Source: Flavobacterium macrobrachii (GTDB taxonomy: Bacteria; Bacteroidota; Bacteroidia; Flavobacteriales; Flavobacteriaceae). Taken from it: a DNA stretch of 45,035 nt. The translations under genes were made by a program, and so were the position numbers. The stretch covers positions 1 through 45,035 of the forward strand of contig NZ_JACTAC010000021.1 in the NCBI RefSeq assembly GCF_014486675.1, written 5' to 3'. Positions 1-45,035 of the stretch are shown in pieces; the first letter of the stretch is position 1, and the number at the start of each line of letters is the position of its first letter. The notes beneath the pieces are model-generated. The model was given only the letters and a program-made list of their open reading frames with translations. It made no database searches and was not told the DNA's origin.

Positions 1-47
1 AAAATGAAGTTTAAAACTTTGGAATAGTTTATTTCCCTAAAAACTAT

Positions 48-124
48 TCTATTTCCAAATCCGTAAACGCAAAACTTTTTCCACTAAACAAACCTTTATC
101 TGATAATTTCAAATCAGGAATTAC
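48..124 (-). pseudogene. Duplicated 3' end of the adenine deaminase gene
   Basis: On the minus strand this stretch encodes a peptide beginning [16 protein letters not shown] and ending [13 protein letters not shown]. That is almost identical to the last 26 or so residues of the adjacent deaminase, which end [13 protein letters not shown]. The matching DNA lies just downstream of the complete gene, separated from it by a perfect hairpin. It is either a partial tandem duplication or the end of a second ade copy that continues beyond the window or was eroded. The frame stays open back through the hairpin, but I see no start codon. Confidence 0.7.
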
Positions 125-125
125 C

Positions 126-158
126 AACTCTGTCAAAGTTTCAAACTTTGACAGAGTT
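126..158. repeat. Perfect 16-bp inverted repeat between the two ade 3' ends
   Basis: AACTCTGTCAAAGTTT (126-141) is followed after one base by its exact complement (143-158). A T-tract follows only in the plus direction, so it would terminate plus-strand transcription and not that of the minus-strand ade gene. A related shorter hairpin (AACTCT-atc-AGAGTT) occurs after recJ, which suggests a small dispersed palindromic element. Confidence 0.75.
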
Positions 159-175
159 TTTCATTTCCTAAAAAA

Positions 176-1798
176 TTATTCCACTTCCAAATCTTTAAAC
201 GCAAACTGTTTTCCACTAAACAAACCTTTATCCGATAATTTCAAGTCAGGAATGACAAGTAACGCCATAAATGACAATGTCATAAACGGTGCTTTTAACG
301 AACTGCCTAATTCTTTTGCCATAGCGTCAATTTCTTGATACAATCGTCCAGTTTCCCAACCGTTTTGGTCGCTCATAATTCCGGCAACTGGCAAGGCTAA
401 TGATTTTTTCTCGTTACCGTTTACCGCACAAATTCCGCCGGTATTTTCGATTATTAGATTTACCGCGTTTAAAATTTCTTCGTCAGATGTGCCAACAACT
501 ACAATATTATGACAATCATGTGCAACCGAACTCGCAATCGCACCTTTTTTCAATCCGAAGTTTTTGATGAAAGCTATCGCTGGTTCCGCATTGGAATACC
601 GATTAACAACCGCCATTTTCAACACATCATTTTCCACATCGGAAACTAAGTTACCATCCACAATTTTTGGCGTGCAATGAATTTCATTCGTAATCAATTG
701 TCCTTCCAAAGCTTCAATCACGCGAATAATTTTTGCCGAACTTTTTACTTTAAAATCGTTTAAACCTTTAGCGGAAACATTGAAATTATTCGGTTTTTCA
801 AAATCAACATGTTGAACAAATGATTTTCCGTTTTCAGCAACTAATTCGCCGTTGATATACGTTTGTTTTACTTTGAAATCGGTTAAATTTTCTACTACAA
901 TAAAATCGGCAGTATCATTTTTTTGCAACAAACCAACATCCATTTTGTAATGTTTCACCGGATTGACACAGGCAACTTGTAATACTTTGAAAACATCAAA
1001 ACCTTTGGCAATTGCTCGTGCACAAAGTTGGTTGATATGACCAACAATCAAATCGTCAGGATGTTTATCATCGGAACAAAACATCATATTTTCATAATTT
1101 TCGGGAAGCAAATCGATTAAGGCATCAAAATTTTTGGCAGCGCTTCCTTCACGAATGATGACTTTCATGCCAAGCGATAATTTTTCGGTAGCTTCGTCAT
1201 ACGAAAAACATTCATGATCGGTAGAAATTCCTGCCGAAATATATTTTTTTATCGGTTCGCCACGCAATCCTGGCGCATGACCATCAATGGGTTTATTGAA
1301 ATGTTTTGCCCAAGCTATTTTTTTCAAAACTTCTTCATCGTCAAATAAAACACCTGGATAATTCATCATTTCTGCCAAATAATAAATATCGGGATGTGCC
1401 ATTAATTCCTTGATTTCTTCAGAATCAATCACAGCTCCAGCAGTTTCAAAAAACGTAGCTGGAACACATGATGGTGCGCCAAAATGAAATTTCAACGGTA
1501 CTTTTTTACCATTTTCAATCATATAATAAACGCCATCTTTCCCCAGAACATTAGCAATTTCATGCGGATCTGAAATGGTCGCAACCGTTCCGTGTAAAAC
1601 CGCAATTTTAGCAAATTCTGATGGAACCAACATCGAACTTTCAATATGAATATGCGAATCGATAAATCCGGGAAGAATATAATCTCGGATGTTGTGTTCT
1701 TTTTCGATTATGGAACTAATTTTTCCGTTTTCAACAGTAATTTCACCCGAAAAAATTCGTTTGTTTGGAATATCGACAATTTGTCCTTGAATTTGCAT
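176..1798 (-). CDS. ade: Adenine deaminase
   Basis: Amidohydrolase-superfamily enzyme of 540 residues, the usual length for AdeC. It converts adenine to hypoxanthine and ammonia in cytosolic purine salvage. The metal-binding [11 protein letters not shown] motif (His49 and His51) ends the first beta strand, a second metal-ligand region is DGHAPGLRG, and [11 protein letters not shown] carries the catalytic aspartate typical of the adenine deaminase branch. The C-terminal domain contains [12 protein letters not shown] and [11 protein letters not shown], also typical of AdeC. The gene stands alone, divergent from the small membrane protein at 1883. Its last 26 codons are duplicated just downstream (48-124). 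Assignment is secure at family level. Confidence 0.93.
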
Positions 1799-1882
1799 TT
1801 GAAACTATTTTTATTCAAAAATAACAAATTATAAATTGAAAACACTTGTTCTTTTTTGTAGTGTTTTTTGTATTTTTGGTAA

Positions 1883-2230
1883 ATGAACAAGGTTTATAAT
1901 CAAGAAATATTTGCTTCTCTGATGAAAGAATTTCTTTTTCTTCAGCTTGTCGTTGCCATTATAATTTTCTTTATATATAAGTTATATGCTAATGGTTTAA
2001 GAAAAGGAAAACTAATTCTTTTAGTTAATTTACTTGTCTATATAGCTTTAAATCTTTGTATGGTTTATCAAATTTATAATGAACCTGATTTAAGAATTGG
2101 CGGAATAAGTTTTGCTTTTGAAATGTATAGTTTGTTTTTATCGCTACTTTTTATTGTTGCTTTATTACTTGAATATGTTCTGTTGAAATTTATAGTTTTT
2201 AAAGTTTTCTTCAAAAAATCTAATATCTAA
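1883..2230 (+). CDS. Small hypothetical membrane protein
   Basis: A 115-residue protein I do not recognise. Three hydrophobic segments are visible, at about residues 15-36 (FLFLQLVVAIIIFFIYKLY), 43-62 and 80-108, with short charged connectors. That predicts a small polytopic inner-membrane protein. It ends 20 bases before recJ on the same strand, so the two may be cotranscribed. A TATTTTTG box fitting the Bacteroidota -7 consensus lies at 1871-1878, very near the ATG, which would leave almost no untranslated leader. No function is proposed. Confidence 0.7.
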   Translation: MNKVYNQEIFASLMKEFLFLQLVVAIIIFFIYKLYANGLRKGKLILLVNLLVYIALNLCMVYQIYNEPDLRIGGISFAFEMYSLFLSLLFIVALLLEYVLLKFIVFKVFFKKSNI

Positions 2231-2250
2231 AATCCGAAATCTAATATCAA

Positions 2251-3939
2251 ATGCGCTGGACTTTAAAACCAAAACCTTCTCCCGAAAAAGTAAAACATTT
2301 AGTTGATGAACTCAAAGTGGATGAGTTGATTGCAACACTTTTGGTGCAACGCGGCATTGAAACTTTTGAGGATGCGCGACAGTTTTTTCGTCCGAGTTTG
2401 GAGGATTTGCACAATCCGTATTTGATGAAAGATATGGATAAAGCGGTTTCTCGCATTGAAAAAGCGATTGCTGAAGGCGAAAATATTTTGGTTTTTGGCG
2501 ATTATGATGTAGATGGAACAACGGCAGTTTCATTGATGTCAAGCTATTTGAAAAGTTTTTATCCAAACATAGCAACATACATTCCAGACCGATATGATGA
2601 AGGTTACGGCATTTCGTATAAAGGAATTGACTTTGCCGAAGACAATGGTTTCTCGCTGATTATTGCGTTGGATTGTGGAATAAAATCGATTGACCATGTC
2701 GCATACGCAAATGCCAAAAACATTGATTTTATCATTTGTGATCACCATCGACCAGGAGAAACTTTGCCTGAAGCCATTGCAGTTTTAGATCCAAAACGCG
2801 ATGATTGCAGTTATCCTTATGATGAACTTTGTGGTTGTGGCGTTGGCTTTAAACTAGTTCAAGCGTTGGCGCAAAACAGAAATCAAACCATTGAAGATTT
2901 AATTCCTTATTTGGATTTGGTTGCTACGGCAATTGCAGCAGATATTGTTCCGATTACGGGAGAAAATCGGGTTTTGGCAAAATTTGGATTAGAAGTTATC
3001 AATTCCAATCCGCGTCCGGGAATAAAAGCATTGGTTCAAAATTTGAAGAAAAAAGTACTCACAATAACCGATGTTGTTTTCATCATTGCTCCACGAATTA
3101 ACGCTGCGGGAAGAATAAAACACGGTAACGAAGCGGTTGCATTACTCACGGAATATGATTTAGACCAAGCGGAAATTTTTGCTTCCGAAATTGAACAACA
3201 TAATTCGGATAGAAAAGATTTGGATAAACAGATTACGGTTGAAGCGCTTTCGCAAATTGAGGAAAATAACGAACAAAAAAAGTTCACAACTGTTGTTTAT
3301 AATGAAAATTGGCACAAAGGTGTGATTGGAATTGTGGCTTCTCGATTGACCGAAACCTATTATCGTCCGACGATTGTTTTTACGAAAAGTGGGGATAAAT
3401 TGGCTGCTTCGGCACGTTCGGTGAAAGATTTTGATGTTTATAATGCTCTCGAAGCGTGTGCGGAACATTTGGAGCAATTTGGTGGACACATGTATGCTGC
3501 AGGAATGACTTTAAAAGAAGAAAATTATTTAGCATTCAAAAATGCTTTTGAACGTGTTGTTGAAAAAACCATTCATCCCGATTTATTACTTCCAGAAATA
3601 TCCATTGATGCTGAAATCGAGTTATCCTATATTAACGAAAGATTGATTAGGATTTTAAATCAGTTTGAACCTTTCGGGCCACAAAATATGACACCGGTTT
3701 TTATGTGTAAAAATGTAAAAGATACAGGTTATGGCAAAACAATTGGTCAAATTGATGAGCATTTAAAATTGTTTATAAAACAGAATAATTCCGAAGGTTT
3801 TGGTGTAATTGGTTTTGGATTGGGAAATAAATTGGAACTAACCAAAAATCAAAATCCGTTTGATATCGCATTTTGTATCGATGAAAATGAGTTTAATGGA
3901 AATGTTACCGTTCAATTACGATTGAAGGATTTGAGGTGA
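2251..3939 (+). CDS. recJ: Single-stranded-DNA-specific exonuclease RecJ
   Basis: A 562-residue DHH-superfamily 5'-3' exonuclease acting in recombination and mismatch or base-excision repair. Visible signatures are DYDVDGT (residues 84-90, metal ligands), DCG at 141-143, DHHRPGE (164-170) and the DHHA1-domain motif FGGHMYAAGM near residue 410. The C-terminal OB-type domain is present (FEPFGPQNMTPVF). Length and motif order match bacterial RecJ, so the protein looks intact. The ATG at 2251 is supported by the conserved N-terminal W-L-K start typical of Bacteroidota RecJ. Confidence 0.95.
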   Translation: MRWTLKPKPSPEKVKHLVDELKVDELIATLLVQRGIETFEDARQFFRPSLEDLHNPYLMKDMDKAVSRIEKAIAEGENILVFGDYDVDGTTAVSLMSSYLKSFYPNIATYIPDRYDEGYGISYKGIDFAEDNGFSLIIALDCGIKSIDHVAYANAKNIDFIICDHHRPGETLPEAIAVLDPKRDDCSYPYDELCGCGVGFKLVQALAQNRNQTIEDLIPYLDLVATAIAADIVPITGENRVLAKFGLEVINSNPRPGIKALVQNLKKKVLTITDVVFIIAPRINAAGRIKHGNEAVALLTEYDLDQAEIFASEIEQHNSDRKDLDKQITVEALSQIEENNEQKKFTTVVYNENWHKGVIGIVASRLTETYYRPTIVFTKSGDKLAASARSVKDFDVYNALEACAEHLEQFGGHMYAAGMTLKEENYLAFKNAFERVVEKTIHPDLLLPEISIDAEIELSYINERLIRILNQFEPFGPQNMTPVFMCKNVKDTGYGKTIGQIDEHLKLFIKQNNSEGFGVIGFGLGNKLELTKNQNPFDIAFCIDENEFNGNVTVQLRLKDLR

Positions 3940-3951
3940 TTTTTCACGTTG

Positions 3952-3982
3952 AACTCTATCAGAGTTTCGTACTCTTTTAGAG
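3952..3982. terminator. Hairpins between recJ and the convergent lpxH
   Basis: AACTCT-atc-AGAGTT (3952-3966) is followed by CTCT-ttt-AGAG (3972-3982). They sit in the 57-base gap between two convergent genes, so a bidirectional terminator is plausible. The stems are short and the T-tracts weak. Confidence 0.4.
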
Positions 3983-3996
3983 ATGAAAGTTTAATT

Positions 3997-4752
3997 CTAT
4001 TTGTACTCTTTCAACTCAAATGTTGAACCATCAAAAACCCCATAAGTGAAATAACCAATCCAATCGCCAAGATTTACATATTTAGAATTCTCGCCAACGT
4101 CTAGAATCATTGGTAAATGACGATGACCAAAAACAAAGTAATTGTAGTGTTTGGTTTCTAATTTTCGTTTAGCATATTGTACTAACCATTCGTTTTCTTC
4201 GCCAAGGAATTTGACATCAGCTTCACCGGAAATCAATTTGTTTTTTACGGAAAGATATTGTGCTAATTTCACGCCAACATCGGGATGCAACCATCGGAAC
4301 AACCATTTTGAAAACGGATTGGTGAAAACTTTTTTCATGCGTTTATAGCCTTTGTCGCCTGGACCTTTTCCGTCACCGTGACCAATTAAAAACGTTTTTC
4401 CGTTAAAAGTATATTCCTGATTGTCGTGATATACCTGAATGTTGAGTTCTTTTTCGAAATAATCTTGCATCCACAAATCATGATTGCCTACGAAGAAATA
4501 AATCGGGATTCCGCTGTCGCGAATTTCGGCTAGTTTGCCTAAAACTCTCACGAAACCTTTGGGAACAACGGTTTTGTATTCAAACCAAAAATCGAACAAA
4601 TCACCTAATAGAAAAATGCATTCTGCATCTTTTTTTACTTCATCAAGCCAGGTAACAAATTTTTGTTCGCGAGGAAAACTAGCTTCGGCAGTTGGTGCGC
4701 CAAAATGCTGATCGGAAGCGAAGTATATTTTTTTATTGGGTGAAATCTGCAT
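3997..4752 (-). CDS. lpxH: UDP-2,3-diacylglucosamine diphosphatase-like phosphoesterase
   Basis: Calcineurin-type metallophosphoesterase of 251 residues. The five metal-site motifs appear in order: SDQHFGAP (D-x-H), GDLFDFW (GD), GNHDLW (GNHD), LIGHGDGKG (GH) and FGHRHLP (GHxH). The close DLFDFWFEY and RWLHPDVG segments match the LpxH/LpxH2 family, which hydrolyses UDP-2,3-diacylglucosamine to lipid X in lipid A synthesis at the inner face of the inner membrane. The gene ends ten bases after queD on the same strand, so they are probably cotranscribed. Exact substrate is family inference. Confidence 0.85.
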   Translation of the reverse strand: MQISPNKKIYFASDQHFGAPTAEASFPREQKFVTWLDEVKKDAECIFLLGDLFDFWFEYKTVVPKGFVRVLGKLAEIRDSGIPIYFFVGNHDLWMQDYFEKELNIQVYHDNQEYTFNGKTFLIGHGDGKGPGDKGYKRMKKVFTNPFSKWLFRWLHPDVGVKLAQYLSVKNKLISGEADVKFLGEENEWLVQYAKRKLETKHYNYFVFGHRHLPMILDVGENSKYVNLGDWIGYFTYGVFDGSTFELKEYK

Positions 4753-4761
4753 GAATGTCGA

Positions 4762-5214
4762 TTATAAATTATCCGAAGCATACCATTCGGCGAATGAGGT
4801 TTCGGTTTCTTGTAGTTTTAAGGAATGTAGTTGGATGTCTTTTGGTAATCTGCTTTTAATTTTTTTGGCAAAATCGATGACCATATTTTCGCTTGTTGGT
4901 TGATAATCAACCAAAATCACGTGATGACCGCGGTTTTTTAGTTCGGCAGCTAGTTCAATATGTGGCGTGTTTTGGTTGAAAACAGTGGCGTGATCAAAAA
5001 TATCGACAATTTCTTCTTTTACAATTTTTTTCAAATCAGAAAAATCGATAACCATTCCAAATTTTACGTTGGAAGTATCGGTTATGGGTTTTCCGATTAC
5101 GGTTACGGATAATTTATAGCTGTGTCCGTGAACATTTTTGCATTTTCCGTCATAGCCATAAAGTGCGTGTCCGGTTTCGAAAGTGAATTGTTTTGTAATT
5201 CTGATGTTACTCAT
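4762..5214 (-). CDS. queD: 6-carboxytetrahydropterin synthase (QueD)
   Basis: A 150-residue PTPS-family enzyme. The zinc ligands are His16 (FETGHAL), His29 and His31 (NVHGHSY), and Cys25 (DGKCKN) is in the position of the catalytic thiol. Later motifs are MVIDFSDLK, FDHATVFN and the C-terminal LQETETSFAEW with the substrate-binding glutamate. QueD converts dihydroneopterin triphosphate to 6-carboxy-tetrahydropterin, the second step of queuosine/preQ0 synthesis. It lies directly upstream of lpxH; no other queuosine gene is in view. Confidence 0.92.
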   Translation of the reverse strand: MSNIRITKQFTFETGHALYGYDGKCKNVHGHSYKLSVTVIGKPITDTSNVKFGMVIDFSDLKKIVKEEIVDIFDHATVFNQNTPHIELAAELKNRGHHVILVDYQPTSENMVIDFAKKIKSRLPKDIQLHSLKLQETETSFAEWYASDNL

Positions 5215-5253
5215 GGAAGAAATTTTTACGGTGCAAATTTAGTAAAATATAAT

Positions 5254-5427
5254 CTAGTCGTTGTTTTGTCTTTTTTTGGCACGAATGTACATCCACCAAG
5301 CTAATCCAACTAAAACCGCAAACGGAAGAATGTTTCCAATCCAAACGCCAATTAAGTAACCGTTGTCTGGAGCATTTTGAATTTTTTCTTCGATGTTTGT
5401 TTGTTGAAAAAGAGAAATTAGAAACAT
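5254..5427 (-). CDS. 57-residue single-pass membrane protein
   Basis: The ATG at 5427 opens 57 codons ending in TAG. The protein has an N-terminal hydrophobic patch (MFLISLFQQ), a soluble segment with NIEEKIQNAP, one clear membrane span (about residues 25-48, GVWIGNILPFAVLVGLAWW) and a basic tail (YIRAKKRQNND). Its start lies three bases downstream of the enoyl-CoA hydratase stop, as expected of an operon partner. Composition and charge distribution support a real inside-positive membrane protein. Function is unknown. Confidence 0.6.
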   Translation of the reverse strand: MFLISLFQQTNIEEKIQNAPDNGYLIGVWIGNILPFAVLVGLAWWMYIRAKKRQNND

Positions 5428-5430
5428 AAT

Positions 5431-6195
5431 TTATTTTTTAAATTCGTTTAACGCTTTTTTAGTGAAATCGGATAGGACTAACTTTCCCGAAATTGCGGCA
5501 CGTTCATAGAGCAATTCATCCCAATGTTCGGTATTTTCCCAAAGAACTTTTTTTATTTCAGATAAGGCTTCAGGATTGTAGGTTGCTAATTTTTGTGCAA
5601 ATGCAGTTGTGTTTTCGCTCAATTCTTCCTGATTTTCAAATACGTTGGCGAATAATCCTTTTTCTTTTGCCCAATTTGCCGATTTCCAATCGGTTGGATT
5701 TAGGGTTAATTCAGTTGTGGCGTTTTGTCCTATTCTTCGCGAAACGACTGGTTCTATTACAAATGGTCCAATTCCGATAGCAATTTCAGAAAGTTTAATC
5801 GACGCATCTTGATGTGCAAAAGCATAATCGCAAGCTGATGCTAAACCAACGCCACCGCCAACAGCTTTGCCGTGAATTTTACCGATGATGATTTTGGAAC
5901 ATTTGCGCATGGCATTAATAACATTGGCAAATCCGGAAAAGAATTTTTTTCCAGTTTCAAAGTCGTTAATGGAGAGTAGTTCGTCAAAAGATGCTCCGGC
6001 ACAAAATGTTTTCCCAGTACTTTGTAGAATAATCACTGATACCTTATTATTATGGTGTAAATTTTGCAATTCATCAGTAAGTTTTTGTAATAGTTCACTT
6101 GGAAATGAATTACTCGCTGGATGACTAAATGTTATAGTTGCAATATTGTTTTCGATTTGAACTTTGATTGATCCATTAAAATTTTCGGCAGACAT
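5431..6195 (-). CDS. Enoyl-CoA hydratase/isomerase family protein
   Basis: A 254-residue crotonase-fold protein. The first oxyanion-hole segment is TFCAGASFDEL and the second is GKAVGGGVGLASACDYAFA, followed by LSEIAIGIGPF, where a family catalytic glutamate may sit. Members hydrate or isomerise acyl-CoA thioesters in fatty acid or amino acid breakdown, in the cytosol. The substrate cannot be read from sequence, though similar flavobacterial proteins are often labelled methylglutaconyl-CoA hydratase-like. The gene is divergent from tRNA-Ala and followed by the 57-residue membrane ORF. Confidence 0.88.
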   Translation of the reverse strand: MSAENFNGSIKVQIENNIATITFSHPASNSFPSELLQKLTDELQNLHHNNKVSVIILQSTGKTFCAGASFDELLSINDFETGKKFFSGFANVINAMRKCSKIIIGKIHGKAVGGGVGLASACDYAFAHQDASIKLSEIAIGIGPFVIEPVVSRRIGQNATTELTLNPTDWKSANWAKEKGLFANVFENQEELSENTTAFAQKLATYNPEALSEIKKVLWENTEHWDELLYERAAISGKLVLSDFTKKALNEFKK

Positions 6196-6257
6196 AGTGA
6201 AAATGTATTTGATGTAAAGATAAGAAATCTGAAAAAAGATTATTTCATAATTTCGTA

Positions 6258-6283
6258 TTTGTTTTTATAAAATGATATATTTG
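6258..6283 (+). promoter_or_regulatory. Promoter of tRNA-Ala (Bacteroidota type)
   Basis: TATATTTG at 6276-6283 is a perfect TAnnTTTG -7 box, 13 bases before the tRNA. A TTTG lies upstream at 6258-6261, but the 14-base spacing is shorter than the usual 19 or so, so only the -7 box is well supported. Confidence 0.55.
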
Positions 6284-6296
6284 CTTAATAATTTTT

Positions 6297-6370
6297 GGGG
6301 ATGTAGCTCAGTTGGCTAGAGTGCTTGACTGGCAGTCAAGAGGTCGTGGGTTCGAGCCCCATCTTCTCCA
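6297..6370 (+). tRNA. tRNA-Ala (anticodon GGC)
   Basis: A 74-base cloverleaf can be drawn by eye: acceptor GGGGATG/CTTCTCC with a G3-U70 wobble pair (the alanine identity element), D arm GCTC...GAGT, anticodon stem CTTGA/TCAAG with loop CTGGCAG (anticodon GGC), and T arm GTGGG-TTCGAGC-CCCAT. One T-T mismatch occurs in the acceptor stem. CCA is not encoded. The integrase gene 250 bases downstream makes this tRNA the probable attachment site of the element. Confidence 0.95.
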
Positions 6371-6393
6371 CAAAAAGTCTTTCAAAACAATTC

Positions 6394-6430
6394 AAAACCC
6401 TTTAAAATGTTGATTTTAAAGGGTTTTTAT
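6394..6430 (+). terminator. Terminator of tRNA-Ala
   Basis: AAAACCCTTTAAAAT (6394-6408) and its perfect complement (6413-6427) form a 15-bp stem with a four-base loop. A T-run closes the hairpin 24 bases past the tRNA. Confidence 0.85.
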
Positions 6431-6472
6431 TTTCCTCAATTCACCAATTTATTCAATTTTGACCAAGATGGA

Positions 6473-6515
6473 GGGGCACAATTCGGGGCACAACGTTTTT
6501 TAAATAAATTGTGCC
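6473..6515. repeat. GGGGCACAA repeat cluster beside the integrase gene
   Basis: GGGGCACAA occurs twice in direct orientation 12 bases apart (6473-6481 and 6485-6493). An inverted copy, TTGTGCC, lies at 6509-6515. The cluster sits between the tRNA and the integrase gene, where tyrosine recombinases or their accessory proteins commonly have arm-type or operator sites. No binding is demonstrated. Confidence 0.5.
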
Positions 6516-6621
6516 TCTCGAAAGCTCGAACTACCAGTATTTACAAGCTGTTCAGCTTTTAAACATCTTGACTTTTGATGTTAGTTTTTCGAAATTTAAT
6601 TAACACTAAAGGTTACCAAAA

Positions 6622-7878
6622 ATGAATGCAACAATCAATGTGCTTTTTTATATCAAAAGAGCAAAAATCAACAGCAATGGACTTGTTCCTATTTTTATCC
6701 GAATAACAGTTGACGGAAAACGTATTGATAAGAGTACTGGTAAATATGTTTTGCCAGATAAATGGAGTGTTGAAACTTCACGTTTAAAAGGTAATTCAGA
6801 AGAAAGCCGTTCACTAAACAATCATCTTGATTTATTAAGAAATGGAGTTTTTGAAATTGAGAAAACAATGTTATTGAAAGGTTTGGATTTGAATTTTGAA
6901 AACTTTAAAAATGAATATTTTGGTATCGAAAGCACAAAACGTTATTTAGTTCCAATATTTGAAGACCATAATAAAAGAGTAAAAGAACTCGTTGGAAAAG
7001 AATACGCTATTGCAACTTACAAAAGATATGAGACTTCACTTCGACACTTGAAAGAATTTTTGGATTACAAATTTAAAATATCAGATATCGATATTGAAAA
7101 AATTGATTATGCATTTATAACCGACTATGAATTCTTTTTGCGAACAAAAAGAAGCTGTTCAAATAATACAGCTATTAAGTATGTGAAAAATTTTCATAAA
7201 GTAGTAAATATTTGTTTAGCTAATGGTTGGCTTGGAAAAAGCCCCTTTATGAATTATAAACCAAAAATTAAAGAAGTGGTTCGCGACTATTTACTAGAAG
7301 ACGAAATCAATGCCATTCGAAACAAAAAAATCACTTCTTATAGATTAGACTTGGTTAGAGATATTTTTCTTTTTAGTTGTTATACTGGGTTAGCTTACAT
7401 CGATGTAAAGCAACTTAAAAAATCCAACATTTCAATTGGAATTGATGGCGATAAATGGATTTTCAAAAGTCGTCAAAAAACAGATGTTAATTCAAAAATT
7501 CCAATTTTACCACCTGCATTGGAAATTTTAGAAAAGTACAAAGAACATCCAAAATGTTTAAATGAAGATTTTTTACTCCCAATTCTATCCAACCAAAAAA
7601 TGAACGCCTATCTAAAAGAAATCGCAGATATATGCGGAATCAATAAAGAACTAACATTCCATATTGCCCGACACACTTTTGCAACAACAGTGACACTAAG
7701 TAACGGAGTTCCAATTGAAACCGTAAGTAAAATGTTAGGACATACCAATCTAAAAACAACACAGCATTATGCTAAGATTTTAGATAAGAAAATTAGTGAG
7801 GATATGCAAATTTTGAAGGATAAATTTAAAAGTTTGAACAAACAGGAAAACAAAGAGAACGTAAGTTTGACTTTATAG
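6622..7878 (+). CDS. Tyrosine-type site-specific recombinase (integrase)
   Basis: A 418-residue phage-integrase-family recombinase with the Bacteroidota layout. It has an N-terminal arm-binding domain (NVLFYIKRAKIN), a SAM-like core-binding domain (residues about 110-210) and a C-terminal catalytic domain. Catalytic residues seen are HIAR with His347 and Arg350, LGHTN with His374, and nucleophile Tyr383 (TTQHYAKI); the beta-hairpin lysine is probably in QKTDVNSK. The first catalytic arginine position reads TGLAYID with Ala258, as in integrases of Bacteroides conjugative transposons that lack this arginine. It probably integrates the element at the upstream tRNA-Ala. A strong hairpin follows the stop codon. 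Confidence 0.93.
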   Translation: MNATINVLFYIKRAKINSNGLVPIFIRITVDGKRIDKSTGKYVLPDKWSVETSRLKGNSEESRSLNNHLDLLRNGVFEIEKTMLLKGLDLNFENFKNEYFGIESTKRYLVPIFEDHNKRVKELVGKEYAIATYKRYETSLRHLKEFLDYKFKISDIDIEKIDYAFITDYEFFLRTKRSCSNNTAIKYVKNFHKVVNICLANGWLGKSPFMNYKPKIKEVVRDYLLEDEINAIRNKKITSYRLDLVRDIFLFSCYTGLAYIDVKQLKKSNISIGIDGDKWIFKSRQKTDVNSKIPILPPALEILEKYKEHPKCLNEDFLLPILSNQKMNAYLKEIADICGINKELTFHIARHTFATTVTLSNGVPIETVSKMLGHTNLKTTQHYAKILDKKISEDMQILKDKFKSLNKQENKENVSLTL

Positions 7879-7920
7879 GAAAACTTTTATTTTTTTAACA
7901 TTTTGCTTGCAATATTATTA

Positions 7921-7963
7921 ATAGATTTTAGTTTTATTTGACAAACTAAAATCTATTTTTTTT
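7921..7963 (+). terminator. Terminator or attenuator between the integrase and RteC-like genes
   Basis: A 14-bp perfect stem (ATAGATTTTAGTTT at 7921-7934 with its complement at 7943-7956) is followed by eight T residues. The T-tract runs directly into the ATG at 7964. It should end integrase transcripts, and any readthrough into the next gene must pass it. Confidence 0.8.
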
Positions 7964-8803
7964 ATGATAGCAAGTATAAAAAACAATTGTTTGGTAGATT
8001 TTGAACACGAATTAAGTCTAATCCTTAACACCTATTCCAATGAAGTAGAAAAAGCAAAAAAAATTATTATTTTCATTGAAGACATTCTAAAACAATTAAC
8101 CGACTGGCTAAAAAATCATGTCTTCGAAACCACTCAAGAAGAAATCAAATTTTTCAAAGAAATCAAATCGAATATTGTGGCCAAACTGATTTTCTACAAA
8201 GAAATACTCTCATTAGTTGCTACATTACCTTTAGCCAGAAATAAAAGAGTAAAACACTTTGAAAAAAAGTTGTATGCAATCAACCAATTCCACAGAAAAA
8301 ACAGAGAATTCATCAAATATATAAAAACCCATTCCACCCATTTTGATGAATTGTACTTTACTAGGAAAAAGTACAAAGACTTGTTTTTGAATGATTGTTC
8401 AGTCATAATTCATGATGCAAAATTATGTACGTCTTATGATTATTTACTAGCTGAAGTAATCGCTTTTGAATTACTTGCGCTACACATTGAAAATCGTATC
8501 GATAATTTAAACGAATCATGTGCAATATCTACAAACAAATTTAATTCCAACCTACACTGGACAGCAAAAAAAGTCGATTTAATTGAATTGATTTATGCGT
8601 TACATGAAGCTAAAGTTTTTGATAATGGTGAAGCTGATATTAAAGAAATCACCCACGTTTTTGAAAAAGCTTTTCAAATTGAATTAGAAGACAAAGTTTA
8701 CGGAAGCTTCGGAGATATTAAAAAACGTAAAACTAACCAAACTCGATTTTTAAGTCACTTACAAAAGGTTTTGGAAACCAAAATCGAAAACGATTATAAA
8801 TAA
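7964..8803 (+). CDS. RteC-domain regulatory protein
   Basis: A 279-residue protein matching RteC by overall pattern: an alpha-helical N-terminal half (residues 20-180), then a C-terminal winged-helix-like half beginning LHWTAKKVDLIELIYALHEAKVF and ending with KKRKTNQTRFLSHL. RteC of CTnDOT controls excision by activating excision genes. A similar role in element mobility is inferred from position between the integrase and an excisionase-like gene. The start codon directly abuts a terminator-like hairpin, and no other methionine is near, so this start is taken. A 28-bp perfect palindrome follows the gene. Confidence 0.8.
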   Translation: MIASIKNNCLVDFEHELSLILNTYSNEVEKAKKIIIFIEDILKQLTDWLKNHVFETTQEEIKFFKEIKSNIVAKLIFYKEILSLVATLPLARNKRVKHFEKKLYAINQFHRKNREFIKYIKTHSTHFDELYFTRKKYKDLFLNDCSVIIHDAKLCTSYDYLLAEVIAFELLALHIENRIDNLNESCAISTNKFNSNLHWTAKKVDLIELIYALHEAKVFDNGEADIKEITHVFEKAFQIELEDKVYGSFGDIKKRKTNQTRFLSHLQKVLETKIENDYK

Positions 8804-8837
8804 AGACAACTAAATTCATTCAAAAAGTATAAAAATC

Positions 8838-8875
8838 GTTCCCAAGTTGGTACCAACTTGGGAACTTTTCTTTTT
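8838..8875 (+). terminator. 28-bp perfect palindrome after the RteC-like gene
   Basis: GTTCCCAAGTTGGT followed by its exact reverse complement (8838-8865) is centred on GGTACC, then TTTTCTTTTT. It fits an intrinsic terminator. The zero-loop symmetry and its position 54 bases before the helix-turn-helix gene also make it a candidate operator for a dimeric regulator. Confidence 0.65.
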
Positions 8876-8919
8876 CAAATGCAATTGTTTTGTAACAAAT
8901 AACTTCAAAACATAGCATT

Positions 8920-9222
8920 ATGAACTTCAATCACAAAGCCCTGTTCCCTGAAACAGACAACATCGAACTACTAAACCACCAAGTGGTAACCAAAAGAGAT
9001 TTACTAAACTTCGGTAATCTTCTACTTCGTGAAATCAAAAACGCCACTACTCAAGAAACACTGCCCAAACCTTGGCTAAAATCAGCCGAAGTGCGCAACA
9101 TCTTAAAAATCTCTCCAGGCACTCTCCAAAACCTCCGCATCAACGGAACACTAAAATACAAACGCATCGGTGGCATCATCTACTACAACTACGAAGACAT
9201 CTTAAAAATGCTAGAAAAGTAG
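8920..9222 (+). CDS. Helix-turn-helix (excisionase-like) DNA-binding protein
   Basis: A 100-residue protein. Residues 50-100 form a MerR/excisionase-type winged helix: WLKSAEVRNILKISPGTLQNLRINGTLKYKRIGG, then IYYNYEDILKMLEK. The N-terminal half is a short helical region. This architecture is common for small regulatory or recombination-directionality proteins beside Bacteroidota integrases. Control of excision or of the replication genes just downstream is inference. From here to about 12 kb, codons end in C more often than in the flanking genes. Confidence 0.8.
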   Translation: MNFNHKALFPETDNIELLNHQVVTKRDLLNFGNLLLREIKNATTQETLPKPWLKSAEVRNILKISPGTLQNLRINGTLKYKRIGGIIYYNYEDILKMLEK

Positions 9223-9223
9223 C

Positions 9224-9340
9224 ATGGAAGAAATCACTAACACCTGCAACGGCACCTGTGAAGTTTGCACCTGCAAGCCAACAAATGAAGTTAACCGAAA
9301 TGTTGTCATGTCGAGCGCAGTCGAGACACTTACAAAGTAG
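9224..9340 (+). CDS. Possible 38-residue cysteine-rich peptide
   Basis: An ATG one base after the upstream stop opens 38 codons: MEEITNTCNGTCEVCTCK, then a tail ending ETLTK. Four cysteines in ten residues suggest a small metal-binding peptide. The tight spacing favours translational coupling. Against it, the 3' third runs through a dispersed CGAGCGCAGTCGAG repeat, so the frame may be incidental. Confidence 0.3.
   Translation: MEEITNTCNGTCEVCTCKPTNEVNRNVVMSSAVETLTK
9304..9331. repeat. Dispersed TCGAGCGCAGTCGAG element
   Basis: TGTCATGTCGAGCGCAG, then TCGAGACA, has paired TGTC/GACA ends. Related forms occur near 11068 (GTCATTCCGAGAGTAACT) and near 43897 (GTCAAACCGAGCGAAG). I recognise this as a short palindromic repeat common in Flavobacteria genomes. 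Confidence 0.55.
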
Positions 9341-9382
9341 GCTAACCCTTGAACATTGTTCAAGCCAACTATACAACCTATG

Positions 9383-9480
9383 CTAAGTAAAACGCCTAAA
9401 AACAAAACCTATGTTTCTATGTGGTAAAACCTAAACTACAAAGTAGTCCAAACCTTTAAAGCGCAGCTTAAAACCACAAC
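9383..9480 (+). repeat. Intergenic direct repeat, copy 1
   Basis: About 90 bases that recur at 11156-11246. Shared blocks are CTATGTGGTAAAACCTAAAC, AGTAGTCCAAACC and AAGCGCAGCTTAAAACCACA. The two copies lie in the leaders of the genes at 9519 and 11298, suggesting a shared regulatory or structural role. Confidence 0.7.
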
Positions 9481-9518
9481 TTTTAAACTTCTAAACTCTA
9501 AACTTTTAAACTAAAAGT

Positions 9519-10400
9519 ATGAACTACATCAAACACCTAACCGGCTTCTTCGAAAAAGTAAGTGCCGATTACGACCTCAACCCAACCCACATAAGCCTCT
9601 ACATGGCCATATTCCAACTATGGAACCAAAACCGCTTTCAAAATCCAATCAGCATTTCTCGTAACGAATTGATGCGCATAAGCAAAATAGCTTCAACGGC
9701 AACCTACCACAAATGCATGAAGGATTTAACTGAAAGAGAATACGTGATTTACAAACCATCTTTCAATCCATTTAAGGGTTCGATTTTGGAAGTCTGCAAC
9801 TTAGATTTTTACACCAAACCAGTGCCAAAAAAAGAACTAAAAAAGCTTTCAACCAAGTCAAAAAATGACCAAGTCATTGAACAGGTTAATGAACAGGTTA
9901 TTAAACAAGCTCTAAACAAGCATCAAACAAGCTCTAAACATGTACCTTATATAAACAATATAAACAATACAAACATTTTAAACTTAGCTAAGCAAGAAAT
10001 TTCAAAAAATGAAAAAAATTCAATTTTTACAAATTCAATTTTTGATGAGGTTATAGAAACGGATTTAAAAGAAGAAAAAAAGTTGCGCGAAAAAAAGAAG
10101 AAAATCGAAATAAGTAAAGCAACACCAAGTTTCGAAGAAACCCAAATCTACTTCCTAGAAAAAAACTTTCCCGAAATCGAAGCACAGCGTTTTTTTAACT
10201 ATTTCGAAAGCAACGGCTGGCTAGTTGGTGGAAGAACCAAAATGAAAGATTGGAAAGCAGCGGCAAGAAACTGGATGCTTAACACTAAAAAGTTTGGAAA
10301 CAAACCGAATAGTTCTTTTCAAACAGAAACCAAAACTATAAACCTTAACCCAAACCACCTTCACGTAACAAATCAAAAAAATTATGGAGAAGCACTTTAA
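9519..10400 (+). CDS. Winged-helix protein, probable replication initiation/loader partner
   Basis: A 293-residue protein. Residues 1-110 look like a DnaD-N/winged-helix domain (ISLYMAIFQLWNQNRF, ISISRNELMRISKIAS, YHKCMKDLTEREYVIY). A low-complexity, Asn- and Lys-rich linker follows (about 120-200). The C-terminal part (ETQIYFLEKNFPEIEAQRFFNYFESNGW, then MKDWKAAARNWM) resembles replication proteins of phages and plasmids that pair with DnaC-like loaders. The stop overlaps the next ATPase gene by 17 bases. Role in element replication is inferred from this pairing. Confidence 0.65.
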   Translation: MNYIKHLTGFFEKVSADYDLNPTHISLYMAIFQLWNQNRFQNPISISRNELMRISKIASTATYHKCMKDLTEREYVIYKPSFNPFKGSILEVCNLDFYTKPVPKKELKKLSTKSKNDQVIEQVNEQVIKQALNKHQTSSKHVPYINNINNTNILNLAKQEISKNEKNSIFTNSIFDEVIETDLKEEKKLREKKKKIEISKATPSFEETQIYFLEKNFPEIEAQRFFNYFESNGWLVGGRTKMKDWKAAARNWMLNTKKFGNKPNSSFQTETKTINLNPNHLHVTNQKNYGEAL

Positions 10401-11043
10401 CACCGTCAAAGACACTTTCGTTATCCAAAACGGAATCAAAGTCTACAACTTCAACTGGTGCTTAAACTACATTGAGTACCAAGGCAAACTAATCTACGGT
10501 CGTTATTTCAAAATTGAAACCATCGACCATCAAACCATTCTCAAATTGGTAATTTATGCCATTCGAGACGAAAAAATGGCTTTAGAACTTAATTTAGACC
10601 TCAACAAAGGTATTTTATTATCGGGACCAATTGGTTGCGGGAAAACGTCAATTATGGCGTTAATTCGACCATTTTTTTACCACAAACACGACTACAAAAT
10701 CAAGACGTGTAGAGAAATATCTTTCGAATTCGCAAAAAACGGCTTCGAATCACTCCATCATTACACCCAAAAAGAACACACACAATCGCGTTTAACCGGT
10801 TACTGTTTCGATGACTTAGGAGCCGAACAAAACATCAAACATTACGGCAACGACCTCAACGTCATGGCAGAAATAATAATCTCACGATACGAAGATTTCG
10901 TGCAAAATCATTCCATCACCCACATCACCACAAACCTCTCCGCAAGCGAAATCGAAGCCCTTTACGGCAACCGCCTCCGCTCAAGGATGAGGTCAATGTT
11001 CAACCTAATCACCTTCAACAATGAATCCAGAGATAAAAGATAA
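10384..11043 (+). CDS. DnaC-like AAA+ ATPase
   Basis: A 219-residue P-loop ATPase. Walker A is GPIGCGKTS (residues 81-89), Walker B is YCFDDLG (about 134-140), a sensor-1-like THITTNLS follows, and the end has the box VII-like arginines RLRSRMRSMF. Proteins of this kind load DnaB-type helicase in phage and element replication. The 17-base overlap with the upstream winged-helix gene implies coupled translation and complex formation. No chromosomal replication genes are nearby, so an element-borne function is favoured. Confidence 0.8.
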   Translation: MEKHFNTVKDTFVIQNGIKVYNFNWCLNYIEYQGKLIYGRYFKIETIDHQTILKLVIYAIRDEKMALELNLDLNKGILLSGPIGCGKTSIMALIRPFFYHKHDYKIKTCREISFEFAKNGFESLHHYTQKEHTQSRLTGYCFDDLGAEQNIKHYGNDLNVMAEIIISRYEDFVQNHSITHITTNLSASEIEALYGNRLRSRMRSMFNLITFNNESRDKR

Positions 11044-11155
11044 ATTCCCCATCAATCATGACAATGATTGTGTCATTCCGAGAGTAACTAGGAATCTCCT
11101 GCAAAGCAGGCTTTCTCTTTTAAGCGCAGATTAAACAACTTAACATCCTAAGCAA

Positions 11156-11290
11156 AGTAAAACACCTAAAAAAACCTATGTATCTATGTGGTAAAACCTA
11201 AACTACCCAGTAGTCCAAACCTTTTAAGCGCAGCTTAAAACCACAACAACAAACAATTAACAACAAACAATTAACAACAAACCATAAACA
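11156..11290 (+). repeat. Intergenic direct repeat, copy 2, plus short tandem repeat
   Basis: Positions 11156-11246 repeat 9383-9480 with a few substitutions. They run into tandem copies of a 14-base unit, AACAACAAACAATT (about 2.5 copies, 11244-11282), ending in an A-rich stretch before the ATG at 11298. Confidence 0.65.
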
Positions 11291-11297
11291 AAAAAAA

Positions 11298-11960
11298 ATG
11301 AACAAACACCTAAACCCTCGCCAAATAAAAACCATCCAAAACTTCTGGAACTGGTTCCAAGATAACGAACAAGCCATCTACAACGCTTGCAAGCTAGAAA
11401 TCAACAAAGACGAAGTACTCTTTCGCCTCCAAAGAAACCTCAACTACGTTTCCAAACGAATTGAATATTTCATCACAAACCACCCACAAAATGAAAACAA
11501 ATTAAAAGTATTTTTTACAGCTCACGGGTACAAAAAACTATTCCCAAAAATGAATGAACTAGAAGAAAAAATTCCAAGTTTACAATACTTCGCAATTCAA
11601 GTTTACATAACACCATTAAATCTTGAAAACCCTACAATATCAAGCGATTTAGCAGAATTAATCCAAAACACTAAAATCAAACTTGAAGACTACAACACAG
11701 CAAGCAAAAAAATAATTTTATCAGTCTATTTCAATGAGCAAGATTTAAACGAAAACAAGAGAAAAATTGAGATAAAAGCTTATCGTTTATTACTCTTCAC
11801 ACTAGGCGAAGTAAAATACAAAAAACACATTGCAAATTTCAATTGCGAAACAATACCACCAAACTTTAATGGCTTACTCACACTATCAAAACTCCCAGAG
11901 TTCATAGACTACCTTGCAAAAATAAACTATAGCAGGAAACTAAAAATTTTCTTTGAATGA
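11298..11960 (+). CDS. Hypothetical protein of the mobile element
   Basis: A 220-residue soluble protein I do not recognise. It is rich in Lys, Asn and Glu, predicted alpha-helical, without signal peptide or membrane segment. The N-terminus reads RQIKTIQNFWNWFQDNEQ, followed by CKLEINKDEVLFRLQRNL. Its leader carries the second copy of the 90-bp repeat also found before the replication gene at 9519, so the two may share regulation. It is the last gene of the left-hand element module; about 240 AT-rich bases without a convincing gene separate it from the Oar receptor. Confidence 0.65.
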   Translation: MNKHLNPRQIKTIQNFWNWFQDNEQAIYNACKLEINKDEVLFRLQRNLNYVSKRIEYFITNHPQNENKLKVFFTAHGYKKLFPKMNELEEKIPSLQYFAIQVYITPLNLENPTISSDLAELIQNTKIKLEDYNTASKKIILSVYFNEQDLNENKRKIEIKAYRLLLFTLGEVKYKKHIANFNCETIPPNFNGLLTLSKLPEFIDYLAKINYSRKLKIFFE

Positions 11961-12202
11961 GGATAAAAAACTGAATTTAACTTTTTTTCAAAATATCTAG
12001 TAACAAAGCCATGATTAAAAGCATCGAACAAAACAGTAAAAAAGCTGTTATCAAAAAAGTAAACAGCTACAAACTTTTTAAATTTTTATAAAAAATTGAT
12101 TAAGCAAATAGTCGATGAGGTTTTAATGTAAATTTTAAGTATTAAAGTGGTACGAATCACAAAAACACATTAGTAATTAATAAATAATAGTTTATAAAAA
12201 AT

Positions 12203-15200
12203 CTAAAAATAAAAACTCAAACCTAATTGCGCTTGCCATTTCGAATTTATAGTATCTACTAACCAAGGCTTACTATTGGGATTATGAAATTGATAAACGG
12301 GTTGTTCATTCGCAATTGTAACAAAGTCTAAAAGAGCATATCCTGAGTTGTTAATATTAGGAACATAGTATTGTGTTCCTAAATTTTTATGTATCAAATT
12401 AGCCACATTAAAAATATCAAATGAAATTTCAAATCGCTTATTTTTAAACTTTTGCTCAAAAATAAACTTTAAATCTACCTGATGATTCCAAGGAGTTCTT
12501 GCTCCATTTCGTTCAGCATACTTTCCTCTTCTTGATTTTAAATAAGCATCACTATTAATATAAGCATCTAATTGATTCCATTGATCTTGGGCTGTAACCA
12601 AAACTCCCTCGCTATTGATAAAATCTTGTAAAACTATTTCAGATTGGTTATTTGGTACATAAAATACATCATTCTTTGCAGAACCATCTCTATTCACATC
12701 GCCTTCATAAACATAAGAAAAAGGACTCCCCGATTTTCCATTGTAAATAATACCAACCTTAAATTTCGATTGTTTATAAGGCATTTCTATAAAATGATAA
12801 GAACTAATTTTATGTCTTAAATCAAAATTTGAAAAGGAAAGTTTCGGACTATTAGCAACCAAAGCTTGATTCCATTCAAAATTAGCCGCATGAGAGTTTC
12901 GTACAGTACTACTAATGTCTTTACTCATCCCATAAGTATATCCTAAGAATCCTGTATAAAAATGGTTGGATTTAGAAATACTAACGGTACCATTGTATCG
13001 ATACCCTTTATTGGTGTTGGTCAATAAAAATACATTGGTAAAATTGGGGTTGATTTTTACATTATCTCCTGTTTGTGTGTAGTAAGGGCGATTATCAGCA
13101 CCATCAAAATTGGATAACGCAGATTCTTTTCTATTAATCGACTGAAAATACAATCCTTCTACAACCTTTGAATAATTAAAATCAAAAGATAAAATTGTAT
13201 TATTCTTAAACTTTAAGTCCAAATTCAAATTGGTCTTCCAATCTCGTGGCAAATTAAACCCATTATCTACTAAATTAATTTCAGTTAAAGGTCTTGATTG
13301 CAAACTTTCTAAATCGCTTAGGTTTTCAGTAATAGGCAGATTTGTTGTGGGTCTATAATCAATATTAAAATATTTAGTTCCAGAGATATAATGTGAATAA
13401 GCATACCAAACAAAAGGCATACGACCTGTAAATAAACCCGAACCACCTTTTAGGGTTACCTTTTCATTTATCGCATAAGTAAATCCAACTCTTGGATTAA
13501 ACTGAGGTTTACTATTAATTTTATTTTCATATTGAGCAAACTCTGGAGTATTTTTTATTTCATCACTAATAGGAAAATCACCGGGATGAAATTGAGTATC
13601 AATTCTTAAACCCGCCATCAAATTAAACTTATCAGAAATTTTGATATCATCTTGAAAATAGATGCCCGATAAAATAACATTGTAATCGGCAGAAGGATTA
13701 TTTTTATTAAAATCAAAATCATTATTCTCAACATTGTAAACACCTCTTACACGATTTGGTCTGTCATTTAAAAAGTCATCAACTGATTTATATTGCCATC
13801 TACCATTAAATGCTGTTAAAAACCGATATTCAATGGCATTAATTTCTGTTGAAGTACCTAATGTAAAAGTATGATTGTTCTTAATATAAGTAACATTCTC
13901 TGAAATTTGAGTAGTTTTTAAATTCAATCCATAAACGGCTGCTTCTCTATAAGTACCTGCAAAAATGGTATTTGATGTATTATCAATAATCTCTAAATGT
14001 GGAAAAACGCGTCCATCATACTTTCTATCATCATTAACCGTTGAATAAGAAACAATAAGTTTGTTATTCCAATTGGAATTAAAATTACTTTTTAGTTCAC
14101 CAACCAAACTGTTGGTAGTGGAATTATGACGATATCCTTGATTACCAAAATTAAATACATTAGCCGTCCATTCTAAATTATCAGCGTAAGCAGTAACAAA
14201 ATTATTTCGTAAGGTTAGTTTGTGCTTGTTTGAAATGGAGTAATCAAAGCGTAAAAATAATTTAGTGCTTTTACGTTCTAAATCAACATTTTGAAAAGCC
14301 CCTGGATCATAATTATATTGAGAAATTAATTTATCTCGAATAGAATTTACAGTAGTTAATGATATATTAGAGTTGGTTGAACCTGGAGCATTCAAAACAG
14401 GCTCTTTTCTATAGGAGAATTCCGCATTAAAAAAATAAAACAATTTGTCTTTAAGCACAGGTCCACCAATAGAAGCTCCAATTTGGTTGTCAAAAAAAGT
14501 AGATTCAGGTTGTTTTACTCCATCTGCATATTGTCCAGTTATCCATCTGTTTTTTGTGAAATTATAAGCATTTCCTTCTGTTTTATTTTTTCCGTATTTA
14601 GTTACGGCATTAATACTTGCCCCAGTAAAATTTCCAAGAGTAACATCAAATGGAGCGGTTTTAATAGACAAAGCACTTATAGCTCCAAAACCTATAGGTT
14701 GAGTTCCCGCAAGACCTCCAGGTGTTCCCGATGCAACAGAACCAGCTGCACCGCTTGAAGGCTCTTGAAAACCCAATACATCATTAGTGGCACTTCCATC
14801 AATACTTAAATTATTAAAACGATAATTAGCGCCACCAAAGGAATTCAAATTAGCATCTGGTAATAAACGAGTGGCATCTTGAATACTTCGGTTTAGAGAA
14901 GGCAAATTATTGAGCAATTCCATTTTTAACTTCTGTTCATTCCCTTTTTTTTGAACAACGGTACCAGTTACAACAATTTCATTCAAGGTTTCCGTTTTTT
15001 CAATTAATTGCACATCTAAGCTAACAGATTGACCTAATAAAATAGTTAAATCATGCTGCATAAAATCCTGAAAACCTATGTAAGATATTTTGATTCTATA
15101 ATTTGTATCGGGTGGAAGTTGATTGAATAAGAAAAATCCGTTTTCTTGACTTGTGGTATGGAATGTATTTCCTGTATTTTCTTGTACAACTTCAATATGA

Positions 15201-15319
15201 GCAAATGCTATTGGAGTATTCTGTTGATCTTTAATTTTCCCTTTAAGAATACCTGTAGTTTCTTGAGCAAAATTTTGTACTGTGGCTAATAATAAACAAA
15301 TGGTAATTAATTTCTTCAT
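12203..15319 (-). CDS. Oar-type TonB-dependent outer-membrane receptor
   Basis: A 1038-residue outer-membrane protein. A cleavable signal peptide (MKKLITICLLLATVQNFAQ) precedes a carboxypeptidase-regulatory-like beta-sandwich (about 25-110, GILKGKIKDQQNTPIAFAHI) and a plug domain (EIVVTGTVV, INAVTKYGKNKTEGNAYNF). A long beta-barrel follows, ending in the aromatic C-terminus AQLGLSFYF. The order and the DATRLLPDANLNSFGG and PFDVTLGNFTGASINAVTK segments fit the Oar-like branch, not SusC. No SusD partner is present. An ECF-like promoter lies 23 bases before the ATG. Ligand unknown; import of an arsenic-, copper- or peptide-type substrate would be speculation. Confidence 0.9.
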   Translation of the reverse strand: MKKLITICLLLATVQNFAQETTGILKGKIKDQQNTPIAFAHIEVVQENTGNTFHTTSQENGFFLFNQLPPDTNYRIKISYIGFQDFMQHDLTILLGQSVSLDVQLIEKTETLNEIVVTGTVVQKKGNEQKLKMELLNNLPSLNRSIQDATRLLPDANLNSFGGANYRFNNLSIDGSATNDVLGFQEPSSGAAGSVASGTPGGLAGTQPIGFGAISALSIKTAPFDVTLGNFTGASINAVTKYGKNKTEGNAYNFTKNRWITGQYADGVKQPESTFFDNQIGASIGGPVLKDKLFYFFNAEFSYRKEPVLNAPGSTNSNISLTTVNSIRDKLISQYNYDPGAFQNVDLERKSTKLFLRFDYSISNKHKLTLRNNFVTAYADNLEWTANVFNFGNQGYRHNSTTNSLVGELKSNFNSNWNNKLIVSYSTVNDDRKYDGRVFPHLEIIDNTSNTIFAGTYREAAVYGLNLKTTQISENVTYIKNNHTFTLGTSTEINAIEYRFLTAFNGRWQYKSVDDFLNDRPNRVRGVYNVENNDFDFNKNNPSADYNVILSGIYFQDDIKISDKFNLMAGLRIDTQFHPGDFPISDEIKNTPEFAQYENKINSKPQFNPRVGFTYAINEKVTLKGGSGLFTGRMPFVWYAYSHYISGTKYFNIDYRPTTNLPITENLSDLESLQSRPLTEINLVDNGFNLPRDWKTNLNLDLKFKNNTILSFDFNYSKVVEGLYFQSINRKESALSNFDGADNRPYYTQTGDNVKINPNFTNVFLLTNTNKGYRYNGTVSISKSNHFYTGFLGYTYGMSKDISSTVRNSHAANFEWNQALVANSPKLSFSNFDLRHKISSYHFIEMPYKQSKFKVGIIYNGKSGSPFSYVYEGDVNRDGSAKNDVFYVPNNQSEIVLQDFINSEGVLVTAQDQWNQLDAYINSDAYLKSRRGKYAERNGARTPWNHQVDLKFIFEQKFKNKRFEISFDIFNVANLIHKNLGTQYYVPNINNSGYALLDFVTIANEQPVYQFHNPNSKPWLVDTINSKWQAQLGLSFYF

Positions 15320-15342
15320 TCTGTCTGATAAGATTTAGTGTA

Positions 15343-15370
15343 TAGACGCTAGTTAATTCTAATCCTGACA
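15343..15370 (-). promoter_or_regulatory. ECF-type promoter of the Oar receptor
   Basis: On the minus strand, TGTCAGGATT, 12 bases, then CGTCTA, 23 bases before the ATG at 15319. The same boxes with the same 12-base spacer occur at 17849, 36700 and 43057. The T-tract of the upstream terminator runs into the -35 side. Confidence 0.7.
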
Positions 15371-15373
15371 AAA

Positions 15374-15398
15374 AAAGCATCACAAAATGTGATGCTTT
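15374..15398 (-). terminator. Terminator of the OsmC-peroxiredoxin operon
   Basis: AAAGCATCACA (15374-15384), loop AAA, then the exact complement to 15398. It is followed in the minus direction by T residues, 31 bases after the peroxiredoxin stop codon. Confidence 0.85.
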
Positions 15399-15428
15399 AA
15401 AAAAACCAAACTTTAAAACAAACTAAAT

Positions 15429-16112
15429 TTATTTTGGTAAATGAGCTAAAATATCTTCAATAGTAGCTCTGTTTTTATAATTAGGATCAAATTGCTTGTA
15501 AACAATTTTTCCGCTTTTATCTATTATGAAAGTAGCTGGTACTGGCAAAACGCCTTCCTTATTTGCATTGGTTTCACTTATAGAAGCATTTAATTTCTCT
15601 TGAATCATATCTTGATATTCTTTTGTAACTTCAAATTTGACATCAAAAGCTTTCATAATACTTCCATCTAAATCCGATATAACAGTAAAATCTATTTTAT
15701 TATTTGCAATGGTTTTCGTTGAATTTTCATAACTCTCAGACGATATCGCAATGATTTTTGCTCCCGCATCTTCAATACTTTTTGCTTTTTCTGCAAATTC
15801 AGATAAATATTGATTGCATATTGGACACCAATACCCACGATAAAAAATGACTACTATAGGTTGCTTTTCATAGAAATCTTTTAGCGTTACCGTTTTGTTA
15901 TCACTTGTAGTCATGCTAACAACAGGTGCAACATCTCCAATTTGTAATCCTTTTGGAATGGCGTTGGTTTCCATACCTAAAGTGTTGTAATCAACCGAAA
16001 TTTCTTCTGTTACAGGCTCGGTTTCTACGGGTTCATTTTGAACTTCTTTTTTTACTTCTTGACAGCTATACAATAATACAATTGACAGCAATCCCAATAC
16101 TTCTTTTCTCAT
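15429..16112 (-). CDS. Lipoprotein peroxiredoxin-like (AhpC/TSA family) protein
   Basis: A 227-residue protein with a lipoprotein signal (lipobox LLYSC, Cys17), an acidic linker rich in Glu and Val (18-45), and a thioredoxin-fold AhpC/TSA domain. The redox motif is FYRGYWCPICNQ (Cys96 and Cys99), typical of the peroxiredoxin-like branch rather than classical 2-Cys peroxiredoxins. PATFIIDKSGKIVYKQFDPNY completes the fold. It is probably anchored in the periplasm as a thiol peroxidase or disulfide reductase. It is the last gene of the OsmC operon, 18 bases after the outer-membrane protein, and ends at a strong terminator. Confidence 0.85.
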   Translation of the reverse strand: MRKEVLGLLSIVLLYSCQEVKKEVQNEPVETEPVTEEISVDYNTLGMETNAIPKGLQIGDVAPVVSMTTSDNKTVTLKDFYEKQPIVVIFYRGYWCPICNQYLSEFAEKAKSIEDAGAKIIAISSESYENSTKTIANNKIDFTVISDLDGSIMKAFDVKFEVTKEYQDMIQEKLNASISETNANKEGVLPVPATFIIDKSGKIVYKQFDPNYKNRATIEDILAHLPK

Positions 16113-16130
16113 AATTTCTACTATTAAAGA

Positions 16131-16736
16131 TTATTTAATTTTATAATTTACAGATAATATTACGATTCCCATCCATCCTTCACCAACGTTTTCTCCGCGT
16201 GTAATTACATTTATTTCCCTACCAAATCCTAACGAACCTCCTGCATTCCATTTTTCACTTAAATCAAATAAATAGCCACCATTTATCCAAGGTTGAATGA
16301 CTAAATTATACGTTTGACCTTCTGTTGTATTGGACGTATTTAAGCCATCTTTCCAGTCTGTCCACATACTCCAGGTATCAACTGAAGCGCCAATTATAAA
16401 GTTTCCTTTACCATAAGGAAAATAACGAACTACTCCAATTGTTGCACCAAAACCAGAAGCAACTTCATTATCATTATACTCACTAAAATCTTGACGGTCT
16501 GCAAAGTTACCTCCAATTCTAAAACGTAAAGCCCATTTATCATTTAGAAAAACATTAGAGGTAATCATAGGCATTACTCCCGCAGGATACAATTGAAGCT
16601 CTGCTCCTATTTCAATCTTTTTTTCATGGTCTAAAGCAACTTCATTAACATCATTTTGTGCATGTGAGAATGATAAAAATAATAAACCAAAAAAGAGTAA
16701 AAGTTTTTTGAATGTTAAAAATGATTTTTTTTCCAT
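16131..16736 (-). CDS. Putative outer-membrane beta-barrel protein
   Basis: A 201-residue protein taken from the ATG at 16736, because this gives a proper signal peptide (MEKKSFLTFKKLLLFFGLLFLSFSHAQ). An upstream in-frame start would add 13 residues. The mature part has alternating hydrophobic and polar residues and Gly/Trp-rich strands (WALRFRIGGNFAD, ATIGVVRYFPYGKGNFIIGASVD, WNAGGSLGFGREI), ending VILSVNYKIK, as in small outer-membrane barrels. No specific family is recognised. It sits between thioredoxin and peroxiredoxin genes in one operon. Confidence 0.7.
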   Translation of the reverse strand: MEKKSFLTFKKLLLFFGLLFLSFSHAQNDVNEVALDHEKKIEIGAELQLYPAGVMPMITSNVFLNDKWALRFRIGGNFADRQDFSEYNDNEVASGFGATIGVVRYFPYGKGNFIIGASVDTWSMWTDWKDGLNTSNTTEGQTYNLVIQPWINGGYLFDLSEKWNAGGSLGFGREINVITRGENVGEGWMGIVILSVNYKIK

Positions 16737-16765
16737 GTTCAATAATTGTATAAAATGATTAAAAA

Positions 16766-16799
16766 CTAAAAGCATTAGTTAATTAACTAACGCTTTTAG
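16766..16799 (-). terminator. Intra-operon hairpin downstream of the thioredoxin gene
   Basis: CTAAAAGCATTAGTT and AACTAACGCTTTTAG pair over 15 positions with one mismatch around a four-base loop. It lies between the thioredoxin stop and the outer-membrane protein start, so it may attenuate or process the transcript rather than end it. Confidence 0.6.
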
Positions 16800-16839
16800 A
16801 ACAAACAGCAACTAATTTGAGGCAAAAAGGTCTATTTGA

Positions 16840-17280
16840 TTATGGAACAATTCTTTTTCCAAAATTTATTAAAATATATGGTTTTTGAAACCCTGTGGTT
16901 CTGGTTTTTACTTCTCCTTTACTATCTAAAATAAGTAAAGAGGGATAGGAACGAATATTATATTTTCTTATTAACTCTTGACCTTCTTGCGTTTCTCCAT
17001 CTATAGCAATATTAATAAAGTTAGCATTGAAATAGTTTCCAACCGCTTCATCTTTGAAAGTTGTTTTTTTAAGTTGTTTACAAGGCCCACACCAAGTAGC
17101 ATGCACATCAAGAAAAATAGGTTTATTAAGCTCTTGCGATTTTAATAAAGCTTGATGAAAATTTCCATCAAAAAATTCAATTCCTTTATTGCCTAAAGTC
17201 ACTTCAGCTTTTGGTTTTTTGAAACTATAAATTCCAAAAACTACGATGGCAATTATTCCAGTAAAAATTAATGTTTTCAT
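16840..17280 (-). CDS. Membrane-anchored thioredoxin-family protein
   Basis: A 146-residue protein from the ATG at 17280, chosen because it begins a clean membrane anchor or signal (MKTLIFTGIIAIVVFGIYSF). The thioredoxin fold carries ATWCGPCKQLKK with redox cysteines Cys64 and Cys67 and the cis-proline segment YNIRSYPSLLIL. It is probably exported and acts as a periplasmic disulfide reductase, perhaps a partner for the peroxiredoxin-like lipoprotein of the same operon. The 111-base gap to osmC holds only a doubtful 29-codon frame. Confidence 0.87.
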   Translation of the reverse strand: MKTLIFTGIIAIVVFGIYSFKKPKAEVTLGNKGIEFFDGNFHQALLKSQELNKPIFLDVHATWCGPCKQLKKTTFKDEAVGNYFNANFINIAIDGETQEGQELIRKYNIRSYPSLLILDSKGEVKTRTTGFQKPYILINFGKRIVP

Positions 17281-17391
17281 ATGTTTAAATTTTATTTTTA
17301 GCGGTAACATATGGTATCACCTTTTTTAATATAGGTGTTTGCTTTTGCAAACATTCTGTTAATGGTGATTTCATAGGTCTTTATTTTTAAT

Positions 17392-17817
17392 TTATACAAG
17401 TTCAACTTGATTTAAAATGGTGGCTTTTTCTATATTCCAATCCCCTTCAATCATTCTATGAACATAACAAGCATCAGCTTGATTTAACAATTCGGTTTTC
17501 TGTTCTTCTGTTATATTACCTTCAATGGAAATAGCAACTTTAATGGTGGTTAAAAGCTTTCCGTTTTCGCCTCTTTTTACCACTTGGTCTAATTCCGCAT
17601 CCACGTTACCTATTTCCCAATTATTTCTTCGAGCAATGAAACGAACAGTTGCTACTTTACACATAGCAATACTAGATAAAATTAAGTCGATTGGTGAAAA
17701 ACCTAAATCGGTTCCTTTACTTGTAATAGGCTCATCTCCTAAAATACTATGTCTTCCATTACTAATGATAGTTTGATATCCCGTAGGCAAATTTTTAATT
17801 TTAATGTTTGTCGGCAT
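17392..17817 (-). CDS. OsmC family thiol peroxidase
   Basis: A 141-residue OsmC/Ohr-fold protein with the two expected peroxidatic and resolving cysteines, Cys53 (SIAMCKVATVRF) and Cys117 (QADACYVHRMIEG). The catalytic arginine is probably in RRNNWEIG. The family reduces organic hydroperoxides with cytosolic thiols. It is the first gene of the OsmC - thioredoxin - OMP - peroxiredoxin operon, with an ECF-like promoter 31 bases before its ATG. The same promoter type is seen before the arsenosugar operons, which suggests that organic peroxide or arsenic-thiol stress is the signal. Confidence 0.88.
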   Translation of the reverse strand: MPTNIKIKNLPTGYQTIISNGRHSILGDEPITSKGTDLGFSPIDLILSSIAMCKVATVRFIARRNNWEIGNVDAELDQVVKRGENGKLLTTIKVAISIEGNITEEQKTELLNQADACYVHRMIEGDWNIEKATILNQVELV

Positions 17818-17848
17818 TTTATTTCTTTTTAATTAACAATTTATAGTT

Positions 17849-17876
17849 TAGACGAAACAATTAGTAAATCCTGACA
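17849..17876 (-). promoter_or_regulatory. ECF-type promoter of the OsmC operon
   Basis: On the minus strand, TGTCAGGATT, 12 bases, then CGTCTA followed by AA, 31 bases before the ATG of osmC. It is identical in box sequence to the promoter of the Oar receptor. Confidence 0.7.
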
Positions 17877-18339
17877 AAATATTTTTGACAAAACTTAAAA
17901 TCTTTTAAATGAGTTTCTCAATTATATTTTGAGTTAAAAATTTTATAACCACTTACATTTAATTCAAAAACGCCCTTTAAAACAAAATAAATATCTGATG
18001 TTTCTCCAAAATCACCCCAAAATAATCAAGGAGTTTAAAAATATTGTTTTCTGTTTTTTTAATAATTGAAAAAAGAATACTTGTATCATTCAATAGTTTG
18101 TCTAATTTTAAATAGTGTAAATATTATTCTCTTAATCTTATAAATAATGATGTATTATTTTTTTAAAAAAACTTTTCAGTACATTTAAAAAAATAAATTA
18201 GCTCGTCTTGTTGAATCTTTTCTTATTAATTAAATTAAATACAATTCTACACAAATCTTTATCAATTATTCCTTTTAATTTTATTCTGACAAATAGTTTG
18301 CTTTAGTTTGTGAATGATAACATTCAAAAAACAAATAAA
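17877..18339. other. AT-rich intergenic region between divergent OsmC and AhpD-like operons
   Basis: About 460 bases without a convincing ORF. It carries the OsmC promoter at its left edge. A single TGTCAG-like half (CTGACA at 18286) lacks a matching -10 box. No clear Bacteroidota promoter could be picked for the rightward gene. Confidence 0.5.
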
Positions 18340-18939
18340 ATGCTTAATCCACTTGTAAGTCCTCTTGAAAATCCTAATGATGCAGAGCTTCAAAAATTAA
18401 TTACCTTTTATAATGAAACATTAGGATTTTGCCCTAATAGTATAAAAACAATGTTTCGTAGACCTGAAATTGCATATGCTTTTATTAATTTGAACAAAGC
18501 GGTTATGGATAATAAAGGTAATGTTACCAGTGATTTAAAAAGGTTTATTGGATTCATTTCTAGTCATCAAGCAGGTTGCCGTTATTGTCAAGCTCACACA
18601 ATAAGAGCTGCAGAGCGATATGATGCCGCTCAAGAAAAGTTAGAAAATATTTGGGAGTTTCAAACTCACCCTGCTTTTTCAGAAGCTGAGAGAGTTGCTT
18701 TGGAATTCGCTTTAAAAAGCTCAGCAATTCCAAATCAAGTAGATGATGAAATTGCTACTAAAATGCGTTTATATTGGACAGATGATGAAATTGTTGAAAT
18801 TTTAGGAGTTGTCGCTTTATTCGGATTTTTGAACCGCTGGAACGATAGCATGGGTACACCAATAGAGGAAGGAGCAAACGAAAGCGGTTTGATTTATTTA
18901 GAGTCCAAAGGTTGGAATGCTGGAAAGCATACTTACTAA
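18340..18939 (+). CDS. Carboxymuconolactone decarboxylase/AhpD-fold protein
   Basis: A 199-residue all-helical protein from the ATG at 18340 (a GTG ten codons upstream is less likely). The AhpD core has SSHQAGCRYCQAHTIRAAE with the redox C-x2-C pair and the nearby histidine. The N-terminal LGFCPNSIKTMFRRPEIAYAF matches the peroxidase-related long form of the family. Expected activity is thiol-dependent peroxide reduction or carbonyl chemistry in the cytosol. It is followed by an AraC regulator and a second AhpD-like gene, all on the plus strand. Confidence 0.85.
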   Translation: MLNPLVSPLENPNDAELQKLITFYNETLGFCPNSIKTMFRRPEIAYAFINLNKAVMDNKGNVTSDLKRFIGFISSHQAGCRYCQAHTIRAAERYDAAQEKLENIWEFQTHPAFSEAERVALEFALKSSAIPNQVDDEIATKMRLYWTDDEIVEILGVVALFGFLNRWNDSMGTPIEEGANESGLIYLESKGWNAGKHTY

Positions 18940-19010
18940 CCATTATAATTTATTCATTTTTGAATATTAGCAACTAAAAATTACAATCATTATTAAATTC
19001 CATTTAAATT

Positions 19011-19832
19011 ATGTTTTTTAAAGGACAAAATAACGAACATTTAATTGTAAAGGAAATTAACAGCAACGCTTGCTATTTGCAAAAGGAGTCATCCGAGAAT
19101 GCCTTGACTTTTCTTTGGTTCCAAATGAATAACAATATGATTACGATAGATGGTATAGATTATTCATTTGAAAAAAACCAGCTAGTCTGCCTAACAGAAT
19201 TACATAAAATTGATATTTCAAAAGTTTGTAACGCTAAAATGCTACGTTTCAATAGGTCGTTTTACTGTATCATTGATCATGATAGTGAGGTAGGCTGTAA
19301 AGGGATTTTATTCTTCGGAGCTTCACAACTGCCTATTATTACAATCCCAGATATAGAAGTTGAAAAGTTTCATATTATTTGGAGAATGATTGAAATTGAG
19401 ATGGAATCTACAGATAATTTACAACTCGAAATGTTACAGTCAATGCTAAAAAGGTTTGTCATCTTAAGTACAAGAATTTACAAAAACCAAGAACCATATA
19501 ACAAAATTGATAACAATCAGATTGATATTGTTAGGGAATATAATTTTTTAGTTGAAAACCACTTTAAAACAAAGCATACCGTAGCAGAATACGCTGACTT
19601 ACTTAATAAATCACCTAAAACACTTTCTAATCTTTTTTCAAAGCTTTCTAAAAAATCACCATTACAATATATTCAAGAGAGAAAAATGCTAGAGGCAAGA
19701 AGACTTTTAAAGTATACAGACAAAAGTATTAAAGAAATTGCGTTTGAAATAGGTTTTGAAGAAATTCAAACTTTTAGTCGCTTTTTTAAAAACTACGAAG
19801 GCGTTTCTCCATCTGATTTCAGAGAAAAATAG
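19011..19832 (+). CDS. AraC-family transcriptional regulator
   Basis: A 273-residue protein. An N-terminal cupin-like sensor domain (about 1-130, with MITIDGIDYSFEKNQLVCLTELHKI) precedes a tandem helix-turn-helix domain (about 175-273: TVAEYADLLNKSPKTLSNLF, SIKEIAFEIGFEEIQTFSRF). A linker with KRFVILSTRIYKNQ is nearly identical to one in the AraC protein at 34395, so the two are clear paralogs. Its place between two AhpD-like genes suggests it controls them. Cys69, in SKVCNAK, is not shared with the paralog. Confidence 0.9.
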   Translation: MFFKGQNNEHLIVKEINSNACYLQKESSENALTFLWFQMNNNMITIDGIDYSFEKNQLVCLTELHKIDISKVCNAKMLRFNRSFYCIIDHDSEVGCKGILFFGASQLPIITIPDIEVEKFHIIWRMIEIEMESTDNLQLEMLQSMLKRFVILSTRIYKNQEPYNKIDNNQIDIVREYNFLVENHFKTKHTVAEYADLLNKSPKTLSNLFSKLSKKSPLQYIQERKMLEARRLLKYTDKSIKEIAFEIGFEEIQTFSRFFKNYEGVSPSDFREK

Positions 19833-19937
19833 CAAAAGGGAAAAATTACCTACTTATCGGGCAAAGTTACCTAACATTACCCTTTTTTATTGCCACATCT
19901 TTGCATTGTTAAATTAATAATCATAAAATTATAAACA

Positions 19938-20474
19938 ATGACAAAATTTTCAGTTCCCACCCGAGGAGATGTATCGGAAAACAATCAAGCCATTTTTGAC
20001 AATCTTAAAAATGCTTTAGGTTTTGTACCAAATCTGTATGCTTATTATGCTAAAAACGAAACAGCATTAGGCGACTATTTAACTTTTCAAAACAGAAAGA
20101 GCACTTTAAAAGCTAAAGAAAGAGAAGTTATCAATTTGATTACAAGTCAAATCAATGGATGCTTGTATTGTCAGTCGGCACACACTCTAATTGGTAAAAT
20201 GAATGGCTTTACAGATGAGCAAGTAATTGAACTTAGAAAAGGAAGTGCCTCATTTGATTCAAAATTAGATGCCTTAGTAAAATTTGTAAAAGCAGTGGTA
20301 GAAAATAAAGCCAAAGTAAATCAAGAGGTAAAAGATAATTTCTTTGCAGCTGGTTATAGCGAAGCAAATTTGATTGATGTTGTTATTGTTATTGGAGATA
20401 AAGTAATTAGTAACTATATCCACAATCTTGCCGGTTTTGAAATTGACTTTCCACTTGCACCGGAGCTTTCTTAA
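19938..20474 (+). CDS. Second AhpD-fold (carboxymuconolactone decarboxylase) protein
   Basis: A 178-residue member of the AhpD/CMD family with TSQINGCLYCQSAHTLIGK, carrying the C-x2-C redox pair and a histidine three residues on. The N-terminal LGFVPNLYAYYAKNETAL and the C-terminal FVKAVVENKAKV and YIHNLAGFEID segments match the alkylhydroperoxidase-like group. It has the same fold as 18340 but is shorter and diverged. The gene is 44 bases upstream of the cupredoxin gene and probably cotranscribed with it. The substrate is unknown. Confidence 0.87.
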   Translation: MTKFSVPTRGDVSENNQAIFDNLKNALGFVPNLYAYYAKNETALGDYLTFQNRKSTLKAKEREVINLITSQINGCLYCQSAHTLIGKMNGFTDEQVIELRKGSASFDSKLDALVKFVKAVVENKAKVNQEVKDNFFAAGYSEANLIDVVIVIGDKVISNYIHNLAGFEIDFPLAPELS

Positions 20475-20518
20475 TCTTTAACTATTCATAAATTAATAAC
20501 ATTTAAAATTAAATCAAA

Positions 20519-20917
20519 ATGAAAAAACAATTTTTAACTTTCGTATTAGTAGCCGTTGCTACACTATTTTCTTCCAACATTTCTTTTGCTCAATCAAAAG
20601 AGCAGAAAGTAACCGTGATTGATTTATCTCAAACAACGGGTGAATTCAATGTTAAAGGCTTACAATTAAAACCGGGTAAATATCAGTTTAAAGTAACCAA
20701 CATAGATGTCAACAAAGAAGTAGGTTTTGTAATTCAAAAGGCTTCAGACAAAAATATGGATGTAATGAAAACGGCTTTAGAAAACTCTTTTACTACTGCA
20801 TTAATTAAAAAAGGTGATACTCAACTTACAGGAGTTGTTGAGTTAAAAGAGGGGGAATATGTTTACTCGTGTCCTTTAAATCCTACGCCGCATTATGCTA
20901 TTAGTGTGAAGAAGTAA
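20519..20917 (+). CDS. Secreted cupredoxin-like protein
   Basis: A 132-residue protein with signal peptide MKKQFLTFVLVAVATLFSSNISFAQ. The mature part is a small beta-sandwich resembling the cupredoxin-1 group (FNVKGLQLKPGKYQFKVTNIDV), ending YVYSCPLNPTPHYAISVKK. The late Cys and His (C-x5-H) could be copper ligands, but the upstream ligand histidine typical of type 1 copper proteins is not evident, so copper binding is uncertain. Periplasmic location is likely, cotranscribed with the AhpD-like gene. Confidence 0.75.
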   Translation: MKKQFLTFVLVAVATLFSSNISFAQSKEQKVTVIDLSQTTGEFNVKGLQLKPGKYQFKVTNIDVNKEVGFVIQKASDKNMDVMKTALENSFTTALIKKGDTQLTGVVELKEGEYVYSCPLNPTPHYAISVKK

Positions 20918-20948
20918 TTACAGTTTGTTTACAAAAAAACAGCGTATT

Positions 20949-20983
20949 AAAAAGAGATTTTCTATAACAGAGAATCTCTTTTT
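20949..20983. terminator. Bidirectional terminator, cupredoxin versus LysE-like gene
   Basis: AAAAAGAGATTTTCT and AGAGAATCTCTTTTT pair over 15 positions with one T-G wobble, with A and T tracts on the two sides. The hairpin overlaps the last codons of the convergent minus-strand gene. Confidence 0.8.
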
Positions 20984-21645
20984 GCGTTGATTCTTTTTTT
21001 GTAATTAACCACTAATTTAAAACATTGCATTAGTGTTAAACCTAAGAACAACACTGCAAAAATACTATTGAAATAAGCATTAATTTTGAAATCACTTTGT
21101 TGAATAAAAAAGTGTGAAGTGTGAGCAAATACTAACATTCCTGTAAAAGTACCTACTAAAACACCGACTATAAAAATAGAGTTGTTGTGCTTGTTCGGAT
21201 TTAATTTTTTTGTTCTGAATAAATAGATAAAGATGCCTGCCCAATACGGCCATTGAATAAAATTCAAGACATTAAGAAACAAACCCAGCAAAAAAGGATA
21301 ACTGGATAACGGAAATTGCGAAAGTGAAGATGACGTTACATTGTAATTTGTAAAGAAATAATAGCTCAGTAAAGCAAAAAACAAAACGGTAAAAACGTCA
21401 ATAAACAACATTAAGTTTTTTTGTTTCACCAACCATTTGGCACCGATGCTCACTGATTTTAACATAAAAAATTGAATAACAACAATACCGAACACAAATA
21501 ATACATGACTAATGATTCCCTGTTGAAGTAAGATTTGTAGTCCAACCACATTAATATAACCCAAGGGTAAGGAACCTAAAAGACTGATGAAAAAGCCAAG
21601 AAATATTGGATTCATTTTTGGGAAATAGGTATCCAATGATTTCAT
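20962..21645 (-). CDS. LysE-like integral membrane protein
   Basis: A 227-residue polytopic protein with about six hydrophobic segments. The first resembles the LysE-family start (FLGFFISLLGSLPLGYINVVGLQILLQQG), whose members export amino acids or other small solutes. Another ATG ten codons in would also give a full first membrane span. It lies 60 bases downstream of the anti-sigma gene on the same strand and could belong to that operon. The exported compound is not predictable from sequence. Confidence 0.65.
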   Translation of the reverse strand: MKSLDTYFPKMNPIFLGFFISLLGSLPLGYINVVGLQILLQQGIISHVLFVFGIVVIQFFMLKSVSIGAKWLVKQKNLMLFIDVFTVLFFALLSYYFFTNYNVTSSSLSQFPLSSYPFLLGLFLNVLNFIQWPYWAGIFIYLFRTKKLNPNKHNNSIFIVGVLVGTFTGMLVFAHTSHFFIQQSDFKINAYFNSIFAVLFLGLTLMQCFKLVVNYKKRINAKRDSLL

Positions 21646-21705
21646 TTTGTGAGCGGTTGAGTGAGACTGTTTTTAAGTTTTCAGTAGTTTACATCTTTTT
21701 CACTA

Positions 21706-21972
21706 CTATTTGAAATTGCTTTTTAAAGTAGAAATAATTGCTGCTTTTTTCTCTTCAGATAAAACAGTTGTTTCTTCATTTGAAGTTGAAAGTGAATTTT
21801 CAATAATGTCGTTTTGGTACTGATAGTTATGGCACGCTTTGCAAATCAATTTATGATATTCCAATATAAACTGTTCTTTTTTAGTGCGTTCCGATGGATT
21901 AATACTGATAATGGCAGATACTCTTTTGCAAGAATATAACAAATAAGGTAAAATTTTTCTAAGATTTATCAT
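21706..21972 (-). CDS. Zinc-binding anti-sigma factor-like protein
   Basis: An 88-residue protein. The start is the ATG at 21972, whose ATGA overlaps the stop of the sigma gene, so translation is coupled. An upstream in-frame start would add 18 residues out of frame with the sigma gene and is less likely. It has C-x(26)-H-x3-C-x2-C (YSCKRV, then YHKLICKACHNY), the pattern of ZAS-domain anti-sigma factors. No membrane span is visible, so it would be cytosolic, and thiol oxidation or arsenic binding to the zinc site is a possible release signal (inference). Confidence 0.72.
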   Translation of the reverse strand: MINLRKILPYLLYSCKRVSAIISINPSERTKKEQFILEYHKLICKACHNYQYQNDIIENSLSTSNEETTVLSEEKKAAIISTLKSNFK

Positions 21973-22520
21973 TTTGACTCTACGCATTTTTTTAATAGTA
22001 ACTTGGCTCTGTGAATAATCTGCCAATAATTAGACGTAGTGATTCCTAATTCCTGACAAATAACTTCTGTTTTTTGATTGGAAAAATATTTATAACTGAT
22101 AGCTAAATTCCATTTTTCAGGTAAATTGGATATACATTCTTTTAATTTACTTTCTACTCGCTCAACGCTACTCTTATCATTTTCATTCCAAATTTTTTCA
22201 TCCAGTTCATTCAACCAAAAATTTTCATTGTCAAACATTGTATTGGTTAAAGTGATTCCGTTTTTTTCAATGGAAGTGAATTTTGTGGAATAATTGGCTC
22301 GATGATGGTCAATAATTTTATTATTTAAAATAGCAATTAGCCAGGTTTTGGGCGAACTTCTATTCTCAAATTGATTGATTTTTTTTAAAGCTATGATAAA
22401 TGTTTCTTGAACCAAATCTTCCGCAATTTCTTTGGAATTTGTTTTATGGAAAGCCCAATTATAGAGTATATCACCATATAAATGAACCCATTTTTCCACT
22501 ATTTTCAGGTGATCATCCAT
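21969..22520 (-). CDS. ECF-type RNA polymerase sigma factor
   Basis: A 183-residue sigma-70 family protein with region 2 (ILYNWAFHKTNSKEIAEDLVQETFI, then SPKTWLIAILNNKIIDHHR) and region 4 (LPEKWNLAISYKYFSNQKT, then CQELGITTSNYWQIIHRAK). There is no C-terminal SnoaL-type extension. It overlaps the upstream glycosyltransferase gene by eight bases and the anti-sigma gene by four. It is the obvious local candidate for the TGTCAGGAWT-N12-CGWCTA promoters, although none is seen before this operon. Confidence 0.9.
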   Translation of the reverse strand: MDDHLKIVEKWVHLYGDILYNWAFHKTNSKEIAEDLVQETFIIALKKINQFENRSSPKTWLIAILNNKIIDHHRANYSTKFTSIEKNGITLTNTMFDNENFWLNELDEKIWNENDKSSVERVESKLKECISNLPEKWNLAISYKYFSNQKTEVICQELGITTSNYWQIIHRAKLLLKKCVESK

Positions 22521-23835
22521 TGCTGATAATTTTTCTAGGTGGGATTAATTCGTAAAAAAGAATAGTAAAAACAAGCCCATATTCAATCAAAAGTAAAATA
22601 TAATTTTCTTTAAATGGTGTATTTGAATAGGCAAAATAACTTAAAATGATTAAATACGACCAAAAAACAGGAAATTTAAATCTTGTAAATAGTGATAGAA
22701 AAACAACGTTAATAATGTACCAAGGATGCACAGTGGTTGATATAAAAAAGTAGATGGATAGCGCAAAAAGAGCGTTTGAAAAAAGGTGTTTAGCAGGTTT
22801 GTTTTTTTTGAATACAGCAAAGTATAAAAAGACTAGTAAAGTAACAAAGGGTATAAACTTTCCGATGGTTTGAATGATGTTGTAGCCTTTAACATAAAAG
22901 CCTATTTCACGAATAATATAGTAAATACTGGCGTTAAACTCAAAATTGGTAAACCAAAGTCCAATAGTTTTTGAATAATTTGAAACTAATACTGAAGAAT
23001 AAAAAGGCAGAAAAGTTAATAATACAATACTCAATACAACACTGTAAAAGTAGCTACTTTTTTTAAGACCAAGTTGGTGAAACAAAAAAGGGAGCAGTAA
23101 TAAGGTAAGTAATTTTGTGGCTATGGAAAGAGCAATGAATAGTGCGGCAACTACAATTTTTTCTTTGAAGAAATAATACATTCCTAACGTAAAAAGGAAA
23201 AGCATTACGCCTTCAAAATGAAGGTTTGCTGTAAGCTCGATAATCACTAATGGATTCAAAAAGTAAAGAAATATTTTCTTCGGATTTTGATGAAGATGAA
23301 GCAAAATTTTTCTACCAAAATGGTATATTCCAATGTCGGATACTAAAATAATTAGTTTTAGAATTAAAGCATTACAAAAAATTGAATTAGGACTTAAATA
23401 ACTTGAAATTCCAAAAAGAAGCTGATTAATTGGCGGATAATTGGAATAATGAGCGGCACTTAATGCTCCCATTTTGTTGTACAATTCTTGAGCATTAGGT
23501 ATAGAAATGCTGTTGATGATTTGATTAGGTGTATTCAAATACGGATTAAATCCTTGACTCACTAAATTACCATCCCATATAAAACGATAAAAATCTTGTG
23601 ACCAAAAGGGTATCCCAAATAGAAAAAGCGCTCTAAAAAAAATCCCTAAATAAAAAAGCTGTTTTTCGGTAATCGATTCATTTTTACAGAGTGCAATAAA
23701 ACTAAAAAAGGCTACACTATAGCATCCAAATAAGGCAATAAAATTTTCTCTAGGGAAGAAATAAGCGATGGCTAAGTAAGCTATTATTGAAGCAATACTT
23801 GCAAAAGAATACACATATTTGGATATATAATTCAA
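22513..23835 (-). CDS. GT-C-type polytopic glycosyltransferase
   Basis: A 440-residue membrane protein with ten or more hydrophobic segments. A large loop carries SQDFYRFIWDGNLVSQGFNPY, with acidic residues in the position of the GT-C catalytic motif, then HYSNYPPINQLLFG. Such enzymes use polyprenol-phosphate sugars on the periplasmic face. The translation start appears to be TTG at 23835, two bases after the upstream stop, as no ATG is suitably placed. It lies directly after two GT2 genes, one of which would make the polyprenol-phosphate sugar donor. Confidence 0.75.
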   Translation of the reverse strand: MNYISKYVYSFASIASIIAYLAIAYFFPRENFIALFGCYSVAFFSFIALCKNESITEKQLFYLGIFFRALFLFGIPFWSQDFYRFIWDGNLVSQGFNPYLNTPNQIINSISIPNAQELYNKMGALSAAHYSNYPPINQLLFGISSYLSPNSIFCNALILKLIILVSDIGIYHFGRKILLHLHQNPKKIFLYFLNPLVIIELTANLHFEGVMLFLFTLGMYYFFKEKIVVAALFIALSIATKLLTLLLLPFLFHQLGLKKSSYFYSVVLSIVLLTFLPFYSSVLVSNYSKTIGLWFTNFEFNASIYYIIREIGFYVKGYNIIQTIGKFIPFVTLLVFLYFAVFKKNKPAKHLFSNALFALSIYFFISTTVHPWYIINVVFLSLFTRFKFPVFWSYLIILSYFAYSNTPFKENYILLLIEYGLVFTILFYELIPPRKIISNG

Positions 23836-23837
23836 GG

Positions 23838-25319
23838 TTAGGTACTTTTAAACGAATTAAAAAACACATAACTAAATCCGAAAAAGAGCATTAAGTGAAA
23901 CGGGTACAATGCAAAATCATTTAAATGATATCCTGCAACTAAACCAAATAAAAAGTAGAGCATTAGTAAACCTTCAAAAATGGTGTATTTTGATATTTTT
24001 TTTGAAATATAACTGTTTTCTTTCCACTTTTCTTTGAAGGCTTCTATGTTGAGTTTTGGCGTTCTGATGAATTCACTTTTCTTGCCTAATAATCCTTCCA
24101 GTACAGCAATTGAGTTTTGAAAAGAAAATCCCATCGCAATACTGTAAAACGTAAAAAATAGGCCCGTATATTTTGAAAAATTCACAAAACCTTTGCCTTC
24201 AATAACTTTATAAGTATTCCAGTAACAGATAAAGAATATGATTGAAGTGACTACAAAAAAGACCATGATATCAAAATATAAACTGATATGACTGTACTGA
24301 TTTTTAATAAACAAAACCGGAATACTCAATACGGCCATGGTAAAAATGCACAAAAACATGGAGCTGTTGAGCAAGTGCAATAATCCGTGTAGTTTTGTTT
24401 TTAATGGAAGGGTGGTAGCACCCATTACACGGCGTTTCATTTTAACAAAATTCTCGGCTCCACCTTTATTCCATCGAAATTGTTGGGAGCGAGCAGCACT
24501 TAAAATGGCTGGCAATTCAGCCGGTGTAACCACATCTTCCAGAAAAATGAATTCCCATTTCTTTAATTGTGCCCGATAGCTTAAATCCAAATCTTCGGTT
24601 AAGGTATCGCTTTCCCAATTACCGGCATCGAGGATGCATTTTTTTCTCCATATACCGGCTGTTCCATTAAAGTTTATAAAATGCAGTTTAGAATTTCTAC
24701 CTACTTGTTCCAACGTAAAATGTGCATCCAACGCAAAAGCTTGAATTTTTGTTAGGATTGAATATTTTTTGTTAAGATGACCCCATCTCGTTTGAACTAC
24801 GCCAATTTTATCGTTTTTAAAATAAGGAACCGTTTTCAGGAGCCAATCTTTTTCCGGTAAAAAGTCGGCATCAAAAATGGCGATGAATTCACCTTTGGCT
24901 ATTGCTAAGCCTTCTTTCAATGCACCGGCTTTAAAACCAATCCTATTGGTGCGGGTGATATGTTTGATAGCAATGCCGGTTTGTGCAATTTGATGAACCA
25001 ACTTTGATGTTTGTATAACACTGTCATCAGTACTATCATCTAAAACTTGTATTTCCAGTTTATCAGATGGATATTGTAATTTTGAAACTTGAATTAGCAA
25101 CCTTTCCACCACATATTTTTCATTATAAATAGGCAGTTGAATGGTGATATGCGGTATTTCGTTTGGATTTGTAAAATCGAATTGCTCATGTTTTTTCCTT
25201 GTTTTTTTACTTTTCAAGTAATTAAAAAGCAAGTTAAGCTGTGCCAAACCATACAAGAACATTAATAAAATGGCAATGCTGTAAATAATTAAAATTATAT
25301 AAGAAAGTGTGCTGATCAT
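23838..25319 (-). CDS. Membrane GT2 glycosyltransferase (cellulose synthase/CslA-like)
   Basis: A 493-residue processive-type GT2 with an N-terminal membrane helix and a catalytic domain (about 50-290). Motifs are LPIYNEKYVVERL, QVLDDSTDDS (D), FIAIFDADFLP (DxD) and TEDLDLSYR (TED). The processivity motif QQFRWNKGG replaces the canonical QxxRW. Four or so C-terminal membrane segments follow. It resembles beta-glucan or glucomannan synthase-like proteins. The gene begins one base after the upstream GT2. Product unknown; together with its neighbours it suggests assembly of a cell-surface glycan or glycolipid. Confidence 0.85.
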   Translation of the reverse strand: MISTLSYIILIIYSIAILLMFLYGLAQLNLLFNYLKSKKTRKKHEQFDFTNPNEIPHITIQLPIYNEKYVVERLLIQVSKLQYPSDKLEIQVLDDSTDDSVIQTSKLVHQIAQTGIAIKHITRTNRIGFKAGALKEGLAIAKGEFIAIFDADFLPEKDWLLKTVPYFKNDKIGVVQTRWGHLNKKYSILTKIQAFALDAHFTLEQVGRNSKLHFINFNGTAGIWRKKCILDAGNWESDTLTEDLDLSYRAQLKKWEFIFLEDVVTPAELPAILSAARSQQFRWNKGGAENFVKMKRRVMGATTLPLKTKLHGLLHLLNSSMFLCIFTMAVLSIPVLFIKNQYSHISLYFDIMVFFVVTSIIFFICYWNTYKVIEGKGFVNFSKYTGLFFTFYSIAMGFSFQNSIAVLEGLLGKKSEFIRTPKLNIEAFKEKWKENSYISKKISKYTIFEGLLMLYFLFGLVAGYHLNDFALYPFHLMLFFGFSYVFFNSFKST

Positions 25320-25320
25320 C

Positions 25321-26010
25321 TTATTTGAATGCGTATTTGAAAATCCAACCTATTATTTTTATTCCTGCCATGATGGTTCCTTTGACTGTACCCGATACTT
25401 TTGAAGTTCCAATTCTGTTTTTATAACGAACAGGAACTTCTACATAACTCATTTTTTGTTTCATTACTTTTAATTGCATTTCCACAGTCCAACCATAGGT
25501 TTTGTCCTCCATTTTTAGTTGCCTCAATTTATGGTATTTTATGGCTCTAAATGGACCTAAATCTGTAAATTTAGCATTGAAAAATAGTTTCATTAAAAAA
25601 CAAGCCAGCCAATTACCAAAAATTTGTTGAGGTGTCATAGCTCCTTTTTCACGTAACTGTTTTACTCTGGCTCCAATTACGAAATCAATCTTATGGTTAA
25701 TTATGGGTTCAATTAAATGCGATAATTCTTCTGGATAATCGGAATAATCGCCATCTAAAAAAACAACTATTTCGGGTTTTATCTCCAGCTGTTCGATGTA
25801 TTCCAGGCCTTTTAAACAGGCGTAACCATATCCTTTTCGATGTTCTGAAAGTACTGTAGCACCAGCGTTTTTGGCAACCTCTTCCGTTTTATCAGTTGAA
25901 TTGTTGCTAATTACAATGATTTCATCGACACAATCAGGAATTTCTGCAATTACTTTAGCAATTGCATTTTCTTCATTGAAAGCCGGTATGATTACTTTAA
26001 TTCTATTCAC
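25321..26010 (-). CDS. DPM1-type polyprenol-phosphate glycosyltransferase (GT2)
   Basis: A 229-residue GT2 protein: VIIPAFNEENAIAKV, IIVISNNSTDKTEEV, VVFLDGDYSDYPEEL (DxD-type site) and DLGPFRAIKYHKL, then VPVRYKNRIGTSKVSGT. This order is typical of dolichol- or polyprenyl-phosphate mannosyl- or glucosyltransferases. The start is GTG, overlapping the stop of the MORN-type gene by one base (TAGTG). It probably loads a sugar on a polyprenol carrier for the downstream GT-C protein. Confidence 0.85.
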   Translation of the reverse strand: MNRIKVIIPAFNEENAIAKVIAEIPDCVDEIIVISNNSTDKTEEVAKNAGATVLSEHRKGYGYACLKGLEYIEQLEIKPEIVVFLDGDYSDYPEELSHLIEPIINHKIDFVIGARVKQLREKGAMTPQQIFGNWLACFLMKLFFNAKFTDLGPFRAIKYHKLRQLKMEDKTYGWTVEMQLKVMKQKMSYVEVPVRYKNRIGTSKVSGTVKGTIMAGIKIIGWIFKYAFK

Positions 26011-26402
26011 TAAAAGTCTATATTATCTTTTTTAAATTCATTTAAATCGGTCCACGTTTTTACTTTTTTTCCATTGGTGTATTTTTCTGCTTTTGAAATT
26101 TTTCCTTTGGAGTACACTATCGTTAATCCGTTCAATTTATTGTTTTTGTGTTCACATTTTTTTACAATGGTTCCCTTTTTATCATAATATACCCACCATT
26201 TCGTTTTTTTATTATCCAAATAATGACCTTCTTCTTTTTTGTTTCCGTTTTCATAATAGTAAAACCAATAATCTGTTTTTTCATCATTCAATATCCAGCC
26301 TTCTGCCTTCATTTTGCCGTTTTCAAAATACAATTTGACATATTCTTTTTCGGTAAAAGAAGTCAGTAAAATCACTAAAATAAGCAGTTGTATTTGTTTC
26401 AT
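26010..26402 (-). CDS. Secreted MORN-type repeat protein
   Basis: A 130-residue protein with a short signal peptide (MKQIQLLILVILLTSFT). It then has about four repeats of the MORN_2 type: YFENGKMKAEGWILNDEKTD, YYENGNKKEEGHYLDNKKT, YYDKKGTIVKKCEHKNNK and VYSKGKISKAEKYTNGKK. Proteins like this are common in Bacteroidota and are often automatically labelled as antitoxin YwqK family. No toxin is present. It shares one base with the next gene, placing it firmly in the glycosyltransferase operon. Confidence 0.75.
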   Translation of the reverse strand: MKQIQLLILVILLTSFTEKEYVKLYFENGKMKAEGWILNDEKTDYWFYYYENGNKKEEGHYLDNKKTKWWVYYDKKGTIVKKCEHKNNKLNGLTIVYSKGKISKAEKYTNGKKVKTWTDLNEFKKDNIDF

Positions 26403-26439
26403 TTCAATTGTTTTGAATCTATCCTTGCCAAAACTGACT

Positions 26440-28029
26440 TTATTTTTGATTAATCAAATCAAGTAAATTCACATCATTTCCCAGTAAAATGTCATTTGAA
26501 TTGATTCTTCCTTTTTCGGATGCATTTTCTAATTTTAAAACGCCACGTGGACAAACAGCAGAACAAATTCCGCATCCTACACAGGATGAACGTACGATAT
26601 TTTCGCCTTTTTGGGCATAAGCTCTTACATCAATTCCCATTTCACAATACGTTGAGCAATTTCCACAAGAAATACATTGTCCGCCATTGGTAGTAATTCT
26701 AAATTTTGAAAACAATCTTTGTTGAAATCCCAAAATTGCTGCCATCGGACAACCAAAGCGACACCAAGAACGACTACCTAAAATAGGATAGAAACCGGTT
26801 CCAATAACACCCGAAAAAATAGAGCCTATGTACAAACCATAAGCGGAACGCAGCGTACTTCCTTGAATAAAAAACACTTCTTGGGTAGTTCCTGTAAAAT
26901 GAAGTACCAACAAGAGTAGGATTACTACAAAAAATCCAATAGCACCTATTTTTGCATCTTTACCAAGTTCTTTTCCTTTAAAATAGAGCACAATACCAAA
27001 AACAACACTTAAAAATGCAATGACAGCCATGATGAATACGTCACGGGTTAACCAAAAATTATTGCTATCATAACCTAAATAGGTATAAACCATGGCCACA
27101 GTCATCACCACAGAGAAAACCAAAACGATATGAACCAACCATCGTTCTAATTTCCAAGCCGATAATTTCTTTGATGAGAGTTGACGAAAAGAATCACCAG
27201 CAGTCTCGGCCAATCCGCCACAACCACAAACCCATGAACAATACCAGCGTTTGCCATATTTATAAGTTAAAATGGGAGAAATGACAAAAATAGAAAGTAT
27301 TCCAAACAAAATAAGTCCTAAACCAATTGTGCCGTTAGATAAAAATCCATTTACAGACCACTCGTCAAAAATATAGTAATTGAGTGGCCAAATGGATTTT
27401 AGATCATAGTAAGGCAAATCACTATTCATTACATACATAAATTCTGGAATCAAAAAGGCAAAACCTAACTGAAAAAACATGACAGAAAGTGTTCGAACTT
27501 GTTGGTAACGATTATGTTTGTATTTTAACATAAACTTGTAGCCAAATATAAAAATAGCAACAGTATAAAGTGTTCCATATACAAACCATTGACTGGCATT
27601 CCTTCCACTCAATAATTGGCTTAACGGATCAAACAAACTGATGAGACCCGAATTTGGATTGCCATTTTCACCTAATCCTAAATACGTTGGAAGGAAATAA
27701 AGTACAATATAAAATGTAGTTAGAATAATGCCAACAATCCAACCCCAAAGACCTCGAGAAGAAATGGACTTAAACCAAACGCCATCATTTTTTATACCTT
27801 CTAACTTATTCAAATAAGCATCTCTTGCATAAATAACTGTTCCGATACTGATGGCAGCTAATGATAAACCTAAAGAAACTGCTCTATTAGGAAAATCAAA
27901 ATTCAAAAATGCCAACATCATGATAAATAGACCTATAATTCCGATAGCTAATGCTACTTTTTGTTTCGTTGAAATGTCGGTAGCATCTGGTTTTGCCAAC
28001 GACATACTATGATTGACTTTAGTACTCAT
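26440..28029 (-). CDS. Polytopic 4Fe-4S membrane protein (NosR/NapH-like)
   Basis: A 529-residue protein with about ten membrane segments. It has two motif pairs typical of NapH/NosR/CcoG-type electron-transfer proteins: CSWVCGCGGLAET and WCRFGCPMAAILG. Two C-terminal ferredoxin-like clusters follow: CISCGNCSTYC and CVGCGICSAVCPRG. It should pass electrons across or along the inner membrane, probably with the flavin oxidoreductase whose stop codon lies one base upstream. No nitrous oxide or nitrate reductase genes are in view, so its partner process here is unknown; reduction of an organoarsenical is a conjecture. Confidence 0.82.
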   Translation of the reverse strand: MSTKVNHSMSLAKPDATDISTKQKVALAIGIIGLFIMMLAFLNFDFPNRAVSLGLSLAAISIGTVIYARDAYLNKLEGIKNDGVWFKSISSRGLWGWIVGIILTTFYIVLYFLPTYLGLGENGNPNSGLISLFDPLSQLLSGRNASQWFVYGTLYTVAIFIFGYKFMLKYKHNRYQQVRTLSVMFFQLGFAFLIPEFMYVMNSDLPYYDLKSIWPLNYYIFDEWSVNGFLSNGTIGLGLILFGILSIFVISPILTYKYGKRWYCSWVCGCGGLAETAGDSFRQLSSKKLSAWKLERWLVHIVLVFSVVMTVAMVYTYLGYDSNNFWLTRDVFIMAVIAFLSVVFGIVLYFKGKELGKDAKIGAIGFFVVILLLLVLHFTGTTQEVFFIQGSTLRSAYGLYIGSIFSGVIGTGFYPILGSRSWCRFGCPMAAILGFQQRLFSKFRITTNGGQCISCGNCSTYCEMGIDVRAYAQKGENIVRSSCVGCGICSAVCPRGVLKLENASEKGRINSNDILLGNDVNLLDLINQK

Positions 28030-28030
28030 T

Positions 28031-29335
28031 TTATACGATTTGAAGTTGGTGATTATATGCTTCTAAAATTTCTCTTTCATAATGTTTATAAAATTCGGGA
28101 TCAAAATTAGCTTCTGATAAATGCTGTATTACATAATCTATTTCTCGTTGCTCTGTTAGCCATTTATCAAACGTTTCATGACGCATACGAATTCCAAAAG
28201 TGTTGATACCTAAAAACTTCTTTGTTTCTTTATGATAGGCAACCGTGATACATTTGGTATCATCTTTGTGTTTCCAATGAAAATGCTCTTCAAATTGGGA
28301 TTTCATTTTTTCACTAAAAACCCAACCATACGTTTGGTATTCAATAGCAAAAAATTTAGCAGAATTAAACCAATGTCCGGGATTATATTGCATAGGATTT
28401 CCGCAAATAGTTTGTGCTAAAGTTTCACCCATCATCCTTCCTGTGTACCAAACAGCTTCAATTGGACGTCTTTTTCCTATGGCTTCATGTTGTTCGGCAC
28501 AGTCACCAATAGCATAAACATCTTTTATATTGGTTTCTAAAAAACGATTTACTTTCACGCCACGTCCCAATTCAATTTTAGAAGATTTTAAGAAATCAAC
28601 ATTAGGAGATACACCCGCTGTTAAACCTACTACATTACAAGCAATCTCTTCACCAGTATTCTCAATTGTAACCGATTTTACAAAACCGTTTTCATCTGCA
28701 TTTATGGATTTTAAATTGGTTGACAAACGCAAATCAATGTGATGGTTTTTGATATGACGATTAATCATTGCACTTTCACCTTGTGGCAAAACACCATTCC
28801 AAAAACTATCTTCACGAACTAAAAATGTCACAGGAATATTTCTGGAATGTAACATTTCCGCTAATTCAATACCAATCAATCCACCGCCAACGATTACCGC
28901 TCTTTTACAAATTTGATTGTTGGGAGCATATTTCTCTAGGTTTTCTAAATCTTGTTTGTGATACATACCCATTACGCCTTTCAAATCTTGACCTGGCCAA
29001 CCAAATTTACTGGGTTTTGATCCCGTTGCGATAACTAGTTTATCATATTTTAAAACTTCTCCTGAAGAAAAAATGACAAGTTTACTATCCGTATCTACAT
29101 TTTCTACAAAAGCTTTTTTTAGATCAATACGATTTTTTTTCCAAAACCAATTTTCATAAGGTTGTGTATGTTCAAACTTCATGTGTCCCATGAAAACATA
29201 CATCAAAGCTGTTCTTGAAAAAAAGTAATCTGATTCTGATGAAATAATTGTAATCTTTTTTTCTGATTGCTTTCTAATATGCCTTGCTAGAGTAACTCCC
29301 GATATACCATTGCCTATTATTACAACATGCTCCAT
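28031..29335 (-). CDS. NAD(P)/FAD-dependent oxidoreductase
   Basis: A 434-residue two-dinucleotide-binding-domain flavoprotein. The FAD site is VIIGNGISGVTLARHI (GxGxxG), the NAD(P) site is AVIVGGGLIGIELAEM, and the C-terminal FAD loop is VYAIGDCAEQ. The long C-terminal domain (330-434) with HWKHKDDTKC is not the usual dimerisation domain of a simple ferredoxin reductase. No redox-active C-x4-C disulfide is present. One base separates it from the 4Fe-4S membrane protein, so the two probably form an electron-transfer unit. Confidence 0.88.
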   Translation of the reverse strand: MEHVVIIGNGISGVTLARHIRKQSEKKITIISSESDYFFSRTALMYVFMGHMKFEHTQPYENWFWKKNRIDLKKAFVENVDTDSKLVIFSSGEVLKYDKLVIATGSKPSKFGWPGQDLKGVMGMYHKQDLENLEKYAPNNQICKRAVIVGGGLIGIELAEMLHSRNIPVTFLVREDSFWNGVLPQGESAMINRHIKNHHIDLRLSTNLKSINADENGFVKSVTIENTGEEIACNVVGLTAGVSPNVDFLKSSKIELGRGVKVNRFLETNIKDVYAIGDCAEQHEAIGKRRPIEAVWYTGRMMGETLAQTICGNPMQYNPGHWFNSAKFFAIEYQTYGWVFSEKMKSQFEEHFHWKHKDDTKCITVAYHKETKKFLGINTFGIRMRHETFDKWLTEQREIDYVIQHLSEANFDPEFYKHYEREILEAYNHQLQIV

Positions 29336-29375
29336 TTTGATCTTATTTAAACTTAAAAGAGGAATTTAGTTTTAT

Positions 29376-30263
29376 TTAGAAAATGGCTCGTAGCCCTAAA
29401 TTAAATGATTGACCCAGTCCACTATCACTGCCTCTCACAAATTTACTATATAAAACTTCTACATTTAATGTTTTAGTGAGTTGGTATTTTGAACCGGCTC
29501 CTAATGCAGAATAATTTTGTTCAAACTCATTCCCTAAGTCTACCAATTGAGCATGTTGAATAAAACCCAAAACTGTGAATTTTGATGTTGGGAAATAACT
29601 CAGGAAAACACCAGGAGCCAATTCAATGCTATTGTTTGCAAAACCTTCGTCTTTGTTGCCCAAAAATAAACGGGTTCCAATTTCAGAGAATAATTGAAAT
29701 TTATTGCCCGGAAAAGTGTAATCATAAAAAAAGCGGTTTTGCCAAATAAAACTTTTTTGTGCCAGGAAACCGTTTTCATCACTCTCTTTGTCAAAAACCG
29801 GAATGAAAAATGAACTTTGAATAGAAAATCTAGGAAGCGAATTAAAAGGAGCTATTTTAACTGACGGAGCAATATGACCTAACCCACTTCTTGCTTCACC
29901 TGTTTCATTTTGAAAAGAGAAGACACTACCCGCACTTTTGTCCGCGAAAGAATTTGAACGATACTCCACAATTAAACCAACATTAAATTTCTTGTTGTTA
30001 CTGGCTCCAGTGAAGACTTCAACAGATGTTGTAAAAAAAGTAGATCTCGGTACTTCAAATGTTTCGCCATTTCTATCTTCTTTGGTTTGTGTGTATAAAT
30101 TATTAAACCATTTGATGTCCCATTTTCCTTTTTCTAAAAGTTTTGAAGGAGTATAGGTTTGAATATTGGATTGTTCTGTTTCTTCAATTTCTTGTGAAAA
30201 TGAGAATTGAACCAATAAAATACTAACTAGTATTGATAATTTTAGTGATTTCATATGCATCAT
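29376..30263 (-). CDS. Putative outer-membrane protein
   Basis: A 295-residue protein with signal peptide (MKSLKLSILVSILLVQFSFSQ) after two to three alternative starts (MMHMKS). The mature part is Phe-, Ser- and Gly-rich with alternating residues (FNVGLIVEYRSNSFA, IAPSVKIAPFNSLPRFSIQSSFFIPVF, TLNVEVLYSKFVRGSD), ending FNLGLRAIF. This fits a transporter-like outer-membrane beta-barrel. It lies in the same operon as DUF547 (12 bases upstream) and the flavoprotein. Confidence 0.7.
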   Translation of the reverse strand: MMHMKSLKLSILVSILLVQFSFSQEIEETEQSNIQTYTPSKLLEKGKWDIKWFNNLYTQTKEDRNGETFEVPRSTFFTTSVEVFTGASNNKKFNVGLIVEYRSNSFADKSAGSVFSFQNETGEARSGLGHIAPSVKIAPFNSLPRFSIQSSFFIPVFDKESDENGFLAQKSFIWQNRFFYDYTFPGNKFQLFSEIGTRLFLGNKDEGFANNSIELAPGVFLSYFPTSKFTVLGFIQHAQLVDLGNEFEQNYSALGAGSKYQLTKTLNVEVLYSKFVRGSDSGLGQSFNLGLRAIF

Positions 30264-30275
30264 GTTTGTTCTACA

Positions 30276-30986
30276 TTAATGTTTATTTAAGCTCCAATCA
30301 TAGTTGTAAAAAGTTACTTTAAAATTGGCAGGAATTGGCTCTGATTTGTATTTATTTAAAAAATCGATATACGAACTTTTAGTGGAGATGAAATCTTCTT
30401 TGTACCATTCAAATATTTGGGATATTTCCACTTTTTTGCTTTTTACATTGACTTTGATAAAATCCGGATTATTGATAGCCAATTTGGTTTGTTGTTCCAA
30501 TTGGTGTTCTAAATTTTCAGCAGTGTAAGCAAAGTTTGTTATCGGTGGACAACCATTTGCTCCACACACCAATACAAAATGAATTCTAGCATCTTTGTAT
30601 TTTTCCCGAATCATTTTATTTTCAATATCATTTAGCGTTAATTTGGTTCCTGCAACAGTATATTTTGTTTTATCAAAAACACCGGCTATGTCCATCGGTG
30701 AATTTATAGGATATTTTTCTACAATGGCATTAATCATTACGATATTATAAGCATTAATAAAAAATGCTTTATTGACTTTTGAATCATTGGAAAGTTTAAA
30801 AGATGCAATTTGTAGCATTAAATCTTTTAAAGTTTTGTTATCTTTTTTAACAGCCTCATAATTTACTTTTTTACCATGAACATGTTTATTTAAAAAACTG
30901 TCTGTAGTTGAAAAAAAAGAAGTTTCTTGAGCAATTGATGTAGTGCTATGTAAGAGAACTACCATTAAAAATAGTATCTTTTTCAT
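30276..30986 (-). CDS. DUF547-domain secreted protein
   Basis: A 236-residue protein with signal peptide (MKKILFLMVVLLHSTTSIAQ). The DUF547 domain is recognised by FFINAYNIVMINAIVEKYP, LTLNDIENKMIREKY and RIHFVLVCGANGCPP, then QIFEWYKEDF. The Cys and His of VCGANGCPP and IHF could form an active site (DUF547 has been likened to transglutaminase-like folds). It is the first gene of the ten-gene operon. A second DUF547 protein at 35920 shares the NAYN, HF and IFDWF/IFEWY motifs, so the island carries two. Confidence 0.85.
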   Translation of the reverse strand: MKKILFLMVVLLHSTTSIAQETSFFSTTDSFLNKHVHGKKVNYEAVKKDNKTLKDLMLQIASFKLSNDSKVNKAFFINAYNIVMINAIVEKYPINSPMDIAGVFDKTKYTVAGTKLTLNDIENKMIREKYKDARIHFVLVCGANGCPPITNFAYTAENLEHQLEQQTKLAINNPDFIKVNVKSKKVEISQIFEWYKEDFISTKSSYIDFLNKYKSEPIPANFKVTFYNYDWSLNKH

Positions 30987-31096
30987 TATATTTAATCTTT
31001 TGTTTTTTGGGAAAATATTGGATTTGTGTTAAAAAGTTTATTTCTCAAATAAATGATTTTGTCAACGCTCTAATGATTTTAACCTTATTTTTAAAA

Positions 31097-31119
31097 TGGA
31101 GGCTAATGTTAAACCTCCA
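31097..31119 (-). terminator. Terminator of the RskA-like lipoprotein gene
   Basis: TGGAGG (31097-31102) and CCTCCA (31114-31119) pair. In the minus direction the hairpin is followed by TTTT, 38 bases past the lipoprotein stop. Confidence 0.65.
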
Positions 31120-31156
31120 TTAAAAAAAATTAGGCTATATTTAGAGAAAACTAATG

Positions 31157-32011
31157 TTATCTAGAAACCGTTCCTGTTGGAAAAGACATTAAACTTCTTT
31201 CCATACTTATGGTTGTACCTGTTATTGCTGGATTTGCAACATTATGAGACAATGGCTTTAATGTAAACGGCATTGGCGAATTATCTGGAAAAGGCTCAAC
31301 CGAAATTACCAAAGTTGCGCCACTCAAATTAGCAGGAAATGTTAATCCAGCAGGTGCATTTAATAAGAAGTCTTCACCTGGAAATGGTGGAGAAGGCATC
31401 ATTCCAGAATAAATGGCAGACATGTCAGGGCCATTCGGATTTGAGAATGTACCTGTACTTAGTACAACACCATTGCTTACCACCCAACCTTCATATTTCC
31501 AGCCTGCATCTAATGTTGGCAAACTCAAACCTACACTTGGTCCGTTCCCATTCATAAACCAAACTCCAGCGTTTGGATTTGCATTACCATTGGTAGGTGT
31601 ACCTAGTACATACTTCCCTGTTGATACACTAAAATCGCCAATAATTCCTGAAGTTACAGTAGCTGTTACTCCATTAAATGAACCTGCAAGGTATTTTGTG
31701 TTTGATGGAGCTGGATCAGGGTCGTTAGTTGGCTCAATACTAAGTACAAAATCTGTTGCATTTCTTAATTGATTCCTATCAACGTCAAACTCTGTTTTGG
31801 ATAGCATTCCTGCATCATTAACTGTAAATGTTCCTGTGGTAATTGGTGTTCCATTTACTACAATCCAACCTTCATAAACAAAATTAGCCCCAAGGTTTTC
31901 TAAACCATTTAGATTTAAACGTAAGGTGGAAGTTGAAGTAGCATCGTCATCAGAACTACATGAAATTGTAAAAGCTGTCAATAAGACAAGCGGGTAAAAA
32001 AACTTTTTCAT
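31157..32011 (-). CDS. Lipoprotein with two RskA-like repeats
   Basis: A 284-residue protein with a lipoprotein signal (lipobox TISC, Cys18, followed by SSDDD, a Bacteroidota surface-export-like acidic tail). Two copies of a beta-sandwich unit begin YEGWIVVNGTPITTGTF (about residue 46) and YEGWVVSNGVVLSTGTF (about 170). They resemble the C-terminal domain of RskA-type anti-sigma factors, each ending in a VLSIEP/VISVEP strand. There is no sigma-binding or membrane part, so regulation is unlikely. It is divergent from the Omp85-like gene. Confidence 0.72.
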   Translation of the reverse strand: MKKFFYPLVLLTAFTISCSSDDDATSTSTLRLNLNGLENLGANFVYEGWIVVNGTPITTGTFTVNDAGMLSKTEFDVDRNQLRNATDFVLSIEPTNDPDPAPSNTKYLAGSFNGVTATVTSGIIGDFSVSTGKYVLGTPTNGNANPNAGVWFMNGNGPSVGLSLPTLDAGWKYEGWVVSNGVVLSTGTFSNPNGPDMSAIYSGMMPSPPFPGEDFLLNAPAGLTFPANLSGATLVISVEPFPDNSPMPFTLKPLSHNVANPAITGTTISMERSLMSFPTGTVSR

Positions 32012-32164
32012 AGCATTTTTTTTTAAGTGTTAAGATTTATTTTTTGTTAAACAAATTTTGATTTTTTCGTTCAATTAGTTATTTACTATTTTTCCTTATT
32101 ATTTGACAATTTTACTAAAAGCGTTAAACGTTTAAAGATTTCTGTAGATATTTGTGAAAAAAAC

Positions 32165-33421
32165 ATGAAAAACAGCCTTTTTATTCTTTTTCTTTCGTGT
32201 AGTTCACTCTTTGCTCAAAAAGATAGGGTAGGACTTATATCTTGGAATGGTGTAAAAAAAATGAACGTTAATTTCATGACTGAATTTATTGAAACGAAAG
32301 TGAACGAACAATTGGATTCTTTAAAATTAGACAATGATGTTGCGGCATTAACTCGCTTGAATGGTGTTTCCAACGTAACTTATACGGTTACAAAGTCAGC
32401 AGATGAAACGTTTAATGTTACTTATACGGTAATAGAAAATTGGAGCATCTTACCTAATCTTCAACTATGGACAACAGATGAAGCAGAAGCCGCTTATCGA
32501 ATCGGAGTATTTGATTATAATTTTTTAGGAAGAAATAATACTTTAGGAGGCTATTATCAATCGAATGGTATTTCTTCATTCGGATTATTCTTTTCTGCTC
32601 CTTTTTTGTTTTCTGCAAATTTTGGGATTGAAAGTAGTTATCAAAAATTAGCCAGCATTGAACCCATTTTTATCAATGCATTGCCAGCCCGATATGAATA
32701 TAGCAATACAGGAGTTGAGATATTAGGTGTTTATCGATTGAATTTCAGGAATTCTGTTAAATTCGGGGCTACTGTTTTTTCAGAAAAGTATCAATACCGT
32801 TCCGGTTCAACTGCTGAGAATGTGCCGCAATTTTTTGAAGTTGATAAAATTATGTTGAAGTCGAACTATACTTTTGATAACTTGAAATATGATTTTTATT
32901 TGGTCAACGGATTTCGTAGCAACTTTTTTGGTCAATATGTTTTTAGTTCCAATGCCTTTCAAAATGAATTTATTATCGCTTGGAATGACTTTTCCTATTT
33001 CAAACGAATAGGAAAAACAGGGAATTGGGCCAGTAGATTGCGATTAGGATTATCTTCCAATGATGAAAGTCCGTTCGCTCCGTTTTCTTTAGACAATAAT
33101 TTAAACATTCGCGGTGTGGGTAATATTATTGATCGCGGAACCGGAGTGCTGGTTTTTAACACGGAGTACCGAACAACGATTTATGAAAAAAATTGGTTTG
33201 TTTTACAAGGTAATGCCTTTATAGATTCCGGTAGTTGGCGCCAACCTGGCGGAAATTTCAATGATTTTATAGATTCAGAAAATTTTAGAATTTATTCTGG
33301 AATTGGGTTGCGATTTATACATAAAACCATTTTTAATGCCACATTTAGAATTGATTATGGATATGGAATAACAAGAAATTCTTCAAGCGGAATTGTATTT
33401 GGTATAGGACAATATTTTTAA
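32165..33421 (+). CDS. Omp85/BamA-like outer-membrane protein
   Basis: A 418-residue protein with signal peptide (MKNSLFILFLSCSSLFAQ). A single POTRA-like segment (about 20-110, ALTRLNGVSNVTYTVTKSADETFNVTYTV) precedes a beta-barrel. The Omp85 signature is LNIRGVGN (about residue 319), with a matching VFNTEYR and C-terminal FGIGQYF. This is shorter than BamA or TamA, so it is an accessory member of the superfamily, possibly a secretion or insertion pore. It shares its intergenic region with the divergent lipoprotein. Confidence 0.8.
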   Translation: MKNSLFILFLSCSSLFAQKDRVGLISWNGVKKMNVNFMTEFIETKVNEQLDSLKLDNDVAALTRLNGVSNVTYTVTKSADETFNVTYTVIENWSILPNLQLWTTDEAEAAYRIGVFDYNFLGRNNTLGGYYQSNGISSFGLFFSAPFLFSANFGIESSYQKLASIEPIFINALPARYEYSNTGVEILGVYRLNFRNSVKFGATVFSEKYQYRSGSTAENVPQFFEVDKIMLKSNYTFDNLKYDFYLVNGFRSNFFGQYVFSSNAFQNEFIIAWNDFSYFKRIGKTGNWASRLRLGLSSNDESPFAPFSLDNNLNIRGVGNIIDRGTGVLVFNTEYRTTIYEKNWFVLQGNAFIDSGSWRQPGGNFNDFIDSENFRIYSGIGLRFIHKTIFNATFRIDYGYGITRNSSSGIVFGIGQYF

Positions 33422-33546
33422 ATATTACTGATTTGTATCTTTTATTCCAATTATTATTATAAAATCCAAGATGGAATTTTTTCAAATTTATATTGATTTT
33501 TCAGCTTAAGCACAAGTTGTAAAATAAAAATGTTTTATAATTGAAA

Positions 33547-33572
33547 AATGCGGTGAGAGAACACACCGCATT
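33547..33572. terminator. Bidirectional terminator after the Omp85-like gene
   Basis: AATGCGGTG (33547-33555) and CACCGCATT (33564-33572) form a perfect 9-bp stem. It lies between convergent genes, with A/T runs on both flanks. Confidence 0.75.
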
Positions 33573-33610
33573 CAAAGCTTAAATTAAATATACTAAACAA
33601 ATTAAAATCA

Positions 33611-34333
33611 TTAATTATCCAGACTAATTTTTTTTATAGAAGTATTATTATTGTAATCGGTAAAATAAAGAAAATAAATACCGCTATCTAAATGCGTTAA
33701 ATCTAAACTTGTTTTAGATTTAAAAGTTTCATTTATTTCAACAACTTTTTGACCTAATGATGAATATATTTGAAATAACTTTATTTCGGTAGATTCATCA
33801 ATGTCTATCGAAATAATACCTTTAGATGGATTGGGATACAATTTGATATTGTGGGCAGAAAAGGATGCAGTAGATAGAGTGGTACAATTAGAAGCCGTAA
33901 ATGGCATAAAACTTCCAAAGTCCCAAAAAGCATTAAACTGTTGGCAATAAAAATAAATTGTATTGAAATTAGAGATATTGAATCCGTTGGGAATTGTTTG
34001 TGTAAAACTAGCCACACCATTTCCAGTAACTAATCCCATTTCAATTCTAGGGCGCGATAAAAAATTATTGGTTATTCTCAGCTGGGCATTTGTAAGTGTT
34101 CCTCTATCAACTAAAAAAATCCGAACATCAGGACCAGACGCAGTAGAAAAATTGCTGCCTAAATTTACTGTAACAGTATTGTTTTCATTTAGTACTACTG
34201 AAACCATTCCTGAAACATTATAACTTGGAATACTAGTATTGTTTCCAAAACCTGTTCCGTTAGCAGTGCATTGTGCCTTTGCTGAAGCAAAACAAAGTAA
34301 GCCAAAGACATAAAGTAAAATTTTCTTTTTCAT
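33611..34333 (-). CDS. DM13-domain protein with type IX secretion signal
   Basis: A 240-residue secreted protein with signal peptide MKKKILLYVFGLLCFASAKAQ. Residues about 22-145 resemble a DM13 domain (VSGMVSVVLNENNTVTVNLG, then SGPDVRIFLVDRG and FNTIYFYCQQFNAFW). The C-terminal 75 residues are a type A T9SS sorting domain (LYPNPSKGIISIDI, LGQKVVEI, LDSGIYFLYF). DM13 has been proposed to bind haem-like redox groups and contains a conserved Cys, here in YFYCQQF. It should be exported to the cell surface. Confidence 0.82.
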   Translation of the reverse strand: MKKKILLYVFGLLCFASAKAQCTANGTGFGNNTSIPSYNVSGMVSVVLNENNTVTVNLGSNFSTASGPDVRIFLVDRGTLTNAQLRITNNFLSRPRIEMGLVTGNGVASFTQTIPNGFNISNFNTIYFYCQQFNAFWDFGSFMPFTASNCTTLSTASFSAHNIKLYPNPSKGIISIDIDESTEIKLFQIYSSLGQKVVEINETFKSKTSLDLTHLDSGIYFLYFTDYNNNTSIKKISLDN

Positions 34334-34394
34334 AACATTTTATTTATACAAAGTTATAAAAATCAAATAATTATAATTATACAATTTTTCCTGA

Positions 34395-35234
34395 TTAATT
34401 GTCAATTGTTCTGTTTTTGTCTCTAAATTCTGTTGGAGATTGCCCTTCTTTATTTTTGAAAAATCGACTAAAGGAAGTAACATCTTCAAATCCCAATTCA
34501 AAAGCGATTTCTTTCACAATTTTTTGGGTAAATAACAATTGTCTTTTAGCTTCTATATGAATTCTATCTTGTATCACTTTTAGTGGTGTTTTTTCTGAGT
34601 GCAAAGTAAAAAGATTAGTCAACGACTTTGCTGGTTTATTCATTAAATTAGCATATTCAAAAACGGTGTGCATTTTTTTATAATGCATTTCAACCAATAA
34701 ATTAAATTCTCTAATTGTATCTAATTTGTTAACATGAAGTCTTAATGATTTGTTTTGTTTTTTATAGATTCGGGTAGAAAGAATTAAAAAACGTTTCAAG
34801 AGCATCAACAACATTTGACCGTGTAAATTGTCTCGCGATTCAAACTCGCTTAGGAATACCATCCAAAGTAATTTGAATTTAGGTAATTGTAATTCATCCA
34901 AATCAATAACTGGAATCTTTTCATTGGCAAAGAATAGCACACCATTGCAACCAATTTCTTTATCAAAAAACTCAGAACTGTAAAATTCTCTGTTAAAACG
35001 GATTAGGTTAATTTCATCCATTTTTGAAATGACAATATCATGCATGTCAGTTAAAAACAAAATTTGATTAAGTAACAAGGGATATTCTACGCCATCAATA
35101 ATTAATGTTGTGTCTCTTTGATCATTCCAAAAAATACGCAAGTAATCTCCTTTATATTGATTTAACCAAACTGCATCCTCTTTTTTGATGGTTGCAATAT
35201 GAAAATACTCATTTAATGAACCTTTGTATTCCAT
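34395..35234 (-). CDS. AraC-family regulator of the arsenosugar cluster
   Basis: A 279-residue paralog of the AraC protein at 19011. Both share the layout of sensor domain, KRFLILSTRIYKKQ linker and tandem helix-turn-helix (TVFEYANLMNKPAKSLTNLF, IVKEIAFELGFEDVTSFSRF). The start is immediately after the upstream glycosyltransferase stop, so it is in the DUF547-GT operon, which carries an ECF-like promoter. Autoregulation or control of the ArsS operon is inferred. The sensor segment EIGCNGVLFFA retains the cysteine of the paralog's EVGCKGILFFG, a possible ligand or arsenic site. Confidence 0.88.
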   Translation of the reverse strand: MEYKGSLNEYFHIATIKKEDAVWLNQYKGDYLRIFWNDQRDTTLIIDGVEYPLLLNQILFLTDMHDIVISKMDEINLIRFNREFYSSEFFDKEIGCNGVLFFANEKIPVIDLDELQLPKFKLLWMVFLSEFESRDNLHGQMLLMLLKRFLILSTRIYKKQNKSLRLHVNKLDTIREFNLLVEMHYKKMHTVFEYANLMNKPAKSLTNLFTLHSEKTPLKVIQDRIHIEAKRQLLFTQKIVKEIAFELGFEDVTSFSRFFKNKEGQSPTEFRDKNRTIDN

Positions 35235-35927
35235 TTAACTAATTTTTTTTTTATAATAATTTAACATGCTTTCATTAGAATGCCCTAGCTTTTGCTTTAA
35301 ATGAATTACTGTAAAGTGATATTGTAACTTCCAAGCACCATTAATTCGATACCTTCTAGCTGAAGTAATGAGATATTTTGGAATAACTACAAATTGTTTT
35401 TCTTGATAGAGTCGCTTGATAATTTCATTGTCTTCATAAATAATATAGCTTTCATTAAAACCATTAATTTTATCAAATAAATGCTTAGCTACAAATAAAG
35501 ATTGATCCCCACCTCGACATGAAATATGATTAAATCTTGTAAACCACTGAGAAACTAAAAGTACAGGATGATTGTAATCAAATTTCATACGAAAGCAACC
35601 TGCTAAATTACCTTTATCAACTTGTTTTATTATTTCTAAATCAAAATCTGTAGGTGGAAAACTATCACAATGCAAAAAATACAAAATAGAACCTTTAGCA
35701 ATTTTTGCTCCAGCATTCATTTGTTTTGCTCTTCCCTTTTCTGTCTGAACCAAAATGACATTTTTGATACCTTGAACGAGATTTTGAGAACCATCTGAAC
35801 TACCACCATCTACTACAATAACTTCATATGAATAGGTCTTTGAAATCGTTTTTTCTATATGCAACAAAAGCCGATGTATGGCATCGACTTCATTGAGAAT
35901 TGGAATTATTATAGAAACTTTAATCAT
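35235..35927 (-). CDS. Arsenosugar-biosynthesis-type GT2 glycosyltransferase (TIGR04283-like)
   Basis: A 230-residue GT2-fold enzyme. It has VSIIIPILNEVDAIHRLL, VIVVDGGSSDGSQNLV, GRAKQMNAGAKIAKGSILYFLHCDS (DxD-like site with Cys), AGCFRMKFDYNH and RGGDQSLFVAKHLFDKINGF. This set is characteristic of the family NCBI names TIGR04283 family arsenosugar biosynthesis glycosyltransferase. It overlaps the DUF547 gene by eight bases. In arsenosugar pathways it is thought to add or exchange the aglycone-side unit; the substrate is inferred. Confidence 0.88.
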   Translation of the reverse strand: MIKVSIIIPILNEVDAIHRLLLHIEKTISKTYSYEVIVVDGGSSDGSQNLVQGIKNVILVQTEKGRAKQMNAGAKIAKGSILYFLHCDSFPPTDFDLEIIKQVDKGNLAGCFRMKFDYNHPVLLVSQWFTRFNHISCRGGDQSLFVAKHLFDKINGFNESYIIYEDNEIIKRLYQEKQFVVIPKYLITSARRYRINGAWKLQYHFTVIHLKQKLGHSNESMLNYYKKKIS

Positions 35928-36675
35928 TTAAACTCCAGTTATACTCTTTATATTTAACCTTAGCATTCTTATTAATCTTAACAGCACTGTATTGATTCAA
36001 ATAATCGATAACAGTTCCTTTTGTTTTAAAATCTCCCGAAAACCAATCAAATATTTTTGATATTTCAATATTATTAGCAGTAATTGTGTTTTTAGTTTTA
36101 TCATTTATAAATGCTTTTGCTCCAGCCTCTAATTGACTTTCTAATTTAGCTTCTGTATAAGCTTGATTTGATAAATTTGGACAAGAGAAAGAAGCACAGT
36201 TTATCGCAAAATGAATTCTTGGTTCGTTCATTTTTCTCAATATTTCATGCTCAATTTCTTCTAAACTATATTTTTTTGTTCCTAAAGTGAAAAACTTTTT
36301 ACCCCAAGGATCTTTAATATCTTTTATACTTTTTAAAGGATAATTATCTAAAATAAGTTTTACTGTATAGGCATTATAGGCATTTATCCAATAAGCTAAA
36401 ATCGCATTTCGAGACCATGATTTTTGAGGTACATTTGCGGCTAATTCATCCAAATAAACTTGTAATGCTTTTGCATCTTTCTTAAATCCTTTGTAATCTA
36501 CATTCCCTTTATCTGTAACATATTTTTGCAATAGCACATGCCACTTTTGATGATCTATTACTTTAATTGAATTTTGATTTTCTACTGCATAAGCCCATTC
36601 TGGAATGCTATTTTCGTTTGAATTTGCACACGATAAAAAAGGCAATAAGGCTATTATAAAAATTATTTTTCTCAT
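35920..36675 (-). CDS. DUF547-domain lipoprotein
   Basis: A 251-residue protein with a lipoprotein signal (lipobox FLSC, Cys16). The DUF547 core is present (WINAYNAYTVKLILDNYPLKS, YSLEEIEHEILRK, RIHFAINCASFSCPNLS, IFDWFSGDF). It is the first gene of an operon with the arsenosugar-type GT2 and AraC. The other DUF547 protein (30276) keeps the same CxxxxC arrangement. Periplasmic lipoprotein location suggests a late step or transport of the product, but no activity is established for the family. Confidence 0.85.
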   Translation of the reverse strand: MRKIIFIIALLPFLSCANSNENSIPEWAYAVENQNSIKVIDHQKWHVLLQKYVTDKGNVDYKGFKKDAKALQVYLDELAANVPQKSWSRNAILAYWINAYNAYTVKLILDNYPLKSIKDIKDPWGKKFFTLGTKKYSLEEIEHEILRKMNEPRIHFAINCASFSCPNLSNQAYTEAKLESQLEAGAKAFINDKTKNTITANNIEISKIFDWFSGDFKTKGTVIDYLNQYSAVKINKNAKVKYKEYNWSLND

Positions 36676-36699
36676 TTTTATTTTATTTAATTTTAAGAA

Positions 36700-36727
36700 T
36701 AGTCGAAACTTTTACGAATTCCTGACA
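36700..36727 (-). promoter_or_regulatory. ECF-type promoter of the DUF547-GT-AraC operon
   Basis: On the minus strand, TGTCAGGAAT, 12 bases, then CGACTA, 24 bases before the ATG at 36675. It lies right after the sterol-desaturase stop, so readthrough from the ArsS operon is also possible. Confidence 0.7.
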
Positions 36728-36729
36728 AA

Positions 36730-37602
36730 CTATTTTTTAAAAGGATAAAGTTCTTGTTGCAAAAAGTCTTGAGGAAATTCATCTTCATCTGAAAAACCTA
36801 ATTCTATATCTCTTCCATCGCTCGGTATATGATGGGTTTTAAATATATAATCCCAAACACTCAAAGAAATACCAAAATTTGCCCCATACTTAGAAGGTAA
36901 TATTTTGCTATGATGCCAAATGTGCATTTTAGGATTATTGAAAATATATTTTAAAACACCGTAATCCCAACCAATATTAGCATGATTCAAATGACCAATA
37001 GTAATGGCAATAAAATGCACAACAAACACATCTTCAAGAGCAAAACCACCAATTAATATTAATGGAATATATTGTATGGATTTGTACACTACTGCTTCCA
37101 TCCAATTATAACGAAACTGAGTGGCAAAACCCATTTGCTTAGGAGAATGGTGCGTTTTGTGAATGTTCCATAAAAAAGGAATGCGATGCAGCAAGCGATG
37201 TATATTCCATTGTACAAAATCACTCAATACAAAAAACAAAAGCAATCCAAATGGTTTTGGCAATTCTGATAAAGAAAACAATTGAATTGAAGTCAATTGA
37301 AGATCAAAAAGACTTAAAAAATCATTAAATAATGCTTCTGTAACGTTGGATAATGCAATCAGTAAAAGTAAATTCAATAAGAAAAAATTGAAAAACATAT
37401 AAAACAAATCCAACCAAAAATCTTTACGAAATATCGGTTGATTTTTTCTCCATGGAAATACAATTTCTAACAACCAAACACCTAAGGAAATAAATAATAA
37501 ACCATAGAAATAATTATCCCATTTCCAAAATAAAATTTCGGATTTTAAGTAGTTAAAATAACCACTGTATGAATTGGTAATAAGTTCTATATACTGATTC
37601 AT
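36730..37602 (-). CDS. Sterol desaturase-family (fatty acid hydroxylase) membrane protein
   Basis: A 290-residue protein from the ATG at 37602, six bases past the upstream stop (an alternative start would overlap that gene). Four or more membrane segments carry the family histidine boxes: HRLLHR, then NIHKTHHS, HLNHANIGWDYG, and HIWHHSK. These bind a di-iron centre for O2-dependent hydroxylation or desaturation of lipids. As last gene of the ArsS operon it may modify a lipid part of an arsenolipid, which is inference. Confidence 0.85.
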   Translation of the reverse strand: MNQYIELITNSYSGYFNYLKSEILFWKWDNYFYGLLFISLGVWLLEIVFPWRKNQPIFRKDFWLDLFYMFFNFFLLNLLLLIALSNVTEALFNDFLSLFDLQLTSIQLFSLSELPKPFGLLLFFVLSDFVQWNIHRLLHRIPFLWNIHKTHHSPKQMGFATQFRYNWMEAVVYKSIQYIPLILIGGFALEDVFVVHFIAITIGHLNHANIGWDYGVLKYIFNNPKMHIWHHSKILPSKYGANFGISLSVWDYIFKTHHIPSDGRDIELGFSDEDEFPQDFLQQELYPFKK

Positions 37603-37607
37603 TTTTG

Positions 37608-38714
37608 TTATAATTTGAAAGTATAAAAAATAAAACCACTTATAATAGCAGCAATTGGCAAAGTTAAAACCCAAGAAGTCACTATCTTTAAAATAGTTTT
37701 ATAATCGGCCGATTGATTAACTAATCCAATTCCAAAAATTGACCCAACAGAAACATGTGTTGTTGAAACTGGAAGTCCATTAAAACTTGCTGTAGAAACT
37801 AATAAACTTGTAATTAAATTTGCTGTAAAACCTTGTCCAAAATTCATTGCAGATATTTTATTACTCATTGTATTTGCAACTTTTTTTGCGTTTAAAATTC
37901 CACCAATCGCCATTACTAATGCTATCGCAAAAAGGGACCAATTTGAATTAACCGAAGTTATGATTAGTAATATTCCAGCAATTTTTGGAGTATCATTTAA
38001 CCCTCTTGCAAATCCAACTGCTCCAGCGCTTATAAAATGAAAAAAATTGACAATTTTCTGACTTGAAACACCTAAAATTCGATTTGAATAGGTTTCTGAT
38101 ACCGAAGTGCAACTTGAAATCGTTAATGAACTTTCAATTTTTACATCTGAGACAAAACTATTACAGTTAATTTTAGCGTAACTGTCTTCAATTAAACATA
38201 AACAACTTTCCTTTTTTATTCCAAGTTTTTTTCGTGTTGTAGAAAATAAATAATATAAAACTACAGCGCATAATGAAGCTAACAAAGGACTTGTTAGTAA
38301 CGGAACAATAAAAGCGTCAGTAAGTTTTTTAAAATTAAACTCATTGCCTACAGCCATAAAACCAACTCCAAATAAACTTCCCACCAATGCATGAGTAGTT
38401 GAAACTGGCATTCCACTCTTCGTTGCTATAAAAATTGTTAAAGCCGCACCAATAGCAATTGAAATGGGAAAAATAGGGTTTAATAACAATACATCGGGTA
38501 CCAATCCTTTTCCGGAAAAATTTTTCAATAAACTTTTAGCTAAAAAAATTGAACAAATAGAACCCGAAATCGTTGTTGTTGTAGCCCAAAAAAGTGCTTT
38601 TTTATATGATACTGTTTTACTGCTATACAATGTTGCCACACCTTTGAAATTGTCATTTGCACCATTATTAAAAGCTAGAAAAAGAACCGCTAAAATTAAA
38701 ATTAGATTAATCAT
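37608..38714 (-). CDS. PiT-family inorganic phosphate transporter
   Basis: A 368-residue polytopic transporter with the duplicated PiT signature: NNGANDNFKGVATLY near the N-terminus and FARGLNDTPKIAGILL in the second half, each followed by GMPVSTTHALVG or GLPVSTTHVSVG. PiT proteins take up metal-phosphate with H+ or Na+. Arsenate also enters by Pit-type carriers in other bacteria. Its place in an ArsM/ArsS operon may secure phosphate under arsenate stress, or supply arsenate. Both readings are inference. Confidence 0.9.
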   Translation of the reverse strand: MINLILILAVLFLAFNNGANDNFKGVATLYSSKTVSYKKALFWATTTTISGSICSIFLAKSLLKNFSGKGLVPDVLLLNPIFPISIAIGAALTIFIATKSGMPVSTTHALVGSLFGVGFMAVGNEFNFKKLTDAFIVPLLTSPLLASLCAVVLYYLFSTTRKKLGIKKESCLCLIEDSYAKINCNSFVSDVKIESSLTISSCTSVSETYSNRILGVSSQKIVNFFHFISAGAVGFARGLNDTPKIAGILLIITSVNSNWSLFAIALVMAIGGILNAKKVANTMSNKISAMNFGQGFTANLITSLLVSTASFNGLPVSTTHVSVGSIFGIGLVNQSADYKTILKIVTSWVLTLPIAAIISGFIFYTFKL

Positions 38715-38732
38715 TTAAAAATTGATTAAGTT

Positions 38733-39701
38733 TTAACAACAACCTCCTCCGTTGTAATGATAGGTACTTTCGCTGATAAAAATATCTTTTCTATTCAATG
38801 AAGCTATAGCAGCAGCCGTTTTATCACAAATGGCTAATGGCTGATTTTTCATTAAAATATGACCATTCTTATCATCAAAATAATCTTCCTTTCCATAATA
38901 AATGGCAGCTTTACCTGTAAAAACACATGGACCATCTGCTGGCATTGGATCTTTTATGGCACAAACTTCTATACTTTCAATATAAATTAACGCTTCAGTG
39001 GGATAGTTCTCTGTATCTAATATTCTATAGGGGCGTCTGCCTCTTATTTCAATAGTACCAAAACCAACATCTGTTAACGCTTTAATATAATCAGCAATGG
39101 GAATACTACCACTTAAACATAAAGCTCGTAAATGGTCATCATTTCGTAAAGTTTCATTCATTTCTTGTTCACATGTTGGGTCACTCATAACCAAACGTCC
39201 GTGAGGTTTTAAAACACGATACATTTCTTCTAATGCTTTTTTTAAGTCCTCAGCCTTAAAAATATTAAAAAGACAGTTTTGTGCAGCAACATCAATACTT
39301 TCATTTTCAATAGGTAAATTCAATGCATCTCCTTTTCTCAACTCAACAAATTCACTTTTAAACCATTCATTTTCTTGTTCGGCAATTAAAAAATTCTTTC
39401 GAGAGGCTTCTAACATTTCATCCACCACATCGACACCTATAACTCCTGCTTTCTGTCTCGAAAAATAAGAGAATTGTAGCAATTCCATACCTCCGCCAAC
39501 ACCCACATATAAAATCTTCGGATTATTAATTAAATCTTGTGCCGAAATAGTGCTACCACAACCATAATTCATTTCCTGCATAATTTTTGGAATTTCTAAT
39601 CCCGGAAATTTCCAAATAGGTGTTGTGGTACAGCATAAACCAACATCGGGTGTTAATGCAGCATTTTTATATAAATCGTTTGTAGCGTCTAAATAACTCA
39701 T
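38733..39701 (-). CDS. arsM: Arsenite S-adenosylmethionine methyltransferase ArsM (arsenosugar type)
   Basis: A 322-residue class I methyltransferase of the arsenosugar-biosynthesis ArsM family. The SAM site is ILYVGVGGGMELLQFS (about 63-78). Candidate As(III)-binding cysteines are Cys23-Cys24 (GLCCTTT), Cys48 (NYGCGST) and the terminal GGGCC (Cys321-322). NCLFNIFKAEDLKKALEEMYRVLKP and RLVMSDP are further family motifs. It methylates arsenite to mono- and dimethylarsenicals, the substrate of ArsS. It is tightly packed between PNP and the PiT transporter. Confidence 0.9.
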   Translation of the reverse strand: MSYLDATNDLYKNAALTPDVGLCCTTTPIWKFPGLEIPKIMQEMNYGCGSTISAQDLINNPKILYVGVGGGMELLQFSYFSRQKAGVIGVDVVDEMLEASRKNFLIAEQENEWFKSEFVELRKGDALNLPIENESIDVAAQNCLFNIFKAEDLKKALEEMYRVLKPHGRLVMSDPTCEQEMNETLRNDDHLRALCLSGSIPIADYIKALTDVGFGTIEIRGRRPYRILDTENYPTEALIYIESIEVCAIKDPMPADGPCVFTGKAAIYYGKEDYFDDKNGHILMKNQPLAICDKTAAAIASLNRKDIFISESTYHYNGGGCC

Positions 39702-39713
39702 AGTGGTATTGTT

Positions 39714-40529
39714 TTAAATATTTTTAATTAATGCTTTAAATAGTGTAATCATTTTAGGTTCTGCTTCTCCAGCAATGGCTATAATGTCAGGAATGTTTAC
39801 TGGTTTTAAATCATCAGGATTACACTCATCAGTTAATACAGAAACAGCTAAAACTGGTAATTGCAAATGATTTGCCACTATTACTTCTGGAACTGTACTC
39901 ATGCCTACTGCATCAGCTCCAATAATTTTTAAGTAGCGATATTCAGCCTTGGTTTCTAATTGTGGACCAACAACGGCAGCATAAACTCCTTTGTGTAAAG
40001 TAATATTCTGATTTTTAGCAATTTCAACAATCGAATGACGTAAATTCAAATTATAAGGTTCGCTCATATCGGTAAAGCGTTCGCCAAACTCGGAAACATT
40101 TGCAAATGCCAATGGTGAACCTCCTTGTAAATTGATATGGTCTTCAATAAGCATTAAATCTCCTTTTTTGAAGTCTAAATTTATGGCTCCAGCGGCGTTT
40201 GAAATTAGTAATTTTTGAATGCCCAATGCTCTTAAAACTCGAATGGAAAATGTAATTTCTTGCAAAGAATACCCTTCATATAAATGAAATCGTCCTTGCA
40301 TTACAACTATTTTTTTATTTTCAAATGTTCCAAAAATCAATTTACCAGAATGAAATTCAACTGTCGAAACTGGAAAATTTGGAATATCAGCATAATTTAT
40401 TTCACATTCGATAGTTAAATGATTCACTAATTGTCCAAGCCCAGTGCCTAATACAATACCAATTTCTGGATGGAGAAACCCTTTTTCTTTAAGAAAACTT
40501 GTAGTGATGTCTATTGTTTTTGCATTCAT
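39714..40529 (-). CDS. Purine nucleoside phosphorylase
   Basis: A 271-residue PNP of the trimeric family: IGIVLGTGLGQLV, VEFHSGKLIFG, GRFHLYEGYS (phosphate site), LLISNAAGAINLDFKKGDLM, GPQLETKAEYRYLKIIGADAVGMSTVPEV (base/ribose site), then SVLTDECNPD. It phosphorolyses purine nucleosides. In this operon the likely substrate is the adenosyl arsenical formed by ArsS, giving adenine and a sugar-1-phosphate arsenical. That role is inference from position. It is preceded by only two bases of spacing. Confidence 0.88.
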   Translation of the reverse strand: MNAKTIDITTSFLKEKGFLHPEIGIVLGTGLGQLVNHLTIECEINYADIPNFPVSTVEFHSGKLIFGTFENKKIVVMQGRFHLYEGYSLQEITFSIRVLRALGIQKLLISNAAGAINLDFKKGDLMLIEDHINLQGGSPLAFANVSEFGERFTDMSEPYNLNLRHSIVEIAKNQNITLHKGVYAAVVGPQLETKAEYRYLKIIGADAVGMSTVPEVIVANHLQLPVLAVSVLTDECNPDDLKPVNIPDIIAIAGEAEPKMITLFKALIKNI

Positions 40530-40531
40530 TT

Positions 40532-41131
40532 CTATAAATATTTTTGAAATTCAGGAATGTTTTTAATGTCTTCGATAGTGTCAATATCATTCTTCATTTT
40601 TATAAATGCTGTTTGAATATGCGATAAATTAGTTAAGGTATCTGCTAAAACACTGTTAGTGCCCCAATTTTTATTTTCGAATATACCATTCGGAATTGAC
40701 TTTAAACCCAAAAGATAATAACCACCATCTTCAGCTGGACCAATAACTACTTCATTTGTATCTAATAACAAAAAAGCATCTTCAATATCTTTTGAATCAA
40801 GCGTTGGCAAATCAGAACCTACAATAACAATTTTATTGAAGCCATCTTCAAATCCTTTTTCAAAAGCATGCTGCATTCGCATTCCTAAATCGGTTCCTTG
40901 CTGAATGTCTTTCTCAAATGTGGTATTATCCCAAATATCATGTAAAGTAATGGCTTCAGAATATAATACACGTTTAGTGGCATTGACTTGTGAGATGCAA
41001 TTTTTAGTGTGTGTTAATAAATACACATAAACTTCAAGAGCATTTTTTTCGCCAATAGTTGCTGCTAATCTGGTTTTTACTTTTCCTAATTCAGGATTTC
41101 TAGTAAAAACTAAAACTAATTTCTTTTCCAT
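40532..41131 (-). CDS. Arsenosugar-biosynthesis CofC-like transferase (TIGR04282-like)
   Basis: A 199-residue MobA/CofC-like NTP-transferase-fold protein, started at the ATG at 41131, which gives a two-base gap to the ArsS stop. Motifs are FTRNPELGKVKTRLAA, GMRMQHAFEKGF, VIVGSDLPTL, GPAEDGGYYLLGL and NKNWGTNSVL. This is the family NCBI labels TIGR04282 arsenosugar biosynthesis glycosyltransferase. A nucleotidyltransfer to the arsenosugar phosphate made by the PNP would be chemically reasonable, but the activity is not demonstrated. Confidence 0.87.
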   Translation of the reverse strand: MEKKLVLVFTRNPELGKVKTRLAATIGEKNALEVYVYLLTHTKNCISQVNATKRVLYSEAITLHDIWDNTTFEKDIQQGTDLGMRMQHAFEKGFEDGFNKIVIVGSDLPTLDSKDIEDAFLLLDTNEVVIGPAEDGGYYLLGLKSIPNGIFENKNWGTNSVLADTLTNLSHIQTAFIKMKNDIDTIEDIKNIPEFQKYL

Positions 41132-41133
41132 GA

Positions 41134-42189
41134 TTATGCTACCGTACCTTGACAACTACTTCCTGATCCTGCGGTGCACCCATAACAATGTTGAGAAATT
41201 ACAATGTCACGATCACTTAATGATGCCTCATTATATTCCGAAATATGCTGCTCTTTTGAGGCTACTTTTAAGCCTAACATTTGGTTGAAATCACAGTCAT
41301 ATAAATAACCATCCCAACTAACAGAAATGGTATTGGTACACATCACATTACCAACGGCTTTTGGATTAAATGCTTCTACTAAAGCATTCATATAATCTTC
41401 ATAATTATCTGATGCTATTAAGTAATCTAAAAATCTACTAATTGGAATATTCGTAATGGCAAATAGATTATTAAAATCGATATCAAAATCTTCTTTTAAA
41501 GCTTTCTTGAAATCTTTTTCAAGTGCCATTTGATCTGTTGGAAGAAATGCTCCAGAAGGATTATATACTAAATCTAATTTAAGTGGACTTCCTTCTTTTC
41601 CATAACCAACATCATTAAGCATTTGTAATGCTTTGATTGATTTATCAAAAACACCATCACCTCTTTGCTTATCTGTTTTTTCCCTCTTATAAAAGGGTAA
41701 AGATGAAATAACATGAATATTATGTTTAGCAAAAAACTCAGGTAAGTCATGATATTTTTTATTCGCTAAAATAATGGTTAGATTAGAACGTACTATAAAA
41801 TCTTTTACGCCTAATTTAGAAGCTTCTTCAACAAACCAACGAAGATTAGGATTCATTTCAGGAGCACCTCCAGTTAAATCTAATGTATTGACAGAAGTTG
41901 TTTTTAATACATCCAAAATGTGCTCCATGGTTTCGATAGTCATAATTTCTTTCCTATCTGGACCAGCATCTACATGACAATGTGCACAAACTTGATTACA
42001 CATGTAACCTACATTAATTTGTAAAATCTCAATTTTATTTGGGCGTAAAGGAAATTGGTCAATTCCTTTAAGTTTATTGGCAAAAGTGGGTAAAGATCCG
42101 TCTTTAAAAAAACCATTAGATAAAATTTCTAATTGTTTTTCCGTTTTTGAAAGCTCACTTTTTTTTGCTTGTAATGATTTTGCTAACAT
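41134..42189 (-). CDS. arsS: Arsenosugar biosynthesis radical-SAM protein ArsS
   Basis: A 351-residue radical-SAM enzyme. The [4Fe-4S] motif is C-x3-C-x2-C (YMCNQVCAHCHVD, Cys64, Cys68, Cys71), followed by TLDLTGGAPEMN and RSNLTI. A C-terminal cysteine-rich domain has MCTNTISVSW, LYDCDFNQM and a closing CYGCTAGSGSSCQG (Cys335, Cys338, Cys346). ArsS couples a 5'-deoxyadenosyl group to dimethylarsenite on the way to arsenosugars. Some relatives contain selenocysteine in the C-terminal motif; this one has only Cys there and no in-frame TGA. It is third in its operon. Confidence 0.92.
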   Translation of the reverse strand: MLAKSLQAKKSELSKTEKQLEILSNGFFKDGSLPTFANKLKGIDQFPLRPNKIEILQINVGYMCNQVCAHCHVDAGPDRKEIMTIETMEHILDVLKTTSVNTLDLTGGAPEMNPNLRWFVEEASKLGVKDFIVRSNLTIILANKKYHDLPEFFAKHNIHVISSLPFYKREKTDKQRGDGVFDKSIKALQMLNDVGYGKEGSPLKLDLVYNPSGAFLPTDQMALEKDFKKALKEDFDIDFNNLFAITNIPISRFLDYLIASDNYEDYMNALVEAFNPKAVGNVMCTNTISVSWDGYLYDCDFNQMLGLKVASKEQHISEYNEASLSDRDIVISQHCYGCTAGSGSSCQGTVA

Positions 42190-42203
42190 TCACTCTAATT
42201 AAA

Positions 42204-42539
42204 TTACATTGATAATTTGTCATACTTGTTCATCATTTGGACACCATGCACTAAAGAAGCACCTCCTCTAATGGCTGCCGCTACATGTAAAGCTTCCATC
42301 ATTTCCTCTTTAGTAATTCCTCTTTTCAAACCATCTCCTGTGTAAGCATCAATGCAATAAGGACATTGAACGGTATGAGCAACTGCCAATGCAATTAATG
42401 ATTTTTCTCTTGCTTTTAAACTTCCTTCTTCAAAAACTTTCCCATAGTATTCGAAGAATTTTGAACCTAATTCCTCATTCCATTCTGATATTTTTCCAAA
42501 TTTTTTCAAATCTGATGGATCGTAGTACGTTTTTTCCAT
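42204..42539 (-). CDS. Arsenosugar-associated AhpD-like (peroxidase-like) protein
   Basis: A 111-residue AhpD/CMD-fold protein: KAREKSLIALAVAHTVQCPYCIDAYTGDGLKRGITKEE, with C-x2-C (Cys59, Cys62), then AIRGGASLVHGVQM. It is the short form NCBI calls arsenosugar biosynthesis-associated peroxidase-like protein. It is placed between rhodanese and ArsS, and the gaps are 11 and 14 bases. A role in handling thiol-bound arsenic or peroxides is inferred. It is the third AhpD-fold protein in the window. Confidence 0.88.
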   Translation of the reverse strand: MEKTYYDPSDLKKFGKISEWNEELGSKFFEYYGKVFEEGSLKAREKSLIALAVAHTVQCPYCIDAYTGDGLKRGITKEEMMEALHVAAAIRGGASLVHGVQMMNKYDKLSM

Positions 42540-42550
42540 GATGCTATATA

Positions 42551-43036
42551 TTAATAAGTTTGAATTCCTTTTTTTAGATATTTACTCCATTCTTTACTAT
42601 ACGTATGTACATATTCTGTCTCTTGCTCTGAATGATTAAATACTTTATAACCATTATTTTTCCATTCAAAAATGCCTCCATAAAGATTAAAAACATTAGA
42701 ATAGCCTAACTTCAATAATTTTTCTCCAATTTTTTCACTTCTTACACCAATAGAACAATAAACTATAATTGTTGTATTCTTATCTTTTATTTCTTCTAAA
42801 ACTAATTTTTGATTGAACTTGTTATAACCTACATGTATAGCTCCCTTAATATGGCTCGTATTATATTCAATCAATTCTCTTGCATCTAAAAAGACTACAG
42901 GTGACTTAATCGAAGCTTGTTTAACATTTATATACGAAACACGCTCTGAATTGTATTTTTTTAATACTTCAGGAATAGTTTTCTGACCATAAATTACAGT
43001 AGAAAAAAGGAAAAGAATAAGGAAGAAATGTCGCAT
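42551..43036 (-). CDS. Exported rhodanese-domain protein
   Basis: A 161-residue protein from the ATG at 43036, because it starts a signal peptide (MRHFFLILFLFSTVIYGQ). A start 11 codons upstream would overlap the promoter. The rhodanese domain has FLDARELIEYNTSHIKGAIHVGY and IIVYCSIGVRSEKIGEKL, with active Cys94 and the CxxxxRS loop of sulfurtransferases and of arsenate/Cdc25-like phosphatases, then LYGGIFEWKNNGY. It is the promoter-proximal gene of the ArsS operon. It could deliver sulfur for thio-arsenicals or reduce arsenate, both inference. Confidence 0.87.
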   Translation of the reverse strand: MRHFFLILFLFSTVIYGQKTIPEVLKKYNSERVSYINVKQASIKSPVVFLDARELIEYNTSHIKGAIHVGYNKFNQKLVLEEIKDKNTTIIVYCSIGVRSEKIGEKLLKLGYSNVFNLYGGIFEWKNNGYKVFNHSEQETEYVHTYSKEWSKYLKKGIQTY

Positions 43037-43056
43037 AATTACATTTTTATCTAATT

Positions 43057-43084
43057 TAGACGAAAACATTTTGAATTCCTGACA
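43057..43084 (-). promoter_or_regulatory. ECF-type promoter of the ArsS/ArsM operon
   Basis: On the minus strand, TGTCAGGAAT, 12 bases, then CGTCTA followed by AA, 20 bases before the ATG of the rhodanese gene. The same boxes and spacer are seen at three other promoters in the window. Confidence 0.7.
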
Positions 43085-43444
43085 ATTATTTTAAAAAAAA
43101 AAAAATCAACAAAAAATAAAAATCTTTTTTTTCATTAAAGGAATTCCCTAAACACTCGCAAATAATTTACCATCCTATACGAAGTTAATTAATGGTAACC
43201 AAAATAGATAATACTCCACAAAATCTTCTATGCTAAAACTATCATATAGAATTTTATGAAGCGAAATCCCGAAGCGTCGGGATCGGGCATTCTTGGTTTC
43301 CATATTCCCGCTGTCCGTTAAACACGGTATCACTCCCATCGGGTCTAAAAAGTAAGCAAATGGCTTTCTTGTTTTCTTTGTTTTAAATAGGAACGCTTCG
43401 CTAAGTTATTTGCGCCCACCCAGTCCAACGCTCCCTACCGCACT

Positions 43445-43598
43445 AGTGGTATTTTGTGTGTTTTTAGCACTTGTTTTACCCAAAGTAAGTCAATAAAAAA
43501 AGGCTCCCTGTTTTCCCAACCCCTCGCGCACAGTCCGCCTTTTTTTATCCACTTACACCCAATCCAAAAACAAACGCTAAAAACACACAAAAACCACT
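43445..43598. repeat. Long imperfect inverted repeat, arms of about 67 bases
   Basis: Arm 1 (43445-43510) starts AGTGGTATTTTGTGTG; arm 2 (43531-43598) ends in its complement, CACACAAAAACCACT. The arms share GTGTGTTTTTAGC, GTAAGT and ATAAAAAAAGGC, with a 20-base C-rich loop between them. An ORF spanning it on the minus strand is probably a by-product of the symmetry. Confidence 0.75.
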
Positions 43599-43610
43599 CC
43601 CAAGCTATTA

Positions 43611-43684
43611 TTACATAATAAGTGTTATAATGCCTTCCATCTCCGAATGCTACGCCAACGGCAGTCATAACAGTTATTATGTAA
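43611..43684. repeat. Inverted repeat with TTACATAATAA arms
   Basis: TTACATAATAAGTGTTAT, then AATGCC (43611-43634), pairs with GGCAGTCATAACAG, then TTATTATGTAA (43660-43684). There are three small mismatches or gaps over about 24 bases. Confidence 0.7.
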
Positions 43685-43752
43685 AATATCCGCTCCCAGC
43701 CGCACCCACCCGAAAAAGAATAGGAACGCTACCGCTAACGTAATTTTCATTG

Positions 43753-43842
43753 TTTTTTGAAGATGCTTCCCATTTCCAGTTCACGCACTCCACTGACCAC
43801 TAAAAACTGACCACTGAACACTTTCAAAGCATCCTCAAAAAT
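43753..43842. repeat. Inverted repeat with GATGCTT arms
   Basis: TTTTTTGAAGATGCTT (43753-43768) pairs with AAGCATCCTCAAAAAT (43827-43842) at 14 of 16 positions. The intervening DNA includes a short CTGACCACT tandem repeat. Confidence 0.6.
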
Positions 43843-43857
43843 CAAACTATCACAAGA

Positions 43858-43946
43858 GTGTGTTTTTCTTTTTTCTCATCTTCACAAAGAAACATTGTCA
43901 AACCGAGCGAAGTCGAGGTCGTCTAGCAAAAAAAAGAAAACCACAC
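43858..43946. repeat. Inverted repeat with GTGTG-TTTTCTTTTTT arms
   Basis: GTGTGTTTTTCTTTTTT (43858-43874) pairs with AAAAAAGAAAACCACAC (43930-43946) at 16 of 17 positions. It encloses a CGAGCGAAGTCGAG dispersed element. Confidence 0.65.
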
Positions 43947-43980
43947 CCTTGTTCACGAATCCTGATTGAACACCCCTAAA

Positions 43981-44007
43981 ACCCCAGTTCACAAGAACAT
44001 TTGGGGT
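43981..44007. repeat. Short hairpin ACCCCA-GTTC
   Basis: ACCCCAGTTC (43981-43990), loop ACAA, then GAAC and TGGGGT (to 44007), with a three-base bulge. Confidence 0.55.
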
Positions 44008-44061
44008 AAACATTTTTACAAAAAAAAGGATAAAAAAGAAGCCAAAGGTTTGTTCCGGGTA

Positions 44062-44177
44062 TTCAAAAAAGCAAGTTCAAGCCGTCCCGGTTATTTGAAT
44101 TTTTTTTTCGAGTAATTCCTTCAAAACGAAACGATCAAACAAGAAAAAAAAATTCAAAAAAAACTTGCTTTTTTGAA
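44062..44177 (+). ncRNA. Candidate structured RNA or cruciform (nested inverted repeats)
   Basis: Outer arms TTCAAAAAAGCAAGTT (44062-44077) and AACTTGCTTTTTTGAA (44162-44177) are perfect complements. Inside them TTGAATTTTTTTTTC (44095-44109) and GAAAAAAAAATTCAA (44143-44157) are also perfect. An intrinsic terminator follows at once. The order (nested stems, then terminator) suits a noncoding transcript on the plus strand; a DNA-level role such as a transfer or replication origin is an equal alternative. Confidence 0.4.
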
Positions 44178-44178
44178 A

Positions 44179-44213
44179 CCCTCCACAAGGCAAGAGGGCT
44201 TTCTTTTTTTTCC
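44179..44213 (+). terminator. Terminator after the nested inverted repeats
   Basis: CCCTC (44179-44183) and GAGGG (44194-44198) are followed by CTTTCTTTTTTTTCC. It lies upstream of the DUF6943-like gene. Confidence 0.65.
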
Positions 44214-44318
44214 TTTTTTCTTTTGCAAAAATGTGTGTGGGGCATCTCGGTTTCCAATCACATTTCGGGCAATTACGAAGGAAAGACGAAGGAAGTTAAC
44301 CTGTTAAATCCTTGTACT

Positions 44319-44741
44319 ATGGACACAATTTTTATTAAAACCCACCAACCTGGGGCGCACTATGCCAAACCGCACTTTTTCGTATTATCAAAAGGACTGA
44401 ATAGCGGAAAACCAAGCAATGAACCTTTTACAAACAGCTTTGTACTTGTATTTCAAACCGAAGCTCAAAAAGAGGACATTTTTTGGATTGCCATGAGCCT
44501 ATGGAAATCTAAATTCTGGATGCCTTTTCTTCGCGGTTCGGTTATTCCGTTCTTATCTCTCTATGAATTCAAAAAAGAGTTCAATCCAAAAGCAACCCGA
44601 TTAATGCGTGAACACGAGCTGCACCACAAAAACATCCAAGCACTCAAGCTGCTGCAAGAACAAGAAGCACACCACGCAAAAAACATCCACTTAATCAACG
44701 AAATCAAAAACGCTATTTTGATGAGGTATAGAAATAAGTAA
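44319..44741 (+). CDS. DUF6943-like protein of conjugative elements
   Basis: A 140-residue protein from the ATG at 44319 (MDTIFIKTHQPGAHYAKPHFFVLSK is not quoted in full: it starts MDTIFIKTHQPG). A TTG 32 codons upstream, inside the leader, is less likely. Central motifs are KGLNSGKPSNEPFTNSFVLV, FWIAMSLWKSKFW and FLRGSVIPFLS; the C-terminus is a charged helix with many His. I recall this pattern from the uncharacterised DUF6943 family carried on Bacteroidota integrative elements. No function is known to me. A hairpin terminator follows. Confidence 0.7.
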   Translation: MDTIFIKTHQPGAHYAKPHFFVLSKGLNSGKPSNEPFTNSFVLVFQTEAQKEDIFWIAMSLWKSKFWMPFLRGSVIPFLSLYEFKKEFNPKATRLMREHELHHKNIQALKLLQEQEAHHAKNIHLINEIKNAILMRYRNK

Positions 44742-44745
44742 AAGT

Positions 44746-44774
44746 AAGCCTGGATTAAATGTCTGGGCTTTTTT
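44746..44774 (+). terminator. Terminator of the DUF6943-like gene
   Basis: AAGCCTGGA (44746-44754) and TCTGGGCTT (44762-44770) pair over nine positions with two G-U wobbles, followed by TTTT. Confidence 0.65.
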
Positions 44775-44864
44775 GTGAAATGTTAAATTTAAATTAATGT
44801 TTTTTTTAACATTTTTTTTCGTTATATATTTAAATTGGTTCCACTCTTGAAAATTCTTACAAAT

Positions 44865-45035
44865 ATGAATACCAACTATAAAATCATCGCTTTAGACCTC
44901 CAAAACGCCACACTTGAAAATCTAAATCATTGGTTTATTACTTCTGATTTTATAACTGCTGAAGCAACCAAAGATTACTTGCGTTATCGAGTAAAAGATG
45001 AGGAAAATACTATTCATTTAATTTATATAATTAAC
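44865..45035 (+). CDS. Partial ORF running off the window
   Basis: The ATG at 44865 opens 57 codons without a stop to the window end, beginning MNTNYKIIALDLQNATLENL and continuing NHWFITSDFITAEATKDY. It appears soluble. Family not recognised, and its C-terminus is missing. Confidence 0.55.
   Translation, partial: MNTNYKIIALDLQNATLENLNHWFITSDFITAEATKDYLRYRVKDEENTIHLIYIIN

What the first reader, a model, noticed from the sequence alone, without database searches (positions are those of the whole stretch)
15343..43084. Four promoters with identical architecture define a candidate ECF sigma regulon
Directly seen: TGTCAGGAWT, exactly 12 bases, CGWCTA, at 15370-15343, 17876-17849, 36727-36700 and 43084-43057 on the minus strand, each 20-31 bases before a start codon. 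Other matches to the first box (for example in PNP and the lipoprotein) lack the second box. Measured from TGTCAG the spacer is 16, and CGTC is a common ECF -10. The four units are an Oar receptor, an OsmC/thioredoxin/peroxiredoxin operon, a DUF547-GT-AraC operon and the ArsS/ArsM operon. The shared promoter ties uptake, thiol-redox defence and arsenosugar synthesis into one proposed circuit, which I have not seen described.
Basis: partly seen in the sequence, partly recalled or inferred. Interest (0 to 1): 0.78.

Follow-up and report, generated by a model that had tools for sequence, protein, structure and literature searches.

The report
Sigma gene carrying its own off-switch
Five copies of one short DNA pattern, all inside one 28-kilobase stretch of a bacterial genome and one of them inside a sigma-factor gene, are likely switches by which that sigma factor would turn on arsenic-sugar and thiol-defence genes and, from within its own gene, its own predicted inhibitor.

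Summary
All five lie in this window; the rest of the 3.45 Mb genome has no exact copy. The motif matches the published consensus of Neisseria sigmaE, and the sigma gene, followed by a short C..HxxxCxxC anti-sigma-like gene, is a distant relative of that system. The regulon is supported comparatively: matching sites precede DUF547, OsmC, rhodanese, arsenosugar AhpD, MsrA and thioredoxin genes in other genomes with this sigma. The intragenic site is held at DNA level: two of its positions rank first and second among 559 and 546 codon-bias tests in two sigma clades, while no site lies within 400 nt upstream of 56 sigma genes. So the sigma probably induces its anti-sigma rather than itself. In Flavobacteriaceae a related promoter precedes the arsenosugar operon in 35 of 65 genomes with a paralogous sigma and 0 of 19 loci without it. 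The cluster was recently shared between Flavobacterium species. Transcription itself is untested.

The parts
15343..15370 (-). predicted ECF promoter of the Oar-like TonB receptor gene (23 bases before ATG)
   Evidence: exact motif; sequence; also exact in F. aurantiibacter
17849..17876 (-). predicted ECF promoter of the OsmC/thioredoxin/OMP/peroxiredoxin unit (31 bases before ATG)
   Evidence: exact motif; exact in F. aurantiibacter and before a 78%-identical OsmC gene in L082
22031..22058 (-). fifth, intragenic predicted ECF promoter inside the sigma gene (codons 155-164), 58 bases before the anti-sigma ATG
   Evidence: exact motif; codon-level constraint in two sigma clades
36700..36727 (-). 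predicted ECF promoter of the DUF547/GT/AraC/DM13 unit (24 bases before ATG)
   Evidence: exact motif; same site before DUF547 orthologues in L015, L017 and L010
43057..43084 (-). predicted ECF promoter of the arsenosugar operon (20 bases before the rhodanese ATG at 43036)
   Evidence: exact motif; same site before a 54%-identical rhodanese gene in L085
21969..22520 (-). ECF sigma factor (region 2 and region 4)
   Evidence: Pfam Sigma70_r2 2.9e-17; Sigma70_r4_2 25.2 bits, just under its 25.7 cut-off; TIGR02937 over cut-off
21706..21972 (-). short anti-sigma-like protein, 88 aa, C..HxxxCxxC; ATG overlaps the sigma stop
   Evidence: NCBIfam antisigmaE 1.7e-5, below cut-off; motif; no Pfam hit
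12203..15319 (-). Oar-like TonB-dependent outer-membrane receptor
   Evidence: Pfam PF25183, PF13620
15429..17817 (-). OsmC (17392-17817), thioredoxin (16840-17310), OMP-like without family hit (16131-16775), peroxiredoxin (15429-16112)
   Evidence: Pfam
33611..36675 (-). DUF547 (35920-36675), TIGR04283 glycosyltransferase (35235-35927), AraC (34395-35234), DM13/T9SS protein (33611-34333)
   Evidence: Pfam and NCBIfam
36730..43036 (-). arsenosugar operon: rhodanese, AhpD-like TIGR04169, ArsS, TIGR04282, PNP, ArsM, Pit-type transporter, fatty-acid hydroxylase
   Evidence: Pfam and NCBIfam

Best explanation
The five copies of TGTCAGGAWT-N12-CGWCTA are likely promoters read by the ECF sigma factor encoded at 22520-21969, a relative of Neisseria sigmaE, and the copy inside the sigma gene is predicted to drive the anti-sigma gene that follows. 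Proposed working: the cysteine-bearing anti-sigma would hold the sigma until a thiol-reactive stress (oxidant, copper or arsenite; inferred) releases it. The freed sigma would then switch on the receptor, OsmC/thioredoxin/peroxiredoxin, DUF547 and arsenosugar units. From the promoter in its own region-4 codons it would also make more anti-sigma without making more sigma, a negative feedback loop. Shown: the sites, their uniqueness in the genome, their positions before orthologous genes elsewhere, the codon-level constraint on the intragenic copy, the adjacent C..HxxxCxxC gene. Inferred: that this sigma reads them, that the intragenic site starts an anti-sigma transcript, and the inducing signal. 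The cluster with sigma and sites was recently exchanged between Flavobacterium species, so it behaves like a portable, self-regulated module (inferred).
For: Five exact sites in 27.7 kb, none elsewhere in 3.45 Mb. Match to the Neisseria sigmaE consensus (passages). F. aurantiibacter carries all five sites, F. cyanobacteriorum three, with 100%/99% identical sigma. In other genomes with this sigma, sites precede orthologues of window targets: DUF547 (L015, L017), OsmC (L082), rhodanese (L085), arsenosugar AhpD (L084, L015), and MsrA and thioredoxin. Of the three single exact hits among 397 family genomes, one (G247) lies 45 nt before a DUF547 orthologue, 53% identical. Intragenic site: matched at up to 3 mismatches in 28 of 31 homologous loci; third-base G at site codon 8 in 26 of 27 genes (5.9 expected) although eight different amino acids occur there, and at codon 2 in 25 of 28 (11.3 expected), ranks 1 and 2 of 559; in an independent sigma clade 25 of 25 (3.2 expected) and 14 of 15 (2.8 expected), ranks 1 and 2 of 546. 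C..HxxxCxxC gene next to 31 of 31 and 25 of 25 sigma genes. No site within 400 nt upstream of any of 56 sigma genes. Arsenosugar operon: TGTWA-N17-CGWC in 35 of 65 genomes with the paralogous sigma, 0 of 19 loci without.
Against: No transcript, binding or mutant data. At one mismatch the loosened pattern gives 101 matches in 29 genomes against 64 for the reversed control (my sums), so many single one-mismatch hits are chance. Strict TGTNA-N17-CGWC occurs in region-4 codons of only 14 of 31 window-type sigma genes (24 of 25 in the other clade); L034 and L036 lack the element. Only 4 of 11 ArsS-bearing genomes with this sigma have a window-like site (at most one mismatch) before the arsenosugar operon. 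In 20 family genomes the exact form TGTMAGGA-N14-CGTCNAA was found only inside the sigma gene (10 genomes), never elsewhere, so the paralogous clade's targets use a looser sequence. Sigma-negative genomes are often small, so phylogeny may confound the arsenosugar comparison.
Confidence: 0.72

Rival explanations
1. Only the four intergenic copies are promoters. The intragenic match is a by-product of the conserved protein motif C-Q/K-E-L-x-I-T-x-S-N of region 4.
For: The amino acids around the site are conserved (S163, N164, W166 invariant in 23 sequences), so part of the DNA match is forced by the protein; N. gonorrhoeae keeps ACG TCC at the -10 half without a -35 half.
Against: The most constrained positions are synonymous third bases, and at codon 8 the amino acid varies (A L P Q R S T V M) while the third base stays G. 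Four proteobacterial homologues with a related region 4 lack the full site.
Confidence: 0.13
2. The intragenic promoter is real but its main product is a 3'-end small RNA or a transcript for the membrane protein gene further down (21645-20962), not anti-sigma mRNA.
For: Escherichia coli sigmaE makes MicL from a promoter inside cutC (PMC8103513, passage seen); Neisseria sigmaE makes a small RNA (PMC3240639, passages seen).
Against: The anti-sigma-like gene follows directly in 56 of 56 sigma genes examined; no Rfam RNA was found there.
Confidence: 0.1
3. The five sites are read by another sigma factor or a transcription factor of the host, and the nearby sigma gene is a bystander.
For: No direct binding data; host genomes hold other ECF sigma genes (31 first-look candidates in G000).
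Against: The sites match the consensus of this sigma type, occur nowhere else exactly in the genome, recur in genomes with this sigma, and sit inside the sigma gene itself.
Confidence: 0.08
4. The sites are repeats left by a mobile element, not promoters.
For: The cluster was recently exchanged and, in F. aurantiibacter, abuts multi-copy inverted repeats.
Against: Only the two boxes are shared; the 12-base spacers differ at every site, and the repeats are a different sequence absent from this genome.
Confidence: 0.02

Closest known systems
Neisseria meningitidis sigmaE (NMB2144) with anti-sigma MseR (NMB2145)
   Same: Promoter boxes and spacing (-35 GTMAGBWTT, 12-13 nt, -10 CGTCTAAH); short anti-sigma with HxxxCxxC and an N-terminal Cys directly downstream; very small regulon; MsrA among targets (in relatives of the window sigma). 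Source: PMC2893595, passages.
   Different: 33.5% identity over residues 30-183 to the N. gonorrhoeae homologue. The Neisseria operon is driven from its front and autoregulated; here no site lies within 400 nt upstream of the sigma gene and one lies inside it. Targets are arsenosugar, OsmC, DUF547 and Oar units.
Haemophilus influenzae RpoE2 with HrsE
   Same: ECF sigma with a 67-aa anti-sigma gene, msrAB target, hypochlorite response (PMC7907618, passages).
   Different: No intragenic promoter is mentioned in the passages seen; weak self-activation only from an 865-bp upstream fragment.
Typical autoregulated ECF operons
   Same: Sigma and anti-sigma genes adjacent.
   Different: A review names positive autoregulation as a common hallmark and gives about 55% of ECFs as autoregulated (PMC8103513, passages); here the only nearby site would raise the anti-sigma alone.
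Escherichia coli sigmaE promoter of micL inside cutC
   Same: An ECF promoter inside a coding sequence (passage).
   Different: It lies in an unrelated gene and makes a small RNA; here it lies in the sigma gene and precedes the anti-sigma gene.

Membership tests
ECF sigma factor | regions sigma2 and sigma4 only | tested here: met
   Sigma70_r2 2.9e-17; Sigma70_r4_2 25.2 bits against a cut-off of 25.7, so narrowly under; TIGR02937 sigma70-ECF 71.5 over cut-off 42.9
Neisseria sigmaE-type system | short anti-sigma with HxxxCxxC directly downstream | tested here: met
   31 of 31 window-type and 25 of 25 paralogous sigma genes
Neisseria sigmaE-type system | promoter GTMAGBWTT-N12-13-CGTCTAAH | tested here: met
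   window sites TGTCAGGAWT-N12-CGWCTA against the consensus in PMC2893595
Neisseria sigmaE-type system | MsrA/B in the regulon | tested here: inconclusive
   not among the window's five units; one-mismatch sites 93-228 nt before MsrA genes in three relatives
Neisseria sigmaE-type system | operon autoregulated from a promoter in front of it | tested here: not met
   0 of 56 sigma genes with TGTNA-N16..18-CGWC within 400 nt upstream; promoters further away not excluded
Neisseria sigmaE-type system | same ECF group by phylogeny | not tested
   only a 33.5% tblastn match; no tree built, so I say it works like this system and do not file it in the same group
Anti-sigma factor | binds and inhibits the sigma | not testable with these tools
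   NCBIfam antisigmaE 24.5 bits, below its cut-off of 50
Arsenosugar biosynthesis cluster | ArsS and arsenosugar-type ArsM | tested here: met
   TIGR04167 448.8 bits (cut-off 300), NF038099 566.1 bits (cut-off 400)

The most novel reading that the evidence does not exclude
In Bacteroidota, ECF sigma genes of the Neisseria-sigmaE type carry, in the codons of their own DNA-reading helix-turn-helix, the very promoter that the sigma reads. The sigma thereby turns on its inhibitor and never itself, and the same sigma family is the general regulator of bacterial arsenosugar synthesis. A protein's DNA-reading domain and the DNA it reads would be one and the same stretch of sequence, kept so across a phylum.
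Probability: 0.5. Interest if true: 0.86.

Novelty: new variant of a known kind. Interest (0 to 1): 0.72.

Why it matters
If right, it gives arsenosugar synthesis, common in Flavobacteriaceae (ArsS over cut-off in 148 of 199 genomes), a regulator that can be tested at once. It also shows an unusual feedback design: the promoter of the inhibitor is embedded in the coding sequence of the activator's DNA-binding domain, so coding and regulatory constraints fall on the same bases. Regulon predictors that look only in front of sigma operons would miss it. It also shows that a cluster can move between species together with its own sigma factor and matching promoters.

Tried and rejected
Family-wide search for the exact motif: 4 of 397 genomes, so the exact string is not a family-wide feature. 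Loosened motif at one mismatch in 29 sigma-bearing genomes: 101 matches against 64 for the reversed control, too loose for a genome-wide regulon list (my sums). A conserved one-mismatch hit in four genomes (L093, L094, L097, L099) lies inside a coding sequence before a DsbD-like protein (named by eye) and was set aside. Searching 20 family genomes for further exact sites found only the intragenic one. A window-like site before ArsS in sigma-bearing genomes: 4 of 11 only. Rfam: only a tRNA in the window. The EGKCG-rich small protein before which a site lies in L024 had no NCBIfam or Pfam match. Ten paper searches listed nothing that describes an intragenic sigma promoter for an anti-sigma gene or an ECF sigma for arsenosugar genes; subscription papers are mostly not held.

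Rows dropped before counts. One search left out L011 and L012 (near-identical to the window) and L022 (same genome as L019); L041 held only a 28-residue match. One search left out L158 (in-frame TAG, not read through). In one search one sigma-positive locus without a site (L174) fell outside my range; it is counted in the 35 of 65. L244 had no AhpD hit and is not counted. The 19 sigma-negative loci come from 18 genomes; two (L219, L226) have shortened upstream sequence. TGTWA-N17-CGWC was fixed after batches 1 and 2 had been seen; only batch 3 (12 of 20) was read after it was fixed. Sigma-negative status was read from absence in the match table (E <= 1e-25).
Full report
What is there. TGTCAGGAWT-N12-CGWCTA occurs five times in the window, all exact, all on the minus strand: 43084-43057, 36727-36700, 22058-22031, 17876-17849 and 15370-15343. 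None of 100 dinucleotide shuffles reached five matches even at three mismatches. The whole genome (3.45 Mb, 234 contigs) has no further exact copy and only two more at two mismatches, as many as the reversed control. Four sites lie 20-31 bases before a start codon. The fifth lies in codons 155-164 of the ECF sigma gene 22520-21969, inside the stretch matched by the region-4 profile (residues 125-175), and 58 bases before the ATG of a short gene whose start overlaps the sigma stop.

What reads them. The sigma has regions 2 and 4. The next gene encodes 88 residues with the C..HxxxCxxC pattern and a weak match to an anti-sigma model. In the Neisseria meningitidis sigmaE system the anti-sigma MseR has the same HxxxCxxC with an N-terminal cysteine, and the promoter consensus is -35 GTMAGBWTT, -10 CGTCTAAH, spacer 12-13, with the start six bases after the -10 motif (PMC2893595, passages seen). 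The window motif fits that consensus. The window sigma matches the N. gonorrhoeae homologue at 33.5% identity. That this sigma reads these sites is therefore a strong inference, not a measurement.

Comparative support for the regulon. Thirty-one loci in named genomes encode relatives of the sigma. F. aurantiibacter has all five sites and F. cyanobacteriorum three, at exact match. In more distant genomes with this sigma, sites precede orthologues of the window's targets: DUF547 (L015 exact, 25 nt; L017 one mismatch, 30 nt; 62% identity), OsmC (L082 exact, 33 nt, 78%), rhodanese (L085 exact, 19 nt, 54%), arsenosugar AhpD (L084 one mismatch, 31 nt; L015 one mismatch, 188 nt), an AraC gene (L078 exact, 50 nt), thioredoxin (L026 exact, 57 nt) and MsrA (L014, L015, L017, one mismatch, 93-228 nt). 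In 397 genomes of the family only four have an exact match, and one of the three single ones lies 45 nt before a DUF547 orthologue. The limit of this evidence: with the loosened pattern at one mismatch, 29 genomes give 101 matches against 64 for the reversed control (my sums), so single one-mismatch sites without an orthologous target mean little.

The intragenic promoter. In 28 of the 31 loci the site inside the sigma gene matches at up to three mismatches. Because the protein motif is conserved, I tested the bases that the protein does not fix. Over 28 sigma genes and 559 column-by-base tests, the strongest bias in the gene is third-base G at site codon 8 (26 of 27, 5.9 expected), although that residue is A, L, P, Q, R, S, T or V; the second strongest is third-base G at site codon 2 (25 of 28, 11.3 expected). 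A search of 397 family genomes found a broader sigma clade in 315; its 25 best usable members repeat the result independently: 25 of 25 (3.2 expected) and 14 of 15 (2.8 expected), again ranks one and two, of 546 tests. Strict TGTNA-N17-CGWC is present at this place in 24 of 25 of that clade and 14 of 31 window-type genes. Four proteobacterial homologues do not have the full site. Within 400 nt upstream of the sigma start none of the 56 genes has a site. A C..HxxxCxxC gene follows in 56 of 56. The simplest reading is an intragenic promoter that supplies anti-sigma, giving negative feedback. A review calls positive autoregulation a hallmark of ECF systems (PMC8103513, passages). A small-RNA product is the main alternative for the output.

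Arsenosugar control across the family. ArsS over the curated cut-off occurs in 148 of 199 family genomes. Upstream of the AhpD-ArsS pair, TGTWA-N17-CGWC is found in 12 of 25 loci of batch 1 (12 of 24, plus one locus outside the range), 11 of 20 of batch 2 and, after the pattern was fixed, 12 of 20 of batch 3, all from genomes with the broader sigma; in genomes without it, 0 of 19 loci. The shuffle rate is 0.0014; the reversed control gave 0 of 20 and 0 of 19; Fisher p is 4.5e-5 for batch 3. The hits read TGTWA(A)G/C T..T - CGACT, the same type of promoter. Against this, only 4 of 11 ArsS-bearing genomes with the window-type sigma have a window-like site before that operon, and sigma-negative genomes are often small, so shared descent may explain part of the difference.

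A travelling module. Window 12080-43085 is covered by pieces of F. aurantiibacter and F. cyanobacteriorum contigs at 90.7-99.5% identity (most pieces 96.6% or more), while rpoB-region identity is 81.3% and 78.9%. So sigma, anti-sigma, sites and targets were exchanged recently. F. cyanobacteriorum shows no OsmC or Oar site. In F. aurantiibacter the two outer ends abut a 39-nt inverted repeat present in 30 copies there and 33 in F. cyanobacteriorum, but absent from this genome. Two further genomes placed in the window's genus lack both the sigma and, for the one searched, ArsS (G127).

Verdict. The promoter type is known from Neisseria; the new parts are the intragenic, coding-sequence-embedded site, the absence of a nearby self-activating site, and the link to arsenosugar synthesis. 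Ten searches of the held literature listed no description of these.

Noticed in passing
window 12080 and 43085; L072, L073: The shared cluster ends here; in F. aurantiibacter both outer ends abut a 39-nt inverted repeat found 30 times in that genome, 33 times in F. cyanobacteriorum and not in this genome. The sigma block L012 has its own 44-nt inverted ends.
   Followed up: partly
window 37608-38714: A Pit-type phosphate transporter gene sits in the arsenosugar operon here; the matching pieces of both near-identical relatives skip it.
   Followed up: no
window 43090-44260: Contains short pieces repeated on several other contigs of the genome at 74-86% identity.
   Followed up: no
family genomes: Sigma and ArsS genes lie 30-63 kb apart in 11 of 22 same-contig pairs that I picked out by eye from the two lists.
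   Followed up: no
L024 10887-11318, L033 after 3160: A site precedes a small secreted protein with EGKCG repeats, like known metal-binding peptides by eye; no NCBIfam or Pfam match for the L024 copy.
   Followed up: partly
L161, L162, L163: Plasmid-borne proteobacterial homologues of the sigma lie beside DUF692, DUF2282, DoxX or MsrPQ genes and, in two of three, a zf-HC2 gene.
   Followed up: no
L134 (G252): This sigma has T instead of S at the -10 codon, giving CGAC instead of CGTC, still within the CGWC consensus.
   Followed up: no
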